A stretch of 64,000 bases of DNA from Granulicella sp. L46 (lineage in GTDB: Bacteria > Acidobacteriota > Terriglobia > Terriglobales > Acidobacteriaceae), in contig NZ_LMUT01000009.1 of assembly GCF_009765785.1 (NCBI RefSeq), positions 447,406 through 511,405 of the forward strand, in the 5' to 3' direction. Of the stretch, positions 1 to 64,000 are shown piece by piece. A program made the position numbers and the translations under genes. How positions within the stretch are numbered: position 1 is the stretch's first letter; the number at the start of each line of letters is the position of its first letter. The notes under the pieces were generated by a model, which worked only from the letters and a program-made list of their open reading frames with translations, had not been told where the DNA came from and did no database searches.

Positions 1-434
1 GTCGCACCGCCTCCGCATATCTTGGCCAGGACAGCCTTCCTTTGAGAGATGCCGAGGGGTTTGTTGATACAGGCGATGTGCTGGAGTTACGAGAGGGTCG
101 CTATTACTTCGCCGGGCGGCGAGACGGAACCATCAATGTGGGAGGCCTAAAGGTTCATCCCGAAGAAGTGGAAGCGGTGATCAATCGTCATCCCGAGGTT
201 GGCATGTCGCTCGTCCGGACCAGGAAGAGTTCGATCACTGGAGGGCTGGTCGTCGCAGATGTGGTGTTGAAGAGACCGAAGCAGCCAGAGGGCAGCGGTA
301 CTCAAGAGCTGCAGCGTGAAATTCTGCAATTTTGCCGCGCTGAGCTTGCGCTTTATAAGGTCCCGGTCGGAATTAACTTTGTGTCCACTCTTGCCGTATC
401 ACAGACTGGAAAGCTGATCAGACGCCATGCGTAA
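1..434 (+). CDS. Adenylate-forming acyl/aryl-CoA ligase, C-terminal part (5' end outside window)
   Basis: The frame is open from base 3, so the gene starts before the window; only about 143 C-terminal residues are seen. They form the mobile C-terminal subdomain of class I adenylate-forming enzymes (acyl-CoA ligases, NRPS adenylation domains). Visible motifs are TGD near the start, the hinge-type GRRDGTINVGGLKVHPEEVE stretch, and the terminal TGKLIRR whose lysine is normally the catalytic A10 lysine. The family activates a carboxylate with ATP to an acyl-adenylate and transfers it to CoA or a carrier thiol. The substrate cannot be told from this fragment. The stop overlaps the next gene by 8 bases, which indicates translational coupling in the same operon. 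Confidence 0.85.
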   Translation, partial: RTASAYLGQDSLPLRDAEGFVDTGDVLELREGRYYFAGRRDGTINVGGLKVHPEEVEAVINRHPEVGMSLVRTRKSSITGGLVVADVVLKRPKQPEGSGTQELQREILQFCRAELALYKVPVGINFVSTLAVSQTGKLIRRHA

Positions 435-1161
435 CGTGATCGTAACCGGTGGGAGCCGCGGGTTGGGCCTGGGGATTGTTCGCCGCCTCGCGAAGTCGGG
501 CTTCCGCCCTATCGCGATCGCGCGCAAGGAAGGCGATGAGTTTACGGCGGCAAAGCGTGCGGCAGAGGCATCTGGTTCGGGACCGCTTGATTTCATCCCT
601 TTTGACCTGACAGAGATCGACCAGATCCCAAAGCTGGTAGCGATGCTGAGAGAGCAGTTCGGTGCAATTTATGGCCTGGTGAACAACGCCGGCATGAGCG
701 CCCATGGTGTTTTGGCTCTTACCCCCGATGCCCAGATTGAACAGGTCGTGCGATTGAACACGCTTTCGCCGATGCTCCTTACAAAGTATGTGGTCCGTTC
801 GATGATGGCTGACGGGGGTGGTCGCATTGTCAATATCTCCTCCATCACTGCATCCGCAGGCTACAACGGGCTTTCTATTTACGCCGCTACCAAAGCCTCA
901 CTGGTCGGCTTCACGCGGTCTCTGGCACGGGAAGTCGGCCGCATGGGAGTGAACGTTAATGCAGTCGCTCCCGGGTTTGTCGCCACCGAGATGACCAAAG
1001 ATCTCACCGACGAGCAGCGGCAGCAGATCGAACGTCGCAGTGCATTGAAACGCCTTGTGGAAGTGGACGATGTTGCGGATGCCGTTCACTTTCTTCTCGG
1101 CGATCAATCCAGGAATATTACGGGTACGGTGATCACAGTCGACGCAGGCAACACGGCATGA
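427..1161 (+). CDS. SDR-family oxidoreductase, FabG-like
   Basis: A 244-residue classical short-chain dehydrogenase/reductase. The nucleotide-binding GGSRGLGLG is at residues 8-16, NNAG at 86-89, the catalytic Ser near 139, and Tyr152-x3-Lys156 in YAATK. The C-terminal APGFVATEMT region is typical of 3-oxoacyl-ACP reductases (FabG). It probably reduces a 3-oxoacyl thioester or a related ketone with NAD(P)H in the cytoplasm. Lying between two acyl-activating enzymes, it more likely serves a dedicated acyl pathway than housekeeping fatty acid synthesis; that is inference. It overlaps the preceding ligase by 8 bases and the next gene by 4 (ATGA). Confidence 0.9.
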   Translation: MRNVIVTGGSRGLGLGIVRRLAKSGFRPIAIARKEGDEFTAAKRAAEASGSGPLDFIPFDLTEIDQIPKLVAMLREQFGAIYGLVNNAGMSAHGVLALTPDAQIEQVVRLNTLSPMLLTKYVVRSMMADGGGRIVNISSITASAGYNGLSIYAATKASLVGFTRSLAREVGRMGVNVNAVAPGFVATEMTKDLTDEQRQQIERRSALKRLVEVDDVADAVHFLLGDQSRNITGTVITVDAGNTA

Positions 1162-2966
1162 GCGACGCTTTTAAAGGCAACGCGATACCGGGCAGCCGTT
1201 CTTCTTCGATGCCATGGTTGCGCGCGCTGGAGCTGACAGCCCCGATCGCGAGCCATCGCCATCGGATCTTCCCCGTCGTGATCGATGAGATCGCCGCCCG
1301 CCACGGTAACCGACCGGCGTTGCTTTCAGACCGCGAAAGCCTGACCTACCGCGAGCTCGCGGAACGCGCAAACCAATATGCGCGATGGACGCTGGAGCAA
1401 GGTCTCGTGAAAGGCGACGTTGTTTGCCTTCTGATGACAAATCGGCCGGAGTACCTGGCGATATGGCTTGGAATCACCAGCACGGGAGTGGTCGTCTCGC
1501 TACTCAATACCCACCTTGTGGGAACGTCGCTTGCCCATTGCATTCGTGTTGTGTCGCCTAAGCACATCATCGCGGCTGCCGAGTGCGTCGAGACGTTGAC
1601 GGCCGCGCGGCCTCACCTTGAGTCATCTCCGGTGATCTGGGTCCACGGAGCCAGCGATTCTGCGCACCCGCGCATAGATCTCGAGCTTGCTCCTCATTCC
1701 GTCGAGCCGTTGACTCCGCAGGAGCGCCGCGAGACCGTCATCGATGATTTGGCACTCTACATCTATACCTCCGGCACAACCGGATTGCCCAAGGCTGCTC
1801 GCATCAGTCATGCGCGTGTGATGCAGTGGAGCCACTGGTTCGCCGGCATGATGCAGGCAACTGCCGATGACCGCATGTACAACTGCTTGCCGATGTACCA
1901 CAGTGTGGGAGGAGTCCAGGCGCCCGGTGCAGTGATGGTCGCCTCGGGCACGATCGTGATCCGCGAAAAGTTTTCAGCGAGCGAATTCTGGAATGACATT
2001 GTGCGCTGGGACTGCACACTGGTTCAGTACATCGGAGAGCTTTGCCGGTACCTCCTTCACGCTGCGCCATCCGTGGTCGAGACCGAGCATCACATTCGCC
2101 TCGCATGCGGCAATGGCATGGCGCCGGAGGTATGGGACGCCTTCAAGGATCGCTTCCGCATTCCGCAAATCCTCGAATTTTATGCTGCTACCGAAGGAAA
2201 CATCTCGTTGTTCAATGTGCAGGGCAAGCGCGGAGCCATCGGCCATATTCCAGGCTATCTTGTGCATCGATTCTCGCCGGCGCTGGTCCCGCTCGACGTC
2301 GAAAGCGGCGAGCCGGTCCGCAATGAAAGAGGGTTCTGCATCAAGTGTGCGCCAAATCAAGTTGGCGAAGCGCTTGGCAAAGTAATTGACGATCCGACGA
2401 GCGTGGGTCGCCGCTTTGATGGATATGAGAGCGACGAAGATTCGAAGAAGAAAGTTCTTCGCGATGTCTTCGAAGCGGGTGACACCTGGATCCGCAGTGG
2501 CGATCTCATGCGCACAGATGAGCAGGGGTTCTTCTACTTTATTGATCGGGTTGGCGATACTTTTCGCCGTAAGGGCGAGAACGTTGCTACCTCCGAAGTG
2601 TCGGCTGTGATATCCGAGTTTCCCGGCATCCGGCATGCCAATGTCTACGGCGTCACGGTTCTCGGTACCGAGGGCCGGGTGGGAATGGCAGCGGTCGTCG
2701 CAGAGACTGAACTGGATCTGGCTGCATTTCATCAGCATTTGACGAGCCGGCTCCCACACTACGCGCGCCCATTGTTCCTGCGGATGCGCACCAGCGCAGA
2801 CATAACGGGTACGTTCAAGTACTCAACCACTGAGCTGGCTCGCCAGGGATACGATCCCGTTGCGATCGCCGATCCTCTCTACTTTGATCTCTCGGAGTCG
2901 AACGAGTATGTTCCGCTCGATGAGAATTTGTATCACCGAATCCAGGCGGGCGAGGTCCGACTATGA
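1158..2966 (+). CDS. Long-chain acyl-CoA synthetase, FATP/FadD6 type
   Basis: A 602-residue adenylate-forming enzyme. The P-loop-like YTSGTTGLPK is at residues 203-212, and the FATP-specific RRKGENVATSEV stretch lies in the C-terminal part, so it fits the fatty-acid-transport-protein / very-long-chain acyl-CoA synthetase branch rather than classical FadD. It would activate long or bulky carboxylic acids (fatty acids, bile-acid-like or isoprenoid acids) to CoA esters. The ATG overlaps the stop of the SDR gene (ATGA). A second adenylate-forming enzyme in one operon suggests two carboxylate activations or a carrier loading step; the substrate is unknown. Confidence 0.88.
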   Translation: MSDAFKGNAIPGSRSSSMPWLRALELTAPIASHRHRIFPVVIDEIAARHGNRPALLSDRESLTYRELAERANQYARWTLEQGLVKGDVVCLLMTNRPEYLAIWLGITSTGVVVSLLNTHLVGTSLAHCIRVVSPKHIIAAAECVETLTAARPHLESSPVIWVHGASDSAHPRIDLELAPHSVEPLTPQERRETVIDDLALYIYTSGTTGLPKAARISHARVMQWSHWFAGMMQATADDRMYNCLPMYHSVGGVQAPGAVMVASGTIVIREKFSASEFWNDIVRWDCTLVQYIGELCRYLLHAAPSVVETEHHIRLACGNGMAPEVWDAFKDRFRIPQILEFYAATEGNISLFNVQGKRGAIGHIPGYLVHRFSPALVPLDVESGEPVRNERGFCIKCAPNQVGEALGKVIDDPTSVGRRFDGYESDEDSKKKVLRDVFEAGDTWIRSGDLMRTDEQGFFYFIDRVGDTFRRKGENVATSEVSAVISEFPGIRHANVYGVTVLGTEGRVGMAAVVAETELDLAAFHQHLTSRLPHYARPLFLRMRTSADITGTFKYSTTELARQGYDPVAIADPLYFDLSESNEYVPLDENLYHRIQAGEVRL

Positions 2967-3027
2967 ATAGGACGAAGACCTGCAAGTTCGCTAGATCACC
3001 GTTCGCGTCTACGGGAGGAACCATCCG

Positions 3028-4488
3028 TTGAACATCGGTCAAATTCAGCAAGAGTTCGCGAGGCTGGAGTCCGAGATCGCCGACGGTCCCATCGTCCCAA
3101 ATGTGACGGCGGAGGAGATTCGCGCTCATCTCCAATCGCGCTACGACTTCAAGCGAAGCATGACCCTGGACGAGGTAGTCGCCGACGTGGAGGCGATGCT
3201 GCGGAAGTGGCAGGTGCAGGTGACGCACCAGCGTTACTTCGGCCTATTCAACCCCAGTGTGACACTGGCTTCGGTCGTCGCCGACACCCTGGTAGCAATG
3301 TATAACCCGCAGTTGGCAAACTGGCGCACCTCTCCAGCGGCCAATGAAATGGAGCGCCACACACTCGGTTGGCTCTCGGCGAAGTTCGGTCTGCCGCAGG
3401 ATTCGATCGCGACCTTCACCAGTGGAGGGATGGAGGCAAATCTCTCTGCGGTCGTCGTGGCGTTAACCCGGAAATTTCCCAGCTACGGCGAACACGGTCT
3501 GCGACACCTCGCGGGACAACCGACCATCTATCTGACCGAGGAGGCTCATCATGGCTTCAACAAAATCGCGCACATCACTGGGCTCGGTCGGCATTGTCTT
3601 CGTCCCATCGCGACAGACCGCCATCTCCAAATGAACGTTGAACAACTAAGCAGCAGGATCGCCGAAGACCTCCGCAACGGGTTCCTGCCGTTCATGGTGG
3701 TGGGTACCGTAGGGACGACCGCCGCGGGTGCGATTGATCCGCTGCTGGAGATCGCGCGCGTCTGCTCGGACGCCAGCCTATGGTTTCACGTCGATGCCGC
3801 ATGGGGCGGCGCGGCGATCATCTCGCAAGATCTCAAGCATCATCTCGTTGGTATTGAGGCCGCGGACTCGATCACCTGCGATGCGCATAAGTGGTTCTCG
3901 GTTCCTATGGGTTGCGGAATGTTCTTCTGCCGGCACCCGGAGAGCGTCGCGCAGGCGTTCCGCTCCGAGGTCTCCTACATGCCTGGAAAGCCACCCGGGG
4001 TAGGCGATGAGGCTTCCAACACATTCAATCCCTTCACCAACTCAATCCAATGGTCCCGTCGCTTTATAGGACTGAAGCTCTTCATGGCGCTCGCAGAGCA
4101 AGGCGAGGCGGGCTACGCAGAGATGATCGATCACCAGGCGCGGATGGGCCGTCTGCTGCGGGAGTCGCTGCAGGACACGGGGTGGCGCATCGTGAATTCG
4201 ACGCCGCTTCCGCTGGTGTGCTTCACCCGCGATGGGCTTGTCCCCTCCATACTGCTCGCAGCCCTCCGCGAAAACCAGGTTGCGTGGATGTCGGAAGCAG
4301 TGCTTGACGGAGTTTCCGTTGTCCGCGCCTGCATCACGAGTTTCCGGACGACCGAACAAGATATCCATTGTGTAGTGGGTCAGATGAATCGCCTTTTTTC
4401 AGACTCTGTTCCTGGCACGAATAATGATCCGGCATCGACTACGATCAACGAACCCCACACAGCAATCAGAACAGGAACGACCCTATGA
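3028..4488 (+). CDS. PLP-dependent group II amino acid decarboxylase
   Basis: A 486-residue protein of the group II decarboxylase family (aromatic-amino-acid, glutamate, cysteine-sulfinate and diaminobutyrate decarboxylases). Visible are TSGGMEANL (130-139), the PLP-ring-stacking histidine in EEAHHGF (about 174), the PLP-N1-binding Asp256 in HVDAAWGG, and the Schiff-base Lys288 in CDAHKW. The family removes CO2 from an L-amino acid to give an amine; substrate cannot be assigned. The TTG start is supported by GGGAGGA at 3013-3019, 8 bases upstream. Its stop overlaps the ATG of the next gene (ATGA). Flanking acyl-CoA synthetases make an acylated-amine product conceivable, which is speculation. 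Confidence 0.85.
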   Translation: MNIGQIQQEFARLESEIADGPIVPNVTAEEIRAHLQSRYDFKRSMTLDEVVADVEAMLRKWQVQVTHQRYFGLFNPSVTLASVVADTLVAMYNPQLANWRTSPAANEMERHTLGWLSAKFGLPQDSIATFTSGGMEANLSAVVVALTRKFPSYGEHGLRHLAGQPTIYLTEEAHHGFNKIAHITGLGRHCLRPIATDRHLQMNVEQLSSRIAEDLRNGFLPFMVVGTVGTTAAGAIDPLLEIARVCSDASLWFHVDAAWGGAAIISQDLKHHLVGIEAADSITCDAHKWFSVPMGCGMFFCRHPESVAQAFRSEVSYMPGKPPGVGDEASNTFNPFTNSIQWSRRFIGLKLFMALAEQGEAGYAEMIDHQARMGRLLRESLQDTGWRIVNSTPLPLVCFTRDGLVPSILLAALRENQVAWMSEAVLDGVSVVRACITSFRTTEQDIHCVVGQMNRLFSDSVPGTNNDPASTTINEPHTAIRTGTTL

Positions 4489-5780
4489 AGCGCGAGACAA
4501 TCGCGATACACGGTGGCTATCAGGTGGATCCGACCACGAAGGCGGTGGCTGTCCCCATCTACCAGACCGCCTCGTACGCGTTCGATAGCGCCGACCATGC
4601 TGCCGCGCTCTTCAACCTTGAGGCCGACGGCTTCCGTTACACGCGCATCCAGAACCCCACCACCGCTGTACTCGAACGACGGGTTGCAGCTCTGGAAGGC
4701 GGGCTGGAAGCTCTCTGCGTAAGCAGCGGCCAGGCGGCGGTAAACTTCGCTGTTCAGAATGTAGTCGAGCTGGGCTGCAATCTCATCTCTGTGCCGCAGC
4801 TCTATGGAACCACGCACACACTGTTTGCGCACGTTTTACCAGCACAGGGAGTCACCGTCCGCTTCGCAGCATCCGACCACGCCGAGGCGATCGCCAAGTT
4901 GATCGACGACAAGACGCGAGCCATCTTCTGTGAGAGCGTCGGCAATCCCGCAGGCAACATCTGCGATCTCGAAGCGCTCTCCAAGGTGGCCCACGATCAT
5001 GGAATTCCCCTCATCGTCGACAACACCGTGGCCACGCCCGTCCTGCTGCGCCCGATCGAGCACGGCGCGGACATCGTGGTGAACTCGCTAACCAAATTTC
5101 TTGGCGGCCATGGCACAACCATGGGCGGAGCCATCGTCGACGGCGGGAACTTCGACTGGAAGGCACACGCATCGCGCTTCCCCGCCTTCAGCCAGCCGGA
5201 CCCTTCGTATCACGGCCTCGTCTACACCGAACACTACGGAAAGGCCGCCTATATCGCGCGTTGCCGCAGCGTCTACCAGCGCACAATGGGTGCCGTTCTC
5301 TCCCCTCTCAGCTCGTTCCTGCTATTGCAGGGGATTGAAACGGTGGCGCTGCGTGTAGAGCGTCACGTGGAGAACGGCAGAAGAGTGGCAGAGTTTCTGC
5401 GCACCAACCCAAATGTCGAGTGGGTGCGATATGCCGGCTTTCCCGAAAGCCCCTATCATGCCTTGGCGCAAAAGTACCTGGACGGTCAAGCTTGCTCCCT
5501 CATGTCCGTTGGCATTCGAGGAGGCTATGAGGGAGCCATGCGATTCCACGACGCGTTAAACCTCGTGACTCGGCTCGTCAATCTCGGAGACGCAAAATCA
5601 CTGGTCTGTCATCCTTCATCGACCACCCACCGGCAGATGTCACCAGAAGAGCAGCGCAACGCCGGAGTATTCCCGGAGATGATCCGGCTAAGTATTGGAA
5701 TTGAACACATCGAGGACATCCTCGACGACCTGGACCAGGCGCTCAGGGCTGCCCAACCGGCAACCCCGAGCACGCGATAG
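4485..5780 (+). CDS. O-acetyl-L-homoserine sulfhydrylase-like PLP enzyme (Cys/Met metabolism family)
   Basis: At 431 residues it has the length of MetY-type O-acetylhomoserine aminocarboxypropyltransferases. It shows PIYQTASY (25-31), [10 protein letters not shown] (substrate/phosphate region), the PLP aspartate in IVDNT (about 179) and the Schiff-base Lys204 in [11 protein letters not shown]. MetY makes L-homocysteine from O-acetylhomoserine and sulfide; homologues in biosynthetic clusters use other nucleophiles for gamma-replacement. The following MetA-like gene would make its O-acylhomoserine substrate, so the two form a functional pair. It starts inside the stop of the decarboxylase gene (ATGA), a coupling that is odd for plain methionine synthesis. 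Confidence 0.88.
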
Positions 5781-5800
5781 CAATTTCAAAGGAGGTGCCC

Positions 5801-6838
5801 ATGCCTGTTCGACTGCATTCAAGCCGATTCGACCACGACCGTCCTGAAGGTGCGTCGCGGCCGCCGCAGCTCTTGGAACCATCGCGTGAAGCCATCAGAA
5901 TCGGCTTGGTCAATAACATGCCGGAGGCGGCTTTCAAAGCGACCGAGAACCAGTTCTTGTCGCTGCTGGAGTCTGCCTCCGAAGGTATGGCGGTCGAGCT
6001 GTCGCTCTATGTGCTGCGTGGCGCCGCAGTGACAGCATCAAACGGAGATCACGCCGCCAGCAGATATGCCTGCGTCGATGAGCTCTACGGTCAGAGCCTC
6101 GACGGCCTCATCGTCACCGGTACCGAGCCGATCAACGCTGCCCTGAAGGACGAGTCCTATTGGGAGAGTTTCGTGCAAATGCTCGATTGGGCCCGAGACA
6201 ACACACGTTCTGCCATTTGGTCCTGCCTTGCCGCACACGCCGCTATTCTGCACATGGATGGCATTGAGCGCCGCCGCAATCATGCTAAGCACTTTGGAGT
6301 CTTCGAGTGCCTCCGTGAGTCCGACGATGGGCTGCTGCAAGGAGTTGCTCCACACTTCGCCATCCCTCACTCCCGATGGAACGGCGTGGATGCGCGGCAG
6401 CTGGAAGCGCACGGATACAGTGTTGTTTCCCGGACGGCTGACGCCGAGGTCGATACATTCACGAAGCAGGGAAAAAGCCTGTTCATCTTCTTTCAAGGGC
6501 ATCCGGAGTACGCGACCGATACGCTCCTGCGCGAGTATCGCCGGGACATTGGAAGATATATCCGAACCGAGGCAGGAGTCTATCCGCAGTCGCCGCACGG
6601 CTACTTCGACAGAGCTTCTGAACAGGCATTCTCTTCGCTGCGAGAGAGTGCCAGCTCATGTCCCACCAACGAATTGCTCGCCGGAGTCGCAGCGGCGATG
6701 GAAAAGACACAAATCGAAAACACATGGCGACCCACCGCGGTCCGTCTCTACAGAAATTGGCTGGAGTACATCTGTGGATACAAAGATGCCAGCCAACCGC
6801 CGCGTAAGGTGGACTCTTCTCACGCGGCTTGCCAATAG
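5801..6838 (+). CDS. MetA-type homoserine O-acyltransferase (glutamine amidotransferase-like fold)
   Basis: A 345-residue member of the HTS/MetA family. The candidate nucleophile Cys142 (WSCLAAHAAI), His234 and Glu236 (QGHPEY) align with E. coli MetA C142/H235/E237, and IPHSRWNGV corresponds to the MetA PHSRY segment. The enzyme should transfer an acetyl or succinyl group from CoA to homoserine; which acyl group cannot be read here. I chose ATG 5801 because a full Shine-Dalgarno AAAGGAGG ends at 5795; a GTG at 5795 would lie inside that site. It lies 20 bases after the MetY-like gene, whose substrate it would supply. MetA normally has about 310 residues, so it is slightly long. Confidence 0.85.
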   Translation: MPVRLHSSRFDHDRPEGASRPPQLLEPSREAIRIGLVNNMPEAAFKATENQFLSLLESASEGMAVELSLYVLRGAAVTASNGDHAASRYACVDELYGQSLDGLIVTGTEPINAALKDESYWESFVQMLDWARDNTRSAIWSCLAAHAAILHMDGIERRRNHAKHFGVFECLRESDDGLLQGVAPHFAIPHSRWNGVDARQLEAHGYSVVSRTADAEVDTFTKQGKSLFIFFQGHPEYATDTLLREYRRDIGRYIRTEAGVYPQSPHGYFDRASEQAFSSLRESASSCPTNELLAGVAAAMEKTQIENTWRPTAVRLYRNWLEYICGYKDASQPPRKVDSSHAACQ

Positions 6839-6859
6839 CATTTCAAGGAGCAACGTTCT

Positions 6860-8338
6860 ATGGCCAGTACTGTCGCCGTGCATGACGAAATCAAGGTTGC
6901 ACTTCCGCAGCTCAAGCTTCTGATCAACAACCGCTGGGTTGCGAGCGCGTCGGGAAAAACCTTCGCGACCATCAATCCATCCACCGGCGAAGAGATATGT
7001 CAGGTGGCAGAGGCAGATGCAATGGACGTCGACCTCGCTGTCCAGGCCGCACGCCAGGCATTCGAACACGGTCCATGGAGAAAGATGCCTGCATCCGAGC
7101 GAGGAAGGCTCCTTCTTCGCCTCGCCGATCTGATTGAAAGTCACGGCAATGAACTGGCGCGCCTCGAAGCCCTCGACAATGGCAAGCCCGTCTCCGTTGC
7201 CACCGCAGTGGACGTGGCCAGGACCGTCGCCTGCTATCGATACTTCGGCGGGTGGGCAGACAAGATCCACGGCAAGACCATCCCCATCGACGGCGACTAC
7301 CTTTGCTACACCAGGCACGAGCCGGTCGGTGTTGTCGGGCAGATCATTCCCTGGAACTTCCCCATGCTGATGATGGCGTGGAAGCTCGCTCCTGCACTTG
7401 CCACCGGGAATACCATTCTGCTCAAGCCCGCAGAGCAAACACCCTTGTCCGCTCTGCGGATCGGCGAGCTAATTCTGGAAGCGGGTTTTCCGGAAGGCGT
7501 CGTAAATCTTCTGCCTGGATTCGGTCCGACCGCCGGGGCGGCCATCGCACGTCACATGGACATCGACAAAGTGGCCTTCACCGGCTCTACCGAGGTCGGG
7601 CACCTCATTATGGAAGCATCCGCTAAATCCAACTTGAAGCCTGTAACGCTCGAGTTGGGTGGGAAGAGTCCCAACATCATCTTTGCAGACGTTGATCTGG
7701 ACGAAGCCGTCGAAGGTGCGCATCGGGGGCTGTTTTCCAATCAAGGCCAATCCTGCTGCGCAGGATCGAGAGTATTTGTTGAGGAAACAATGTACGAACA
7801 GTTTGTCGAGAAGAGTATCGTTCGAGCCAGGTCGAGGGTCGTCGGCGACCCCTTCGATCCCCGCACCGAGCTCGGGCCGTTGGTGGACCAGTCGCAGTTC
7901 GACACCGTCATGAGGTATGTCGAATCCGGGCGCAAAGAGGGAGCCACCCTCGCCTGCGGAGGAGAGCGCATCGGAAGTTTCGGCTACTTCATGCAACCGA
8001 CCGTCTTCGCCGATGTTCAGGACACGATGCGCATCGCCGCGGAAGAGATCTTCGGCCCAGTCATGAGCATCATCTCGTTCAAGAATGTCGATGAAGTCAT
8101 CGCGCGAGCTAACCATACAAAATATGGCTTGGCCGCTGCGGTCTGGACGCGCGACATCAAGAAAGCCCTCGCAGTGTCCAACGGGGTACGAGCGGGCACC
8201 GTGTGGGTGAATTGCTATAACGTCATGGATACGAGAGCACCGTTCGGCGGCTTCAAGCAGTCCGGCATCGGGCGCGAATTGGGCGAATACGGACTGCAGC
8301 AATACACTCAGGTGAAGTCAGTAATCGCCAAGCTCTGA
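6860..8338 (+). CDS. NAD(P)-dependent aldehyde dehydrogenase
   Basis: A 492-residue enzyme of the ALDH superfamily, close to the betaine/retinal-type class. It has the cofactor loop [24 protein letters not shown] (240-247), general base Glu265 in LELGGKSPN and the catalytic Cys299 in GQSCCAGSR, with the family's usual 34-residue spacing. It oxidises an aldehyde to the acid. It is the last gene of the operon, 21 bases after the MetA-like gene, with AAGGAG upstream. An aldehyde derived from the amine made by the decarboxylase would be a logical substrate, but the sequence does not show this. Confidence 0.9.
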
Positions 8339-8594
8339 CCAGCGTGCCAGGTGAGCACCGAACAATCGCCTCCGCAGTCCATCTCGAGACTAGATCGACG
8401 CCGCAATCATCATTCCAGCTCAGTATTCGCGCCGCGTCTATGCGCAGGACGCTTCGGACTCGTCGTTGACAATTCCGACCAGTTCGCCAGCTCCAGCATC
8501 GAGTCCCGCTGGAGTTCCAAGCCAAGTAAAGTGCCGGTGCCAGGGCTTGTCCGAAGATTCTTCGCATTTTGGATAGACTTCATACTTGCGGTAA

Positions 8595-8808
8595 TGGCCA
8601 TCGCCCCGTATTGATTGCGTGGGTGAGGTCGCACCTCACCATTTCGCGCTTCGATCAAAGCCCCGCCTGGACAAACCTGTTGCGCTGATCAGGGCTGAAA
8701 GTGAATGCAACTTTAATTGCGGCATAACCTCGCGCGCCCAGAAGTCACGCGAAGGATCCGTGTAGATGGAGTAGACCTGATCTGCCGCATGCACCGTAGC
8801 CAGCTCAT
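8595..8808 (-). pseudogene. Decayed fragment of a helix-turn-helix-like protein
   Basis: On the minus strand one frame reads DFWAREVMPQLK then SLSALISATGLSRRGF before a stop; a one-base shift nearby continues as IEARNGEVRPHPRNQ. Joined, they match a widespread motif ending in PHPRHW (ATGLS-x5-IR-x-G-x3-PHPR) seen at the C-terminus of HTH-containing proteins of unknown role, often linked to mobile DNA. The frameshift and the missing flanks point to a remnant. The family identification is from memory of the motif and is weak; the frameshift could also reflect a sequencing error. Confidence 0.35.
8622..8640. terminator. Hairpin between convergent genes
   Basis: GGTGAGGT (8622-8629) and ACCTCACC (8633-8640) form a perfect 8-bp stem with a 3-base loop, between the ends of the aldehyde dehydrogenase (plus) and dctA (minus) genes. 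There is no T-run, so it may be a weak bidirectional terminator or chance within a gene remnant. Confidence 0.3.
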
Positions 8809-8810
8809 CA

Positions 8811-10088
8811 TTAGCGATCCGACTGTTCGTTCATCACGCGATTGGCGGTCTCTGCCTGGAATTCGTTCTCCGAGCGAGCGATAGTGATCGTGGCCACAGC
8901 GTTACCAATAAGGTTGGTAATCGAGCGGCACTGCGACATGAAGCGATCGATGCCAAGCAGCAGCGCGATCGATGTCACGGGCACGGAGCCGAGCGCCGTG
9001 AGCGTCGCGGCCAGTGTGATGAAGCCGCCGCCGACCACAGCGGCCGCGCCTTTCGAGTTCACCATCAGGATCAGAAGCATTAGCACCTCCTGTCCGATGG
9101 TTAGGTGCGAGCCCGTAGCCTGTACCAGGAAGAGAGCCGAGACCGTAAGGTAGATCGACGTGCCATCAAGATTGAAGGAATAGCCCGCCGGGACGACTAG
9201 GCCGGTCACGGTGCGGGAGCAGCCCATCGCTTCGAGCTTGCGCATCAGGCCCGGAAGGGCAGGCTCCGAGGATGATGTTCCCAGCACGATGAAGATTTCT
9301 TCGCGCAGGTAGCTCACAAGCTTGAAGAGGTTGATGTGGTTCCAAAGGCAGATGCCGCCGAGAACGAAGAAGATGAACACGAGCGAGGTGCCGTAGACGC
9401 AGAGTAATACCTTACCCAATGCGACGACTGTCACCAGGCCGTAACGGCCAATCGTGAATGCCATCGCTCCAAAAGCTCCCACGGGTGCGGCTTCCATAAC
9501 GATGTTGATAATCTTGTAGACGACTTCGTTTAGTATTTTGGCGGCCTTCAACAGGACTTCGCGACCCGGGATAGACAGAATCGCAATCCCGACAAGAATC
9601 GCAATAAATAGGACCTCGAGAATTTCGCCATTGGTGAAGGCGCCCACAAAGGTGTCGGGGATGATATTCATCAGCAGGTCGACGACCGTCTTATGTTGTC
9701 CGGGCGCCGCGTACTGCGCCACGCTATCGGTGTCCACGGCCGTCGGCGCAAGCTTCAGGCCCGAACCGGGATGGAAGACCTTGGCAGCGAAGTAACCGAT
9801 GCCAAGCGCAAACGTCGTGACCACTTCGAAGTAGACGAGCGCTTTAAGGCCAACCCGGCCGAGCTTCTTCATATCGCTCATGCCGGCGATGCCGGTGACG
9901 ACCGTCAAGAAGACGAGCGGCCCGATCATCATGCGGATGAGCTTGATGAAACCCGTACCGAGGGGTTGCAGCGCGGTCCCGAAGTGCGGAAAAAAGAACC
10001 CGGTCAAGCTGCCAAGGATAAGACCCACCAGAACACGAAACGAAAGTGAGCGAAGAAAAGGGACGTGTTTCCCGACGGGTGTGCTCAA
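8811..10088 (-). CDS. dctA: C4-dicarboxylate/amino acid:cation symporter (DAACS family)
   Basis: A 425-residue polytopic inner-membrane protein matching the DctA/GltP family in length and motifs: NLDGTSIYLTV, SKGAAAVVGGGFITLAATL and the terminal gate region with IGNAVATI. It would import succinate, fumarate, malate or an acidic amino acid with protons or sodium. I prefer the TTG at 10088 because GGAGG lies 9 bases upstream; the longer frame opens with GTG at 10118 and would place that ribosome site inside the gene. It is the last gene of a minus-strand run after the NTF2-like and MFS genes and is probably co-transcribed with them. Confidence 0.88.
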   Translation of the reverse strand: MSTPVGKHVPFLRSLSFRVLVGLILGSLTGFFFPHFGTALQPLGTGFIKLIRMMIGPLVFLTVVTGIAGMSDMKKLGRVGLKALVYFEVVTTFALGIGYFAAKVFHPGSGLKLAPTAVDTDSVAQYAAPGQHKTVVDLLMNIIPDTFVGAFTNGEILEVLFIAILVGIAILSIPGREVLLKAAKILNEVVYKIINIVMEAAPVGAFGAMAFTIGRYGLVTVVALGKVLLCVYGTSLVFIFFVLGGICLWNHINLFKLVSYLREEIFIVLGTSSSEPALPGLMRKLEAMGCSRTVTGLVVPAGYSFNLDGTSIYLTVSALFLVQATGSHLTIGQEVLMLLILMVNSKGAAAVVGGGFITLAATLTALGSVPVTSIALLLGIDRFMSQCRSITNLIGNAVATITIARSENEFQAETANRVMNEQSDR

Positions 10089-10131
10089 GGCTGGTGACCT
10101 CCGTGCGCGATGGCACACAATGCTCTAAGAA

Positions 10132-10596
10132 CTACTTGTGGGTAATGGGGGTTCCTTGCGCAAGCACGGGATGCCAGTGCCCGTCTTTCTTGACAAAAAC
10201 TCGGACAAAGCGGAAGTCGCCGCCGAAGGGCACGCCTTTATCGCTTGCCTGCAGGGTCAGGCTCTCCGTGAGTATCGCGACATCGCCATAGTCGCTGACG
10301 GTCACATCCCGGCCTTCGCCGATATGGAGGATGCGGTCAGGACGCGCCTGCGACTCCAGGTAATGAGCTTTATCCATTACCTGTCCCTGACTGTTGCCCA
10401 CCACAAACTCGGGAGCCATCAGGCCGTCGAGATAAGGAATATCCTTTTTCATTTCAGCGGCCATCCACTGATTGCGCACATCAATGATTTCGCGCCTGAC
10501 TTCCGGGCTGGCGGTTTGGGCGCGGAGGCGGGTACCCGCGCAAAGGGCAAGAGCGCAAACAACGAGTGTGGTGCAGGTGGAACGAAAGATCTTCAT
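10132..10596 (-). CDS. Secreted NTF2-like / DUF4440 protein
   Basis: 154 residues with a clear signal peptide (basic start, hydrophobic VVCALALCAG, cleavage near LRAQ at about residue 26). The rest is a cone-shaped NTF2/SnoaL-like domain of the DUF4440 type (MAPEFVVGNSQGQ, GDVAILTESLTL, FVRVFVKKDGHWHPV). The fold includes isomerases, hydratases and ligand-binding subunits; no catalytic set can be assigned. AAGGAG stands before the ATG. It lies 22 bases downstream of the MFS gene and precedes dctA. Two cytoplasmic NTF2-fold paralogues occur in the operon at 20-22.6 kb, so the two clusters may treat related compounds. Confidence 0.75.
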   Translation of the reverse strand: MKIFRSTCTTLVVCALALCAGTRLRAQTASPEVRREIIDVRNQWMAAEMKKDIPYLDGLMAPEFVVGNSQGQVMDKAHYLESQARPDRILHIGEGRDVTVSDYGDVAILTESLTLQASDKGVPFGGDFRFVRVFVKKDGHWHPVLAQGTPITHK

Positions 10597-10618
10597 GGTA
10601 AGTTGCTCCTTGGTGAGG

Positions 10619-11902
10619 TTAGAGGGACGGGATGGAATGAAGTTTTCGCGGCGCTGTTTCCCTAAGGAACACGCAGAGCACCGCGCCGCAACAGACGCCC
10701 CCGAGTGCCAACCAGAGGATGGCGGCGATTCCGAAATGCTGTGCGATGTAGCCGGCGACCGCAGGAGCGACCCCTCCTCCGAAGACCTCTCCTACGCCGA
10801 CAACAACTCCGATCGCGGACGAAATCAGACCTGCCGGTGCGGACTCCGTTGCGATAGGTCCGGTCAGCAGGGCGACGATTCCAAGGCAGAAAAACGACGT
10901 GAAAAAGAGTTCCGCAAAAAGCAGCACTGGATTCGCCCCGGTGAATTTCAGCATGAGGAGGCAGGCCGCCGACACGCAGAAACACAGCACAGCCATCTGC
11001 CTGCGGCCAAACCGATCCGACAGACCCGGGACCGTGAACTGTCCGATAAATCCACCAAAGCCGATGGCAGAAGTAATGATGCCCATCTTTGTGAAGCCGA
11101 CATGCAGGTAATCCACGAGATAACTCGGCACCATTGCACTTAGAACAAACACTCCGGTCATGGCACAGAGAAGTGCTCCCATGCTGATGAGAAGATTCCG
11201 AGTCTTGAAGATTTCGCTCCAGCGCGATTTGCCGAAGAGTTGCGGGTGTTGCGGCAGCGGGCTCTCGCGCAGGACGACATAGACGAAAAATGTGAGAATG
11301 AGCCCCGGAATCGCCACAACCGCGAATACCCACCGCCACGAATGGACTATAGCGAAGAGTTGGGTCGCTATGATCGGGCCCAGGCCGAGACCGAACAGCG
11401 CATTGCTGCATTGCTGAAGGCCGAGATTGAGACCTCGACGTTCCGGAGCCGAAGCGTCCCCTGTTGCGGCAAAGCTGGTGGGACAGTAGGCGCCCTCGGT
11501 CATGCCCATGATGGCGCGGATCATGGCTAGGCTAAGCAGGCTAGTCGCGACCCCGGAGAGCGCGGACAGAACGGAAAAAGCGAAGATTGCCGGAACGATC
11601 ACCTTCTTGCGACCAACGTGATCGGAGATCCGACCCATGATCGCGGCAAACACGCCCCAGGAAATTCCAAGCACGCCAACAATATTCCCCAGGTCCTGAT
11701 AGGTCAAATGCAAGTCTTGCATGATGAAGGGGAAGAGTGGAGCGATAATCCAGCGGTCCAGGCCTACCAGGCCGAAGCCCAACCCCAGCAGCAGCACGAC
11801 CTTGCGCTCGTACGCCGTGTCCCAGTTCCTTGCAGCGACCGCAGACCCTTTACTTTCGCGATAGATGGTGTGCGCCATGATTTGTCCGGATTTCTTGCTC
11901 AT
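10619..11902 (-). CDS. MFS transporter
   Basis: A 12-helix major facilitator carrier of about 427 residues. Visible are the loop-2 signature GRISDHVGRKKV and its counterpart GLSDRFGRRQM in the second half. The N-terminal GLDRWIIAPLFPFIM resembles aromatic-acid/metabolite proton symporters and the ACS group. The substrate is probably an organic anion. The longest frame begins at 11959, but its first residues (MVTCCLSSSC) are atypical; ATG 11902 or 11878 is more plausible and neither has a strong ribosome site. It begins the likely MFS / NTF2-like / dctA transcription unit, below the wHTH regulator gene on the same strand. Confidence 0.82.
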   Translation of the reverse strand: MSKKSGQIMAHTIYRESKGSAVAARNWDTAYERKVVLLLGLGFGLVGLDRWIIAPLFPFIMQDLHLTYQDLGNIVGVLGISWGVFAAIMGRISDHVGRKKVIVPAIFAFSVLSALSGVATSLLSLAMIRAIMGMTEGAYCPTSFAATGDASAPERRGLNLGLQQCSNALFGLGLGPIIATQLFAIVHSWRWVFAVVAIPGLILTFFVYVVLRESPLPQHPQLFGKSRWSEIFKTRNLLISMGALLCAMTGVFVLSAMVPSYLVDYLHVGFTKMGIITSAIGFGGFIGQFTVPGLSDRFGRRQMAVLCFCVSAACLLMLKFTGANPVLLFAELFFTSFFCLGIVALLTGPIATESAPAGLISSAIGVVVGVGEVFGGGVAPAVAGYIAQHFGIAAILWLALGGVCCGAVLCVFLRETAPRKLHSIPSL

Positions 11903-12045
11903 CCGCCGGATCAGCATAACCGTCAAAATGCAGGAACTGGACAAACAACATGTCACCAACTTGTTAGTTACGTCACGTATCCTGATGCCGATACATATTT
12001 CGCGGAAGGCATCTGTCCGTTACAAAGGCGCATATAGCCCAGGAT

Positions 12046-13350
12046 TTAATGCAGGACCCGGCTGAGGATGTAGTTGGTTCGCGTAGGCACATCGTCGACG
12101 AACTGGACCGACAGGAGGACCTGAAAGTAGTTAGGCATCTTTCCTGAGGGTCCTTCTAGCTTGTCGACCAGGATGCGCGCCTGCGCCGGATCCGAGAACC
12201 ACTCCAACGCACCCAAATATCCGGCGGAGCGATTGCTGGTGAAGCTCTCTATATAGGTCCGGCCGCGAGGACCCGGGACACACGTCACTAAGGCATATGC
12301 GGTCCCCGTTTCCGAAGGGGCTGTCGTGTAGTTGTCGAGAAAATCGGCTGGTTCGCCGCTCTTGGGGTGCAGATTATGAACACCATTCAGGAAAGGTGTG
12401 AGCGGCAGCGTCAGAGGCATCTGCATGAGCTGCTTGTCGAAGAATAGATTCTGAACACCAACAAACAGAACATTATTGTCCGCGAGTTGCTGCCACGAGA
12501 GCTGACTGGTTTTCAGCACCGAGAAATTACGCATTCGAGGCCCGAGAAACTTGCCGAGAAGGAAGGCAGCCTGCGCTTCTCCATAAGCCGTGTAATAGTG
12601 GCTCGGCTGCAGGCTGTTCGAACCGTAGGTGCTGCGCAGCGCCGTGACGCCGGCAGATTTCGGAACGTCCTCCCACTGATTTAAGGAGCGGTCCCGATAA
12701 TAGATGCCCGGATTCGAAGCCATCTGTACAAACAAAGGATCTTCAATCGCGACGATGGACGGCAGTGCAGAACCAACGAAAGGCCGCCAGAGCTTTTCAA
12801 AGTCCTCATTCCAATTGCCGGAATTGAAGGTCGAGACGCTGGAAAGCCGCACAACCAGGTAGGTCATGCTCAGAAGTGCCACCATCGCGGCCACAATCAT
12901 GAAGACGGCCGGTCCCCACCAGCTGATTCCGCCGTCCATCTCTTCGGCCTGGGGCGGAAGAACGTACTCCGAGGGCGATGACTCCAGAGCGGCAGCGGGA
13001 AATCCCCTGCGCGAAGTACATGTCAGCTGAAAACAGCCTTTTGGCAGGTCGATGACAACATCATCTTCCTTGCCTTCCGTACGGTAGTACTCCCCGAGCT
13101 TCTGGCGGAGGCGGCCCACCTGGATACGGACCGCTGAATTGTGACGCGGATCGTACGAGTCTGGCTTGCCCAGACCATCGATGGCAATCGTGTATTCCTT
13201 CAACTGATCCGCGTCACCGGAGAGAGATCTTTCGGCGAGGAACTTCAGAAGCTTTTGCGATACCTGCGAACCGTGTAGTTCTCTACTTTGCAGAACGCGC
13301 TCTACCGCAGACTGTAGTGCATCGTTCTGGGTGGAAAGCATGCGCAACAT
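12046..13350 (-). CDS. Membrane-anchored winged-helix regulator (acidobacterial CadC/ToxR-like)
   Basis: 434 residues. The N-terminal 110 match the winged-helix domain common in acidobacterial proteins (LLKFLAERSL, DPRHNSAVRIQVGRLRQKL, DLPKGCFQ). One transmembrane helix follows (about 145-168, GPAVFMIVAAMVALLSMTYL), then an exported C-terminal domain of about 260 residues without recognised catalytic motifs. Topology is like CadC/ToxR: cytoplasmic DNA-binding head, periplasmic sensor. It lies between the minus-strand transport genes and the divergent TonB-receptor operon, which makes both plausible targets. Direct repeats at 13468 and 13548, in the intergenic region it shares with that receptor, are candidate binding sites. 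Confidence 0.75.
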   Translation of the reverse strand: MLRMLSTQNDALQSAVERVLQSRELHGSQVSQKLLKFLAERSLSGDADQLKEYTIAIDGLGKPDSYDPRHNSAVRIQVGRLRQKLGEYYRTEGKEDDVVIDLPKGCFQLTCTSRRGFPAAALESSPSEYVLPPQAEEMDGGISWWGPAVFMIVAAMVALLSMTYLVVRLSSVSTFNSGNWNEDFEKLWRPFVGSALPSIVAIEDPLFVQMASNPGIYYRDRSLNQWEDVPKSAGVTALRSTYGSNSLQPSHYYTAYGEAQAAFLLGKFLGPRMRNFSVLKTSQLSWQQLADNNVLFVGVQNLFFDKQLMQMPLTLPLTPFLNGVHNLHPKSGEPADFLDNYTTAPSETGTAYALVTCVPGPRGRTYIESFTSNRSAGYLGALEWFSDPAQARILVDKLEGPSGKMPNYFQVLLSVQFVDDVPTRTNYILSRVLH

Positions 13351-13467
13351 GCTCTCATGGGGTTTTGTGCGTTGTCAATCGGAGCGAAGCCATGCAGATT
13401 GCGCACTCTCGCGTCGCCAGATTTCGCTGCGAGAATGTTTTCGACACTGAGAAATCGCCGCGGTGAT

Positions 13468-13558
13468 GCATGTAACGGCCGAGCTCTTGGTTCAAGTTTG
13501 CAGGACGGCTATCGCCGCTTCTCTCGGGCAAAATACAGGGTTTCAGCGCATGTAACGG
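13468..13558. repeat. Direct repeat pair in the divergent promoter region
   Basis: GCATGTAACGG occurs at 13468-13478 and again at 13548-13558, exactly 80 bp apart and in the same orientation, within the 325-bp gap between the wHTH regulator and the TonB receptor. Eleven identical bases twice in so short a gap suggest an operator pair or a promoter duplication. I see no other gene or RNA in the gap. Confidence 0.4.
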
Positions 13559-13675
13559 GCTGCACACCTGTTTGTCACCCCAATCTGCTTGCGCAACCGG
13601 AGCCACCGGGACTATATCCGGTAGCGCTGAAGGGGACGCCACTCTGCGGTTCCGGATTGTTTGGGAGAGAGATCA

Positions 13676-16600
13676 ATGAAGCGAATTGCACGTAGGTTGT
13701 GTGCTGTGGTCTTGGCTCTGACGCCCTGTACGATGGTGGCCCAGAACAGCACGGCCACACTGGAAGGAACGGTGAAGGACGTGAGCGGCGCCAGCGTGCC
13801 CGGCGCCATCGTTACAGCTAAAAACGTGGATACCGGTGTCACGCGTACCGCCACGAGCCTCGCCGACGGCACCTATCACCTTTCAGCTATTCCGGCCGGC
13901 AACTATGAGCTCGTGGTGAAGAGCCCAGGATTCAAGCAGTTGGTTCGTAGCGGCATCACGTTGACCGTTACCGAAGAGGCGGTCGTCGACCTTTCGCTGG
14001 AGAACGGGTCGGTCGATCAACAGGTCGACGTGTTCGCGCCTGTGCCCATGGTCGACACCTCGAGCAGTTCGCTCGGCGGCGTGGTCAGCGAAAAACAGAT
14101 GGCCGACCTTCCGCTCAACGGCCGCAACTACATGCAGTTAGCTCTGATCCAGCCTGGCGTTACCGAGCTGAAGCAGAAGCCGAGCAATTCGAACTACTCC
14201 ATGGGCGGCGGTGCTGGCAGTATGTTTAGTAGCAACGGCGCTCCGCTCCGCTCCAACAACTACCTCTTGGACGGCACGATGCTGGTATCGTACGGCGGAG
14301 CGACAAACTCCTCCGTCAGCGGCGACACGCTGGGCCTCGATGGCATCCGTGAGTTCAAGATAATCACCAACAACTTCCCTGCACAGTACGGCATGACAAT
14401 GGGCAGCCAAATGGTGATGGTGAGCAAGAGCGGTACCAACGACATTCATGGGGACATCTTCGAATACCTGCGTAACAGCGCAATGGATGCCCGCAATTAC
14501 TTCGATACGCCGGCAAGCTCTGGCACCCACCCGGATGGAAGTCCGCGCCGCCTTCCCGAGTTTCAGCGGAACAACTTCGGGGGCTCGGTTGGCGGTGCGA
14601 TCCGTAAAGACAAGACGTTTTATTTCGTGACATACGAAGGGCTGCGCCAACGGCAAGGGACATCGAACATCAATGGCACGCTAGGCTCCGGCTGCCGCGG
14701 CCCCGCCGGCTCTGTAATCACAAACACGGCATGTTCGCAGCTCGGCACGACAACGTCCGTCACCGTCGCAGCGACCGTTGCGCCTTGGCTTTCGCTGTTC
14801 CCAGAACCCAACTACGGGACCAATCAAATCGCCTTCAGCTATCCCTCGGTAACTTCGGAAGACTACGCGGAGGGCCGCATCGACCAGACATTCTCGGCTC
14901 GCGATACCCTGTTTGGCCGGTACACCTACGACAAAGCCAACCAGAGCCTTGTCAACTTCTATCCCGGCTACCCATCCTTCCCAAGCAGCACCATGATGTT
15001 CCTGACGATCGGAGAGAACCACATTATCTCCCCCACACTTCTGAACAATGCGACGTTCTCCTATGCCCGCAGCGGCCAGTACCTGGGGAACAATACGGCG
15101 CAGTATGTGACTGGACCAGACTACTCATTCGCTACCGGCTTTCCGATGGGGACATTGAATGTAAGCGGCGTCACCACGGCTGGTGCCATGCTCGCTGGCG
15201 GCAACCCGACATCGCGCTCGCTGTTGGAGACGTTCGGCCTGGCAGACGATGTCTTCAAGACGATGGGAAGGCACTCCATCCAGTTCGGTACGCTAATCAA
15301 TCACATCGTGCAGTACACGGCAAACGGCACGAACACTTTCGGCGCCATCAGCTTCTCCAATGTGGCCTCCTTTCTGAAAGGCACTCCCAGCAGCCTGAGC
15401 GCGTTCGCTCCGCCCTTCAACAACGTGAAGGACATTCGCTACGAAACGTTCGGTTTCTACGGTCAGGACGATTGGAAGGTTTCGCGAACTCTCACGCTCA
15501 ATCTCGGTTTGCGTTATGAGTTCAATACCAACGCCCGTGATATCAACGGCGACTCCAATGCGCTTCGAAACATCTATGTGGATTCGAACCTTACGCCAGG
15601 CCCTTACACCATCAATACATCGTTCCTGAATTTTGGACCCCGCCTGGGATTTTCGTGGGACGTCACGGGTGACGGAAAGACTGCTGTCCGCGGCGGCATC
15701 GCCCTGCTGTACAACGTGGCAGGCTACTACAGCACGGTGCATCAGGTGAAGATCGCGCCACAAGAAAACTACATCACTGTCACCAGTCCGAGCTCCTTCA
15801 CCGTGCCATTTACGTTGCCAACGAACAACCTTCAGGCTCGGACAGGCACAACCTACGACTACGACATGAAGCAGGCGAAGCTACTCCAATACACTTTATC
15901 GGTGCAGAGACAGCTTCCCTTCAAGACAGCGGTGACGGTCGCTTATGGCGGATCAGAAGGCTTCAACTTGATGGCTCTGCCCTTCGTGAACCCAGTCATT
16001 CCGCAAGGCATTCCGGGCACGACGGCAACGGGCGCGGAGACCTGCGTTGCTCCTCCGGCAGGCTACGTTCCTCTGCCGCTCGGCCAGCAGCAGTATACGT
16101 ACGGCAGCGCCAACACGTGCTGGCTTGGAACGTACCTTAGCAATCCGAGCCCTGCGACTCTGCCCACAGAAGTGCGACGCAATCCGTACTGGAACGACTT
16201 CGGATGGGTCAGCAACACGGCGTTCTCCTGGTACAACTCGCTGCAGACCACGCTGGAGAAGCGTGTCGGCAATGGCCTCCAGATGCAGGCGAACTTCACC
16301 TGGTCCAAGCTGCTGGACACGAACCAGGGCCAGTCGAACCAGGACACGAGCGTCTCCTACTCCGCAGCGACTGTGGATGCGCTGCATATCAACCGCGAAA
16401 GGGCGCCCGCCGCGTTCAACATCCCGTTCTCTTTCCACTTCAACGCCGTCTATAACTTTCCAACGATGGGCGGTCGTGGTTTTGTGCCGGGACTTCTCAA
16501 CGGATGGTGGATCAGCGGTATTGTGCAACTGCAGAGTGGCTACCCGTTCACGCCGGCCTTCTCCACCAGCCGATCGAAGGAATACGTCAGCGGAAATGCT

Positions 16601-17050
16601 TCCGGCATTGATCGGCCTAATGTTATCCCTGGCCGCAACAACAGCAACATCACGCGGGGCACTACCGCAGGCTGCCTGGGCGTTGCCTCCGGCCAGAAGC
16701 TCAATACGTCGACCCTCTACTTCGATCCCTGCGCCTTCACGATCCAGCCTTCGGGCTTCCTGGGCGACGAATCCCTGAACGCGCTCATCGGGCCGAATTT
16801 CAAAGACGTCGACTTCTCCGTAGTAAAAGACACACGCGTCAGATGGCTGGGGAAACAAGGCTCACTTGAGCTGCGCGCTGAAATATTCAATATTTTCAAT
16901 CGCGCCAACTTCAACCAGCCTTCACGCATCATCTTCGCTGGAACCGGGCCGGCCACGAACGATGTGGAGTCGGTGCTAAGCGGGGCAGGCACGCTTACTT
17001 CGGCATTCCCGTCACGTCAGATTCAGCTTGCTGCCAAAATCCTCTTCTAG
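13676..17050 (+). CDS. TonB-dependent receptor, Oar-like, with carboxypeptidase-regulatory-like domain
   Basis: 1124 residues. Signal peptide (KRIARRLCAVVLALT, cleavage after MVAQ), then a carboxypeptidase-regulatory-like beta-sandwich (about 25-105, STATLEGTVKDVSGASVPGA), a plug (ADLPLNGRNYMQL, LDGTML) and a long beta-barrel ending in Phe (QLAAKILF), the usual C-terminal signature of outer membrane barrels. Such receptors import or bind large ligands such as oligosaccharides or aromatic oligomers. ATG 13676 follows GGGAGAGAGA; an in-frame TTG at 13661 overlaps that site and is rejected. It opens a run of seven closely spaced plus-strand genes that should degrade whatever it imports. Confidence 0.9.
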   Translation: MKRIARRLCAVVLALTPCTMVAQNSTATLEGTVKDVSGASVPGAIVTAKNVDTGVTRTATSLADGTYHLSAIPAGNYELVVKSPGFKQLVRSGITLTVTEEAVVDLSLENGSVDQQVDVFAPVPMVDTSSSSLGGVVSEKQMADLPLNGRNYMQLALIQPGVTELKQKPSNSNYSMGGGAGSMFSSNGAPLRSNNYLLDGTMLVSYGGATNSSVSGDTLGLDGIREFKIITNNFPAQYGMTMGSQMVMVSKSGTNDIHGDIFEYLRNSAMDARNYFDTPASSGTHPDGSPRRLPEFQRNNFGGSVGGAIRKDKTFYFVTYEGLRQRQGTSNINGTLGSGCRGPAGSVITNTACSQLGTTTSVTVAATVAPWLSLFPEPNYGTNQIAFSYPSVTSEDYAEGRIDQTFSARDTLFGRYTYDKANQSLVNFYPGYPSFPSSTMMFLTIGENHIISPTLLNNATFSYARSGQYLGNNTAQYVTGPDYSFATGFPMGTLNVSGVTTAGAMLAGGNPTSRSLLETFGLADDVFKTMGRHSIQFGTLINHIVQYTANGTNTFGAISFSNVASFLKGTPSSLSAFAPPFNNVKDIRYETFGFYGQDDWKVSRTLTLNLGLRYEFNTNARDINGDSNALRNIYVDSNLTPGPYTINTSFLNFGPRLGFSWDVTGDGKTAVRGGIALLYNVAGYYSTVHQVKIAPQENYITVTSPSSFTVPFTLPTNNLQARTGTTYDYDMKQAKLLQYTLSVQRQLPFKTAVTVAYGGSEGFNLMALPFVNPVIPQGIPGTTATGAETCVAPPAGYVPLPLGQQQYTYGSANTCWLGTYLSNPSPATLPTEVRRNPYWNDFGWVSNTAFSWYNSLQTTLEKRVGNGLQMQANFTWSKLLDTNQGQSNQDTSVSYSAATVDALHINRERAPAAFNIPFSFHFNAVYNFPTMGGRGFVPGLLNGWWISGIVQLQSGYPFTPAFSTSRSKEYVSGNASGIDRPNVIPGRNNSNITRGTTAGCLGVASGQKLNTSTLYFDPCAFTIQPSGFLGDESLNALIGPNFKDVDFSVVKDTRVRWLGKQGSLELRAEIFNIFNRANFNQPSRIIFAGTGPATNDVESVLSGAGTLTSAFPSRQIQLAAKILF

Positions 17051-17107
17051 GGAGCAACAAGCCTCCGCAACTCAACCGGATCCAACAACACGAATCGAGT
17101 AAATCCT

Positions 17108-18763
17108 ATGGCGAAAACGAGTGAAGAGCCGAAGAAGATCGTGGCTTCGGAAAGCTCCGGCGGTCTAAACCGACGCGACCTGATGAAGTTCGGGATCTAT
17201 ACCGGCGCAGCTGTGGCCTCCAACGGCATCGGCGTGGCGAGCGCCGCCCAACAAAATCAGAGCCCGTATGCGGCGAGCGCCAAGCAATTCGTTCCGATGT
17301 CCCGGTGGAAGGGGGTCACCGGCCGCACGGCCACGGCGGGCTACGTGAACGACTCGGGCCGCGCCTATGGGAACGGTCCGATGGACGAGACAAGCCGCCG
17401 CATCGTCGAGTGGGTCAGCGGAGCTTCCGAGTCGCTGCTGACCGATGAGGTGGTCCATGACATGGGATGGATGCTGGTCGATACCATCGGATGCGCGATC
17501 GCTGGCTTTGAATCCAACTCCATTCGCATCGGCGCAAAGGTGGCCAGGATATACCCCGCAGGACCGCTGAAGAGCACCGTGTGGGGTTACGACATCTCCA
17601 CTCCACCGGACCTGGCAGGATTTGTTAACGGATCCATGGTGCGCCATAACGACTTCAACGACAACGGCGCCCATGCGAGCGATATTGTTCCCGGTATCCT
17701 CGCGGTCGCGGAGGCCCTGCATAGCACGGGACGCCAGGCCCTGCTCGCCATGATCATCTCGTGGGAAGTTTACGGCGCGTTGCAGTTGGCTGCACCCAAC
17801 TATCCAAAAAACGGCATCGACAACCTCTATGTCGGTCCAGCCTGCGCCATGGCTGTCGGCAAGCTGATGGGCCTGAACAACGACCAACTCGCCAATGCAC
17901 TTTCGCTTTCCTTGGTGCCACATCTGCCCATGCGCATCGATCACGCCTACGGCCCGAACTCGATGTCCAAGGGAAATCATGACGCAGAGATGGTGCGCTG
18001 CGCCATCTTTGGAGCCATCTGTGCGCGGGAAGGCATGACCGGACCCGCGCAGCCGTTTGAAGGCATGGGCGGTCTGTGGGACGTCGTCACTGGGCCCTTC
18101 GACCTGAAGATTCCTTCGCACGCCGGCGGCAATCCGATGCACAAGCTAGATGATTCGGATCATCGCCTGGTGGTGCAGGCGCTGGAGTACAAACGCTTCC
18201 CGGGAAATGGCGGCGCACCCATCATGTCTCTAATGCCGGACTTTCAGAACTTTGCAAAACCGGAGGACATCGAGTCCGTGCTTATAGAGGTCAACTCCTT
18301 CGGCGATGGCTCCGATCCTGGTAAGTTCGACCCTCGCAACGAAGAGACCGCCGACCACAGCACTCCCTATTACATCGCCTGGGCACTTGTGCACGGTGAT
18401 CTGTTCTTGGACGCGTACACCCAAGAGAGCCTGATGAACCCGGAAGTGCGGGCGTTGATGAAGAAGATCACTATCCACGAAGACCCCACGTTGCACGGAT
18501 TCAAGCTGACCGTTCGCCGAAAAGATGGCCAGGAGATGACCCGCACAGCTTCCGAAGGTGGCCAGGATGTCGGCGGTCGTCCCACTCCCATCGACACGGA
18601 AGAGCTGAAGAAAAAGTTCGACCGCATCTGCGCCTACAAGGGAATCACCACGGAGCACCGCGAGCGGATTCGCAAGACCTGGTATGACTTGGGAGCCATC
18701 AAGGATACGGCTGAAGCGATACACACGACGCTTGTACACTTTGGCGCCTTCAAACCGTTGTAG
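17108..18763 (+). CDS. MmgE/PrpD family protein with Tat-like leader
   Basis: 551 residues. After an N-terminal leader with a twin-arginine-type motif (Arg22-Arg23 in NRRDLMKFG, hydrophobic GAAVASNGIGVAS), the remainder is an MmgE/PrpD fold: MVRHNDFND with the following NGAHASDIV, the central helical domain, and the C-terminal alpha/beta domain. Known members are 2-methylcitrate dehydratase (PrpD), cis-aconitate decarboxylase and imino-disuccinate epimerase, all cytoplasmic. An exported version would be unusual, so the substrate is probably not methylcitrate. It lies 57 bases after the TonB receptor and 26 before the NHL gene. Function beyond lyase or isomerase is not assigned. Confidence 0.82.
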   Translation: MAKTSEEPKKIVASESSGGLNRRDLMKFGIYTGAAVASNGIGVASAAQQNQSPYAASAKQFVPMSRWKGVTGRTATAGYVNDSGRAYGNGPMDETSRRIVEWVSGASESLLTDEVVHDMGWMLVDTIGCAIAGFESNSIRIGAKVARIYPAGPLKSTVWGYDISTPPDLAGFVNGSMVRHNDFNDNGAHASDIVPGILAVAEALHSTGRQALLAMIISWEVYGALQLAAPNYPKNGIDNLYVGPACAMAVGKLMGLNNDQLANALSLSLVPHLPMRIDHAYGPNSMSKGNHDAEMVRCAIFGAICAREGMTGPAQPFEGMGGLWDVVTGPFDLKIPSHAGGNPMHKLDDSDHRLVVQALEYKRFPGNGGAPIMSLMPDFQNFAKPEDIESVLIEVNSFGDGSDPGKFDPRNEETADHSTPYYIAWALVHGDLFLDAYTQESLMNPEVRALMKKITIHEDPTLHGFKLTVRRKDGQEMTRTASEGGQDVGGRPTPIDTEELKKKFDRICAYKGITTEHRERIRKTWYDLGAIKDTAEAIHTTLVHFGAFKPL

Positions 18764-18789
18764 ACCACACGAACAAGCGAGAGGATGTT

Positions 18790-19950
18790 ATGGCAAGTAA
18801 GCAGAAGTGGAATCAGTCGATTGTGTGGTTGGCCTTGGCAGTTGCGACAACGTCGGGGAACTTCGCCACGGCGCATGCACAAACAAGAGTTGCCACGGGA
18901 CAACCGGCTCCCACGTTCGAAGTCGACCCCGCGTGGCCGAAAATTCCGAATGGCTGGACGCTGGGTCAGGTCTCCAGCGCAGTCAGCGACAGCAAGGGCA
19001 ACATCTGGGTACTGCAACGGCCGCGCACGGTTGTGCACACAGGCGACAAAACCGGCCCACCCGTACTGGTCTTCGATCAGAACGGAAACTACATCAAAGG
19101 ATGGGGCGGCCCAGGCGAAGGCTATGACTGGCCGGAGTCGGAACACGGCATTTACATCGACTACAAGGGATTCGTTTGGATTTGCGGCGACGGCCCCAAC
19201 GACCAAGTGCTGAAGTTCACCCAAGACGGCAAATTCGTGTTGCAGATAGGGCATGGAAGCCCGAAGAAATCCAATGCCGACACGCAGCAGATGTGGCGCC
19301 CTGCGGGATTGTCGGTCTATCCCAAAACGAATGAGCTCTTCGTATCCGATGGCTACGGCAACAAGCGCGTCATCGTCTTCGACGCGGACACCGGCGCTTT
19401 TAAGCGAATGTGGGGAGCCTTCGGAAACAAGCCCTTAGATGGTCCATTGCCAAAGGCGAAGGCATATGCAGATCCGACACGCGTGATGAACAAGACCCTG
19501 CCAGCCGATGACCCAGGGCCTTCACAATTTAGCACTGTGCACGACGTCAAGGTATCGAACGACGGTGTTGTGTATGTAGCAGACCGTGGGGGTCAGCGTG
19601 TGCAAATATTCTCCGTCGACGGTAAATACCAGACGCAGATATGGATCGACCGCTGGTGCGAAGAGATCGGTGGCTGTGGCAACGGACAGACCGCCGGTGC
19701 GGTTGCGTTCTCTCCTGACCCAGAGCAGCGGTTTCTCTATGTCATGAGTCGCAGCGCCTCGCGCGTCTGGGTGTTCGATCGCAAGACACTGACGCCCCTG
19801 GAGTGGCTCGGGAGTCCCGGCATCGGACCAGGTGAATTTTACGGACCCCACTGGGTGTTGACCGACCCCAAAGGAAACATCTACGTCTGCGAGGTGTTGG
19901 ATGGCAGGCGCATTCACAAGTTCGTGCTGAAGGGAATAACAACCAAATAA
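18790..19950 (+). CDS. Secreted NHL-repeat / six-bladed beta-propeller protein
   Basis: 386 residues with a signal peptide (hydrophobic IVWLALAVATTSG, cleavage near AHAQ) and repeated NHL-type blades: GNIWVLQRP, GFVWICGDGP, NELFVSDGYGNKRVIVFD, GVVYVADRGGQRVQIF, RFLYVMSRSASRVWVFD, GNIYVCEVLDGRRIHKF. It resembles peptidyl-alpha-hydroxyglycine amidating-lyase-like propellers (SMP-30/NHL superfamily) that bind a metal and can open lactones or split C-O/C-N bonds. It is probably periplasmic. It follows the MmgE/PrpD gene in the same operon and may act on the same substrate; no specific reaction is supported. Confidence 0.8.
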   Translation: MASKQKWNQSIVWLALAVATTSGNFATAHAQTRVATGQPAPTFEVDPAWPKIPNGWTLGQVSSAVSDSKGNIWVLQRPRTVVHTGDKTGPPVLVFDQNGNYIKGWGGPGEGYDWPESEHGIYIDYKGFVWICGDGPNDQVLKFTQDGKFVLQIGHGSPKKSNADTQQMWRPAGLSVYPKTNELFVSDGYGNKRVIVFDADTGAFKRMWGAFGNKPLDGPLPKAKAYADPTRVMNKTLPADDPGPSQFSTVHDVKVSNDGVVYVADRGGQRVQIFSVDGKYQTQIWIDRWCEEIGGCGNGQTAGAVAFSPDPEQRFLYVMSRSASRVWVFDRKTLTPLEWLGSPGIGPGEFYGPHWVLTDPKGNIYVCEVLDGRRIHKFVLKGITTK

Positions 19951-19970
19951 CCGCCGTGAAAGGCACGCGC

Positions 19971-20378
19971 ATGGACCCGAACAAAGAGTACAAGGAACTG
20001 AAACTGCGCCTGGATGGATATACGAAACCCGGGCAGGAACTCTATCGCAATGTGTTGATGGACATTCTTTACGCTTCGCTCCCTCGCGATCCTGAGGTGA
20101 ATGTCTTGGTCTACAACGCAGAAGTTGCGCCCAAAGGTTTTACCAACTGGCACCAGCACAACGGCGCCACCTTTTTCGTGGTGCTGCAGGGAATGTTCGA
20201 GGCGCATTTTCAGGAAGGCATCCTCATCCAGGCCAAGGCCGGTGATGTGTACTCCGAACCGATCGCGAAGATTCATCGGGGTCATAATCCTCACCCGGAC
20301 CTTCCCTTTCTCTGCATCGGCTTTTGCCTCACGTCGCCCGACCGTGACCCGGTCAGTAACGTCGTCCAGCCCTGGTGA
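19971..20378 (+). CDS. Cupin-domain protein
   Basis: A 135-residue single-domain cupin. The first motif appears as NWHQHNGATFFVVLQGMFE (histidines and glutamine in metal-ligand positions) and the second as GDVYSEPIAKIHRGHNPH. No signal peptide. Small cupins bind a metal and act as isomerases, lyases or dioxygenases, or sense a ligand. I chose ATG 19971, preceded by AAAGG, over the GTG at 19956 that overlaps this site. It is in an operon with the NHL and NTF2-like genes; the reaction is unknown. Confidence 0.8.
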   Translation: MDPNKEYKELKLRLDGYTKPGQELYRNVLMDILYASLPRDPEVNVLVYNAEVAPKGFTNWHQHNGATFFVVLQGMFEAHFQEGILIQAKAGDVYSEPIAKIHRGHNPHPDLPFLCIGFCLTSPDRDPVSNVVQPW

Positions 20379-20405
20379 GGGGAGATCCATCGACAAAGGA
20401 GTGGC

Positions 20406-20801
20406 ATGAACGAGACAGAGTCAAAGATCCGAATGGAAATCGATGAGCTTGAAGACCGGCGCTATCGCGCCATGGAGACGGGCGACCTGGGTGAACTCGA
20501 TGCCCTATTCGGTCCTGAGTTGGTGTACATACATTCTTCCGCGGTCCTGGATTCGAAGGAAGAGTACATGACCTCGCTAAGGTCTGGCGAAATTCGCTAT
20601 GAGAGGTTCGAGCGAAGCAACGTTCGCGTCGAGATTTTTGGCGAGTCGACCGCTGCTCTATCGGGACAGATCAAAATCTGGCTCGATATTCACGGCATTC
20701 GTAAAGAGCTAAATAACCTCTTCACGGCGCTCTGGGTGCGTAAAGCGAACGGTGTCTGGCATTTTGTTTCCTGGCAATCAACCCCGATCCCCAAGGCATA
20801 G
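20406..20801 (+). CDS. NTF2-like / DUF4440 protein (cytoplasmic)
   Basis: 131 residues without signal peptide. The N-terminal helix (IDELEDRRYRAMETGDLGELDALFGPELVYIHSS, described in parts: ELEDRRYRAM and LDALFGPEL) and the strand GVWHFVSWQSTPIP are typical of DUF4440/SnoaL-like folds. Strong AAAGGAG before the ATG. It is related in fold to the secreted protein at 10132-10596 and to the SnoaL-like protein at 22023. Probable role is isomerisation or hydration of a small catabolic intermediate; this is inference. Confidence 0.75.
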   Translation: MNETESKIRMEIDELEDRRYRAMETGDLGELDALFGPELVYIHSSAVLDSKEEYMTSLRSGEIRYERFERSNVRVEIFGESTAALSGQIKIWLDIHGIRKELNNLFTALWVRKANGVWHFVSWQSTPIPKA

Positions 20802-20804
20802 CGG

Positions 20805-22019
20805 ATGCAGGAAACGATAGCCGACATTGGTGATGGAGCAACCGGGACTAGCAGGACATCGTGGACGCTCGTCTCGCTGGCGTTGCTCGCCGGGGTCCTC
20901 GCTGCGACGCAGATCGGTGCGGCCCACAGCGCTCTGCCTGTGATTCGCCGCGAATTGCATCTCAGCCTGGTTGCGGGTGCATGGGTGGTTTCCGGAATCA
21001 ATGTTGTCGGTCTTCTGGGCGGAGCCCTGATCAGCCTGGCCTCGCTTCGTTTTGGGCTTCCCCGATTCATCACCTTTGGCTTCGTGATTCTGGCCTTGTC
21101 CGCGTTCTGGGGAGCAGGCGCCGCCGACCAATCTATTCTTGTCCTATCCCGGCTGCTGGAAGGTGTTGGGTTTGTGATGATCATCATCGGCGCTCCGTCG
21201 ATGATCACAGTTGTAACTCGCCCCAAAGACCGACAGGCGGCGCTGGCCGCTTGGGGAGCGTACATGCCCGCTGGCATAGCGTTGGCGACATGGTTTGGAC
21301 CAGCCATCATGGCGCATGCTGGGTGGCGCGGGCTGTGGCGACTCAGCGGTCTCGTCTTGCTCGTATTCGGGCTACTCTTTTTTGCAGTCACGCAGTGGGA
21401 ACGTCGTCCTGTCGCAATAAAACAGGAATCGTCTCCAATCAGCTGGCACGAATTTGGTCAGTCCCTGTTGAACTCCGACGCGATCATGCTCGCGTTGATC
21501 TTTGGCTGCTTTACCGTTCAGCACCAAGGCACGCTGGCCATGTACCCAAGCTTTCTGCAGGACCACTACCATCTCGCCCCGCAACAGGCCGGACATTTGG
21601 CGTCCATCGCGATGTTCTCCAACATAGCAGGCAGCGTCGGGTCGGGACTGCTGTTGCGTTCCGGAGTCTCTTCGCGGCTGCTGATGACAATCGCCTTTGT
21701 AGTGATGGCGGCCGCGGCGCTTGGCACGTTTGCGCTTGGGTTTCCCTGGCAGGGATCCTTCGCGTGCGCCTTCGCGCTTTCCTGCGTGGGAGGGTTGATT
21801 CCCGGTTGTGTCCTTGCGAAAGTGCCGGAATGCGCGCGTTCCTCACGCGACGTTCCAATCATCAACGGCGTTCTTGTGCAGGGCAGCAAGCTCGGTTTGG
21901 TTACAGGCCCGGTCATCGTCAGTGCGATCGCTACGCGGCTGAACTGGACATGGGTACCGTTGTTCATGGTCGCCGCTGCAGCTTTGGGCCTAACGCTGGT
22001 TTGGAAGTACAGGAGGTGA
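20805..22019 (+). CDS. MFS transporter, CynX/NimT-like
   Basis: 404 residues with about 12 hydrophobic segments, LPVIRRELHLSLVAGAWVV in loop 1 and SRLLEGVGFVMIIIGAPSMI in helix 4-5. The style is that of the cyanate/nitroimidazole permease-like MFS subgroup that moves small organic anions. It starts 3 bases after the preceding stop and ends 3 bases before the next start, so it is co-translated. In a catabolic operon with an outer-membrane receptor it would bring the periplasmic degradation product into the cytoplasm. Confidence 0.82.
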   Translation: MQETIADIGDGATGTSRTSWTLVSLALLAGVLAATQIGAAHSALPVIRRELHLSLVAGAWVVSGINVVGLLGGALISLASLRFGLPRFITFGFVILALSAFWGAGAADQSILVLSRLLEGVGFVMIIIGAPSMITVVTRPKDRQAALAAWGAYMPAGIALATWFGPAIMAHAGWRGLWRLSGLVLLVFGLLFFAVTQWERRPVAIKQESSPISWHEFGQSLLNSDAIMLALIFGCFTVQHQGTLAMYPSFLQDHYHLAPQQAGHLASIAMFSNIAGSVGSGLLLRSGVSSRLLMTIAFVVMAAAALGTFALGFPWQGSFACAFALSCVGGLIPGCVLAKVPECARSSRDVPIINGVLVQGSKLGLVTGPVIVSAIATRLNWTWVPLFMVAAAALGLTLVWKYRR

Positions 22020-22022
22020 GTC

Positions 22023-22622
22023 TTGGAGGAAAGCCGTGCAGAAAAGCTTGCGATTCAGGAACTCGTGAACAACTGGGTCATCTGGCGGGACATGGGCGAC
22101 TGGGAACGGCTGAGCACGATATGGCATCCGGAGGGGCGCATGACCGCCACGTGGCTCCAGGCCCCCTACGCTGAGTTCATCGAGGCGAGCCGCAAAGGAT
22201 TTGCCAACGGCGTTCGCATCCTGCATCTACTGGGCGGCACAGCGGTCGACGTACGCGGCAACTTCGCTGTCTCCCAGACAAAGGTGACAATCACGCAGCG
22301 CGCCTTCGTGGACGAACGTCTTTGCGATGTTTCGTGCTTGGCTCGGCATTATGACTTCTGGGAAAAGCGCGACAGCAAGTGGGGGCTGGTTTTGCGGGAA
22401 TCGATCTACGACAAGGACCGCATCGATCCGGTGGAACCGGGCGCGACGCTTCGCCTCGATCGTTCACTGCTCCAGCGCTTCCCTGAAAACTACTGCCACC
22501 TGGCCTATGTTCAAACCAAGGTAGGATACGTCGTGCACCCTGCCATGCCTTGCTCGACCGGCCCGGAGGTCGAGGCACTGTACGCTCGAGGGGCAGCCTG
22601 GCTCGAGAAAGGTTCGTTGTAA
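22023..22622 (+). CDS. SnoaL-like domain protein
   Basis: 199 residues of the SnoaL-4/NTF2-like type: AIQELVNNWVIWRDMGDWERL at the start, WHPEGRMTATW, then DVRGNFAVSQTKVTI and HYDFWEKRDSKWGLV. The fold is shared with ring-hydroxylating-dioxygenase beta subunits, polyketide cyclases and dehydratases such as scytalone dehydratase. The TTG start at 22023 is supported by AGGAGG immediately upstream (22012-22017), overlapping the end of the MFS gene. It is the last gene of the operon. No catalytic residues can be fixed from the sequence alone. Confidence 0.75.
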   Translation: MEESRAEKLAIQELVNNWVIWRDMGDWERLSTIWHPEGRMTATWLQAPYAEFIEASRKGFANGVRILHLLGGTAVDVRGNFAVSQTKVTITQRAFVDERLCDVSCLARHYDFWEKRDSKWGLVLRESIYDKDRIDPVEPGATLRLDRSLLQRFPENYCHLAYVQTKVGYVVHPAMPCSTGPEVEALYARGAAWLEKGSL

Positions 22623-22662
22623 GGCCCTTCAACAAATTGCAGCAAAATCAATGGCTGACCAG

Positions 22663-23050
22663 CTATGCCACGCCACTAAAGTCGCCAACGGTCGCCTTGG
22701 ATTCGGTCACGATGGAGTCCACATAATTCCCCACCACTGCAGCATCTTCTTGCGCTGATCGGCGCACTAGGCAACTACGTAGATGGCACGAACCCGCAAC
22801 GGCCTTGCGGCTCAGAGCCTTTTCGATCACGTCGCGGTTGAAGCCATGTTCCGTTAGCAGCGTAGCGCCCGTTCTCCGCAGATCGTGGATGGTGAGGGGG
22901 TCCATATCGAACGTAAGTCCTTCCAAGGCCTTGTTGAGAGCGTTCTTGGCGAATGGCCTCCTGCTGCTCCCCCGGCCCGGGAGAACTAGCTCAGAATCGC
23001 CGGAAAGGGCTTTCAGTTCGGGGAACATCCCCGCAACCTGAGTGAATAGC
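22663..23050 (-). pseudogene. Tyrosine integrase remnant (C-terminal half, frameshifted)
   Basis: On the minus strand, LFTQVAGMFPEL and then TIHDLRRTGATLL, HGFNRDVIEKAL are the catalytic-domain core of a P4/phage-type tyrosine recombinase (HxLRR box). Beyond it the frame breaks: another frame reads VRAIY, a stop, then ADQRKKMLQWW, which is the usual region around the catalytic tyrosine, before YVDSIVTE resumes in the first frame. The N-terminal half is missing; the reading is closed by TAG near 23047. At least two indels plus a stop make it dead. It lies 20 bases outside the leftmost mnmE-end repeat and is the only integrase trace in the window. Confidence 0.85.
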
Positions 23051-23069
23051 TACACGATGAAACGCCGCC

Positions 23070-23172
23070 TCATTTGCCGATGCAGAAGGTGATATTACGT
23101 CCAGACTCAGTGTTTATGCTGGTTTCCGAGCATTGGGCTCTTTCCGGAGGCTCACTGGAGACTCAAAATTGC
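23070..23172. repeat. Attachment-site copy 1: mnmE 3'-end core plus element arm
   Basis: Bases 23070-23090 read, on the minus strand, as the last codons of mnmE (TFCIGK stop; TTCTGCATCGGCAAATGA). The next 82 bases match those after copy 2 without gaps, 59 of 82 identical, ending in a fully identical 22-base stretch (starts CTCACTGGAGACTCAAAA) at 23151-23172. This is the left end of island A. The bases to the left do not resemble the left flanks of copies 2 and 3. Confidence 0.85.
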
Positions 23173-23504
23173 GGTGTGGCGTGAGATACGTTCGAGCCCC
23201 TTCCTCGAGAACGGTTCTGCTAGGCGGCGATGCAAGACATGCAAGTGCCGAGGCGCTCGGGCCTGATCGCTGAGCGTCAGTCCGGCAGGCCTGTCGCGGT
23301 CGACAGAGATGGCATCGTCCGATGTTCACGACTGAATGCAGACCGATGATCCGTGCCCCGTCACCAATTCCTCTGAATCGCCAGAAGGCGAAGGCTTCCA
23401 AGTCACCGACGGGTGAACCATTCACGGTCAGCCTCCGTGCGGGATCGCAGAGTTGCATCTTCAAGGCCAGAAGTAGAAGATGACGTTATCGGAGAGAGTC
23501 ACGA
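23173..23504. other. Left end of island A without a recognisable gene
   Basis: Between the element arm and lacI I see no gene I can support. The minus strand holds an open frame over 23114-23464, but it crosses the arm repeat and has no family features. GGAGAGAG just before the lacI ATG is the ribosome site. Confidence 0.5.
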
Positions 23505-24533
23505 ATGTCGGCACCGAAGTTGTCGGACATCGCCAAGCGCGCGGGAGTCTCGGCTGCTGCGGTATCGATTGTCCTAAACCATAACGAAACCAAGCGGGTC
23601 GGCCTCGCCAAGCGGCAGCTCATCCTCAAAATTGCCAAGGAACTTGGTTACACGCAAAATGTTTTGGCGAAGGCCCTCGTCGAGCGTCGGACGCGTCTCC
23701 TGGGTCTTATGGTGCCCCTCCGCGATCCAATCTTCTTCAACCAGTTCATCGCGCAGGCTCTCTCCGGCATCCAAAGCACCCTCTCCAGCCGCGGGTATAA
23801 CCTCCTCGTCTACTCCCCCTCCGGTCGGCCTGGCCGCGCCACCCGCGATCAAATTCTCGAAAGCAAATTCACCGACGGGCTTATCTTTATCAACACCCGC
23901 CTTTGCGCCCCGCGCGAAATCAGCCAGACAATTCACGAGCTCGACGAAGCAAAAATCAAGTTCGTTATGATCAATTCTTATTACGGTCGAGAGTTGATCG
24001 ATTATGTAGGAGTCGATGACTTTGCCATCGGCGAGGCAGCCGGTTTCCATCTTCTTGCCCGCGGCCACAAGTCGATCGCGTTTCTCAGCGGATCGCAGCA
24101 TCTTCCCACTAACCTGCAGCTCGTGCAGGGCATGCGCCGTGCCTTCTCCGACTCGGGCGTGGAACTCCCAGAGAGCCGCATTGGCTATACCGAATATCAG
24201 CAACCCACCGCCTTCATGGTGCTAGACCGTTGGTTCGCGAGCAAGCGCGACCGTCCCACGGCGGTTTTCGTTGGCGATGATCAGTTGCTCAATCATCTCT
24301 ACGATTACGTCGAGGCACGCAATCTCAAGTCTCCGTCCGACATCGCGATCCTCGCGCGCGGCAATGCTGGATTCATCTCCATGCTCCGTCCCCAGCCAAC
24401 CGCCTTCGCTATACCCACCTTCCAAATGGGTGAGGTGGCCGCAGCTAGGCTGATCGACTCTATCGAGAACCCCAGCCACCGACGCACCCGGATTCTTCTG
24501 CCGTTCCAGTTCATGCCTGGCCAGACGACCTAA
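23505..24533 (+). CDS. LacI-family transcriptional regulator
   Basis: 342 residues. The N-terminal helix-turn-helix KLSDIAKRAGVSAAAVSIVLN and hinge helix NVLAKALVERRTRLLGLMVP are typical of LacI/PurR. The C-terminal part is a periplasmic-binding-protein-like sensor (DGLIFINTR, DYVGVDDFAIGEAAGFHLL, RPTAVFVGDDQLLNHLYDY). It should bind a sugar or sugar acid. Three near-palindromic sites with a central CG, as LacI-family proteins prefer, lie at 24622, 28326 and 38932 in front of the island A operons, so it is probably the local repressor. The ATG has GGAGAGAG upstream. Confidence 0.92.
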   Translation: MSAPKLSDIAKRAGVSAAAVSIVLNHNETKRVGLAKRQLILKIAKELGYTQNVLAKALVERRTRLLGLMVPLRDPIFFNQFIAQALSGIQSTLSSRGYNLLVYSPSGRPGRATRDQILESKFTDGLIFINTRLCAPREISQTIHELDEAKIKFVMINSYYGRELIDYVGVDDFAIGEAAGFHLLARGHKSIAFLSGSQHLPTNLQLVQGMRRAFSDSGVELPESRIGYTEYQQPTAFMVLDRWFASKRDRPTAVFVGDDQLLNHLYDYVEARNLKSPSDIAILARGNAGFISMLRPQPTAFAIPTFQMGEVAAARLIDSIENPSHRRTRILLPFQFMPGQTT

Positions 24534-24584
24534 GCTCTCTCTACCAGCTTCCCCCGGCGTCGGGCCGAAGACCAAATTCCTTCG

Positions 24585-24635
24585 TTGACAACGAAATCCA
24601 TCGGGTGGTAGTGTCTGTGTTGTTAATCGCTTAAC
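24585..24635 (+). promoter_or_regulatory. Promoter and LacI-type operator of the MFS/FAD operon
   Basis: TTGACA at 24585-24590 and TAGTGT at 24609-24614 (18-bp spacer) form a sigma-70-like promoter. GTTAATCGCTTAAC at 24622-24635 is an imperfect palindrome (TTAAnCGnTTAA) at the expected start site, a repressing position. The same motif recurs twice in the island. Confidence 0.65.
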
Positions 24636-24638
24636 CCT

Positions 24639-25958
24639 GTGAATATGCCCCACCACTCCACCCCCGAATCTCCGCCGGTCAAGCTCGTTGTCGTGCCTCC
24701 GGAGGCAGCAGTAAACGCGACTGCGGCCTTGCACCCACATCAGCAGCCGATTCGTTGGGTCTTCGCAGGCCTCCTCTTGTTGGTCAGCGTTGTCAACTAT
24801 GTGGACCGCCAGACGCTCTCCGTTCTCGCCGTCACGATCCAACGCGAAATGCATCTCAGCAACGTTCGGTATGGCTATGTAGTCGAGAGTTTTTTGATCG
24901 CCTACATGATCATGTATGTTGTCTCCGGTCGACTGGTAGACAGGTTTCGTCCCAGGCGAACACAGGGCGTCTTCCTTCTTTGCTGGTCTCTCGCCAGCGT
25001 TCTTACTGGATTCGCAACAGGCTTTTTTTCGCTGGCTATCTACCGCGCGCTCCTTGGCGTTGCCGAACCTGGAAACTACACTGCGTCTGTGCGCGCTGTC
25101 GGGGACTGGTTTTCCGCCAGGCAGCGTGCGATCGCCGTCGGAATCTATAGCATGGGCGGCACGTTGGGCGCAGCCATCGCCGTGCCACTCACGGCGTTTC
25201 TAGCGTTGCGTTTCGGCTGGCGGGCTGCGTTCTTTATACCCGGTGCTCTCGGTCTGCTGGTAACGCTGATCTGGTTTGCCGTTTATCGCGATCCGGACTC
25301 GCCAACTCGCATCCCGGCACCGACAATGCCATGGCGCCAAGTCTTGCGCCAGCCCCACCTCATCGCGATGATCGTTACGCGCATGATGACCGACACCGTG
25401 TGGTACTTCTTTCTCTTCTGGATACCAAAGTACATGCAGGAAAGCCATCACCTGACCCTCGGGATGGTAGGCAAAACTTTGTGGATCTTATACGTGGCGG
25501 CCGATCTTGGATCCATCCTGGGCGGTGTTACATCGAGCTGGTTTGTTTCACGCCGCGGTGCGGTGCCCGGACGATTTGCGGTCATGGTCCCCACGGCCAT
25601 TTGCATGCTCGCGCTGAGCGTCGTCCCCCGGATCAGCAACACCACATCGGCCGTTGTAGTTCTCTCGCTACTCGCCGTCAGCCACATGGCATGGATGACG
25701 AACATCACGACACTAGCGCTCGATCTCTACTCGAGCCAGATCGTAGCTACAGTGCAGGGCATGATCGGCGCCGCGAGCGCAGCGGGTGGTGCCGTCTCCG
25801 CGGGTCTCATCGCTTACACAATTCAAGCCCATGGCTACCAACCGATCTTCGTCTGCCTCGCCTTCATGCACCCGGTTGCGATAACCATTCTATTTTTTCA
25901 ACTTCGACTTGGCAGGCGCTCAGCCGGATACATCCCCCCTGGAGAAATATTGGCGTGA
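24639..25958 (+). CDS. MFS transporter, ACS family (hexuronate/sugar-acid type)
   Basis: 439 residues with about 12 membrane spans. NYVDRQTLSVLAVTIQRE in helix 1 and the loop GRLVDRFRPRRTQGV are hallmarks of the anion:cation symporter family (ExuT, DgoT, Tcu types), which import uronic acids, aldonic acids or similar sugar acids with protons. An N-terminal extension of about 40 residues precedes helix 1. The start is GTG 24639 or ATG 24645; no clear ribosome site is seen, and the inferred transcript start is only about 18 bases upstream. The stop overlaps the next gene (GTGA). It is paired with an FAD oxidoreductase, as is its paralogue at 35240. Confidence 0.85.
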   Translation: MNMPHHSTPESPPVKLVVVPPEAAVNATAALHPHQQPIRWVFAGLLLLVSVVNYVDRQTLSVLAVTIQREMHLSNVRYGYVVESFLIAYMIMYVVSGRLVDRFRPRRTQGVFLLCWSLASVLTGFATGFFSLAIYRALLGVAEPGNYTASVRAVGDWFSARQRAIAVGIYSMGGTLGAAIAVPLTAFLALRFGWRAAFFIPGALGLLVTLIWFAVYRDPDSPTRIPAPTMPWRQVLRQPHLIAMIVTRMMTDTVWYFFLFWIPKYMQESHHLTLGMVGKTLWILYVAADLGSILGGVTSSWFVSRRGAVPGRFAVMVPTAICMLALSVVPRISNTTSAVVVLSLLAVSHMAWMTNITTLALDLYSSQIVATVQGMIGAASAAGGAVSAGLIAYTIQAHGYQPIFVCLAFMHPVAITILFFQLRLGRRSAGYIPPGEILA

Positions 25959-28252
25959 TCAAGCAAGTCACAGAGCAATACGAAGTCGTGGTTTGTGGCG
26001 GCGGCCTGGCCGGTTTGTGCGCAGCAGTCGCTTCGGCTCGTCGCGGGGCGAAGACCTGTCTGGTTCAGGACCGGCCCGTACTAGGCGGCAACAGCTCATC
26101 CGAGGTCCGCGTAACGCCCCACGGCGCCGCGGCTTTTCACGGATACGCTCGCGAAACAGGGATAATCTCCGAGCTTCTGATCGAAGAGCGCGCCGCAAAC
26201 CACGAGGAAATCTTCGAGAACGGATGGACCAACTCTGTTTGGGACCTTACGCAGTACGATCTCGTTCAGCGAACCGAAAACCTCACGCTGCATCTCAACA
26301 CGGTTGTCCTCGGAGTATCCGTGGAAGGCAGGGAACTTCGCTCCGTACAGTGCCGTGTTGGCAATGCCGAGATTGATCTCACTCTCCAAGGGAAGGTCTT
26401 CATCGATTGCACCGGAGACGGCATCGTCGCCTCTGAAGCCGGCTGCGAGTGGAGAATGGGCAGCGAGGGTAAGGCTGAGTTCGATGAACCCCACGCCCCC
26501 GCCACCGCGAACGCCGACGTCATGGGAAACTCGATTCACTTCAAAGCTCGCGATATGGGCCGCCCCACCCCGTTCAAGCTGCCCGACTGGGCTATCCATC
26601 ACGAAGATGCCAGCTTCTTCTACGATCAAGGTCGTCTCCCCAAGGAGATCCGCGGTGGCTACTGGTGGATTGAGATCGGTGTGCCCTATAACACTATCCA
26701 CGATGCCGAGATCATCCGCCATGAGCTCACGCGGCATACGCTCGGCGTGTGGGATTGGATCAAAAACAAAGACCCTAAGACCATGAAGCTCGCCGAGAAC
26801 TATGCGCTCGATTGGATCGGTCAGGTACCCGGTAAGCGCGAGAGTCGGCGCATCATGGGCCGCTATCTCATGACCGAATGGGACGCGATTCACAGCACCA
26901 TTCATGAGGATGAAATTGCATTTGGCGGGTGGTTTATCGATTTACATACCCCGGGTGGCCTGCTCGCCGCCACCAGCGAGCCCTCCAGCGCGGAAGGCTA
27001 TGCCGAGACAAGTGAATATGCCGTTCGGTCCTATGCCGGTCCCTATGGAATCCCGTTGCGCATCCTCGTTGCGAAGGATCTGGACAATCTGATGATGGCT
27101 GGTCGCAACGTAAGCGCGACGCACTGCGCTCTTGCCACCGTCCGCGTCATGGCCACAACCGCGCTGATGGGGCAGGCCGCCGGCGTCACAGCAGCGATTG
27201 CTGTTGAAGAAAAGAGCTCAGTAGCGGAGATCTGCAGTTCCAAGTACAAGGCCGTCCAACAAAACTTACTGCGCGATGGTTGTTTCCTTCCGAATGTTCT
27301 AAACGAAGACCCCGCCGATAAGGCCCGGAGCGCAAGTGTTATCGCCTCCAGTGAAGCGAAGTTCGCCGGACTCAGCCCTGAGAACATCGGTGCTCACGCC
27401 GGCTTGCACTTCTGGCGTGACCAGGCAGTCCCGCTCAAGCAGGAGTTGGTCCACCGGCGAGGCCAGTGGATCGGCGTTGGCGGGGAACCTTTGCGCAAGC
27501 TCCAATTCTGTCTCTCCAATCACTCCGACGTGGAGCAGGTCGTCGGCGTGCGCCTTATGAAAGTGATCCACATCTGGGATTATCGGATTTCCGATGAGAT
27601 GGAGCTGGCGCGAGGAACCGTCAAAGTTCCTCAGGGCGATCAGCAATGGATCGAGTGGCAGGTCCCGTCCGGAACGTCCGTTCCCACTACAGGCTATGTT
27701 CGCGTCGATCTCACAGAAAACTCCAACGTCCTGTGGCATGTAGCCGGAGCCATCGAGCCGGGCCACCTCTCCGCATTTCAGATGGCCCCTGCAACCATGC
27801 GCCGCTACTCCAGCGGTGTAACTCTGGCACTCAAGGTAGACCCCCCGCAGTCCTGCTTCCCCGCAGAGAACGTCATCAGCGGCAAGAGTCGCCCGCACGA
27901 TCAAACCCACCTATGGCGCTCCGATCCGCACCAGTCATTGCCTCAATGGGTGGAGCTGCGTTGGCAGCAGCCTCAAACGCTGCTCGTAGTGCAAGTAACG
28001 TTTCCGGGACATCTGCTTCGGGAATACCACGCATACGCTCCATTTTATCGGGATCCACAGTGTGCGAGGGACTACGAGGTGCACGCCGAAATTTTAGGGA
28101 AGTGGACGACCCTCGCAACCGTAGAAGGCAACTACCAGAGATTGCGACGCCACACGTTCGACCAGCCAATTACCGTCAGCGCGATCCGAATCGTCATTCT
28201 TGCCACCCATGGGGATCCATCCGCAGCCATCTATGAGATCAGGGCCTGGTGA
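25955..28252 (+). CDS. FAD-dependent oxidoreductase (FAD_oxidored type) with C-terminal discoidin-like domain
   Basis: 765 residues. The Rossmann motif CGGGLAGLCAAVASARRGAK begins at about residue 17 and is followed by DRPVLGGNSSSEVRV; FIDCTGDGIVASEAG and a late AGRNVSATHCALATVRVM complete the FAD_oxidored (PF12831-like) fold. The last 150 residues look like an F5/8C discoidin-type sandwich (NVISGKSRP to IYEIRAW). There is no signal peptide. Start: GTG 25955 overlaps the MFS stop, with GGAG at 25941; an open frame running farther upstream is antiframe within the MFS gene. It may oxidise an imported sugar or sugar acid. A paralogue of nearly equal length lies at 36526-38826. Confidence 0.85.
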   Translation: MIKQVTEQYEVVVCGGGLAGLCAAVASARRGAKTCLVQDRPVLGGNSSSEVRVTPHGAAAFHGYARETGIISELLIEERAANHEEIFENGWTNSVWDLTQYDLVQRTENLTLHLNTVVLGVSVEGRELRSVQCRVGNAEIDLTLQGKVFIDCTGDGIVASEAGCEWRMGSEGKAEFDEPHAPATANADVMGNSIHFKARDMGRPTPFKLPDWAIHHEDASFFYDQGRLPKEIRGGYWWIEIGVPYNTIHDAEIIRHELTRHTLGVWDWIKNKDPKTMKLAENYALDWIGQVPGKRESRRIMGRYLMTEWDAIHSTIHEDEIAFGGWFIDLHTPGGLLAATSEPSSAEGYAETSEYAVRSYAGPYGIPLRILVAKDLDNLMMAGRNVSATHCALATVRVMATTALMGQAAGVTAAIAVEEKSSVAEICSSKYKAVQQNLLRDGCFLPNVLNEDPADKARSASVIASSEAKFAGLSPENIGAHAGLHFWRDQAVPLKQELVHRRGQWIGVGGEPLRKLQFCLSNHSDVEQVVGVRLMKVIHIWDYRISDEMELARGTVKVPQGDQQWIEWQVPSGTSVPTTGYVRVDLTENSNVLWHVAGAIEPGHLSAFQMAPATMRRYSSGVTLALKVDPPQSCFPAENVISGKSRPHDQTHLWRSDPHQSLPQWVELRWQQPQTLLVVQVTFPGHLLREYHAYAPFYRDPQCARDYEVHAEILGKWTTLATVEGNYQRLRRHTFDQPITVSAIRIVILATHGDPSAAIYEIRAW

Positions 28253-28285
28253 GTTAAACGATCAGGCGCTCTGCAAAATTTTCGC

Positions 28286-28339
28286 TTGACAATTCTTTCA
28301 ATAGCTATATAACCTCAGCCCGTTCATTAAACGCTTAAC
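28286..28339 (+). promoter_or_regulatory. Promoter and LacI-type operator of the GH30 / TonB / GH2 operon
   Basis: TTGACA at 28286-28291 and TATAAC at 28308-28313 (16-bp spacer), followed by the operator-like ATTAAACGCTTAAC at 28326-28339. This is the second copy of the TTAAnCGnTTAA palindrome, again just at or after the expected transcript start. Confidence 0.7.
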
Positions 28340-28358
28340 TAACGGTTCCTTATAAACA

Positions 28359-29861
28359 ATGACGTTATATCCCTGCCTCGCTCCCCGTCCCTCCTTCCGA
28401 CTCGCGTTCGCGCTTGGACTCTTGCTCATTGCTTCAGAGACGGCAACTCGCCTTCGGGCGCAAACGCCAGTCACGAGCGGAACGTACACAGTTCGCGGGG
28501 ACAAGCCACAGCAAATCATCCGCGGTCTCGGCTTCGAAATCCAAAGTGACAGCATTGGCTCGGGAAACCAAGGCATGCCAAGTGAAGTAGTCGCAGTGCC
28601 CCACGACCTGACCCCGAGTGAGAAAACCAGGTTTTACACCCAGATGCTGCACGGCTTCCGTTATTCGCGTTTGGCACTCGGGTTATATCTCCGTGGATTA
28701 GACGCTGAGCAAAAGCACATCATCGAGCGCTACCCAGGCCAGATGAACGACCTTCACACCATGCAGGAGGTCTCCGGAATCGAGGGCTTCGACGTTGAGT
28801 ACTGGTCCCCCGCACCCTATTGGAAAGCGAACAAGTCCTACTACGGGGGCACCATTGCATCGACAACCCCGGAATTCGTTTCAGCGTTTAGTGATGCGAT
28901 GGTCCAGGACCTCCGCTATCTTGACGCACACGGCTTGCGCGTCGTGCAATGGGGTCTGCAGAACGAGCCAGGCGTGGGTCTTCAAGCTAAAAGCGCGGTA
29001 GCTCATGCATCCGGCAGCGCCGCCCAAGCCTATGCAACATGCTCCTACTCGCCCGAGGACTACTTCACTGTCCTCAGGGCAACAGCACCCAAGGTCCGCG
29101 CCCTTCTACCGGATGTTCAAATTCAGGCGCCAAGCTGGGATGGTCCATCCGGCAAGTACGCGGCCGAGATTCGCAAGGATCCCGCACTAACTAAAAATAT
29201 CGACTCATGGACCTGGCACCAGATAGGTCACGACTCCAATGACCCTATCGATCTCCGTGCGAAGTATCTAGACGGAGCCGACGGCAAGCCTGTTTACGAA
29301 AATGAGTTTGAGTACCAGCCGTGGGCAAAGAACCTCACAGTGGATCAGTACTTCATGAACACAGGCCAATCGCTTATGAACTGGATGGTCTTTGAAAACT
29401 CTCCGGTGTGGTACTGGCTACACGCACTCAAGCCCGTCACCAATATGGAAGCAACCGGCTACGCTCTGGGTTTCTGGCGTCCTGCCGGGGCAATCAACAA
29501 TACGCTCCGTCCCAATTTGCAGGTTGGTCACTGGGACTTCAACCCTTATATCTGGAATGCACTGGCAGGCTTCCTCAAATACCTTCCCTGGGACGCGACT
29601 CGCCTGCAGGTAGATGAGTCGACGGTGCAATACGACCAGCGGATCCTCGTTTGGCGCAAGCTTGGCAAGCTCGGTATTGCGCTCTCCAACCGTGGCACAC
29701 ACCCGTACACATTCGTCCTGACCGGCATCACCGCCAAAGAACTACAGGGCCACCGATACACCGTCTCTTCGCTTAACGACCCTCTGGGAACGAAGCGCGG
29801 CGAGTCGCAAATCTCAATCACAGTACCGCCGCAATCATATGAGTTTTGGATTTCCAGATAG
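28359..29861 (+). CDS. Secreted clan GH-A glycoside hydrolase, GH30-like
   Basis: 500 residues with a signal peptide (ALGLLLIASETATRL, cleavage near LRAQ). The body is a (beta/alpha)8 barrel of clan A: Glu203 in GLQNEPG is the acid/base, and Glu314 or Glu316 in VYENEFEY is the nucleophile candidate. A small C-terminal beta domain ends in PPQSYEFWIS, as in GH30. GH30 members act on xylan, glucuronoxylan, beta-1,6-glucan or glucosylceramide; a uronic-acid-containing hemicellulose would suit the neighbouring sugar-acid transporters, but the substrate is not proven. It starts the operon behind the second LacI-type operator, with the TonB receptor 40 bases downstream. Confidence 0.8.
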   Translation: MTLYPCLAPRPSFRLAFALGLLLIASETATRLRAQTPVTSGTYTVRGDKPQQIIRGLGFEIQSDSIGSGNQGMPSEVVAVPHDLTPSEKTRFYTQMLHGFRYSRLALGLYLRGLDAEQKHIIERYPGQMNDLHTMQEVSGIEGFDVEYWSPAPYWKANKSYYGGTIASTTPEFVSAFSDAMVQDLRYLDAHGLRVVQWGLQNEPGVGLQAKSAVAHASGSAAQAYATCSYSPEDYFTVLRATAPKVRALLPDVQIQAPSWDGPSGKYAAEIRKDPALTKNIDSWTWHQIGHDSNDPIDLRAKYLDGADGKPVYENEFEYQPWAKNLTVDQYFMNTGQSLMNWMVFENSPVWYWLHALKPVTNMEATGYALGFWRPAGAINNTLRPNLQVGHWDFNPYIWNALAGFLKYLPWDATRLQVDESTVQYDQRILVWRKLGKLGIALSNRGTHPYTFVLTGITAKELQGHRYTVSSLNDPLGTKRGESQISITVPPQSYEFWISR

Positions 29862-29901
29862 AGCTGTACCTCGACGCAATCGATCCTAAGGAGGCGCAAC
29901 A

Positions 29902-32900
29902 ATGTTGAAGATTCACAAGGTAGTTTCGTGGTCAACGAAGAGGCAGGCGGCTAGGCTTATCGCGCTGCTAATCGTGTCCGTAGTTGCCGGCGGCGCTGCG
30001 TATGCGCAGCAGGGAACAGGCAACATCTCTGGCAACCTTCGTGATGCCAGCGGAGCCGCCCTTGCAGGCGCCAGCGTCGATATTCGCAGCGAGCAAACGC
30101 AACAAGTCATTCACCTGAAAACAGATCAAGCCGGCTTCTACAACTCGCCGCCGCTCAATGTCGGGTTCTATAACGTGACAGCGGTTCAGCCTGGTTTTAA
30201 CAAAGCCGATAGCCGCGTTCAGGTCGATGTCGACAAGCGGGCTGAAGTCTCGATGGTCCTCCAGGCAGGTGCTGGCGAGCAGACCATCGAAGTCTCCTCC
30301 GACGCCTCTGCACTCAACACCACGAGCGCCACGCTCGGTGACGTTCTCGAGGCCAAATCGATCCATGAGCTGCCGCTCAACGGCCGCAACGCGCTTGCTC
30401 TCGTGGCACTCACGCCCGGCGTTCGAAACGACCTCGGCGCCAATCAGGAAGGCTTCGGCAACCGCGGCGTCTTTCTGTCCGCCATCAGCGTTAACGGTTC
30501 GCCCGTCGGAGACTCCGGCTTCATCCTCGACGGCCAGAACAACATCCAGGCGGTCACCGGCGAAGTCGCCATCAATCCCACCGTTGATGCAATCGAAGAG
30601 TTCAAAGTGCAGAGCGGCGTCATCTCAGCCGAGTACGGATATACCGCTGGTGGTGTCGTCAATCTCGTCAGCCGCTCCGGCACATCGCAGTTCCACGGCA
30701 CGGCTTACGAGTTCCTCCGTAACGACGCCTTTGACGCGCAGAACTACTTCGCTAATTCGGCCTTCCCTAAGCCTGAGCTTCGTTATAACCAGTTCGGCGC
30801 TGCGCTTGGCGGTCCCATCAAGCGCAATAGGGCCTTCTTCTTCGGTAACTGGGAAGAATATCACGAGATTCAGGGTCAACCTCAATACCTATCCATGCCT
30901 ACCTTGGCCGAGCGCAACGGTGACTTTTCGCACGCGGGTTCTTCCGTGCAAGGCAGCGCCGTGCCCATCCCCATCTACGACCCCGGCGCCCCGCTCAACT
31001 ACACAGGGCCACCCACCAACCCCGGCACTCAATTTCCGAACGATGTGATTCCCACCGACCGGCTCGATCCCGTCGCGCTGGCAGTCCAAGCTGAGTTTTA
31101 TCCTGTCCCGAACACACCGGCTGCCATCGCCAACCCCAACCTCCTCACCAACAACTTTTACTTCGAGCCCAAGATTCAGGTCACCGGCCGTCAGGCTCTC
31201 GGGCGTGTCGATTTTCGCTTTTCAGACACGAACAATGCCTTCGTTCGTTACGGCTATAGCGACAACCAGACGAACGACGGTGCAGCAGGCGCGGTAGCCG
31301 CTGCAACCCTGTATCCCAACCCGCTCGCAGCCAACCGCAACGATAATCTAATGGTTCAAAGTCTCGCCCTCAGCGACAACCAGATCTTCTCACCCAGTCT
31401 GTTCAACACAGTGCTGGTAGGCGTTACCCGCGTCACGTTTCCATTCCAGGCGGCCAGCTTCGGCAAAGACCTTCCCGGTGCTCTCGGTCTTCCCACCACC
31501 GGTCCGCACGCTGTCCCGCAGTACACGTTACCCGTCTTGAGCAACGGCCTGCCCGCGTTCAACGGCACCGCCGGTTACAGGACGTATACCGGTCCCCAGA
31601 TTACGGATACGGTTTCCAAACTTCTAGGAAATCACTCTTTTAAGTTTGGCGCAGATGTTCGTTACAACATCGGTTCGAACTTCCAGAGAAACGCACCATC
31701 TGGTACCTACAACTTCGCTCAAACCACTACCGCCAGCGGAGGAGTCGGCGGCAGTAGCTACGCCACTTATCTCCTGGGCAATGTGAGCACCTCAACCGCG
31801 GGCGCGGCCGCTGCTACCCTCACCGTCACGGGCGGTGAAACCGATCGCAGTACAGACACGTCGTTCTTCGTGCAGGATGACTGGCAGGCTCTGCGTCGCC
31901 TCACCCTTAATCTTGGACTTCGCTACGATTACCAGCAACAGGCCTACGAACAGAACAATGGATACAGCAACTTCAACACGACGGCGATCAATCCCGTAAC
32001 TGGTCTTCCCGGCCTTCTCCAGGCTGCAAGCGGAAAAGACCGCAACTTCATGAATGAAAATTACCTGAACTTCGCACCTCGCATCGGCTTTGCGCTAGGC
32101 CTCACGGACTCTGGAAAATTCATCCTCCGCGGCGGTTACGGCATCTACTATCCCTCCATCTTCAACAGCATCTTTACGGGCCTCACCAACGGTTTCTCCA
32201 ACACCACTACCTCGTATACGACTCCATTTCAATTCTCCTCAGGCTTGCCGTACCAACCTGCGCAGCCCGGAAGCACGCCCTTCCCAAACCTTTTTCTGGG
32301 AGGTGCGGTAGCCTTCCAGCGCGCCCATAGCCCAACTCCGATGTCTCAGCAGTGGACGCTGTCTTTGGAGAAGCAGATCGCCTACCAGATTGTCCTCGAA
32401 GCTACGTATGCAGCTAACCGGGGCACAGATTTTCCCGAAGGCAATCAGAACCTCAATCAACTTACGCAGGCTGAGATTAACGAAGTGCTAGCCAATCCGG
32501 GCGCAAAAGTAAGCAGCCCCTGTGCTAACACCGCGGGCACGCTAATAACGCTCGCGCAGTCGCTCGTCCAATTTCCCTGCTACCTCAGTGTTGCCGACAC
32601 CACACCCCATGAAGGCAGCTACAACGGACAATATCTCGAACTCACCGCACAGCGCCGTGCCGGTCATGGTCTCACGATTCTGTTCGCCTACACCGTCGGA
32701 AAGCTGCTCGACGACAGCATCAATACGCCGCTCGCCTATCTGTCGGCATCCACCAACCTCAACGGCTTCCAGAACATCTACAACCCGCGCGCTGAATACT
32801 CGCTCGATCCGACGGACGTCTCACAACGCTCCACCACCAGCATGCTTTACGATCTCCCCTTTGGCAAAGGGAATCGCTTCAGCTCAAGCAATAGATTCGT

Positions 32901-33384
32901 CAATGGATTGATCGGTGGCTATCAAGTCAACGCCATCGCCACCTTCCAGACAGGTTTTCCGCTGGCGATCAGTGGCGATAGCAACAACCCGTATGCCACC
33001 CGTCCAAACTTTACCCCCGGCCAAAGCACGATCCTGCGTAACCGCAGCAAGAGCGAATGGTTCAACACTGCCGCCTTCAGCAATGCGCCAAACGTTTCCG
33101 GCAACTCCTTCGGTAACGTCCCCCGCACGCTGCCCAATAATCGCGCTGCTGGCACGGAAGACTTCGATATCTCCGTCTTCAAGACCACGCCCATTACGCA
33201 GCGCGCTTCGCTTCAGTTTCGCGTAGAAACCTTCAACACCTTCAACCATGTCAACTACAGCGCCCCTGGCACGACGTTCTCCTCCGCCAGCGCCACGGGC
33301 CCAAACAATAATCCGAACTTCGGTGTCGTCAGCGCGGCCGCAGCTGGACGCCAGGTGCAGCTCGCACTCAAGCTCATCTTCTAG
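29902..33384 (+). CDS. TonB-dependent receptor, Oar-like (island A)
   Basis: 1160 residues: signal peptide (LIALLIVSVVAGGAAYAQ), carboxypeptidase-regulatory-like domain (about 40-120, GNISGNLRDASGAALAGA), plug (HELPLNGRNALALV, FILDGQNN) and a large barrel ending QLALKLIF. AAGGAGG lies 7 bases before ATG 29902. Flanked by GH30 and GH2 genes under a LacI-type operator, it most likely takes up the oligosaccharide released outside the cell. It shares family but only moderate similarity with the receptors at 13676 and 61422. Confidence 0.9.
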   Translation: MLKIHKVVSWSTKRQAARLIALLIVSVVAGGAAYAQQGTGNISGNLRDASGAALAGASVDIRSEQTQQVIHLKTDQAGFYNSPPLNVGFYNVTAVQPGFNKADSRVQVDVDKRAEVSMVLQAGAGEQTIEVSSDASALNTTSATLGDVLEAKSIHELPLNGRNALALVALTPGVRNDLGANQEGFGNRGVFLSAISVNGSPVGDSGFILDGQNNIQAVTGEVAINPTVDAIEEFKVQSGVISAEYGYTAGGVVNLVSRSGTSQFHGTAYEFLRNDAFDAQNYFANSAFPKPELRYNQFGAALGGPIKRNRAFFFGNWEEYHEIQGQPQYLSMPTLAERNGDFSHAGSSVQGSAVPIPIYDPGAPLNYTGPPTNPGTQFPNDVIPTDRLDPVALAVQAEFYPVPNTPAAIANPNLLTNNFYFEPKIQVTGRQALGRVDFRFSDTNNAFVRYGYSDNQTNDGAAGAVAAATLYPNPLAANRNDNLMVQSLALSDNQIFSPSLFNTVLVGVTRVTFPFQAASFGKDLPGALGLPTTGPHAVPQYTLPVLSNGLPAFNGTAGYRTYTGPQITDTVSKLLGNHSFKFGADVRYNIGSNFQRNAPSGTYNFAQTTTASGGVGGSSYATYLLGNVSTSTAGAAAATLTVTGGETDRSTDTSFFVQDDWQALRRLTLNLGLRYDYQQQAYEQNNGYSNFNTTAINPVTGLPGLLQAASGKDRNFMNENYLNFAPRIGFALGLTDSGKFILRGGYGIYYPSIFNSIFTGLTNGFSNTTTSYTTPFQFSSGLPYQPAQPGSTPFPNLFLGGAVAFQRAHSPTPMSQQWTLSLEKQIAYQIVLEATYAANRGTDFPEGNQNLNQLTQAEINEVLANPGAKVSSPCANTAGTLITLAQSLVQFPCYLSVADTTPHEGSYNGQYLELTAQRRAGHGLTILFAYTVGKLLDDSINTPLAYLSASTNLNGFQNIYNPRAEYSLDPTDVSQRSTTSMLYDLPFGKGNRFSSSNRFVNGLIGGYQVNAIATFQTGFPLAISGDSNNPYATRPNFTPGQSTILRNRSKSEWFNTAAFSNAPNVSGNSFGNVPRTLPNNRAAGTEDFDISVFKTTPITQRASLQFRVETFNTFNHVNYSAPGTTFSSASATGPNNNPNFGVVSAAAAGRQVQLALKLIF

Positions 33385-33415
33385 CCGACTCTGCCCGCGT
33401 CGTACAACCCAGTCT

Positions 33416-33455
33416 GCGACCGCTTCCTCCACTGTCCCTGGAGGAAGCGCGTCGC
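33416..33455 (+). promoter_or_regulatory. Intercistronic hairpin between TonB receptor and GH2 genes
   Basis: CGCTTCCTCCA (33421-33431) pairs perfectly with TGGAGGAAGCG (33439-33449) over a 7-base loop; GCGAC and GTCGC extend the stem by 5 bp with a one-base bulge. No T-run follows. It could stabilise the receptor mRNA or lower readthrough into the GH2 gene. Confidence 0.5.
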
Positions 33456-33483
33456 AGCCCAATGCATCCATAAGGGGGTTCCG

Positions 33484-35211
33484 TTGAAACCACCTGCAAG
33501 CAAGCGCCTGCTTATATTTGCGCTGCTGCTTTGCGCCTGTCTGCCTGCCTGCGCGTCGCAACGCATCGACCTTGACGGTGCCGGTTGGACCTTCAAGACC
33601 GCCACCAGTGACGGTCCGGTTGCTGTCTCCGTCCCCAGCTCCTGGCTAACCATGGACGGCTACCGCAGCTTTATCGGCGACGGAATGTACGATCGCGACT
33701 TCCAGTCCCCCACGCTCCAGCCCGGCCAAATCATCCGTCTCCACTTTGACGCAGTCTATGATGTTGCCAACGTCTGGCTCAACGGTCACTTTCTCGGAAC
33801 GCACGACGGTGGCTACACACCCTTCGAATTCGACGTCACCAAGCTCCTTGTGCCGGGCACAAATCATCTCACCGTCGAAGCCAGCAACGTTCCCACGCTC
33901 ACGACAACCATCCCCACGCTGGCAACCTCACACGGTTCGCAGCGCTCCGATAACTTCGGTTCCGCCTCCAACGCCACCATCGTCGGCTGGATGCCCTACG
34001 GCGGCATTGTGCGCCCCGTTAGCCTGCTCATTACGGACGCGGTCTACATCCGCAACGTCAAGGTCGACGCGCAACCGGATCTAACCACCGGCACCGCCAC
34101 GTTGAAGGTTCAACTCTGGCTGCACAACGGCGGCGCCACCGCTATCGACAGTGCTCCTCAGGGATCCATTGCGGGGATCACCATCTCCTTTCCGCCAACG
34201 CACGTTGCCGCTGGATCGGACGTCGTTCTTCACTGGTCGTCCAGCCTGAGCCGCGCGCATCTCTGGAGCGTTAAGGATCCATTTCTCTATCAGGCATCTG
34301 TACAGGTTCCCGGCGATCAATGGAGCTCGAGCATCGGTGTCCGCGACATCCGCGTACAAGGCACGCAGCTCTTACTCAACGGCACACCCGTTCATCTATT
34401 CGGCGCAAACCGTGTAAGCGAAGATCCCAAAGAGGGCCTGCGTGAGTCCCCTGCTATCATCGACCGCGACCTCAGCGACATGCTCGCTGACAATATGCGC
34501 ATGATGCGTATCGCACACTATCCGCAGGCTCCCGATCTCCTTGACTTTGCCGACAAGCACGGCATGCTCATCATCGCCGAAGCTGGCAACTGGGACCTTG
34601 GCGCATGGCAGATGGCGGACTCCGGTCTGCGCGCGCTTTGGAAGCAGCAGATGCAGGAGATGATGCGGGAAGATTGGAACCATCCATCCGTCATCGCCTG
34701 GAGCGTAGGCAACGAGTACGAGTCCTACACCCCTCAAGGCCTCGCCTGGACCCGCGACATGCGTGCCTACACGCTCAAGGTCGATCCCACGCGCCTCATC
34801 ACCTTTGCCTCCCGCTTCACCAGCGATCCGGCGGTCAAAACCGGCAAAGATGAAGCCAGTCAGTACAGTGACTTCGTCTCCATTAATATTTACGGTAACT
34901 ACGCCCAACGCTTCGATCACGCGCACGAACTCTATCCCGACAAGCCTATCTTCGTCACCGAGTTCGGCAAGATGGGCGAACCCGGTCTCGAAGATCCGCT
35001 TCGCATCCAGGACATTAGCGAGGCCGTCGCTGCCGTCAAGGCACGCCCCTGGATGATCGGCGCGTCGCTATGGACGTGGGCAGATTACCGTTCTCTCTTC
35101 CACGGCACGCCGCCCAATGGAATCCGGAACTGGGGCGTCGTCACCTTTGATCGACAGCACCGCGATAGCTGGAGTGCAGTACAGAAGCTCTTCAAAACGG
35201 ACCTCCCCTGA
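33484..35211 (+). CDS. GH2-family beta-glycosidase (beta-glucuronidase/galactosidase type), exported
   Basis: 575 residues, close to beta-glucuronidase length. A lipoprotein-like or Sec signal (LLIFALLLCACLPACAS, with cysteines) precedes the sugar-binding jelly roll (about 40-190: DAVYDVANVWLNGHFLGTHDGG in parts), an Ig-like domain (about 195-290) and the TIM barrel. Acid/base Glu411 is in SVGNEY and nucleophile Glu493 in VTEFGKMG. The TTG start follows AGGGGG. It is the third gene of the GH30 operon, so it should trim the imported oligosaccharide in the periplasm. With ExuT-like transporters nearby, a beta-glucuronidase is a reasonable guess. Confidence 0.85.
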   Translation: MKPPASKRLLIFALLLCACLPACASQRIDLDGAGWTFKTATSDGPVAVSVPSSWLTMDGYRSFIGDGMYDRDFQSPTLQPGQIIRLHFDAVYDVANVWLNGHFLGTHDGGYTPFEFDVTKLLVPGTNHLTVEASNVPTLTTTIPTLATSHGSQRSDNFGSASNATIVGWMPYGGIVRPVSLLITDAVYIRNVKVDAQPDLTTGTATLKVQLWLHNGGATAIDSAPQGSIAGITISFPPTHVAAGSDVVLHWSSSLSRAHLWSVKDPFLYQASVQVPGDQWSSSIGVRDIRVQGTQLLLNGTPVHLFGANRVSEDPKEGLRESPAIIDRDLSDMLADNMRMMRIAHYPQAPDLLDFADKHGMLIIAEAGNWDLGAWQMADSGLRALWKQQMQEMMREDWNHPSVIAWSVGNEYESYTPQGLAWTRDMRAYTLKVDPTRLITFASRFTSDPAVKTGKDEASQYSDFVSINIYGNYAQRFDHAHELYPDKPIFVTEFGKMGEPGLEDPLRIQDISEAVAAVKARPWMIGASLWTWADYRSLFHGTPPNGIRNWGVVTFDRQHRDSWSAVQKLFKTDLP

Positions 35212-35239
35212 GTTGCACGATCTCTCCGCTCCCGCCGCA

Positions 35240-36517
35240 TCACGCAGCTGCGACGCTCACTTCCTGTTGTGGCCGAATGCTGAATACCCTCCATATCAGC
35301 ACAATCGCCAGCGGATGCATCACCGCCATCAGAAAGAAGATCGGGCGGTATCCATGGTGCGTTACCAGATACGCAATCAATTCACTGGATAGCATCCCGC
35401 CGAAGCCACTGCCAGATGCAATCAGTCCGGCCGCCTTGCCCAGCATCGACTGCGGATACACCTCGACAATCGTTGCCGTCAGCGTCACCAGCCACGCCAT
35501 ATGCGCCAGCGCAATCATCGAAGCCACCGCAATCGCCAAACTACTGCTCGAGAGCAAACTGCACAGCGGACTGAGGGGCATCACCAGCCCCGCTCCCAGC
35601 ATCGTGTAGCGGTAAGCGACACCCACTCGAACGCCCCGCCGGATCATCCATCCCGATACCATCCCACCCGCAACCGTGCCAACTCCCGCACCCAGGTACA
35701 CGACCCATCCGAAGTGCGCCACCTGCGCCAGCGTCATATGCCTCGCCGACAGCAGATACTTCGGAAACCAGAACAGATAGAAATACCAAACTGGATCGGT
35801 AATCCCGCGCGCCAGCGCCAGCTTCCAGGTTGCCGGTTTCGCCAGCACCGCGCGCAGCCCTGCCTCGTTCGCTTCCAGGCCAACGCCCTTCTCGGCGATC
35901 TCAATCGTGACCCGTTCTGCCGCCGTCTGCGAGCGAAACGCGAAAAACCAGAACGGCAGCCACAGCAGTCCAACCGCGCCATCGATTAGGAAGATCGAGC
36001 GCCAAGGCAGATGGGTGGTAATCATCGCAATCACCGGCAGCGCGACCACCGCGCCCACCGTTGCGCCCATGGTGTAAACCCCAATCGCCAATCCGCGCTT
36101 CTCCTTACTGAACGTCTCGCCCACCGCTTTGGGCGCAGCTACCCACAGGCCCGGTTCGCCGAGTCCCAGGCAGAATCGCGCAATCCCAAGATGCATCGTC
36201 GTCGTCGCAAAGGCCGTCGCCGCCTCCGCCAGCGACCACCACCCCACAAACAAAGCCATCGCCTTCCGGGATCCCAGCGCATCCGCCACAAATCCAGACA
36301 GCGCATACGCGATTGTGGATGCAAAAAGAAAGAGGCTTACTACATGCCCATAGCCTTCATCACTCATGCCCAGCTCTCGCTGAAAACGCGGCGCAACTAC
36401 CGACAGGCTCTGCCGGTCGAAGTAGTTAATCAGCGCTACCACAAACAAGGCCGCCACAAGCAACCACGGATTCCGCTGCTTCGGTCGCTCTATCACGGGT
36501 GTCTTTGCTGCATCCAT
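35240..36517 (-). CDS. MFS transporter, ACS family, second copy in island A
   Basis: 425 residues with about 12 spans; NYFDRQSLSVVAPRFQRELG and GFVADALGSRKAM mark the anion:cation symporter family (ExuT-like). It is the second gene of a minus-strand pair: the FAD oxidoreductase gene ends 8 bases before its start, so they are co-transcribed. The same MFS plus FAD-oxidoreductase pairing, in reverse gene order, occurs at 24639-28252. The end is 28 bases from the convergent GH2 gene. The probable substrate is a sugar acid. Confidence 0.88.
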   Translation of the reverse strand: MDAAKTPVIERPKQRNPWLLVAALFVVALINYFDRQSLSVVAPRFQRELGMSDEGYGHVVSLFLFASTIAYALSGFVADALGSRKAMALFVGWWSLAEAATAFATTTMHLGIARFCLGLGEPGLWVAAPKAVGETFSKEKRGLAIGVYTMGATVGAVVALPVIAMITTHLPWRSIFLIDGAVGLLWLPFWFFAFRSQTAAERVTIEIAEKGVGLEANEAGLRAVLAKPATWKLALARGITDPVWYFYLFWFPKYLLSARHMTLAQVAHFGWVVYLGAGVGTVAGGMVSGWMIRRGVRVGVAYRYTMLGAGLVMPLSPLCSLLSSSSLAIAVASMIALAHMAWLVTLTATIVEVYPQSMLGKAAGLIASGSGFGGMLSSELIAYLVTHHGYRPIFFLMAVMHPLAIVLIWRVFSIRPQQEVSVAAA

Positions 36518-36525
36518 AAAAGTCT

Positions 36526-38826
36526 CTAGTAGCAGCGCACTTCGTAGATTGCAGGGAGCGCGCGTCCATGCGAAAGCAGGATAACCGAAAGTTCTCGCGT
36601 CACCACAGCCTGCGCAAATCGAACCCGGACGCGTGTCTGATGGTTCTCTTTCACCTCCCCCAGTAGCTCGCCACCCTCCCCACGAACCTCAAAGGACGTC
36701 ACACATCCTGGCATCACTCGCTCAGGATGTCCCATCAGCACCGACTCCATCGGGTGATCGTAATCCGTGTCGAAGACAATTTCTATCTGTCCCAGCGTCT
36801 GTGGTTCCGTCCATGTCAACCTCAAGGCTGGTCTGCGGTCATTCCGTGCCGGCATCCAGACGTTGGCGCTCTGCCATGGCCGCGAGAAACCATTGATCAC
36901 GTTGCGTGCTTCGAACCCGGCCAGCGGAGGGTCGATCGTGATTGCGAAGTTGCGTGCGTCCGGCCGGCGGTCCGGCAGCCAGAAGGCAAACGTGTCGAGC
37001 CCCGATCCCTCCGGTGGCTGCTGTACAGCGCTCTTTGCCACTGCACCATTCATCCGCTGTGACAGAGTCAGCACCCCACACAGGTATTCGTCTGTCACCG
37101 CTACGGAGATGTCTTCATTCGTTGATAACATCACGAATCCGTAGGAATCCTCCTCGAGCTCGCAATGAAATTGCAACTCAACTTTCTGCCCCTTGCCTCC
37201 CGCGTCAACGGCGGCCTCCGCCGACGACAGCAGCACATCCGGCGTAAAATTTCCCGATCGCGCTGACATCCATAGCTCCGCGCGCAGAGTCGTCGCTCGC
37301 TGTGCGTACACCGTCAGTCCAAACGCCGGAACCTCTCCCTTGGTCAACGGCAGCAGCATTGCCCGTGGGTGGTCCAGCGAAACACGTTCGCCGTTGCTTG
37401 CCAGTTCCGCAAGCTCGAACGTACTTGAAGCCGTCACCACCGCTGAACGCGCTTTTTCGGCAATATCCCCGCCGGCTACGCCCGGTATATGTTGCCCCGT
37501 GCGAAGCAGGCGCTGTTGCAACGCCCGCATCCTGTCCTCCGCCACCAACTCCCTTGGCCGCACACTCGACTCCGAACAAATTACTGCAGCCATACCCACC
37601 GCCTGCCCATTGTGCGCGCAGGTCGCCATCACCCGTGTCGATCCGAACGCAATATGACTCGCCGAAAGAATCCTCCCCGCAAGAAATAAGTTGGGCACGT
37701 TTCGGCTATACATCGCGCGATACGGAATCTGATACACGCCCTTCGCATGCCATTGCTCACAACCCGGTTTTGGGCTGTACACGCCTTCCGCCGGATGCAG
37801 ATCGATAGCCCACCCTCCAAAGCTGACAGCGTCCGCGAACTGTTTCTGCTCCACCAGGTCCTGTTGCGTCAAGATCACATCGCCTTCAAACCGCCGACTT
37901 TCTCTCTTGCCAGGAATCATCCCCATCCACTCCAGGGTCAGGCATTCCGCCTCAGGAAACGTCCCGGAATTCTTTATGTAATTCCACACACCATACGCAA
38001 CTCGCCAAAGCTCCCACTTGATCTCTTCCGTCTCATAGACCGTATCTCTAGAACCGCCATATTCCAGCCACCACAACCTGCATCCCGAATCCGTTACCCG
38101 CAACTCCCGATACCGCACAATCCGCTCAACATCCTGCAAGGCGAATGCGGGCGGCACATAGACCACCGGCCGCCCTGTATCCCGCGTGTAGAAATAGAGC
38201 GAGTGACCCAGCAAGTCCTGATTCTCCTGCTCCGGCGCCAACAGTTCCCCAAACTCCGAGCGAGCCTCTGCTCCAACTCGGAATGCTGCGCCCGCCAGAA
38301 ATCCCAAAACTCCATCCCCGGACGCATCGCAGAATAGCGGCGCACGCAACGCGTATTGCGTCTGATTCTGACTGCAGAATCCGCTCACGGAGCGAATCGC
38401 ACCATCCTCTGCGCACTCTGCTCTGTCGATCGCCGTATTTAGCAGTAGTCGGATATTCGGCTCTCTTAACACGAACTCCAGCAGCAGCGAATCAAGCAGT
38501 ACCGCGTTCCCTTCGGGATTCCGCCAGGTATTCTCCACCAGCAACTCGTCGATGACCCCGCCTTCGCGTGCCCACCGATTGTTGTTGCCCATGTGAGAGG
38601 TCGCCCCAAGCACCCACAACCGCACCTCACTCGAAGCATTTCCGCCCAGCACTGGACGGTCCTGCACCAGCGCAACCTTGAGCCCCTCACGTGCAGCAGT
38701 GATGGCGCAGCACGTTCCCGCAAGTCCTCCTCCCACCACCACCAGATCGGCATCGACCGAGATCGTAGGCATCTCCCTCGTCTGTGCCTTGGTGCCCGGC
38801 GCGCCTGTTGCCTGCGATGCATTCAT
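36526..38826 (-). CDS. FAD-dependent oxidoreductase (FAD_oxidored type), second copy in island A
   Basis: 766 residues, paralogous to the 25955 gene: GGGLAGTCCAITAAREGLK, DRPVLGGNASSEVRLWVLGA, FCDASGDGVLGFLAG, NLFLAGRILSASHIAFGSTR, and a C-terminal discoidin-like region ending IYEVRCY. I chose ATG 38826 (CCAGGA upstream) over the longer frame opening at 38886, because the resulting length equals the paralogue and the frame upstream has no family match. It is transcribed away from GH31; the 38.9-kb intergenic region carries the third LacI-type site, which could affect both directions. Reaction unknown; no export signal. Confidence 0.85.
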   Translation of the reverse strand: MNASQATGAPGTKAQTREMPTISVDADLVVVGGGLAGTCCAITAAREGLKVALVQDRPVLGGNASSEVRLWVLGATSHMGNNNRWAREGGVIDELLVENTWRNPEGNAVLLDSLLLEFVLREPNIRLLLNTAIDRAECAEDGAIRSVSGFCSQNQTQYALRAPLFCDASGDGVLGFLAGAAFRVGAEARSEFGELLAPEQENQDLLGHSLYFYTRDTGRPVVYVPPAFALQDVERIVRYRELRVTDSGCRLWWLEYGGSRDTVYETEEIKWELWRVAYGVWNYIKNSGTFPEAECLTLEWMGMIPGKRESRRFEGDVILTQQDLVEQKQFADAVSFGGWAIDLHPAEGVYSPKPGCEQWHAKGVYQIPYRAMYSRNVPNLFLAGRILSASHIAFGSTRVMATCAHNGQAVGMAAVICSESSVRPRELVAEDRMRALQQRLLRTGQHIPGVAGGDIAEKARSAVVTASSTFELAELASNGERVSLDHPRAMLLPLTKGEVPAFGLTVYAQRATTLRAELWMSARSGNFTPDVLLSSAEAAVDAGGKGQKVELQFHCELEEDSYGFVMLSTNEDISVAVTDEYLCGVLTLSQRMNGAVAKSAVQQPPEGSGLDTFAFWLPDRRPDARNFAITIDPPLAGFEARNVINGFSRPWQSANVWMPARNDRRPALRLTWTEPQTLGQIEIVFDTDYDHPMESVLMGHPERVMPGCVTSFEVRGEGGELLGEVKENHQTRVRVRFAQAVVTRELSVILLSHGRALPAIYEVRCY

Positions 38827-38902
38827 AGACACAATCCTGGCCCTTTCTTCTCTCGCATATAAGGGATCGCCGCAAGTTGCTTCCACCTGCGGCAGCAGAC
38901 GA

Positions 38903-38945
38903 TTGCCGAAGGATGCTCAAAAAGAGTATATGTTAATCGCTAAAC
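38903..38945 (+). promoter_or_regulatory. Promoter and LacI-type operator upstream of GH31
   Basis: TTGCCG at 38903-38908 and TATATG at 38927-38932 (18-bp spacer), overlapping by one base the operator-like GTTAATCGCTAAAC at 38932-38945. Thirteen of its 14 bases match the site at 24622. It lies between divergent genes (FAD oxidoreductase and GH31). Confidence 0.65.
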
Positions 38946-39010
38946 CTGTCTACAGTGGATCCATCGTCCCGGCTTACGACACGCGGTCACCGACGCTTTC
39001 GGAGATTCAT

Positions 39011-41227
39011 ATGTCATCACGTTCCACCCTGACCTTGCTCGCGCTTTCCGCACTCGCCAGCCTGTCGCTGGGCAGCTCAGCCCAGACCCCATCGCCGACC
39101 ATCCGCATCACCAGCGGGAACCTCACGTTCATCGCAGACAGCCATAACTTCCGTTACGGCTTCCAGGTCGACGGCAAACAGGTTGTCTCGCCAGACGCCA
39201 GCGCCGGCCTTCTGCTCGCCGGTTCCCCCGTGTCGGTCACTTCCACGTCCGCCTGCACGGGCGCTCACTGCCTTCTATTCGCGCAGACATCCGCTGGCGA
39301 CCACGTCCAGATCGACATCACTCTTAGCCCGCATCATGCCCAGCTCGTCGCCCGTCCAGAGCACGTCGGAGCGGAGGTCCGCTTTCAAACCGCCGGAGCT
39401 TCCCCCGCGTTCGGTCTAGCCGACCACGCCATCGAACAGAAACAGTTTTCCACGCTCGCCGACAAGCAATTCAATACCGACGTCACCGGCTTTCGTGACG
39501 ATGCGTTCCTCTCTGGCCAGGGAATCACTCGACTCGTCAGCAACTTCATCATTTACCCAAAGCAGGGTTTCGCCGAACTCCTCATCGATCCCAACACCAA
39601 GATCATCCATACTTCGCAAACTCAGATCGTTCAGGGCGTAGCCGAATCTTCAGCCTCGGTGCCCATGCATTACTTCTTCGGCGACCCTCACCAGATCTAC
39701 GCCGCCTATCGCGCCGCCCGCATCGCCGCAGGCTACAGCATACTCACGCCCAAATATGACGCCTTCGGTGTCGGCTGGGAGGCGTTTGGAGCGCTTGGCT
39801 GGAACACAAACCAGCAAACCATTCACGACAGCGTGGACCGGTATCTCGCCGCCGGCTATCCTCTGCGCTGGATCGTCATCGGATCCGGCTTCTGGCCCAG
39901 CCCGCCGCCCATGCATGAAACCACCAGCTTTGGTCTTTGGGACACGCAGAAGTACCCAGACCCGCGCGGCCTCTTACAGCATTTCCACGACGAAGGCCTC
40001 AAAAACATGCTCGGCCTCCGCATCACCTTCATCACCGATGGACCGTTTGCAACGCAGGGCCTTGCGGGCCACTACTTCCTCACCAAAGACGGTCAGCCGG
40101 AAGTCTTCAAAGGCGGTTGGCCTAAGTCGCCGTACTACCTTCTCGACGCCCACAATCCTGCCGCGCTCACCTGGTATATGGATCTCGTTGCTCGTTGGGA
40201 AAAATATGGCATCGACGGCTTCAAGGAAGACTTCTACGGCTACGGTGGCTACCATCTGCGTGACGACAAAGTTGATCCCACGAATGACCGTCTAATGGCG
40301 CAAGGCAGACTCGTCATCGAGCGCAACGGCTATCTCTCCTCCAACGGCGATCTCCACCGCATCAACGACTTTAACTATGATCAAGACCAGGACCGGGGGC
40401 CCGTGAATGCGCTCGCCCTCGCCTACTCGGGATTCCCCCTCGTCTATCCCGACATCGTTGGCGGCACCTTTGGCGAAGAACATTTCGCGACCTCTCGCAC
40501 ACCGCGCATGGAAACCTACATGGAACGTAACGCGCAATGGGCAGCGCTGCACAGCTCGATGGGTATGGGCGAGCCTCCATGGACCTTCAGCCCCGCCGTA
40601 GCCAGTATCATGCTGCAGGCAGCAAAGTTGCATGCCCGCTTTGCTCCCTACATCTACAGCAACGCTCGCCGTTTTGCCGAAGATGGCTATCCCTGGACCA
40701 TGACGCCGCTCCCCATCGCCTTTCCGCAGGACACACTCGCCTACGGTCGCGAGAACGCAACCTCCCGCGCTTACGAATGGCTCATCGGCGACGCTATCCT
40801 GGCGACCCCTCTGTACGGAAATGACTACGCCACCGCCTCTACCCGTGACATCTATCTTCCCAAAGGCCGCTGGATGGACTTCGATACTGGGACCATCTAC
40901 AACGGCGGACAGGTCTTGAAATCCTTCGCTCTACCGCCAGGCAAGACCCCTGTGTTCATCGGCGGCTCCGGCGTCACCCTGGAAAATCTCGCAGACAGCA
41001 TCCGGGTCTGCATCTACCCCACCTCCACTACCGGAGAAACTGACTTAACTCTCCCCACGGGCCGCACCCTCAAGATCAATCTCCGCGCTCCCTCCCATGG
41101 TGCCCGGTCGACATCGATGCATGTAACGGACGATCAGGGAAAACCCATCCAAGTCACGCCAATAGGCTATTCCTTGACGTTCATCCCCGGATCCTCCTCA
41201 ACCTACACCGTCAACCTACTGCAATAG
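39011..41227 (+). CDS. Secreted GH31-family glycoside hydrolase (alpha-xylosidase/alpha-glucosidase type)
   Basis: 738 residues. Signal peptide (LTLLALSALASLSLGSSAQ), N-terminal beta-sandwich, then a TIM barrel with GHYFLTKDGQPEVFKGGWP and the GH31 nucleophile Asp in DGFKEDFYGYGG; NDFNYDQDQDRG and YSGFPLVYPDIVGGTF follow, then the C-terminal sheets with TPLYGNDYATASTRDIYLPKG (read in parts). The KEDFYG form is typical of the bacterial branch that includes alpha-galactosidase- and alpha-xylosidase-like enzymes. ATG 39011 follows GGAG; a longer upstream frame antisense to the FAD gene is rejected. It would remove alpha-linked side chains of the polysaccharide attacked by GH30 and GH2. Confidence 0.85.
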   Translation: MSSRSTLTLLALSALASLSLGSSAQTPSPTIRITSGNLTFIADSHNFRYGFQVDGKQVVSPDASAGLLLAGSPVSVTSTSACTGAHCLLFAQTSAGDHVQIDITLSPHHAQLVARPEHVGAEVRFQTAGASPAFGLADHAIEQKQFSTLADKQFNTDVTGFRDDAFLSGQGITRLVSNFIIYPKQGFAELLIDPNTKIIHTSQTQIVQGVAESSASVPMHYFFGDPHQIYAAYRAARIAAGYSILTPKYDAFGVGWEAFGALGWNTNQQTIHDSVDRYLAAGYPLRWIVIGSGFWPSPPPMHETTSFGLWDTQKYPDPRGLLQHFHDEGLKNMLGLRITFITDGPFATQGLAGHYFLTKDGQPEVFKGGWPKSPYYLLDAHNPAALTWYMDLVARWEKYGIDGFKEDFYGYGGYHLRDDKVDPTNDRLMAQGRLVIERNGYLSSNGDLHRINDFNYDQDQDRGPVNALALAYSGFPLVYPDIVGGTFGEEHFATSRTPRMETYMERNAQWAALHSSMGMGEPPWTFSPAVASIMLQAAKLHARFAPYIYSNARRFAEDGYPWTMTPLPIAFPQDTLAYGRENATSRAYEWLIGDAILATPLYGNDYATASTRDIYLPKGRWMDFDTGTIYNGGQVLKSFALPPGKTPVFIGGSGVTLENLADSIRVCIYPTSTTGETDLTLPTGRTLKINLRAPSHGARSTSMHVTDDQGKPIQVTPIGYSLTFIPGSSSTYTVNLLQ

Positions 41228-41344
41228 TGCGAGAACGCCATCAGGATCCTCGCGCGATACTTTCGCTCCCCGTGAAATAGTTCACATGCCTCGGAATCAG
41301 GGTCAAGGCCGATCGACTCAACCGTACACTGGTTGCGTAAGTAA

Positions 41345-41469
41345 TAGATAACAAAATACTTATCAATCACTTGCCGATGCAGAAGGTAATATTACGTCCA
41401 AACCCGGTGTTCATAGGGGTTTTTGGATCGTCCGACGTTTCTGCAGACTCACTGGAGACTCAAAATTGC
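41345..41469. repeat. Attachment-site copy 2: junction of islands A and B
   Basis: The core at 41367-41387 reads TFCIGK stop on the minus strand, differing from copy 1 by one base. Its right flank (41388-41469) matches the right flank of copy 1, 59 of 82 bases. Its left flank (GATAACAAAATACTTATCAA, 41347-41366) matches the left flank of copy 3 at 14 of 20 positions with one gap, and contains the dyad GATAA / TTATC. This chimeric make-up is what a junction between two tandem elements should show. Confidence 0.85.
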
Positions 41470-41582
41470 TACGTTGCGACCTTTGCCCTCAAGGCTTCCG
41501 CAAAGTAATCGGAATGACATCTCTGACAAGAACCATTTCGTCACCATCCATCTCCAATGTCGTTCCGCAATAGGGCGTATCT

Positions 41583-41624
41583 TGACACAGCCGTCTGATC
41601 CTGATGTACTTTGCATTACAAAGT
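41583..41624 (+). promoter_or_regulatory. Promoter with dyad operator for the HTH operon
   Basis: TTGACA at 41583-41588 and TGTACT at 41605-41610 (16-bp spacer). The perfect dyad ACTTTG-CATTA-CAAAGT at 41608-41624 overlaps the -10 box and start site, 8 bases before the ATG. A near copy stands before creD at 42642. The regulator encoded next in the operon is the likely ligand. Confidence 0.7.
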
Positions 41625-41632
41625 GAACTGCG

Positions 41633-42247
41633 ATGAACGATCTCTACAAAGCGCTTGGTGATATCAGCAGCATCCGCAAACAGTTGGCCAATACTACGGA
41701 GTTCCGTGGTTATGGTCCGGCAACGCTTGCGGCCACGGGCGTGCTCGCTGGTTTGGCTGCCGGCGCCCAGGCATTGTGGCTGCCCGAGCCCGCCACGCAC
41801 ATGTCCGTCTACCTCGGCATCTGGATCTCGACAGCCGTTTTATCTGCTGGCTTGACGGGGGTTCAGATGTACACGCGCTCGCGCCGTATTCACTCTGCGC
41901 TATCAAACGAGATGCTGCGTATGGCGGTCGAGCAATTTGTGCCCGCGGCTGCTGCCGGACTGCTTCTCACGGTCGTGCTTCTGCGCTATGTGGCACCTTC
42001 CGGATGGATGCTTCCCGGAATGTGGCAGGTCCTCTTCGGCCTTGGGATATTTTCATCGTGCCGGTTCTTACCGCGCCCAATGATTGCGGTGGGAGCTTGG
42101 TACTTGTTGACGGGTCTAAGCTGTCTTGCGATCGGAGGCAGTCGGGCGCTCTCCCCGTGGGCTATGGGCATCCCCTATGGCGTAGGACAGCTACTGGTGT
42201 CAGCTATTCTGCTCTTCACCTCAACGGAGAATGAAGATGAAGCCTGA
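41633..42247 (+). CDS. Multi-pass inner membrane protein of unknown function, paired with HTH regulator
   Basis: 204 residues with about six hydrophobic segments (for example LAATGVLAGLAAGAQAL, LGIWISTAVLSAGLTGV, AAGLLLTVVLLRYV, GVGQLLVSAILLF). The start MNDLYKALGDISSIRKQLA is polar and probably cytoplasmic. I do not recognise a functional family. It overlaps the HTH regulator gene by 11 bases and lies directly behind the dyad operator, so it may work with the regulator, for example as a membrane anchor or signal input. That is inference from context only. Confidence 0.75.
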   Translation: MNDLYKALGDISSIRKQLANTTEFRGYGPATLAATGVLAGLAAGAQALWLPEPATHMSVYLGIWISTAVLSAGLTGVQMYTRSRRIHSALSNEMLRMAVEQFVPAAAAGLLLTVVLLRYVAPSGWMLPGMWQVLFGLGIFSSCRFLPRPMIAVGAWYLLTGLSCLAIGGSRALSPWAMGIPYGVGQLLVSAILLFTSTENEDEA

Positions 42248-42626
42248 ATCTCCATCCGGCGACGGCCGCTTTGCCTACGAGGGTCTCGACCGGGTCATCC
42301 ACGAGCGCGCCCGACTCAGCATCTTGACGTCCTTGATTACCAACCCTAAGGGACTAGCGTTCAACGATCTGAAAAAATTGTGTGCCCTGACCGATGGCAA
42401 CTTGAGTCGACACCTGGGCGTACTGGAAAAGGGAAAGATGGTCGAGATATCGAAATCGTATGAACACAATCGGCCCCAGACGTTATGCCGCATTACGTCC
42501 TCCGGCCGTAAGCGTTATGTCGAGTACCTCTCCGCTCTCGAACAGGTCATTCAGGATGCGGCCAGGGAAGCGAAGGCCGAACCTGTCCATAGCCAGGTAC
42601 GCGGCCTCACACCCTCCAAGGCTTAG
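42237..42626 (+). CDS. Winged-helix transcriptional regulator (HTH_34 type, ArsR/MarR-like)
   Basis: 129 residues. The winged helix is clear: IHERARLSILTSLI, GLAFNDLKKLCALTDGNLSRHLGVLEKG (recognition helix around DGNLSRHL), then the wing with ITSSGRKRYVEYL. The type is common next to CreD-like or membrane genes in Bacteroidota and Acidobacteriota. I prefer ATG 42237, which has GGAG 7 bases upstream, over ATG 42231, where that site would be only one base away. The dyads at 41608 and 42642 are its likely operators, giving autoregulation plus control of creD. No sensor domain is present. Confidence 0.85.
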   Translation: MKPESPSGDGRFAYEGLDRVIHERARLSILTSLITNPKGLAFNDLKKLCALTDGNLSRHLGVLEKGKMVEISKSYEHNRPQTLCRITSSGRKRYVEYLSALEQVIQDAAREAKAEPVHSQVRGLTPSKA

Positions 42627-42641
42627 TTTTTTTGTCCTGTA

Positions 42642-42658
42642 GCTTTGCATCACAAAGT
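42642..42658 (+). promoter_or_regulatory. Second dyad operator, upstream of creD
   Basis: GCTTTG-CATCA-CAAAGT repeats the 41608 dyad with two base differences. It lies between the HTH gene and creD, 22 bases before the creD ATG. A T-run (TTTTTTTT, 42626-42634) precedes it. No clear -35/-10 pair is seen. Confidence 0.6.
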
Positions 42659-42680
42659 ACTTTCCAACAAGGAGCAGCAA

Positions 42681-44078
42681 ATGCCGGAATTTCCTGCGAA
42701 GTCATCGAATCTTCAAGAGCGATTCAGATCCGTGTCGATGGGCGTGAAGCTCATCGTCGTTTGTAGCCTGGCCCTACTCATGGCCATCCCCGCACTCTTT
42801 GTAAGCGGCCTGGTGGATGACAGAACAAGCCGCGCAGCGACGGTCACGAATGAAATCAGCAGCCGCGTGGGTGGCCCGCAGACGTTTCTTGGACCAACGC
42901 TCGCTATTCCGTACAGTATTCCACCCCAATCTCTAGCTGCTTCAACACAGCACGGCATCTATCTCGTGTTCCCTGCTCAAGCAGCTGCGGACGTCAAGAC
43001 GACAACGGAGGAACGTCACCGCTCCCTCTTCAGGGTTCCGGTATTTCAGGCGGATTTGAAGTTCGACGCAATCTTCGACCTGTCTGGAGTTCCGGCAGCG
43101 GCTCCTCAAGGCGCGCAACTCGATTGGAGCCAGGCAGAGATCGTAGTGGGTGTAAGCGATCCACGAGGAGCGCTGGCCGACGCGACCCTGACGACAGACG
43201 GCAAAACAGCAACGCTGGTGCCAGCGGAAGTTGCTGAGACCATCACATTTGGCGCGGACCCAAACCGACTGGTAAAGCTATCTCTCCTCGGCGCCAAGGT
43301 CGGCGGCATCGTCAAGCCTGGCTCCCAATTTCACGCAACCTCGACACTGCGATTCTCCGGTGCGGAGCGGATCTCGGTCCTCGCATACGGCAAAACAACG
43401 CATCTCACCGCGCAGGGCGACTGGCGGAATCCTGGGTTCGACGGAGGCACCCTTCCAGTCAATCGAACCATTTCGGATCATGGCTTTACGGCAGAGTGGT
43501 CCGTTCCCTTTATCGCCCGCGGTGTGCGCGCCGAAGGCCCAAGTGACTCCATCACGGGACTCGACTCCACGGCGCTTGGCATCTCCTTCATCGAAGTCGC
43601 CGACCCCTATCAGTCCGTCAATCGATCTCTCAAGTACGTACTGTTATTCCTCGGCCTGGTCTTTCTGTCCTACTTCATCTTCGAGGTCACGACCGGGAAA
43701 CGAGCCCATCTAGCCCAGTACATCCTGGTAGGCATCGCACAGATTATCTTTTATCTGCTCCTCTTGTCCTTCGCTGAGCGCATTGGTTTCGAGCTTGGTT
43801 TCGTGCTCGCTGGGACTGCCACGGTAACCCTGCTTTCGCTCAATGCAGGCTGGATATTCTCCAGCAGGTTACAGGGAGCAAGGGCCTTCGTTGTCTTCAC
43901 CTTCCTTTACACCCTGATCTATCTGCTCCTGACACTTGAAGACAACGCGTTATTCGTCGGCGCGATTGCGAGCTTTCTGGCAGTTGCGATAGCAATGTAC
44001 TTCACCCGCAACATCAATTGGTACAGCGTCCTTCCAGCGGCAGCCGGGTCCGCTCCGGAGGTCCCGGATGCAAAGTAA
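42681..44078 (+). CDS. creD: CreD-like inner membrane protein
   Basis: 465 residues. N-terminal helix (GVKLIVVCSLALLMAIPALF) followed by a periplasmic domain with the family signature EISSRVGGPQTFLGPTLAIPY, then about six C-terminal helices from YVLLFLGLVFLSYFIFE onward. CreD of E. coli is an inner membrane protein tied to envelope integrity and beta-lactam or colicin response; its biochemical role is unknown. ATG 42681 has AAGGAG upstream; a longer frame from 42645 includes the operator and is rejected. The stop overlaps the uppS start by 11 bases. The dyad at 42642 implies control by the neighbouring HTH protein. Confidence 0.85.
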   Translation: MPEFPAKSSNLQERFRSVSMGVKLIVVCSLALLMAIPALFVSGLVDDRTSRAATVTNEISSRVGGPQTFLGPTLAIPYSIPPQSLAASTQHGIYLVFPAQAAADVKTTTEERHRSLFRVPVFQADLKFDAIFDLSGVPAAAPQGAQLDWSQAEIVVGVSDPRGALADATLTTDGKTATLVPAEVAETITFGADPNRLVKLSLLGAKVGGIVKPGSQFHATSTLRFSGAERISVLAYGKTTHLTAQGDWRNPGFDGGTLPVNRTISDHGFTAEWSVPFIARGVRAEGPSDSITGLDSTALGISFIEVADPYQSVNRSLKYVLLFLGLVFLSYFIFEVTTGKRAHLAQYILVGIAQIIFYLLLLSFAERIGFELGFVLAGTATVTLLSLNAGWIFSSRLQGARAFVVFTFLYTLIYLLLTLEDNALFVGAIASFLAVAIAMYFTRNINWYSVLPAAAGSAPEVPDAK

Positions 44079-44787
44079 CCAAAGCGGACATCATGTAGCG
44101 ATCATCATGGACGGAAATGGCCGCTGGGCCCAGCAACGCGGATTACCTCGCATCGCAGGCCATAGGGCAGGTATCGCCGCGGTACGGCGGGTCGTGGAAC
44201 GGGCCTTGGACCTGGGCATCGCCCGCCTCACACTCTACGCCTTCTCCTCCGATAACTGGCGTCGACCGGATGCCGAGGTTCAGAGTATCTTCTGGCTGCT
44301 CCGTGTGTACCTGCGCCTCGAAGCTGAACGGCTCCGCAAGCGCGGCGCACGGCTGCAGGTGATCGGGCGCCGGGATCGCTTGCAGAAAGAAGTGGTCAGC
44401 GAAATCATGAGAGCCGAAGCCGTCACCGCAACCGGGTGCAACCTGAACCTGTATGTCGCGATCGACTACTCGTCACGCGACGCCATCACTCGTGCGGCAG
44501 TCGCAGCCGCCGCTTCTAGTTCGAGCACAGAATCTCCGTCGCCAGATTCCCTCCGCGCCTTGTTAGCCGACACCTTCGATGAGCAAGGCGGGGATGTTGA
44601 TTTATTGATTCGAACCGGCGGCGAGAAGCGTCTCTCGGACTTCATGCTTTGGGAATCCGCCTATGCTGAACTCTTATTCACTGACCGCATGTGGCCAGAG
44701 TTCGACGAGCAGGATCTCGACGCTGCGTGGCAGGAATTTCATCGCAGGGAGCGCCGTTTCGGCGGCGCTTCTCCAGCAACCCTGTAA
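44068..44787 (+). CDS. uppS: Isoprenyl transferase (undecaprenyl diphosphate synthase-like)
   Basis: 239 residues of the cis-prenyltransferase family. HVAIIMDGNGRWAQQRG carries the Mg-binding Asp15; AGHRAG, LYAFSSDNWRRP and RTGGEKRLSDFMLWESAYAE match the conserved regions III-V. It condenses isopentenyl diphosphate into a cis-polyprenyl diphosphate used as lipid carrier in the envelope. The housekeeping uppS usually lies with cdsA/dxr/rseP; here it is coupled to creD in an island, so it may be a second copy. The usual region V RxSGEQR reads RTGGEKR, a mild departure. Confidence 0.88.
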   Translation: MQSNQSGHHVAIIMDGNGRWAQQRGLPRIAGHRAGIAAVRRVVERALDLGIARLTLYAFSSDNWRRPDAEVQSIFWLLRVYLRLEAERLRKRGARLQVIGRRDRLQKEVVSEIMRAEAVTATGCNLNLYVAIDYSSRDAITRAAVAAAASSSSTESPSPDSLRALLADTFDEQGGDVDLLIRTGGEKRLSDFMLWESAYAELLFTDRMWPEFDEQDLDAAWQEFHRRERRFGGASPATL

Positions 44788-44802
44788 TGTAGGATTTTTA
44801 CC

Positions 44803-45336
44803 TTGGAGCATCCGCGCCTCTTCACCCACATGACACAGCCTGACCCTGTTCGCCGAATCCGATTCTGGCTCGCCCTCTTTATCACCGGTCTGGTGCTGAG
44901 CGGGATCACTGCCTTTCCCCTACAAACAGAGCTAACCTGGCTTGTATCCCTCTTGCACACAAGCCCCTTTCGCCCCATTTCCGAGGCTACCCGCTTGCTT
45001 CCCTGGATCTCGCGGGTCAACGACGCACTCCATGCAACCAACGCCACGTATCCCTTCCTTGCTTACGGTACAGATTGGCTGGCGTTCGCTCATCTCGTGA
45101 TTGCCGTTGCCTTCGTTGGCCCCTTGATCGATCCGGTTCGAAACAAGTGGGTCATCACCTTCGGCCTTATTGCCTGCGCCAGCGTTATCCCCCTCGCCCT
45201 CATCGCAGGTCACGTCCGCGGCATACCCATTGCCTGGCGGCTCATCGACTGCAGTTTCGGTGCATTTGGCGTGATACCCCTTCTTCTATGTAGAAGCATG
45301 ATTGCCAAGCTCGAGCTCAAGAAAGCGTCGTATTAA
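44803..45336 (+). CDS. Small membrane protein of unknown function
   Basis: 177 residues with about four hydrophobic segments (FWLALFITGLVLSGITAF, LAFAHLVIAVAFVGPLI, VITFGLIACASVIPLALIAG, FGAFGVIPLLLCRSM). TTG 44803 has AGGA 8 bases upstream; ATG 44830 is the alternative and would start at MTQPDPVRR. It is 15 bases after uppS, so probably the same transcript. I do not recognise the family. Confidence 0.65.
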   Translation: MEHPRLFTHMTQPDPVRRIRFWLALFITGLVLSGITAFPLQTELTWLVSLLHTSPFRPISEATRLLPWISRVNDALHATNATYPFLAYGTDWLAFAHLVIAVAFVGPLIDPVRNKWVITFGLIACASVIPLALIAGHVRGIPIAWRLIDCSFGAFGVIPLLLCRSMIAKLELKKASY

Positions 45337-45445
45337 CAACGCCACTTCATCCTCACAGGGTCCGGGACCGCCCCCTCCAGAAGCATGCTAAGCTGTCTCC
45401 ACTTAGCCTTCAGAGTCTTTGGCGAAAGCGGAGTTCAAGCTCGCA

Positions 45446-47479
45446 ATGAAATCGCCGCACCCTTCCGGTGGCCTGGGAAAATCGCGACGTCTGTTGCTGT
45501 TGTTCATTCCTCTTGTCCTTCTACTGGCGGCGGCGCTTGTGGTCGTTTTCAGCGCTCGCCGAGCTCTCCATCGCGCCACGCAAGCTGCCGCCACTGCAGA
45601 CCAGCTAGCCTTCAACCTGCAGACCCTGGACTCCTCCTCCAACCTCGCGCGCAGCCTCGGAGCCGAAACCGTAGCTTCCAGGCCCAGCTATAACAGCGGC
45701 GTATTCTTCCTTGGCAATCTCTATCTTGGCGGCCCATCCGGCCTCACCATTCTCCGTGGCGATGGCACGCCGCGGTTCCGCCTCCGCTGCGGATTCGAAC
45801 TCCCGGTCGCCCCCATAGACGGCGTGACCAGCGGCCGTCTCCGCGGAACCAGCGATCCGCAACTGTTGCTTGCCACCGCCGGGGCCGGCTTGCTCCTCCT
45901 TGAGCCGCAATCCAATTCCTCCCCAACGCTTCACCAACTTCTGCCTAAGGACACAGAAGCCCGCGACCTCACCGCGGTGCTTCCCTTGGCCGACGGCGAC
46001 GTGCTGCTCGGGACCCGTCGTCGTGGTGTTCTCCTCTATAACGGCGCAACCCTCATGCCGTTTCGCTTCAACCTACCCGGAGTCAACGCGGCAACGCTTC
46101 AGGTCACAGCCCTCGCCGCCATCGACTCCGCATCCTTCCTCATCGGCACCCGCAACTCCGGCGTGTTCTACGTCCACGCGGGCACTGTAGATCACGCCAA
46201 CTCGGGCTCTGGCCTGCCCGACGACCAAGTCGAGTCCCTCGCCATCACTCGCGGTCCCGGCCCGCCTCGCGCTTTTGTCGGTACGCCTGTCGGCACTGCC
46301 GAATTCGATCTCGCGGCTCCCTCGTTTCGCCCGACGCGTCTGCTAGCTCAAGGCACGTTCAGCCATAGCCTTGTTGTCGACCAGCGCCAGCTCATCATTG
46401 GCACACTCGACCAGGGAATCCAACAAATTCCGTTGGACAGCACTCCCTCACTTCGCCGTGTTTCTATCTCGACCGGACCGGCCAGCCCCTCTCTCCAGCG
46501 GGTTGGTGCGTTTCTAACTGAGCCCGATGCGCTCTTTGCCCTGGCCGACGGCACTCTGCTGCGGCGAGAGGGTTCAGCTTGGACACCAGCGCTATCTCCC
46601 GAGCCGTCAACCCTCGCCGACGCCAACATCTCCGCACTTGCCTTCGCACCCGACGGCACCCTGTACGTTGGCTTCTTCGATCACGGCGTTGATCTCCTCA
46701 GCCCCGACGGTGCCGTTCGACACATTGAGGACGACCACCTCTTCTGTATCAACCGCCTCGTGATCGACCCGGAGCGCCACACCATGGATGCCGCTACAGC
46801 CGACGGCTTAGTCCTCTTCGACGCTCAAGGTCGGCCCCGCCAGACGCTCACCCAGCGCGACGGCCTTATCTCCAATCACATCACCGACGTCACCTTCGAG
46901 GGCGCTGTCACAGTCCTCGCCACGTCCGCCGGCATCAGCTTCCTCGGTCCTTCCGGCGCCGAGAGCCTCTATGCCTTCCAGGGTCTGGTCAACAATCACG
47001 TCTACGCTCTGGCTTCTGCCGGTCCTTCGGGCCAACTACTCGCTGGCACCCTCGGCGGCCTCTCTATCCTCAAGTCGAACGCCGTCGAGCGCAATCTCAC
47101 CGTCTCCAACTCAAGCCTCAAGCACAACTGGATCACCGCCCTGCTCCCATCCACGGACAACACAACGCTTGTTGGCACATACGGCGCAGGCGTAGAGACA
47201 CTCGATAGCCAAGGGCATTTCACACCCATCGAACTGCCGCCCGGAATGCCGCGCAACTTGGTCATCAACCCCAACGCCCTGTATGCAACTGCCTCGCACA
47301 TCTACGCCGGAACTCTGGGCAACGGGATGCTGGTCTACTCTGTCGCTTCCGGCCGATGGTCCGCGGTTACCAACGGCTTGCCATCGCTCAACATCACTGC
47401 CTTCGCCGCCCGCGCAGGTCAGATCTACATCGGAACAGAGAATGGCCTCGTCCGGATTCCTGAGGCGAATCTGCCATGA
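45446..47479 (+). CDS. Membrane-anchored beta-propeller protein (two-component-regulator-propeller-like repeats)
   Basis: About 677 residues. An N-terminal membrane anchor (RLLLLFIPLVLLLAAALVVVF) precedes repeated blades such as DGDVLLGTRRRGVLLYNG, SASFLIGTRNSGVFYVHAG, DGTLYVGFFDHGVDLLSPDG, TTLVGTYGAGVETLDSQGHF and GQIYIGTENGLVRIPE, the style of Reg_prop repeats in hybrid two-component sensors but without kinase or HTH parts. It likely faces the periplasm and binds a partner or ligand. TTG 45419 is a possible earlier start. Its stop overlaps the ATG of the VIT-VWA gene (ATGA), so the two proteins are made together. Confidence 0.75.
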   Translation: MKSPHPSGGLGKSRRLLLLFIPLVLLLAAALVVVFSARRALHRATQAAATADQLAFNLQTLDSSSNLARSLGAETVASRPSYNSGVFFLGNLYLGGPSGLTILRGDGTPRFRLRCGFELPVAPIDGVTSGRLRGTSDPQLLLATAGAGLLLLEPQSNSSPTLHQLLPKDTEARDLTAVLPLADGDVLLGTRRRGVLLYNGATLMPFRFNLPGVNAATLQVTALAAIDSASFLIGTRNSGVFYVHAGTVDHANSGSGLPDDQVESLAITRGPGPPRAFVGTPVGTAEFDLAAPSFRPTRLLAQGTFSHSLVVDQRQLIIGTLDQGIQQIPLDSTPSLRRVSISTGPASPSLQRVGAFLTEPDALFALADGTLLRREGSAWTPALSPEPSTLADANISALAFAPDGTLYVGFFDHGVDLLSPDGAVRHIEDDHLFCINRLVIDPERHTMDAATADGLVLFDAQGRPRQTLTQRDGLISNHITDVTFEGAVTVLATSAGISFLGPSGAESLYAFQGLVNNHVYALASAGPSGQLLAGTLGGLSILKSNAVERNLTVSNSSLKHNWITALLPSTDNTTLVGTYGAGVETLDSQGHFTPIELPPGMPRNLVINPNALYATASHIYAGTLGNGMLVYSVASGRWSAVTNGLPSLNITAFAARAGQIYIGTENGLVRIPEANLP

Positions 47480-49869
47480 AGACCCTGGCTCTGTTCGTTC
47501 TGCTCGCCTTCGCGGCTATCCCAACCAGCGCGCAGTCTGGCACCCTCATCCCCCGCGACAAAGACGCTCCCGACCCCGCCATCCTCTCGCTCGACGAGAT
47601 GCGAGTCGATGTCACCATCGACAATGGCGATGCCCATGTTTCCATCATCCAAATCTTCGCAAACCACTCAGGCAATATCGAAGAAGGCACGTACCGCTTC
47701 GCGCTTCCCGGCGGCTCCACGGTCTCAGACTTCGCCGTGTGGGACGGGGCCGTGCGCATTCCTGCCGTGATCCTCGAGCGCAAACGCGCCGAGCAGGTCT
47801 ACGACCAGGCTCGCCTGCAGGTCGTCGATCCCGGTCTGCTCGAAGCCGGGGAGCGCGATGACAAGGATCCGCGCGCCACCTCACTCTTCACGGCAAAGAT
47901 TGTCCCCATCCCAGCCTATGGCACCAAGCGTCTCGAGATCGAATACCACCAGCGTCTGGCGACTTCGGCATTCAAACAATCCTTCACTCTCTCACTGAAG
48001 CCCGACGCTGGCCAGCAACAAGCCGTTGGCAATTTCACCCTGCATTTCGCCCTTCACTCCGTAAACGCTTTGCAAAACTTCACCGCCCCGTCCGCACACT
48101 TTCCTCTCACCCTCACCAGCAACGACAAGCATACCGTCGAAGGCACGATGCATGCCTCCAATCTATCGCTCGACCAGGACTTCGTAGCCAACTGGCTTCT
48201 TTCTCAAGCCGATGCAGACCAGGTCGAGGTCATCACGCATCGCGACCCTCAAACGCCGCTCCCAACTGCCAGCGAACCGCTCGCATCGTCCCGCATCTCC
48301 GCGCCCGAGCCCGGCTTCTTCCAGGCGCAGATCCTCGTTGCGAATCCCGATACCCCGAAACCTGCCACTCAGGCTCCTCCACGCACCGTCATCCTGCTCT
48401 TCGACAACTCACTCTCCATGCAATGGGACAAGCTCGAGCGTAGTTACGCGGCACTCGAAGCCACTCTTCGCACTCTCAAGCCCGCAGACCACTTCAACGT
48501 CCTCCTCTTCAATCAATCCGTCACCCCCTTCAAGCCTCAGCCCATCGCCGCGACCCCCGATGCCATTCAGCAGGTTCTCACCTTCGTTCGTTCCAGCAAC
48601 CTTCGTGGCGGAACCGATGCCCTCAAAGCCCTGACCGCAGCCATCGCCCAATCCACTCAGCCCAACACCACGATCGCTCTCCTCTCCGATGGCGGCTCCG
48701 ACCGCGGAGAGACTGTTCTTGGCAACAAAATCGCGGCCCGCTACACCGCCCTCTGGAAGCAGTCTCCGCATCCGCCACAGACCGATGTCTTCGCGGTAGG
48801 AGATGATGCCAACCTTCCATTCCTCCGCAAACTCGCCCGCAACAACGGCTTCCTCGAAGCGGTTCTCTCCACGGAGCCTGTCGACTTTCATCTCCAGTCG
48901 TGGATTTCCAAGCTCACCCTCAATCCCCTCGCAAGCACGACCCTCACCGCCTCGCCGGCTGCGAACACTTCGTATATCTATCCGCTCGACGATGCAATCT
49001 ATCCCGGCTCCATCGCACAGTGGGTTGGACAGTATCAACCCTCTCCAGCGCCTCTGACACTCACCTTGCACGCAACCCGCGATGGTAAGCCACTCATTGC
49101 AACCGCTCAGACCGCGCTTCCTGCGAATGACCTCACGCATCCCCAGCTCCCGCGCATCTGGGCACAGGCCCGCGTTAATGCGCTGCTCGCTGAGATCGAC
49201 AGCGACGGCGAAAGTGAAGCCGCCATCGCCGAAATCATCCGGTTGTCGCGTCGCTACAAGTTCGTCACCCCGTACACCAGTTTCCTGGCTGTCCCGCGAT
49301 CGCTCCTCCGCCCCCGCGTGATCCGTCCTGGAGATCCGGTCCTGCGCGTCCGCACCGACCCTGCGATCACTTCTGTGATTGCCCTCTTTCCCTTCGGACT
49401 CACCAAGCCGCTGCGGCACCTTGCCAGCGAAGATCTGCAGGCCCCCGGCGATCAAGCCAACCGCCTCTGGGAGACCCGCTTCCTCGCTCCTTCTGACATG
49501 AAGGACGGCACCTACAATGTGCGCCTCCTCCTCCGGGATACTCACGGCAACACCTACACGGAGGCGAAGACCTTCGTCATCGCCAGCACTCCGCCAACAG
49601 TGAAACTGCAGCTCGCCCGAACCAGCGCCCACCGTGGCGAAGCTTTTGAGATTCACGCCACCGCCTCCTCTTCGACACGAACGCTTACAGCCCAGATCGA
49701 CGGCGTCGCCTCCACCCCTCTTCGCTGGAATCCCCGCGCCCAAATCAATACCGGCGTTCTCACCATTCCCAACGACCTTCCCGTCGGCCGCTACACCCTC
49801 ACGGTTACAGCCGAGGACATCGCTCACAATCTGGGCAGTCAGGAGGTGTCCCTCGATGTCGTCCCGTAA
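47476..49869 (+). CDS. Exported VIT and VWA domain protein
   Basis: 797 residues. Signal peptide (LALFVLLAFAAIPTSAQ), VIT domain (about 35-165: HVSIIQIFANHSGNIEEGTY, FALPGGSTVSDFAVWDG), a von Willebrand A domain (about 300-485) whose MIDAS residues are visible as DNSLS, GGTDA and LSDGGSD, then a C-terminal Ig-like part (PVGRYTLTVTAEDIAHN). The arrangement is that of inter-alpha-trypsin-inhibitor heavy-chain-like proteins. The MIDAS suggests metal-dependent binding to a protein partner, perhaps the huge TPR protein that follows. There is no sortase tail or C-terminal helix. It overlaps both neighbours (4 bases before, 14 after). Confidence 0.85.
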   Translation: MKTLALFVLLAFAAIPTSAQSGTLIPRDKDAPDPAILSLDEMRVDVTIDNGDAHVSIIQIFANHSGNIEEGTYRFALPGGSTVSDFAVWDGAVRIPAVILERKRAEQVYDQARLQVVDPGLLEAGERDDKDPRATSLFTAKIVPIPAYGTKRLEIEYHQRLATSAFKQSFTLSLKPDAGQQQAVGNFTLHFALHSVNALQNFTAPSAHFPLTLTSNDKHTVEGTMHASNLSLDQDFVANWLLSQADADQVEVITHRDPQTPLPTASEPLASSRISAPEPGFFQAQILVANPDTPKPATQAPPRTVILLFDNSLSMQWDKLERSYAALEATLRTLKPADHFNVLLFNQSVTPFKPQPIAATPDAIQQVLTFVRSSNLRGGTDALKALTAAIAQSTQPNTTIALLSDGGSDRGETVLGNKIAARYTALWKQSPHPPQTDVFAVGDDANLPFLRKLARNNGFLEAVLSTEPVDFHLQSWISKLTLNPLASTTLTASPAANTSYIYPLDDAIYPGSIAQWVGQYQPSPAPLTLTLHATRDGKPLIATAQTALPANDLTHPQLPRIWAQARVNALLAEIDSDGESEAAIAEIIRLSRRYKFVTPYTSFLAVPRSLLRPRVIRPGDPVLRVRTDPAITSVIALFPFGLTKPLRHLASEDLQAPGDQANRLWETRFLAPSDMKDGTYNVRLLLRDTHGNTYTEAKTFVIASTPPTVKLQLARTSAHRGEAFEIHATASSSTRTLTAQIDGVASTPLRWNPRAQINTGVLTIPNDLPVGRYTLTVTAEDIAHNLGSQEVSLDVVP

Positions 49870-52800
49870 ACCGGTACGCAATGTTTCGACGCGTCTATTC
49901 CGAAAGGACAATCGGCGCCTACTCGCCGCGGGCGTCGTTCTCGGCACACTCACCGTCCCGCTCGCAGCCAGGGCTACCCTCCCTGATTGGCTGCAACACG
50001 TCGTCGGCGCCTCCACTGTTGAGTCCGCGCTCTATCGCGCCATGCAGCTGCCTTCAGTCCAGGCGCTCTATCCACGACCTCCCAAAGAAGCTGCCAGCGA
50101 ACTATCGCGCCTCATCGCCACGAATTCCAGTGACGCCGAGCTGTATCAACTGCGCGCTCGAACGGACGAGCAAGCCCTCGACGAACCGGCCGCTGAATCT
50201 GACTGGAAGCTCTACGTGGCGCATTCTCCAGACCCCACCGCTGCCCGTCTCGAACTGGCCGACTTCTACCAACGCCGCCTCATGATCCCCCAGGAGATCG
50301 CGGTCCTGAAAGACGTTGCCGCCGCTCCTCCCCTCCCCTCCGAAACCTACATCGATCCCGCCGCGCAGCGCTCGTGGCTCGCCTTCGAACGCATTCTCGG
50401 CGCCATCTATCAGCAAGGCCTACCAGCTTCGGAAACAGCATCCACCTTCAACGCCTTCCTCGCACGTTATCCCGACCAGCCCGCCGTCTACGCCGCCTTC
50501 TTTCAATTCGAGATCGACCAGCAGGACTGGCCTGCCGCGCAATCGCTGATCGAACGCTACACCCACGCGTTTCCCCAGGACAAAATCTTCCCCATCCGCG
50601 CCCAGGCCCTGATCGAGTTCCATCGCGGTAACATCGACGCCGCCCTCGCCGTCTACGACCATGCCTTCCAGCCCCTCTGGCCCACCGAGCTCATCCAGTC
50701 CTACTTCGCTTTGCTGCAGCAGACTCATCGCCAGCGAGCTTTCGTCGCCGCGGCCCGCGACCAGCTCGCCGCGCATCCCGATGGCCCTGAAGCTCTCAAC
50801 GCACTTGCCCGCATCTTCTACTACGATCAGCAAGCAGGACGAACGGACTCCGCGCAGCAAACCCTTGACGCCTTCCGCATCGCCCGCGACACGCGCAATG
50901 CCCCCTGGACTCCCACCGATCTCTACACGCTCGCGAACCTCAGCCTCTCCATCCACTCGTACGCAGAGGCCGCCCGTTACAACTACGCGCTCGCTGCTTC
51001 ATCCGGAACCGCGCCCACCGGCGAACCCTCCGCGCAGGCCGGTCTCGCCCGTCTCATCGATATCCTTCTGCAAGCCCCCGAGCAACCGCTCGCACTTGGC
51101 GCGCAGAACCTCACACTCTATCGTGATATCGCCACGCTCGACCAAGGCCCCGGCTACTGGAATGGCATCCTCTCGCTTTGGCTCAACGGCGAAAGCCCCG
51201 AGTCTCAGTACAAATCCGAAACTTCCAAGGCGCAACGCTACTTCCATCGCGCCAAGGCTGCCGAGCTCCTCGCCGATCTTGACCAGCGCTTTCCCTCTGC
51301 GCCCGAACGCCCCGCACTGCATGCCCAACTCATTCGCGCTCTCTCCGATTACGGCGAACCCGCAACCGTTATCTCCGCCGGCAAACAATTCCTTGCATCC
51401 TTCCCGTCTGCTCCGGAACGTCTCGACGTTGCCAGCCTCATGGCCGATGCCTACGCTCGCCAGAACGATACCTCAGCCGAATTCGCTCTCTACGAATCTC
51501 TCCTCACCGAGCTCGCCGCGAAAACCGCCGGCCTTCCGCTCACCTCCTCTTCCACCGCGCCACCGCCCGCACCTGCCCCCGGCACCGTCGGCTTCTACGT
51601 CCGCGTGCAGGATCCCGACTCCGTCGATAGTGACGCTTTACCAGCGCAGAAGCTCAACGCCCAGCCCCTCGCGCAGCTTCCCACGCGCAAGTCGCTTCCC
51701 GAAGGCACCGCCTACACGGCCATCCTGGACCGCTATCTCGGGCGGCTTACAGCGACCGGCCAGCTTCCCCGCGCGCTCACCGTGCTGCGTACGCAACTCG
51801 ATCGCAACCCCAATGACCCGCTACTCTACGAGCGGCTCGCGACCTTCTTCGAGCAAAACAATCTCTCCGCACAGCAGGAGCAGATCTACCAGCAGGCAAT
51901 TGCGAAATTTCAGCAACCCTCCAACTATGACAAGCTCGCACGCCTCTATTTGCGAGAGAAGAAGCGCGAAGCCTTCGCAGAGCTCGCGAAAAAAGCTACC
52001 GACATCTTCTCCGGAACCGACCTCGACAACTTCTTCGCTAACGTCAATCCCAAACAACCCATCGGCCCGCAGCTCGCTTTAGAACTCGACCTCTACGCCG
52101 CCAAACGCTTTCCCCACGACCTCGTCTTCACGCACAACCTGCTCACGGCCTACCAGGCGGCCACCACCCGCGACACGGCCGCATACGAAGCCCTGCTGCG
52201 CAGCCAATGGTGGGAGTCTGACGACCTGCGTGACGAATTCCTCACCTACCTCAGCCGCGCCGGAAAGCTCCAGTCCGAACTCTCTCAACTCGAATCGCTC
52301 AACAACCAGGCCTCTGCTGCTTCGCCGCCATCCAACCCGGCAGCCATCCGCGAACAAGCCGAGATCGACATCTTCACCTCGCACTTCGAGCAGGGGGCCC
52401 CGCTGCTTGGCTCGGTCGCAGACCTCTACCCCGCAGACGCAGATACCGGCGACCAGGCCGTATCCCTCTATCGCTCCCTCGCCTATCTCGATCCGCAACC
52501 CACCTCAACGCTTCGCGCCGTAGCGCTCGAAAAAAACCTGCTCGCCGCCGCACCCGATAGTCCCGACCGCCTCGCCACGCTCGGCGATCTCTACGCCGAA
52601 GCCACCAGCACCGGCGGTGAGGATCTGGCCGCCGCCGCGCCCTTCTGGCGCCGCATCCCCGAGCTCCACCCCAACTCCACGCAGGCCTATCTCACCACCG
52701 CAACCATCTTCTGGGACTACTTCCAGTTCGACGACGCCCTCGCCGAAATCACTGCCGCACGCACCCACCTCCATTCGCCCGCTCTCTTTGGATACGAAGC

Positions 52801-55800
52801 CGGAGCCATCGAAGAGAATCGCCACAACCTGCCCGCAGCCGTCGCCGAGTATGTGAACGCCGTCATTCATCCCATCGAGATCCCGCGTCACTTCGACTCC
52901 GCGCTGGGTGTCATCGATGCGTGGCTCAAGCCACCCTCCGACGCCGGCGACAGCAACTTCCGTTCCACCGCGCAAAGCTTCCTCGGCTCGGAGGAGTCCA
53001 ACGCCCGCCTCCTTCAGCTCGCTACCCGCACCAACACCAGGGCGATCGTAGATGCAGCCACCACAAAAGCTGTAGCCGACAACCCGTCCAACACCGCTGC
53101 GCTCACTCTCCGCGCCGACATCCTCGCCGCGCAGCATCCTGGCCCCGAACTGAATCCCCTCCTCACCACCCTCTTCAACCAGGCCCTCGATCGCACCTCA
53201 ACGCTCGACGAAGCCGCCGCCATTGGCGCCCTCGCGCAGGACCGCACGCTCACCCCCGTCTACGAGCGCGCGCTCGAAAAGCAAGCGACTCTTACCGCCG
53301 ACCCCGTGCAGAAAATCGAACTACAGTATTCGCTCGCCCATTCGCTCGAATCCCATGACGACATTGCCGCGGCCACCCGTATCATCGACTCCGTCTACTC
53401 CGCGAATCCGCGCATCCTCGGCGTCGTCCGTGCCACCACCGACTTCTTCATACGGACCAACCAGCCACAGCGCGCCATCGCCACCCTGCTCGATTCGGCC
53501 AAGCTTGCCACGCCATCCCTAGCACGCGACTTCACCCTCGAAGCCGCCAGCCGCGCCAACGATACGAACGACACCGCACAAGCCCGCACCCTCGCGCTCA
53601 CCCTTCTCGCGCAAACACCCTACGACCCGCGCATCCTCGACGTCGTCGCCACCAGCTACGCTCGCGCACACGACGACGCCGGCCTCAAGCAGTTCTACCT
53701 CGCTCAGCTTGACGCAGCCCGCAGCGCTCCCGGCCTCACCACCGACGCCCGCAAACAAAACATCGCGCTTCTCCGCCGCGGACTCATCCCCGCGCTCACT
53801 CGCCTCAAGGATTTTCCCGGCGCCACCGACCAGTACATCGCTCTCCTCTCAGCCTTCCCTGAAGACGCCAGCCTCGGGCAGGAAGCCGCTCTCTACGCTC
53901 TCCAGCACAGCCGCCAGCAGCAGCTCCTCGACTTTCTCCGCGCTACCATCAAGCAATCTCCGCGCGACTCCCGCTTCATGATCCTGCTCGCAACAGCCGA
54001 ATCCACATTCGGCGATCTTCCCGCGGCCGAGTCCGCTTACTCGCTCGCTATCGCTGTTCGCAAGGATCGAGTCGACCTCTACACCACGCGCGCGGAAATC
54101 GAATTGCGACTAAGCCAGGCCGATCCCGCGCAATCCGAACTCGCCGCCGCCGACTTCCAACGCCTCTACCTTCTCACCTACCACGATCCCTCATGGATGG
54201 TCCGCCTCGCCGAGCTCCGGGCCCGCCAGCAGCGTCCCGCCGATGCCGTCAAAGCGTTGCAAGTGGCCTATATCGATGGCCACGTTCAAGCCGCAACCGA
54301 CTACTTTACCGTTGCCGCGCAGCTCGAACACTGGAACCTGCTTACCGAAGCCAAGGCCTTCGCCGAGCAAGGCGCAGCCCTCGCTGGCTCCAACTTGCTG
54401 ACTCCGCCGACCACGGCCGCCTACCCTCAGCCCGAGAGCGGCGCCGTCATTTACGCCCGCATCCTCGCGCGCTCTGGTCAGGCCGATCGCGCCCTCGCAA
54501 CGCTCACTACCGCCCGCCAAGCAGCCGAGGTCTCTGCAACCTCGCCCACCGTTCTCTCGGCCGAACTCGCCCGCGAAAAGATCACCGACGACGAGTCCGC
54601 TGACTTCCGTAAGAACTTCGCAACCCAGCGCCGCCAGATCGCGAACGACAGTCTGAAAGCAGCCGTCGACGCCCTCGGGAAAACCATCCAGACCTACGAC
54701 ACGCCCGAACAAAAGCAAGTCTTCGCCCTCATCCTCGACAAGCTCCACAATGCAGCCCAGCCCAACGCCAACCCAACTCTCGCCCTACAAGCTGCAACCG
54801 CTGCCGGCCTCGCCGACCGCGAAGCAGACTGGCGCCAACAGAGCCTGCCCACCGATGAGCGCAACAACACCCAGCTCAACCTCTATGTATCTCTCCAGCA
54901 GAGCCGTCTGCAATTCTCCTCGCTAGCCCACGACCTCGAAACCTATGCAGCCCGCCTGCTGGCGCGCCGCCGCAATCCTGTTCTCATGAAAGCCGCGCAA
55001 GCCTACCGCGATGTCGGTGACACCACAGACGAACTTCGCGTCATCAGCACCCTCGTCCTTCACGGCAATGCTCCACTTCGTACCCGCTACTTCGATCTCC
55101 TCCTGCACCGCGATCCCCTCGCACTCACTGCCCTCGCAGCAAACAGCAACGCCGCCCTCGCCGATGCCGCACTCAACTACACGGTCACCCACGGCACCGA
55201 GGCGCAAGCCCTCGCCGCCGTCTCCAGTCGCGGGCAATCGCTGCATCCGGTCTGGCGTCCCGCGTCGGCATCGCTCGTCCAAACCTACTTCGTTAGCCCC
55301 ACCGCCACCACCGTCAATCTGTCTGACTTCAACCAGTCTCTCGCCGCGAACGCCACCATCGCCGACCGCCTCGCCGTTCCTCCCGATCCCACGCGCCAGC
55401 TTACCGGCGACACCTTCTTCTACTACGCCAGCCGCTTCGGTATCTTCCTCTCCACGGTTCACGATGCCGCCCAGCCCCTACCCAACGCCGAAGACTTCCT
55501 GCCCGCCGAGCTCGAAGCTTCTCCCGCCTCCCCCACACCGTATCTCAACCTGGCGCGCACCTACGCCGAAGCTCACAACATCCCCTCTGCCATCGCCGAG
55601 TACAACCACGCTCTCGAACTGTCTCCATCTGATCCCGCCATCGAGGACGAGTTCGCCATCACGCTCTATCGCGCCAACATGCACGATGCCGCGCTCAACC
55701 ACTGGCGCCAGTCGTTTGCCATCCTCAGCTCCATGCAGCAGCACGGCATGTATCCCGAAACTTGGTTCACCTCCTTTGAAGCCATCTCCCGTCATATCGG

Positions 55801-57538
55801 CCAGTTCCATCTCATCGCAACCTGCCGCCCTGAGATCGAAGCCATTCTCGGCCTCTACCTCGCAAAGAACGGCAACTACCGCTCCAACGAACTCCTCAGG
55901 GCTGTCTACCAGGCATCGCCCACCCCCGCGGAAGGCGCAAACCTGATCCTCGCCGTCACCAACTCGGCCTCGGACCCCAATCAGATCCTCGACGACCTCG
56001 AGCGAGAGAAATGGCTCTCCGACACATCGCGCGAGCCCATCCTGCTCCGCCAGGTCGAACGTCTCCGCGCCCATCCAACCGATGACACATCCTCCCGCAG
56101 CATTGCCGCTTACCAGGCCCAGCTTATCGAGCTCTACCTCAATCAAGACCAGGTTGCAAAGGCCCAGGCCACGTTCAACTTGCTGCCTGACAAAGATCGC
56201 CAGTCCGATCACATGGACGAAATCATCCTCGCGGTTCGCTCCAACCGCCTGCAAGCTCTTCTCGACGCGTGGCGCGCCAACCCCGACTCTGTTCCCAAGG
56301 ATTCGTTCGGCTCCGCCCTCTATCGCCTGATGAAACCTACACCCGCCTACAAGCCCAATCTCACGGCCATCCGCCCGCTGCGCGAATTCATCTTCGCGTA
56401 CAAGCAGCAGACCGACAGCCTTCAACCCACCGACTTCCTCGCACTCGCCCAGCTCCGCATCGACACAGGCGACCTGCCAGGCGCACTCGACCTGCTCCAT
56501 CAATTAGCGCTCCAGCCCGCATCGAGCCCGGAAAATGGCACCATGAAGTTCCCCCTCTCCGGAGATCCGGAGTTCAGTCCTGCCCAACCCGCCAGCATCC
56601 AGTACAACCTCAGCGGCCAGCCATCCAATCCCTTCATCAACACGGAATACGCCGCCTCGCTCCTGGAAAAGAACAACCGCTTCACCGAGGCCATTCCGTT
56701 CCTCCAGTCGCTCGCAAAGTCCGTGCCTTGGGATGCTTCTTATCGTCTGCGACTAGCCCAGGCCGAACTCGCTTCAAATGCCCGAGACCAGGCTCGCACG
56801 GACCTGCTATCCGTAGCCCGTGACGCTACGGCGCCCTACAATCTGCGCATTCAAGCCGCGCGCGCCTTGGCTCCTCTCACACCGCAAGCTGTCGAGCTCG
56901 GCAGTCAAGAGCTCTCGTTCATCGCGCATCCCTCCACTGCGGCTACGGCGCGCCAACCCTATGCGGACGAATCCCGCATCATTGCCGCCGCCATCGCGTC
57001 CACCTCCATCGCCGATCGCGAACGTCTCCTCCGCGAGGCCATCGCCATCCGCCCAGACGGCCAGGACACGACCCGCGCCAGGCTCGATCTACTTCTCCTG
57101 CAGGCACCCACTGCAGATCCCTCCGCTACCCTGGCCGTCCTTCGCTCCATACAAAACGCACCGCCCAGCGACGAGTCCGCAGCCCCTGACGCGGACACTA
57201 CCGCTTCCGGCAACGCTGCCTCCGCCGTCTCGTTACCTCCCGGCTCGAACAGTCTTGACCTCGCCAAGCGAATCCGCCTTGCGACACTCCTGGCTTCTGC
57301 GAACGCGCGCGACAACGATCTCAAGGCTGCTCTCGCCTATGCCCAGCTCGCAGTCACACTCGCTAAAGATTCACCCCAGCCCGACCTCATCCGCCGCCGT
57401 GACGAACTGAAAACTGCCCTTCTAGTCGCTCAGCGCAACCTCGCCCGAAGCCCCCATCTGCACGTGGCGCTATCTCAACCCAGTCAGGTCCGCCCGCGTC
57501 TCACCGCCTCCAACACGTATCAGGAGGACAGCCAATGA
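49856..57538 (+). CDS. Giant exported TPR-repeat protein
   Basis: About 2560 residues. An arginine-rich start with a hydrophobic helix (NRRLLAAGVVLGTLTVPLAARA) serves as signal or anchor, and nearly all the rest is alpha-helical with TPR-like units, for example TPYLNLARTYAEAHNIPSAI, DPLLYERLATFFEQNN, and a long run of A/L-rich helices. I chose ATG 49856 because AGGAGG stands 9 bases upstream at 49841; a frame open back to 49634 only shadows the VIT-VWA gene. It overlaps that gene by 14 bases and the next by 4. Such a scaffold could hold a large envelope complex. No enzyme domain is recognisable. Confidence 0.85.
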   Translation: MSSRKPVRNVSTRLFRKDNRRLLAAGVVLGTLTVPLAARATLPDWLQHVVGASTVESALYRAMQLPSVQALYPRPPKEAASELSRLIATNSSDAELYQLRARTDEQALDEPAAESDWKLYVAHSPDPTAARLELADFYQRRLMIPQEIAVLKDVAAAPPLPSETYIDPAAQRSWLAFERILGAIYQQGLPASETASTFNAFLARYPDQPAVYAAFFQFEIDQQDWPAAQSLIERYTHAFPQDKIFPIRAQALIEFHRGNIDAALAVYDHAFQPLWPTELIQSYFALLQQTHRQRAFVAAARDQLAAHPDGPEALNALARIFYYDQQAGRTDSAQQTLDAFRIARDTRNAPWTPTDLYTLANLSLSIHSYAEAARYNYALAASSGTAPTGEPSAQAGLARLIDILLQAPEQPLALGAQNLTLYRDIATLDQGPGYWNGILSLWLNGESPESQYKSETSKAQRYFHRAKAAELLADLDQRFPSAPERPALHAQLIRALSDYGEPATVISAGKQFLASFPSAPERLDVASLMADAYARQNDTSAEFALYESLLTELAAKTAGLPLTSSSTAPPPAPAPGTVGFYVRVQDPDSVDSDALPAQKLNAQPLAQLPTRKSLPEGTAYTAILDRYLGRLTATGQLPRALTVLRTQLDRNPNDPLLYERLATFFEQNNLSAQQEQIYQQAIAKFQQPSNYDKLARLYLREKKREAFAELAKKATDIFSGTDLDNFFANVNPKQPIGPQLALELDLYAAKRFPHDLVFTHNLLTAYQAATTRDTAAYEALLRSQWWESDDLRDEFLTYLSRAGKLQSELSQLESLNNQASAASPPSNPAAIREQAEIDIFTSHFEQGAPLLGSVADLYPADADTGDQAVSLYRSLAYLDPQPTSTLRAVALEKNLLAAAPDSPDRLATLGDLYAEATSTGGEDLAAAAPFWRRIPELHPNSTQAYLTTATIFWDYFQFDDALAEITAARTHLHSPALFGYEAGAIEENRHNLPAAVAEYVNAVIHPIEIPRHFDSALGVIDAWLKPPSDAGDSNFRSTAQSFLGSEESNARLLQLATRTNTRAIVDAATTKAVADNPSNTAALTLRADILAAQHPGPELNPLLTTLFNQALDRTSTLDEAAAIGALAQDRTLTPVYERALEKQATLTADPVQKIELQYSLAHSLESHDDIAAATRIIDSVYSANPRILGVVRATTDFFIRTNQPQRAIATLLDSAKLATPSLARDFTLEAASRANDTNDTAQARTLALTLLAQTPYDPRILDVVATSYARAHDDAGLKQFYLAQLDAARSAPGLTTDARKQNIALLRRGLIPALTRLKDFPGATDQYIALLSAFPEDASLGQEAALYALQHSRQQQLLDFLRATIKQSPRDSRFMILLATAESTFGDLPAAESAYSLAIAVRKDRVDLYTTRAEIELRLSQADPAQSELAAADFQRLYLLTYHDPSWMVRLAELRARQQRPADAVKALQVAYIDGHVQAATDYFTVAAQLEHWNLLTEAKAFAEQGAALAGSNLLTPPTTAAYPQPESGAVIYARILARSGQADRALATLTTARQAAEVSATSPTVLSAELAREKITDDESADFRKNFATQRRQIANDSLKAAVDALGKTIQTYDTPEQKQVFALILDKLHNAAQPNANPTLALQAATAAGLADREADWRQQSLPTDERNNTQLNLYVSLQQSRLQFSSLAHDLETYAARLLARRRNPVLMKAAQAYRDVGDTTDELRVISTLVLHGNAPLRTRYFDLLLHRDPLALTALAANSNAALADAALNYTVTHGTEAQALAAVSSRGQSLHPVWRPASASLVQTYFVSPTATTVNLSDFNQSLAANATIADRLAVPPDPTRQLTGDTFFYYASRFGIFLSTVHDAAQPLPNAEDFLPAELEASPASPTPYLNLARTYAEAHNIPSAIAEYNHALELSPSDPAIEDEFAITLYRANMHDAALNHWRQSFAILSSMQQHGMYPETWFTSFEAISRHIGQFHLIATCRPEIEAILGLYLAKNGNYRSNELLRAVYQASPTPAEGANLILAVTNSASDPNQILDDLEREKWLSDTSREPILLRQVERLRAHPTDDTSSRSIAAYQAQLIELYLNQDQVAKAQATFNLLPDKDRQSDHMDEIILAVRSNRLQALLDAWRANPDSVPKDSFGSALYRLMKPTPAYKPNLTAIRPLREFIFAYKQQTDSLQPTDFLALAQLRIDTGDLPGALDLLHQLALQPASSPENGTMKFPLSGDPEFSPAQPASIQYNLSGQPSNPFINTEYAASLLEKNNRFTEAIPFLQSLAKSVPWDASYRLRLAQAELASNARDQARTDLLSVARDATAPYNLRIQAARALAPLTPQAVELGSQELSFIAHPSTAATARQPYADESRIIAAAIASTSIADRERLLREAIAIRPDGQDTTRARLDLLLLQAPTADPSATLAVLRSIQNAPPSDESAAPDADTTASGNAASAVSLPPGSNSLDLAKRIRLATLLASANARDNDLKAALAYAQLAVTLAKDSPQPDLIRRRDELKTALLVAQRNLARSPHLHVALSQPSQVRPRLTASNTYQEDSQ

Positions 57539-59334
57539 AACTCCGCGCCGCCATTGCTCTCTTCCTTATCACCACGTCGGTCGCCATTGCCTATCGCATC
57601 CGCATCGCGCAGCAATCCGTCGCCCCTGCATCCCTCACGGCCTACGTCCCCGCCGACGCACTGCTCACCATCGAGTCGCCAGACTTCGCCGCCCTCCTTC
57701 AGCAGTGGACGAACTCTGTCGAGTGCAAGTCCTGGCTCGCCTCCGACAACAATTCTGTCTTTCAGAACTCACGCCTCTTCGGTCGTCTCAGCGACGCGCA
57801 AACCAACTTCGCGACCGCCGCTGGAATTCCCGTTGGCGTCGACTTACTGCACGAGATCGCGGGCAAGCAGTCTGTCTTCGCCTGGTACGACATCGGCAAG
57901 CTTGAATTCCTCTACATCACGCGCCTGCCAGCCGGCCAGGCCGACCAGACGGCACTGTTCCAGGCGCGCGCCAGCTTCCAACGCCGACATGCCGGTAACA
58001 CGGACTTCTACATCCGCACCTCCGGCACGGACTACAGCACCGTAGCCTTCGCGCGCGTCCCCAGTCCCACCGGCGACCTCATCCTCCTCGCCACCCGCGA
58101 AGACCTCATGGCAAACGCGCTCACGCTCATCGCCGCCTCCTCACCGGCAAACTCCGTCGAGCAGGAGCCCTGGTTCCGCGATGTCTCCGCCGCCCTCCCC
58201 GCCGAGAAGTCTGCACCGGCGCTCCACATGGTGCTCAATCTCGACCGCATCGCCGTCGACCCTCACTTCCGTTCCTACTGGATCCAGGGCAACGTCACCT
58301 GGACCCAGCAGTTCCGCGCCGCTGCCTCCGACCTCTACATTGAATCCAAAGGTTTCCGGGAAGAGCGAGTTCTCCTGCCAAAGCCCACCGCAGCAGAACC
58401 CGCTACGCTTAACCTCGCGCCGCTCGCAACGCTGCCGCCACCCTCCACCGGCGTCTATCGCGTCGTGGCCACCCAGGATCCCAGCGTCGCGGTTACCGCG
58501 ATTCACGAGAAGCTTGTCGGCACGTCCAACACCCCAACCTCCAACCCCGAGAGCGCTCCGAACCCCACCACCGACGCTCCGCAGTCCGGCTCTGCCACCG
58601 ATCTCGAGACCCGCATCGACGCCCTACCGCCCGTCTCTCCAACGTCCTCTACCGACGGCCTGAAGAACCTCTTCCAGACCATTGGCCTCGACGCCGTTCT
58701 CACTCTCTCCTCGGCGCAAAATCCCTCCGACCCGCAAGGCCTTTGGATCCCAATTCATTCCGCCGTCGTCCTCCACACCGCCAACCCCGCAAATCAGCAA
58801 GCCCTGGCATCCGCGCTAGAGCAAATTCTTCGCGGCCAATTAACTGCCGCCAGCATCGGCGTCAACTTCCAGTCCAGCACAATCTCCGGCGTTCCCATCA
58901 GCGCCCTCACCGGTCCGCGTCACCTCTTCTTTGCAATCTCAAGTACCCCAGCAACGGGAAACCTCATCCTCCTCGCGGACGATGAATCACTCCTCTCTGA
59001 TCTCCTGCACAATCTCGCCATCAACTCGCCAAGAATCACCCCCCTTACCGCAACCTCGATCGCCGTCTTCAATCACTCCACCCAGCGCACTCCCTACCTG
59101 CGGCTCACCTCCCTCATCGACGGCACAAATCATTCCGCTCCTACCGTCCTTAAACCTGCCTCGACAGCACCCGATGCAACCACCGGAGAAGCCCCCACCG
59201 CCCCCGCCTTCTTCTCCCAGAACCTCGGCTCGCTCTCCAACACCTTCGCCGACCTCGAATCCGAGCGCGTCGTCGAGCGCCTTGTCGATTCCAATCTCCG
59301 TCAAACCGTCACCTACACTTGGCAGACGCACTGA
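57535..59334 (+). CDS. Exported protein of unknown function ending the propeller/VIT-VWA/TPR operon
   Basis: 599 residues. N-terminal signal or anchor (AAIALFLITTSVAIAYRI), followed by a periplasmic region with YVPADALLTIESPDFAALL, which resembles DUF3352-type proteins, and repeated segments (GDLILLATREDLMANAL and GNLILLADDESLLSDLL) that suggest an internal duplication. A low-complexity Pro/Thr/Ser linker lies near 325-360. The ATG overlaps the TPR gene stop (ATGA). No catalytic motif is seen. Being fourth in a tightly coupled set of exported proteins, it is probably a component of the same assembly. Confidence 0.7.
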   Translation: MKLRAAIALFLITTSVAIAYRIRIAQQSVAPASLTAYVPADALLTIESPDFAALLQQWTNSVECKSWLASDNNSVFQNSRLFGRLSDAQTNFATAAGIPVGVDLLHEIAGKQSVFAWYDIGKLEFLYITRLPAGQADQTALFQARASFQRRHAGNTDFYIRTSGTDYSTVAFARVPSPTGDLILLATREDLMANALTLIAASSPANSVEQEPWFRDVSAALPAEKSAPALHMVLNLDRIAVDPHFRSYWIQGNVTWTQQFRAAASDLYIESKGFREERVLLPKPTAAEPATLNLAPLATLPPPSTGVYRVVATQDPSVAVTAIHEKLVGTSNTPTSNPESAPNPTTDAPQSGSATDLETRIDALPPVSPTSSTDGLKNLFQTIGLDAVLTLSSAQNPSDPQGLWIPIHSAVVLHTANPANQQALASALEQILRGQLTAASIGVNFQSSTISGVPISALTGPRHLFFAISSTPATGNLILLADDESLLSDLLHNLAINSPRITPLTATSIAVFNHSTQRTPYLRLTSLIDGTNHSAPTVLKPASTAPDATTGEAPTAPAFFSQNLGSLSNTFADLESERVVERLVDSNLRQTVTYTWQTH

Positions 59335-59612
59335 CCGACACGCCTCTACGCGCTTGCTTCGAGTTCTTGCTTCCGCAACACAGACCGTGACGGATCGCTC
59401 CGGTACCCTCACAAACTTAAGATGCTGATGGGTTGAAGAATATGGCTAAATCACCCAAGCAGAAAGGGCACACTAACGTTGAGCTTGATACAAGCTGAAC
59501 ACTTCCGCTATCGGTTCGGCCCCTTAGCGAGTGGTCGCACGTAGTTTAGATGTCTCGGGAAATGCGCTCAAAGCTGCTCGAAGGAGCCAGCATTGTTTGC
59601 ATGTATATTGTT
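59335..59612. other. Right end of island B without a recognisable gene
   Basis: About 280 bp between the last island B gene and copy 3 of the attachment core. A short frame (MAKSPKQKGHTNVELDTS) at about 59443 is too small to call. I see no terminator, RNA gene or recombinase trace. Confidence 0.5.
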
Positions 59613-59652
59613 GATAATAAACCTTTATCAGTCATTTTCCGATGCAGAAGGT
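59613..59652. repeat. Attachment-site copy 3: authentic mnmE 3' end plus island B right arm
   Basis: The core 59632-59652 is the genuine mnmE 3' end (TTCTGCATCGGAAAATGA on the minus strand). Its left flank GATAATAAACCTTTATCAG (59613-59631) resembles the left flank of copy 2, including the dyad GATAA / TTATC. To the right the sequence is mnmE coding and does not resemble the arms beyond copies 1 and 2, so shared sequence on this side stops at the core. Confidence 0.85.
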
Positions 59653-61089
59653 AGCAAAGATCCGCGCGAGGATGTCATCCGGCGTCGTGACCCCTGTCAG
59701 CGAGTCCAGCGCCTGCAACGCATGATGCAGGTCCATCAAAATCAACTCGTGCGGCAACCTCGAGTCATTCGCGGCCACCGCCGCCGCCAGCGCCGCCAGC
59801 GTCGAACCCACAGCCTCCTGCTGGCGAAAATTGTTCAGCGCCCCACTCTCTGCCAACGATCCCGCCGCCCCCAGCTGCGCAAGAATCGCATCCCGCAACG
59901 CCTCCAACCCTTCACCCGTCAGCGCACTCGTCCGAATCGCCGAGCCGCCGCTGAGCTCCACCTCATCCATCCGCTCCCTCTCATCGCCCAACAAGTCCAC
60001 CTTGTTATAGACAACCAAATGCGGCCGCCCCCCCACCGAAGCCTCGAGCCTCAACTCCCCCACCGTCACATCCAGCGTCGCATCATGGATCAGCAGCACC
60101 AGGTCCGCATCCGCCAGCGCCTCGTGCGACCGCGCAATCCCCTGCATTTCTGCCGCATCAATCTCGTCGTCCGAATCCCCGCGCAGCCCCGCCGTATCGA
60201 TCAGCCGCAGCGGAATCCCGCCCAACGCCAGCGACTCCTCCACCGTATCCCGCGTCGTCCCGGGCAGCGGAGTCACAATCGCCCGCTCCCGCTCCAGCAG
60301 CCTATTAAATAGAGAGCTCTTCCCGGCATTCGGCGGCCCAATCAGCGCAATCGCCGCCCCATTGCGCATCAACTGCCCTCGCCGAAAGCTAGCCGCCAAC
60401 TCAGCCAGCGGCCTCTCCACGCTCTCAATCGCCCCGGCAATCACCGCCGGCGGCACGATCTCCACGTCGTCCAGCTCCCCCGACGCAAAATCCATCCCCG
60501 CCTCCAGCAGCGCAATCAAGTGCAGCAGCCCGTCCTTTGCCGGAGTCACCCTCCGCGCAATCGCCCCACCCATCTGCTGCGCCGCCACCCTCGCCTGCTC
60601 CAGCGTCTGCGCGGCAATCAAATCCCCCACCGCCTCCGCCTGCGTCAGATCAATCCGCCCCGCCAGAAACGCCCGCTGCGTAAACTCCCCCGGCCTTGCC
60701 AGCCTAACCGCCAGCCCCATCCGAGCACCCTCCGCCAGCGCCCCCCGCACCATCGCCTCCAGCACCACCGGCGACCCATGCGCGGCAATCTCCACCACCG
60801 TCTCCCCGGTATACGACCGTGGCCCGAGAAACGCCGTCACCACCGCATCATCGATCGTTCCGGCGCGCCCACCCGTCTCCCCCCTATCCTCTATATCTAT
60901 ATCCCCATCTATATCCACCACCCTCACCCGCCGCGCCCGAGCATGCTCCAGCGGCCGCTCCACCGTCACCAGCCGCCCCGCAATCTCCAACGCCGCCGGC
61001 CCCGACAGCCGCACAATCCCAATCCCGCCCCGCCCCGGCGGCGTCGAGATCGCCACAATCGTCTCAACTCCCGATTCGTCCACGGCCAT
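59632..61089 (-). CDS. mnmE: tRNA uridine-5-carboxymethylaminomethyl modification GTPase MnmE (TrmE)
   Basis: 485 residues from ATG 61089; E. coli MnmE has 454. The N-terminal folate-binding domain begins ETIVAISTPPGRGGIGIVRLSG; the central helices include GEFTQRAFLAGRIDLTQAEA; the G domain shows GPPNAGKSSLFNRLL (P-loop), PGTTRDTVEE, DTAGLR and NKVD; the protein ends in FCIGK, the conserved C-terminal cysteine motif. With MnmG it modifies U34 of tRNAs. A longer frame from 61158 has its ribosome site directly against the ATG and is less likely. The gene 3' end is intact, although two islands appear to have inserted there, because its last 21 bases are regenerated. Confidence 0.95.
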   Translation of the reverse strand: MAVDESGVETIVAISTPPGRGGIGIVRLSGPAALEIAGRLVTVERPLEHARARRVRVVDIDGDIDIEDRGETGGRAGTIDDAVVTAFLGPRSYTGETVVEIAAHGSPVVLEAMVRGALAEGARMGLAVRLARPGEFTQRAFLAGRIDLTQAEAVGDLIAAQTLEQARVAAQQMGGAIARRVTPAKDGLLHLIALLEAGMDFASGELDDVEIVPPAVIAGAIESVERPLAELAASFRRGQLMRNGAAIALIGPPNAGKSSLFNRLLERERAIVTPLPGTTRDTVEESLALGGIPLRLIDTAGLRGDSDDEIDAAEMQGIARSHEALADADLVLLIHDATLDVTVGELRLEASVGGRPHLVVYNKVDLLGDERERMDEVELSGGSAIRTSALTGEGLEALRDAILAQLGAAGSLAESGALNNFRQQEAVGSTLAALAAAVAANDSRLPHELILMDLHHALQALDSLTGVTTPDDILARIFATFCIGK

Positions 61090-61287
61090 CCTTAAACAAT
61101 GACACGAAACAATCCCGCCACCCGCTCCTCGCCCCTCCGGAAAGCGGTCCTTAACCATCCTCCTCTTTTACGAATTCCAGCTGGTCATCTTCTATTAATC
61201 ATAGATAGATTCGCCCCGCCATACATAAGCCAGTCCTGAAAGTCTCGTACGCCGAACGAAATCAGTTAGATGGCGGTTTTCGCTGTT

Positions 61288-61303
61288 TGGCATGCCATTT
61301 GCA
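61288..61303 (+). promoter_or_regulatory. Sigma-54-like promoter of the TonB receptor gene
   Basis: TGGCATGCCATTTGCA has GG (61289-61290) and GC (61301-61302) exactly 12 bases apart, matching the -24/-12 consensus TGGCAC-N5-TTGC. Transcription would begin near 61314, about 108 bases before the receptor ATG. An upstream activator site was not found. Confidence 0.55.
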
Positions 61304-61421
61304 TTCAGTTTCTTCGCGTCTCCCCGCAGCAAAGTTAATGTTGAGAGAAATCCTTCGAAACAAGGTCATCTCTCTCAACCTTCGCGCACTCGCTTTACAT
61401 GTCTGAATTGGAGAAAGTTTG

Positions 61422-64000
61422 ATGCGATCCTTTCGTTTGTCCAGGCTGTATGTAGTTTTGGTTCTCGCGCTCGTAGCAGGTTTGTTTGTGGCGCCCTCCG
61501 CCGTCAAGGCACAGGATTCGTCGTCCATGACCGGCGTCGTCACGGACGCTACTGATGCTGCAGTCCCGGGTGCTGTGGTCACGCTGATCAACAAAGCGAC
61601 CGGCCAGAAGTACACCGAGACCACGAATTCGTCTGGTACATACCACTTTCTGAACGTGCCCCCCGGAGCCGGATATCAGGAGACCTTCACCCACCCAGGC
61701 TTCTCAGTGGTGGAAGTCAACGATATCTATCTGGCAGTTGGCGACGTCCGCACGCAAAACGCGAAGCTGCAGGCTGGCGAAAGTTCGGTAGTCAACGTCA
61801 CCTCAACCGCCGAGGTCACCCTTAATACGACCGACGCTTCCATTGGCTCGAACGTCGACGTAGCGTCTCTCAACCATTTGCCCGTCCAGGATAGAACCAG
61901 CGGTATCACCACGCTGTTCAACCTCCAGGCCGGCGTGGTCGACACCCAGCTCGACAGCACGAATTCGATGCAATCTGGTTCTGTAACCGGAGCGCGCACT
62001 GACCAGACCAGCGTCACGGTGGACGGCCTTGACGTGAACGATATCGCGGCCGGTACGACCTTCGGGATCATTGCAACCGCTCCCGTCGATTCTGTTGAAC
62101 AGTTTACCGGCACGGTTGGCGGTCTCACCTCAGGCCTTGGCACCGGCAGCGGCGGTCAGTTCCAGCTGGTCACCAAGCACGGTACCAATCAATTCCATGG
62201 CAACGTCAATGAATACCACCGCGATACGTCGACGGCCTCCAATACCTACTTCAATAACAATGTTGGTCTGGGACGTACTCCCCTTATCCGCAACCAGTTC
62301 GGCGGCAACATCGGTGGCCCCATCATCCGCAACAAGCTGTTCTTCTTCTTCGATTTCGCCGACTCGCGCATCATTCAGTCCAACGCGGCTGAACCCATCG
62401 TGCCCATCCCGGCGCTGTACTCCGCTAATCCGACCTTGAACTACATCAACAATAACGAAGGCTGCGGCGACACCAGCCGTCTCAACAACGCCCCTAATTG
62501 CATTAGCAGCATCGATGCTGCACAGGCCGTCGCTTTAGATCCGGCCCACATCGGCTTCAACCCGAATGTCCTGGCGTTCCTCGCCAAGCGGTACCCCGCA
62601 CCCAATGACCCGACCCAGGGCGATGGTGTCAATACCGAAGGCTTGCGCTTCACCTATCCGCAACCTGACTTCGAGACCACGTACGTCGGTCGCGTCGACT
62701 ACAACCTGACCCAGAAGAACAAGATTTACGGCCGCTTCACCATCAATCGCACCAATGAGGTCTACCCCACCAGCGAGGGAGCTCCCCAGTTCCCTGGCGA
62801 TCCGGCCAGCTTGACCGAAGTCGACCGCAGCTACGGTTATGTTGTCAGCGACATCTGGAGCATCGGCAACAACAAGGTCAACCAGTTCTACTACGGCGAC
62901 AACATCTCCAAGCTGACTTTCCTCGCTGGGGATTTCACCACCTCACCGAATGTGTATACCTTCACTGGCCTGGCGAACCCGTACGGAACCTCCAACACGC
63001 AGTCGCGCCGCATACCGATTCCGGTTGTGCGTGATGATTTCAACTGGCAGGTTGGCAATCACAGCCTTACCATGGGCGGCCTGTTCAAGTTCATTAAGAC
63101 CAATAGCAACAACATCACGAACTATAACTTCGTTTCTGTAGGCGCAATTGGCTCGAAGTTAGGCGGAGGTCTTTCTCCACTCTTGCGCCCCGGGGACATC
63201 AACCAGAACTCCCAAGTCGCATTGAATGACTACGACCAGATCTTTACGACCACACTCGGTGCCATCGGCGAGATCGCCACGAACTTCGATTATGGCAAGT
63301 CAGGCAATCAACAGCCAAACGGGGCGGGCAACCCTTACGCGTATCGTTACTACCAGACGGAGCTTTACGTCGGCGACAGCTGGAAGGTGGGTAAGCAGCT
63401 CACTCTCAGCTATGGCCTCCGTTGGCAGACCAACTCTGTTCCCTATGAAGTTCACGGATTGCAATCCGGCTACCAGCTGCAAGGTCTCTCCTATCCCCAA
63501 TCGACTTTCAACCGGTATTTCGGCATTCGCCAGCAGTTGAATTCTACCGGCAGCCTCAACCAGACACTGCCTTACTTCCAGGCCGTCCTGGGTGGCAAGG
63601 CCAACAATGCTCCGCCTTCCTACGCGCAGACCTATACAGACTTTGCGCCTCGCTTCGCCTTCGCGTACAACCCATCCTTCTCGCCCAAGACCGTCTTCAA
63701 CGGCAGTGCAGCCCTCGTGTATGATCGCACCGTTATCAACGCGATCAATAACCTTCAGAGTCAGCTGTCGTTCCTCTTCGAGAACTCGGCCACCAACCAG
63801 CTCGGTGATCTGAGCAACCCGGACCAACGGCTCGGTGCGAACCTGTCGTACGATCCGAGCCTTGCCCCCACTGGGTCCGCCCCTCCCTCGGGCTTCATTC
63901 CCTATGTCGACCCATCCTTCGGACCGTATGGCCTGTTGGATGGACAGGAAGGCTTTGATATCGATCCGGGCCTGAAGGATCCCTACTCGATCTCCCTGAA
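61422..64000 (+). CDS. TonB-dependent receptor, Oar-like (3' end outside window)
   Basis: At least 859 residues, open to the window end. ATG 61422 follows GGAG by 8 bases. Signal peptide (LYVVLVLALVAGLFVAPSAVKAQ), carboxypeptidase-regulatory-like domain (about 35-115: SSMTGVVTDATDAAVPGAVV), plug (about 130-240: NHLPVQDRTSGITTLFNL, VDGLDVNDI) and the first part of the barrel (RNQFGGNIGGPIIRNKLFFF, GRVDYNLTQKNKIYGRFTIN). It is divergent from mnmE and probably has its own promoter (the sigma-54-like element). The ligand is unknown; no degradation genes are visible next to it. Confidence 0.9.
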   Translation, partial: MRSFRLSRLYVVLVLALVAGLFVAPSAVKAQDSSSMTGVVTDATDAAVPGAVVTLINKATGQKYTETTNSSGTYHFLNVPPGAGYQETFTHPGFSVVEVNDIYLAVGDVRTQNAKLQAGESSVVNVTSTAEVTLNTTDASIGSNVDVASLNHLPVQDRTSGITTLFNLQAGVVDTQLDSTNSMQSGSVTGARTDQTSVTVDGLDVNDIAAGTTFGIIATAPVDSVEQFTGTVGGLTSGLGTGSGGQFQLVTKHGTNQFHGNVNEYHRDTSTASNTYFNNNVGLGRTPLIRNQFGGNIGGPIIRNKLFFFFDFADSRIIQSNAAEPIVPIPALYSANPTLNYINNNEGCGDTSRLNNAPNCISSIDAAQAVALDPAHIGFNPNVLAFLAKRYPAPNDPTQGDGVNTEGLRFTYPQPDFETTYVGRVDYNLTQKNKIYGRFTINRTNEVYPTSEGAPQFPGDPASLTEVDRSYGYVVSDIWSIGNNKVNQFYYGDNISKLTFLAGDFTTSPNVYTFTGLANPYGTSNTQSRRIPIPVVRDDFNWQVGNHSLTMGGLFKFIKTNSNNITNYNFVSVGAIGSKLGGGLSPLLRPGDINQNSQVALNDYDQIFTTTLGAIGEIATNFDYGKSGNQQPNGAGNPYAYRYYQTELYVGDSWKVGKQLTLSYGLRWQTNSVPYEVHGLQSGYQLQGLSYPQSTFNRYFGIRQQLNSTGSLNQTLPYFQAVLGGKANNAPPSYAQTYTDFAPRFAFAYNPSFSPKTVFNGSAALVYDRTVINAINNLQSQLSFLFENSATNQLGDLSNPDQRLGANLSYDPSLAPTGSAPPSGFIPYVDPSFGPYGLLDGQEGFDIDPGLKDPYSISL

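Follow-up and report, generated by a model that had tools for sequence, protein, structure and literature searches.

Organization of the mnmE locus

The window (the whole 64,000-nucleotide stretch analysed here) holds mnmE on the minus strand and, to its left, two 18.3-kb islands and part of a third. Its features are as follows.

1..23069, no strand: part of island E3 (26.6 kb as a whole; distal end at window position -3526, C2:443879)
22663..23028, minus: remnant of a dead integrase belonging to E3 (PF00589 match at E 1.8e-4, under the cut-off)
23070..41366, no strand: island E2, 18.3 kb
23070..23181, minus: E2 distal end, made up of the core (23070-23090) and an arm region (profile R1, 99.7 bits, training row)
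41367..59631, no strand: island E1, 18.3 kb
41367..41478, minus: E1 distal end, made up of the core (41367-41387) and an arm region (R1, 93.0 bits, training row)
59632..59652, minus: attachment core, the last 21 bases of mnmE and the proximal end of E1
59632..61158, minus: mnmE, the target gene (NCBIfam TIGR00450 above cut-off)

As the original prediction had it, the 21-base core occurs at 59632, 23070 and 41367 (0, 1 and 2 mismatches, respectively), at spacings of 18297 and 18265 bases, and all three translate, on the minus strand, as TFCIGK-stop. Only the copy at 59632 belongs to a complete mnmE, the one full copy of the gene in the window; because alignments with most relatives start at about residue 20-32, translation may truly begin some 20-30 codons into its open reading frame. 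The next best match in the window has 6 mismatches and lies on the opposite strand; genome-wide (5.48 Mb), the core pattern is found 5 times, always on a single strand and within one 69-kb stretch, as against 0 times for the reversed control. Chance repeats are thereby ruled out as the source of the copies. Four further copies (2 intact, 2 decayed) lie left of the window, the decayed pair, farther left, being detected through flanking sequence and extending the array to 110 kb. The predicted tandem arrangement is thus real, but it comprises at least six islands rather than two, the predicted pair being those nearest mnmE; in total, 7 sites in the same orientation bound 6 islands. The two outermost ends of the array match the consensus at 72-73%, versus 81-87% for the others; decay along the array is not strictly monotonic, and the two outermost would be the lowest of six by chance about 1 time in 15. 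No tRNA or Rfam RNA that could serve as target is present in the window, and composition is uninformative as an island signal (island G+C 55.9-61.1%, versus 60.1% and 56.8% outside).

E1 encodes a winged-helix regulator, CreD, an UppS-type prenyltransferase, a Reg_prop protein, a VIT/vWA protein and a 2634-aa TPR protein; its four-gene block at 45419-59334 also occurs elsewhere in two genomes of the same genus (G015 and G001). E2 is a single intact nine-gene sugar locus (LacI, MFS, FAD oxidoreductase, a 500-aa protein with no Pfam match, outer-membrane beta-barrel, GH2, MFS, FAD oxidoreductase, GH31), and its gene order is identical in three genomes of another genus, g31 (G154, G213, G174). 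Distribution is patchy: in the regions read from relatives, E1 cargo and E2 cargo each occur without the other. E3 carries genes for amino-acid and acyl metabolism, dicarboxylate and MFS transport, and MmgE/PrpD. The one recognised gene of E4 has 69-78% identity to a gene upstream of mnmE in G309 and G114, and for that reason E4 may be native to the region rather than foreign.

Island ends and empty sites

About 100 bp of sequence unrelated to mnmE, consisting of GAGTCTCC repeats and GCATAAACACTGG, accompanies the core at all six distal copies, which are therefore attachment sites and not copied gene ends. Within the window, likeness to mnmE ends at the 21-base core, and the copies at 23070 and 41367 have some 110 bp more in common with each other than with mnmE. 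The arms are also found in another genus (G411), and R1, the arm-plus-core profile, detects ends on which it was not trained in G004 (E 1.4e-28), G012 and G013 as well as, outside the genus, in G487 (two), G541 and G521, plus weaker matches. Five of the nine contexts fetched for R1 matches showed a link to mnmE, to a piece of an integrase or to the native block. A single arm motif for all mnmE islands was rejected, as the proven Granulicella islands of G309 and G114 lack the GAGTCTCC/CATAAACA arms. At the proximal side, the ends of E1 and E5 are alike (score 43; 0/400 random windows as high) and carry no integrase, and no other genome has a match among 240 fetched loci (2.55 Mb). An integrase-less proximal end common to all islands was likewise rejected, only E1/E5 exceeding every control (controls as high: E3/E4, 2/399; E1/E2, 11/392; remaining pairs, at least 20/400).

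Past the outermost core stands a peptidase/rsmG/parA/parB block, which follows mnmE in relatives of the same genus; in one of these, G005, it begins about 85 bp after mnmE and constitutes the empty site that the original prediction had sought in relatives. Empty sites with boundary cores are seen in Granulicella as well: among the 13 single-core genomes fetched, 5 have the gene beyond the distal core of the 29-kb G309 island at +103 to +130 downstream of mnmE. The original prediction was to fall if relatives kept the repeats with no presence/absence variation, or if the island genes followed mnmE in conserved order; neither was found, and other DNA follows mnmE in relatives. The expected native neighbour is absent from the fetched stretch in 8/13 Granulicella-genus genomes and 13/20 first-fetched relatives, where other insertions, rearrangement or contig ends are the causes named.

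Integrases at mnmE

A tyrosine integrase lies directly after mnmE in all 5 matches among 399 genomes of the class. A GTDB scan, from which 80 loci in Acidobacteriota and Proteobacteria were retained (three of them query sequences), shows the same placement in 76. With the arms and empty sites, this supports the predicted insertion by a tyrosine recombinase at the 3′ end of the gene. The linked integrase is intact in relatives, and only a remnant exists in the array, left of 23070 and thus belonging to E3: a C-terminal piece missing about the first 300 residues, 64.8% identical over 125 residues to the L101 integrase; the stretch holding the relatives' presumed catalytic tyrosine is not conserved in this piece. 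Among the proteins scanned, five of the six islands have no integrase, E1 and E2 included. Of 32 PF00589 matches in the genome, the E3 remnant is the only one on contig C2, and no match to the G013 integrase at E 1e-60 was obtained for the 4 of 10 candidates scored. Incomplete or interrupted integrases also adjoin a core in G013 (contig C47), G487, G541 and G411. The Granulicella-genus relative G309 has an integrase and MobC above cut-off, the relaxase family falling below it (23.1 versus 24.6 bits); with integrase, mobilisation gene, defined ends and empty site, its island is an integrative mobilizable element.

Origin of the array

We consider it very probable that the core copies served mnmE-specific integrative islands as attachment sites, and that these islands accumulated in tandem and then lost their integrases. 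The integrase, a tyrosine recombinase with domains for arm binding, core binding and catalysis, would recombine the island core with the final ~21 bp of mnmE and thereby restore the end of the gene together with its stop codon. Each new island would enter beside mnmE and displace older ones outward, and decay of the integrases would leave islands with both ends, immobile alone, i.e., cis-mobilizable elements. Six or more such steps would give the 110-kb chain that now separates mnmE from the native rsmG-parAB block. The recombination itself and the order of entry are inferred. Counting against this reading are the five islands that show no integrase, the not strictly monotonic decay, the armless G309 and G114 islands, the possibly native E4 and the relatives in which the expected neighbour was not seen. 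Five islands, whose scanned proteins include no integrase, presumably once had one, and their present immobility is likewise probable; excision of the window islands today is unlikely, because E1 and E2 are without integrase and the sole remnant belongs to E3.

An unlikely alternative is that the islands never had their own integrase, being non-autonomous one-locus cassettes inserted by an integrase in trans, with mnmE acting like a very large-format integron site. By ORF coordinates, only about 140-435 bp separate the cargo of E1 and E2 from the cores, too little to accommodate an integrase; E2 consists of precisely one conserved locus, and the proximal end common to E1 and E5 lacks an integrase. 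Among the fetched loci that end was found in no other genome, however, and the broken integrases beside cores here and in four other genomes are what decay of autonomous islands predicts; the genome's PF00589 matches, with only the remnant on contig C2 and none of those scored reaching E 1e-60 to the G013 integrase, also count against it. Slightly more doubtful still is the broader proposal that mnmE in Acidobacteriaceae captures whole loci, 5-27 kb long and recombinase-less, whose fixed ends consist of the core and the GAGTCTCC/GCATAAACACTGG arms. Were it true, autonomous relatives would provide in trans the integrases that insert, and perhaps shuffle, these operon-sized units, and the region close to the chromosome-partition locus would hold an integron-like chromosomal library made of entire loci.

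It is about as improbable as the cassette explanation that all or part of the chain arrived as one composite island pre-assembled in a donor. Transfer of composite CIME-ICE tandems has been reported (PMC5704250), and neighbouring islands may have come in this way, but decay and G+C differ along the chain, and the separate occurrence of E1 and E2 cargo in relatives also argues against it. Copying of the mnmE end by ordinary duplication or gene conversion, with no site-specific recombination, is very improbable. Duplication does seem real in G160 and in the third G022 copy, where the repeat runs well into mnmE coding sequence; for the window copies it is contradicted by the 21-base limit of mnmE likeness and the unrelated arms that the distal copies have in common, as well as by the empty sites and linked integrases.

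Comparison with known systems

Tandem accretion at mnmE followed by integrase loss has precedents in target and mechanism. SGI1, as the original prediction noted, targets the last 18 bp of trmE/mnmE, as is also the case here, and forms arrays of up to six copies (PMC2297512). Those arrays are one element repeated, seen in transconjugants, whereas ours holds six different islands in Acidobacteriota, with E1 and E2 devoid of integrase and cargo that is largely metabolic. The mob, tra and xis Pfam families, corresponding to the SGI1 mobilisation/IncC-responsive backbone, are absent from the array proteins scanned (part of the ORFs), so we do not file the array under the SGI1 family. In Dehalococcoides, many different islands stand in tandem within 100 kb of the ssrA end; 20-bp repeats delimit them, additional conserved sequence adjoins the repeats on one side, and some of the islands may be cis-mobilizable with no integration genes (PMC3146451). 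The likeness extends to varied, repeat-bounded tandem islands at one gene end with one-sided conserved sequence; a serine recombinase and a tmRNA gene target set the ssrA islands apart. In CIME/IME/ICE accretion, elements keep attL and attR but lose integration genes, and insertion of the following element again takes place at the end of the gene (PMC5704250). E1 and E2, with attL and attR and, among the proteins scanned, no integration or transfer genes, match CIMEs in this respect, and the array matches tandem elements bounded by a common att sequence. Elements of that class are mostly derived from ICEs or IMEs with conjugation ancestry (PMC5704250), of which no trace was seen in the array proteins scanned.

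Integron cassette arrays are likewise an oriented series of recombinase-less cargo units at one site; the units here differ in measuring 5-27 kb and in being inserted at the end of a protein gene.

The original claim of novelty holds in part. No publication on mnmE islands in Acidobacteria was among the literature matches listed (titles, abstract starts and word counts, mostly of journals outside subscription), and the passages of PMC3174227 mention neither trmE nor mnmE; but two different islands in tandem at trmE/mnmE are published for Vibrio and Proteus (PMC7449626). What is new is the phylum, the apparent acidobacterial integrase branch and the chain of six different islands.

The end of mnmE is thus an island target well beyond enterobacterial resistance islands, and Acidobacteriota, a phylum in which gene gain is little studied, appears to have its own branch of the integrase. 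The R1 profile locates island ends in other acidobacterial genomes. Most of the six islands carry metabolic genes, and the chain, which would now be mostly immobilised, appears to record, layer by layer, the acquisition of sugar and amino-acid loci.

Extent and content of the array

Three plus-strand copies of the 21-base core TCAnTTnCCGATGCAGAAGGT, which when reversed codes TFCIGK-stop, lie in the window at 23070, 41367 and 59632, as the original prediction held; the copy at 59632 is the end of mnmE itself, and the runner-up has 6 mismatches and lies on the opposite strand. Genome-wide, the core pattern occurs at five places, all on the window's contig (C2, where C2:447406 is window position 1), namely C2:438413, 443879, 470475, 488772 and 507037, and its reversed control gave no match in the whole genome. 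The DNA of the 23070 copy with its flank, used as a query, revealed two more copies, both decayed, one near C2:397029 and the other near C2:417622. Tandem islands between mnmE-end repeats thus stand as originally proposed, but their number, put at two, does not: seven sites bound six intervals, numbered E6 to E1 towards mnmE, with E1, E2 and most of E3 in the window.

Intervals of the array and their cargo
E6, about C2:397029-417622, 20.6 kb: RhaT, DeoR and GntR regulators, gamma-glutamyltranspeptidase, beta-barrel
E5, C2:417622-438413, 20.8 kb: ABC and NMT1-like transport, Trp-halogenase-like, Asn-synthase-like and radical-SAM-like proteins, FG-GAP/UnbV
E4, C2:438413-443879, 5.5 kb: no Pfam match in three proteins scanned
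E3, C2:443879-470475, 26.6 kb: AMP-binding protein, decarboxylase, Cys/Met enzyme, homoserine acyltransferase, transporters, MmgE/PrpD
E2, C2:470475-488772, 18.3 kb: LacI regulator, two MFS transporters, two FAD oxidoreductases, outer-membrane beta-barrel, GH2, GH31, a 500-aa protein without match
E1, C2:488772-507037, 18.3 kb, beside mnmE: regulator, CreD, UppS-type enzyme, VIT/vWA and TPR proteins

Among the proteins scanned, a subset of the ORFs, no mobility genes were found in the array except a remnant in E3, a C-terminal integrase fragment (22663-23028) that is the window's sole integrase trace. All nine genes of E2 keep their order, at 48-69% identity, in three genomes of genus g31 (G154, G213, G174), and six or so are present, rearranged, in G182; the mnmE core is absent from the 40 kb read around these E2-like loci. 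One E2 gene was detected in 8 of 200 family genomes, our own included, and in 0 of 6 other genus members drawn, and for one E1 gene the count was 21 of 200, again including our own. The E1 block 45419-59334 has a second occurrence, away from mnmE, in the same-genus genomes G015 and G001; within this conserved block a 2,634-aa TPR protein adjoins the VIT/vWA protein (window 49634-57538). In E5 (loci L006/L007), the Trp-halogenase-like, radical-SAM-like and Asn-synthase-like genes sit side by side, possibly a biosynthetic cluster.

Island ends and integrases

Over about 100 bp next to the distal core, towards the island, the six ends in our genome and an end in G411, of another genus, have in common GAGTCTCCAGTGAGTCTCC repeats and GCATAAACACTGG, the latter about 17 bp ahead of the core, all decayed to varying degree. 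The arm sequence is distinct from mnmE. The two outermost ends are the most decayed, with 72-73% identity to the consensus of the other ends, against 81-87% for the rest. In G013, similar repeats lie between mnmE and the integrase gene, where arm-type binding sites would be expected. The Granulicella-genus (g28) islands of G309 and G114 are without these arms, and hence at least two arm types use one core. An arm-plus-core profile trained on the seven ends had matches in 5 of 28 genomes of the genus with an E limit of 0.01, the one in G020 being weak; in the family, where the filters were stricter and the E limit was 0.001, 8 of 200 genomes matched. Among nine contexts fetched, a set excluding G536 and G020, five (G004, G013 C47, G541, G521, G487) showed a link with mnmE, with part of an integrase or with the native block, three had the core with no recognised neighbour (G012, G525, G450), and in G013 C6 the arms match alone.

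An intact 421-aa tyrosine recombinase (PF13356, PF22022, PF00589) lies 133 bp after mnmE in G013. With an E limit of 1e-60 it had at least five matches in 399 class genomes, a lower bound since at most four candidates were scored per genome, and 5/5 were directly after mnmE. When four such integrases were run against GTDB, 76 of the best 80 of 116 loci lay 110-515 bp past a frame ending FCIGK-stop, three of the 80 (L092, L096, L125) being the query sequences themselves. The remaining four are L142, L167, L169, which begins just 319 bases ahead of its match, and L165, which by its length (89445) is the contig of G487 on which part of an integrase comes after an inner core. The 76 loci come from Acidobacteriota and Proteobacteria, and a 71-row tree keeps these two phyla almost apart, with 2 changes each. 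Incomplete or interrupted integrases adjoin the core in G013 C47 (read from sequence), G487, G541, G411 (four in-frame stops) and G409 (partial). The mnmE island of G013 C1 (L039, 1426-10961) carries, after its intact integrase, type I-C cas3, cas5, cas8c, cas7, cas4 and cas1, and the contig ends in an apparent repeat array; the cargo of this island is a CRISPR-Cas system.

Across the class, TTCTGYATYGGNAARTRR is present in 181 of 399 genomes and matches at least twice in nine, most often in our genome (5) and then G114 (3); with the pattern reversed there were 2 matches in total. Among these nine, inspected except for G261, three have their matches on separate contigs. In G160 (L089), another of the nine, two cores lie 2.06 kb apart and the repeat reaches >100 bp into the mnmE coding sequence, and the repeat at the third copy in G022 (L054) also reaches well into it; both seem to be duplicated gene ends, from a process other than attachment sites.

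Empty sites in relatives

The comparison with island-lacking relatives that the original prediction called for bears it out. In same-genus relatives mnmE is followed by a native block of peptidase, rsmG, parA and parB, about 85 bp away in G005 and 2.3, 4.2, 9.1 and 12.4 kb away in G024, G021, G006 and G025; it is rearranged in G008 and G027. Of the first 20 relatives fetched, 19 belong to the genus, and 7 of the 20 showed the block. In G004 it starts 2.0 kb beyond the arm-plus-core site found by profile. In our genome, the peptidase C26 gene lies left of the last decayed copy, as do rsmG (gidB), parA and parB (C2:385449-388987, identified by eye). Three parS-like 16-mers (TGTTCCACGTGGAACA; C2:387429, 387455 and 388311, L065) stand beside rsmG-parAB, about 9 kb from the chain end, so that a chromosome-partition locus is set apart from mnmE by the island chain. 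Between the native block and the most distant decayed core lie some 8 kb (C2:389139-397006; L065, L066) that encode a MocR/PdxR-like regulator and a GH3 enzyme; this stretch could be a seventh island that has lost its distal end.

Among g28 genomes, G309 has a 29.35-kb island with the next gene 0.3 kb past the distal core, and this gene is 66-90% identical to one at +103 to +130 after mnmE in 5 of the 13 single-core genomes fetched (G221, G178, G146, G108, G246). Two tandem islands of 22.8 and 10.5 kb precede the same gene in G114. The other eight single-core genomes (L074-L077, L080-L082, L084) are without this neighbour directly after mnmE, so variation at the locus goes further than the islands identified in this analysis.

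Origin of the array

Repeated site-specific integration at the mnmE end, with later loss of the integrases, is very probably the best explanation of the array, and is the accretion in three steps that PMC5704250 sets out for IMEs and CIMEs. Our confidence is slightly lowered because of the arm-motif results and E4, which runs against the simple picture. E4 encodes a 527-aa protein (L007:11152-12735; C2:441152-442735) without another close copy in our genome, and G309 and G114 encode, 4-12 kb upstream of mnmE, a protein with 69-78% identity to it; hence E4 may have come as an island from a donor resembling Granulicella, or may be DNA of the region that was trapped between sites.

With integration and integrase loss as the preferred reading, the kind of structure is already known: tandem islands at trmE are termed not rare (PMC7449626), SGI1 arrays of up to six copies are described (PMC2297512), and at ssrA of Dehalococcoides islands that differ from one another but share repeats are reported to form chains (PMC3146451). 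Of the novelty originally claimed, tandem insertion at this gene therefore falls away and the phylum stays. As far as the literature searched shows, among the matches listed, three things are new: the phylum, an integrase branch of acidobacteria that has an arm motif of its own, and the chain of six different islands at mnmE.
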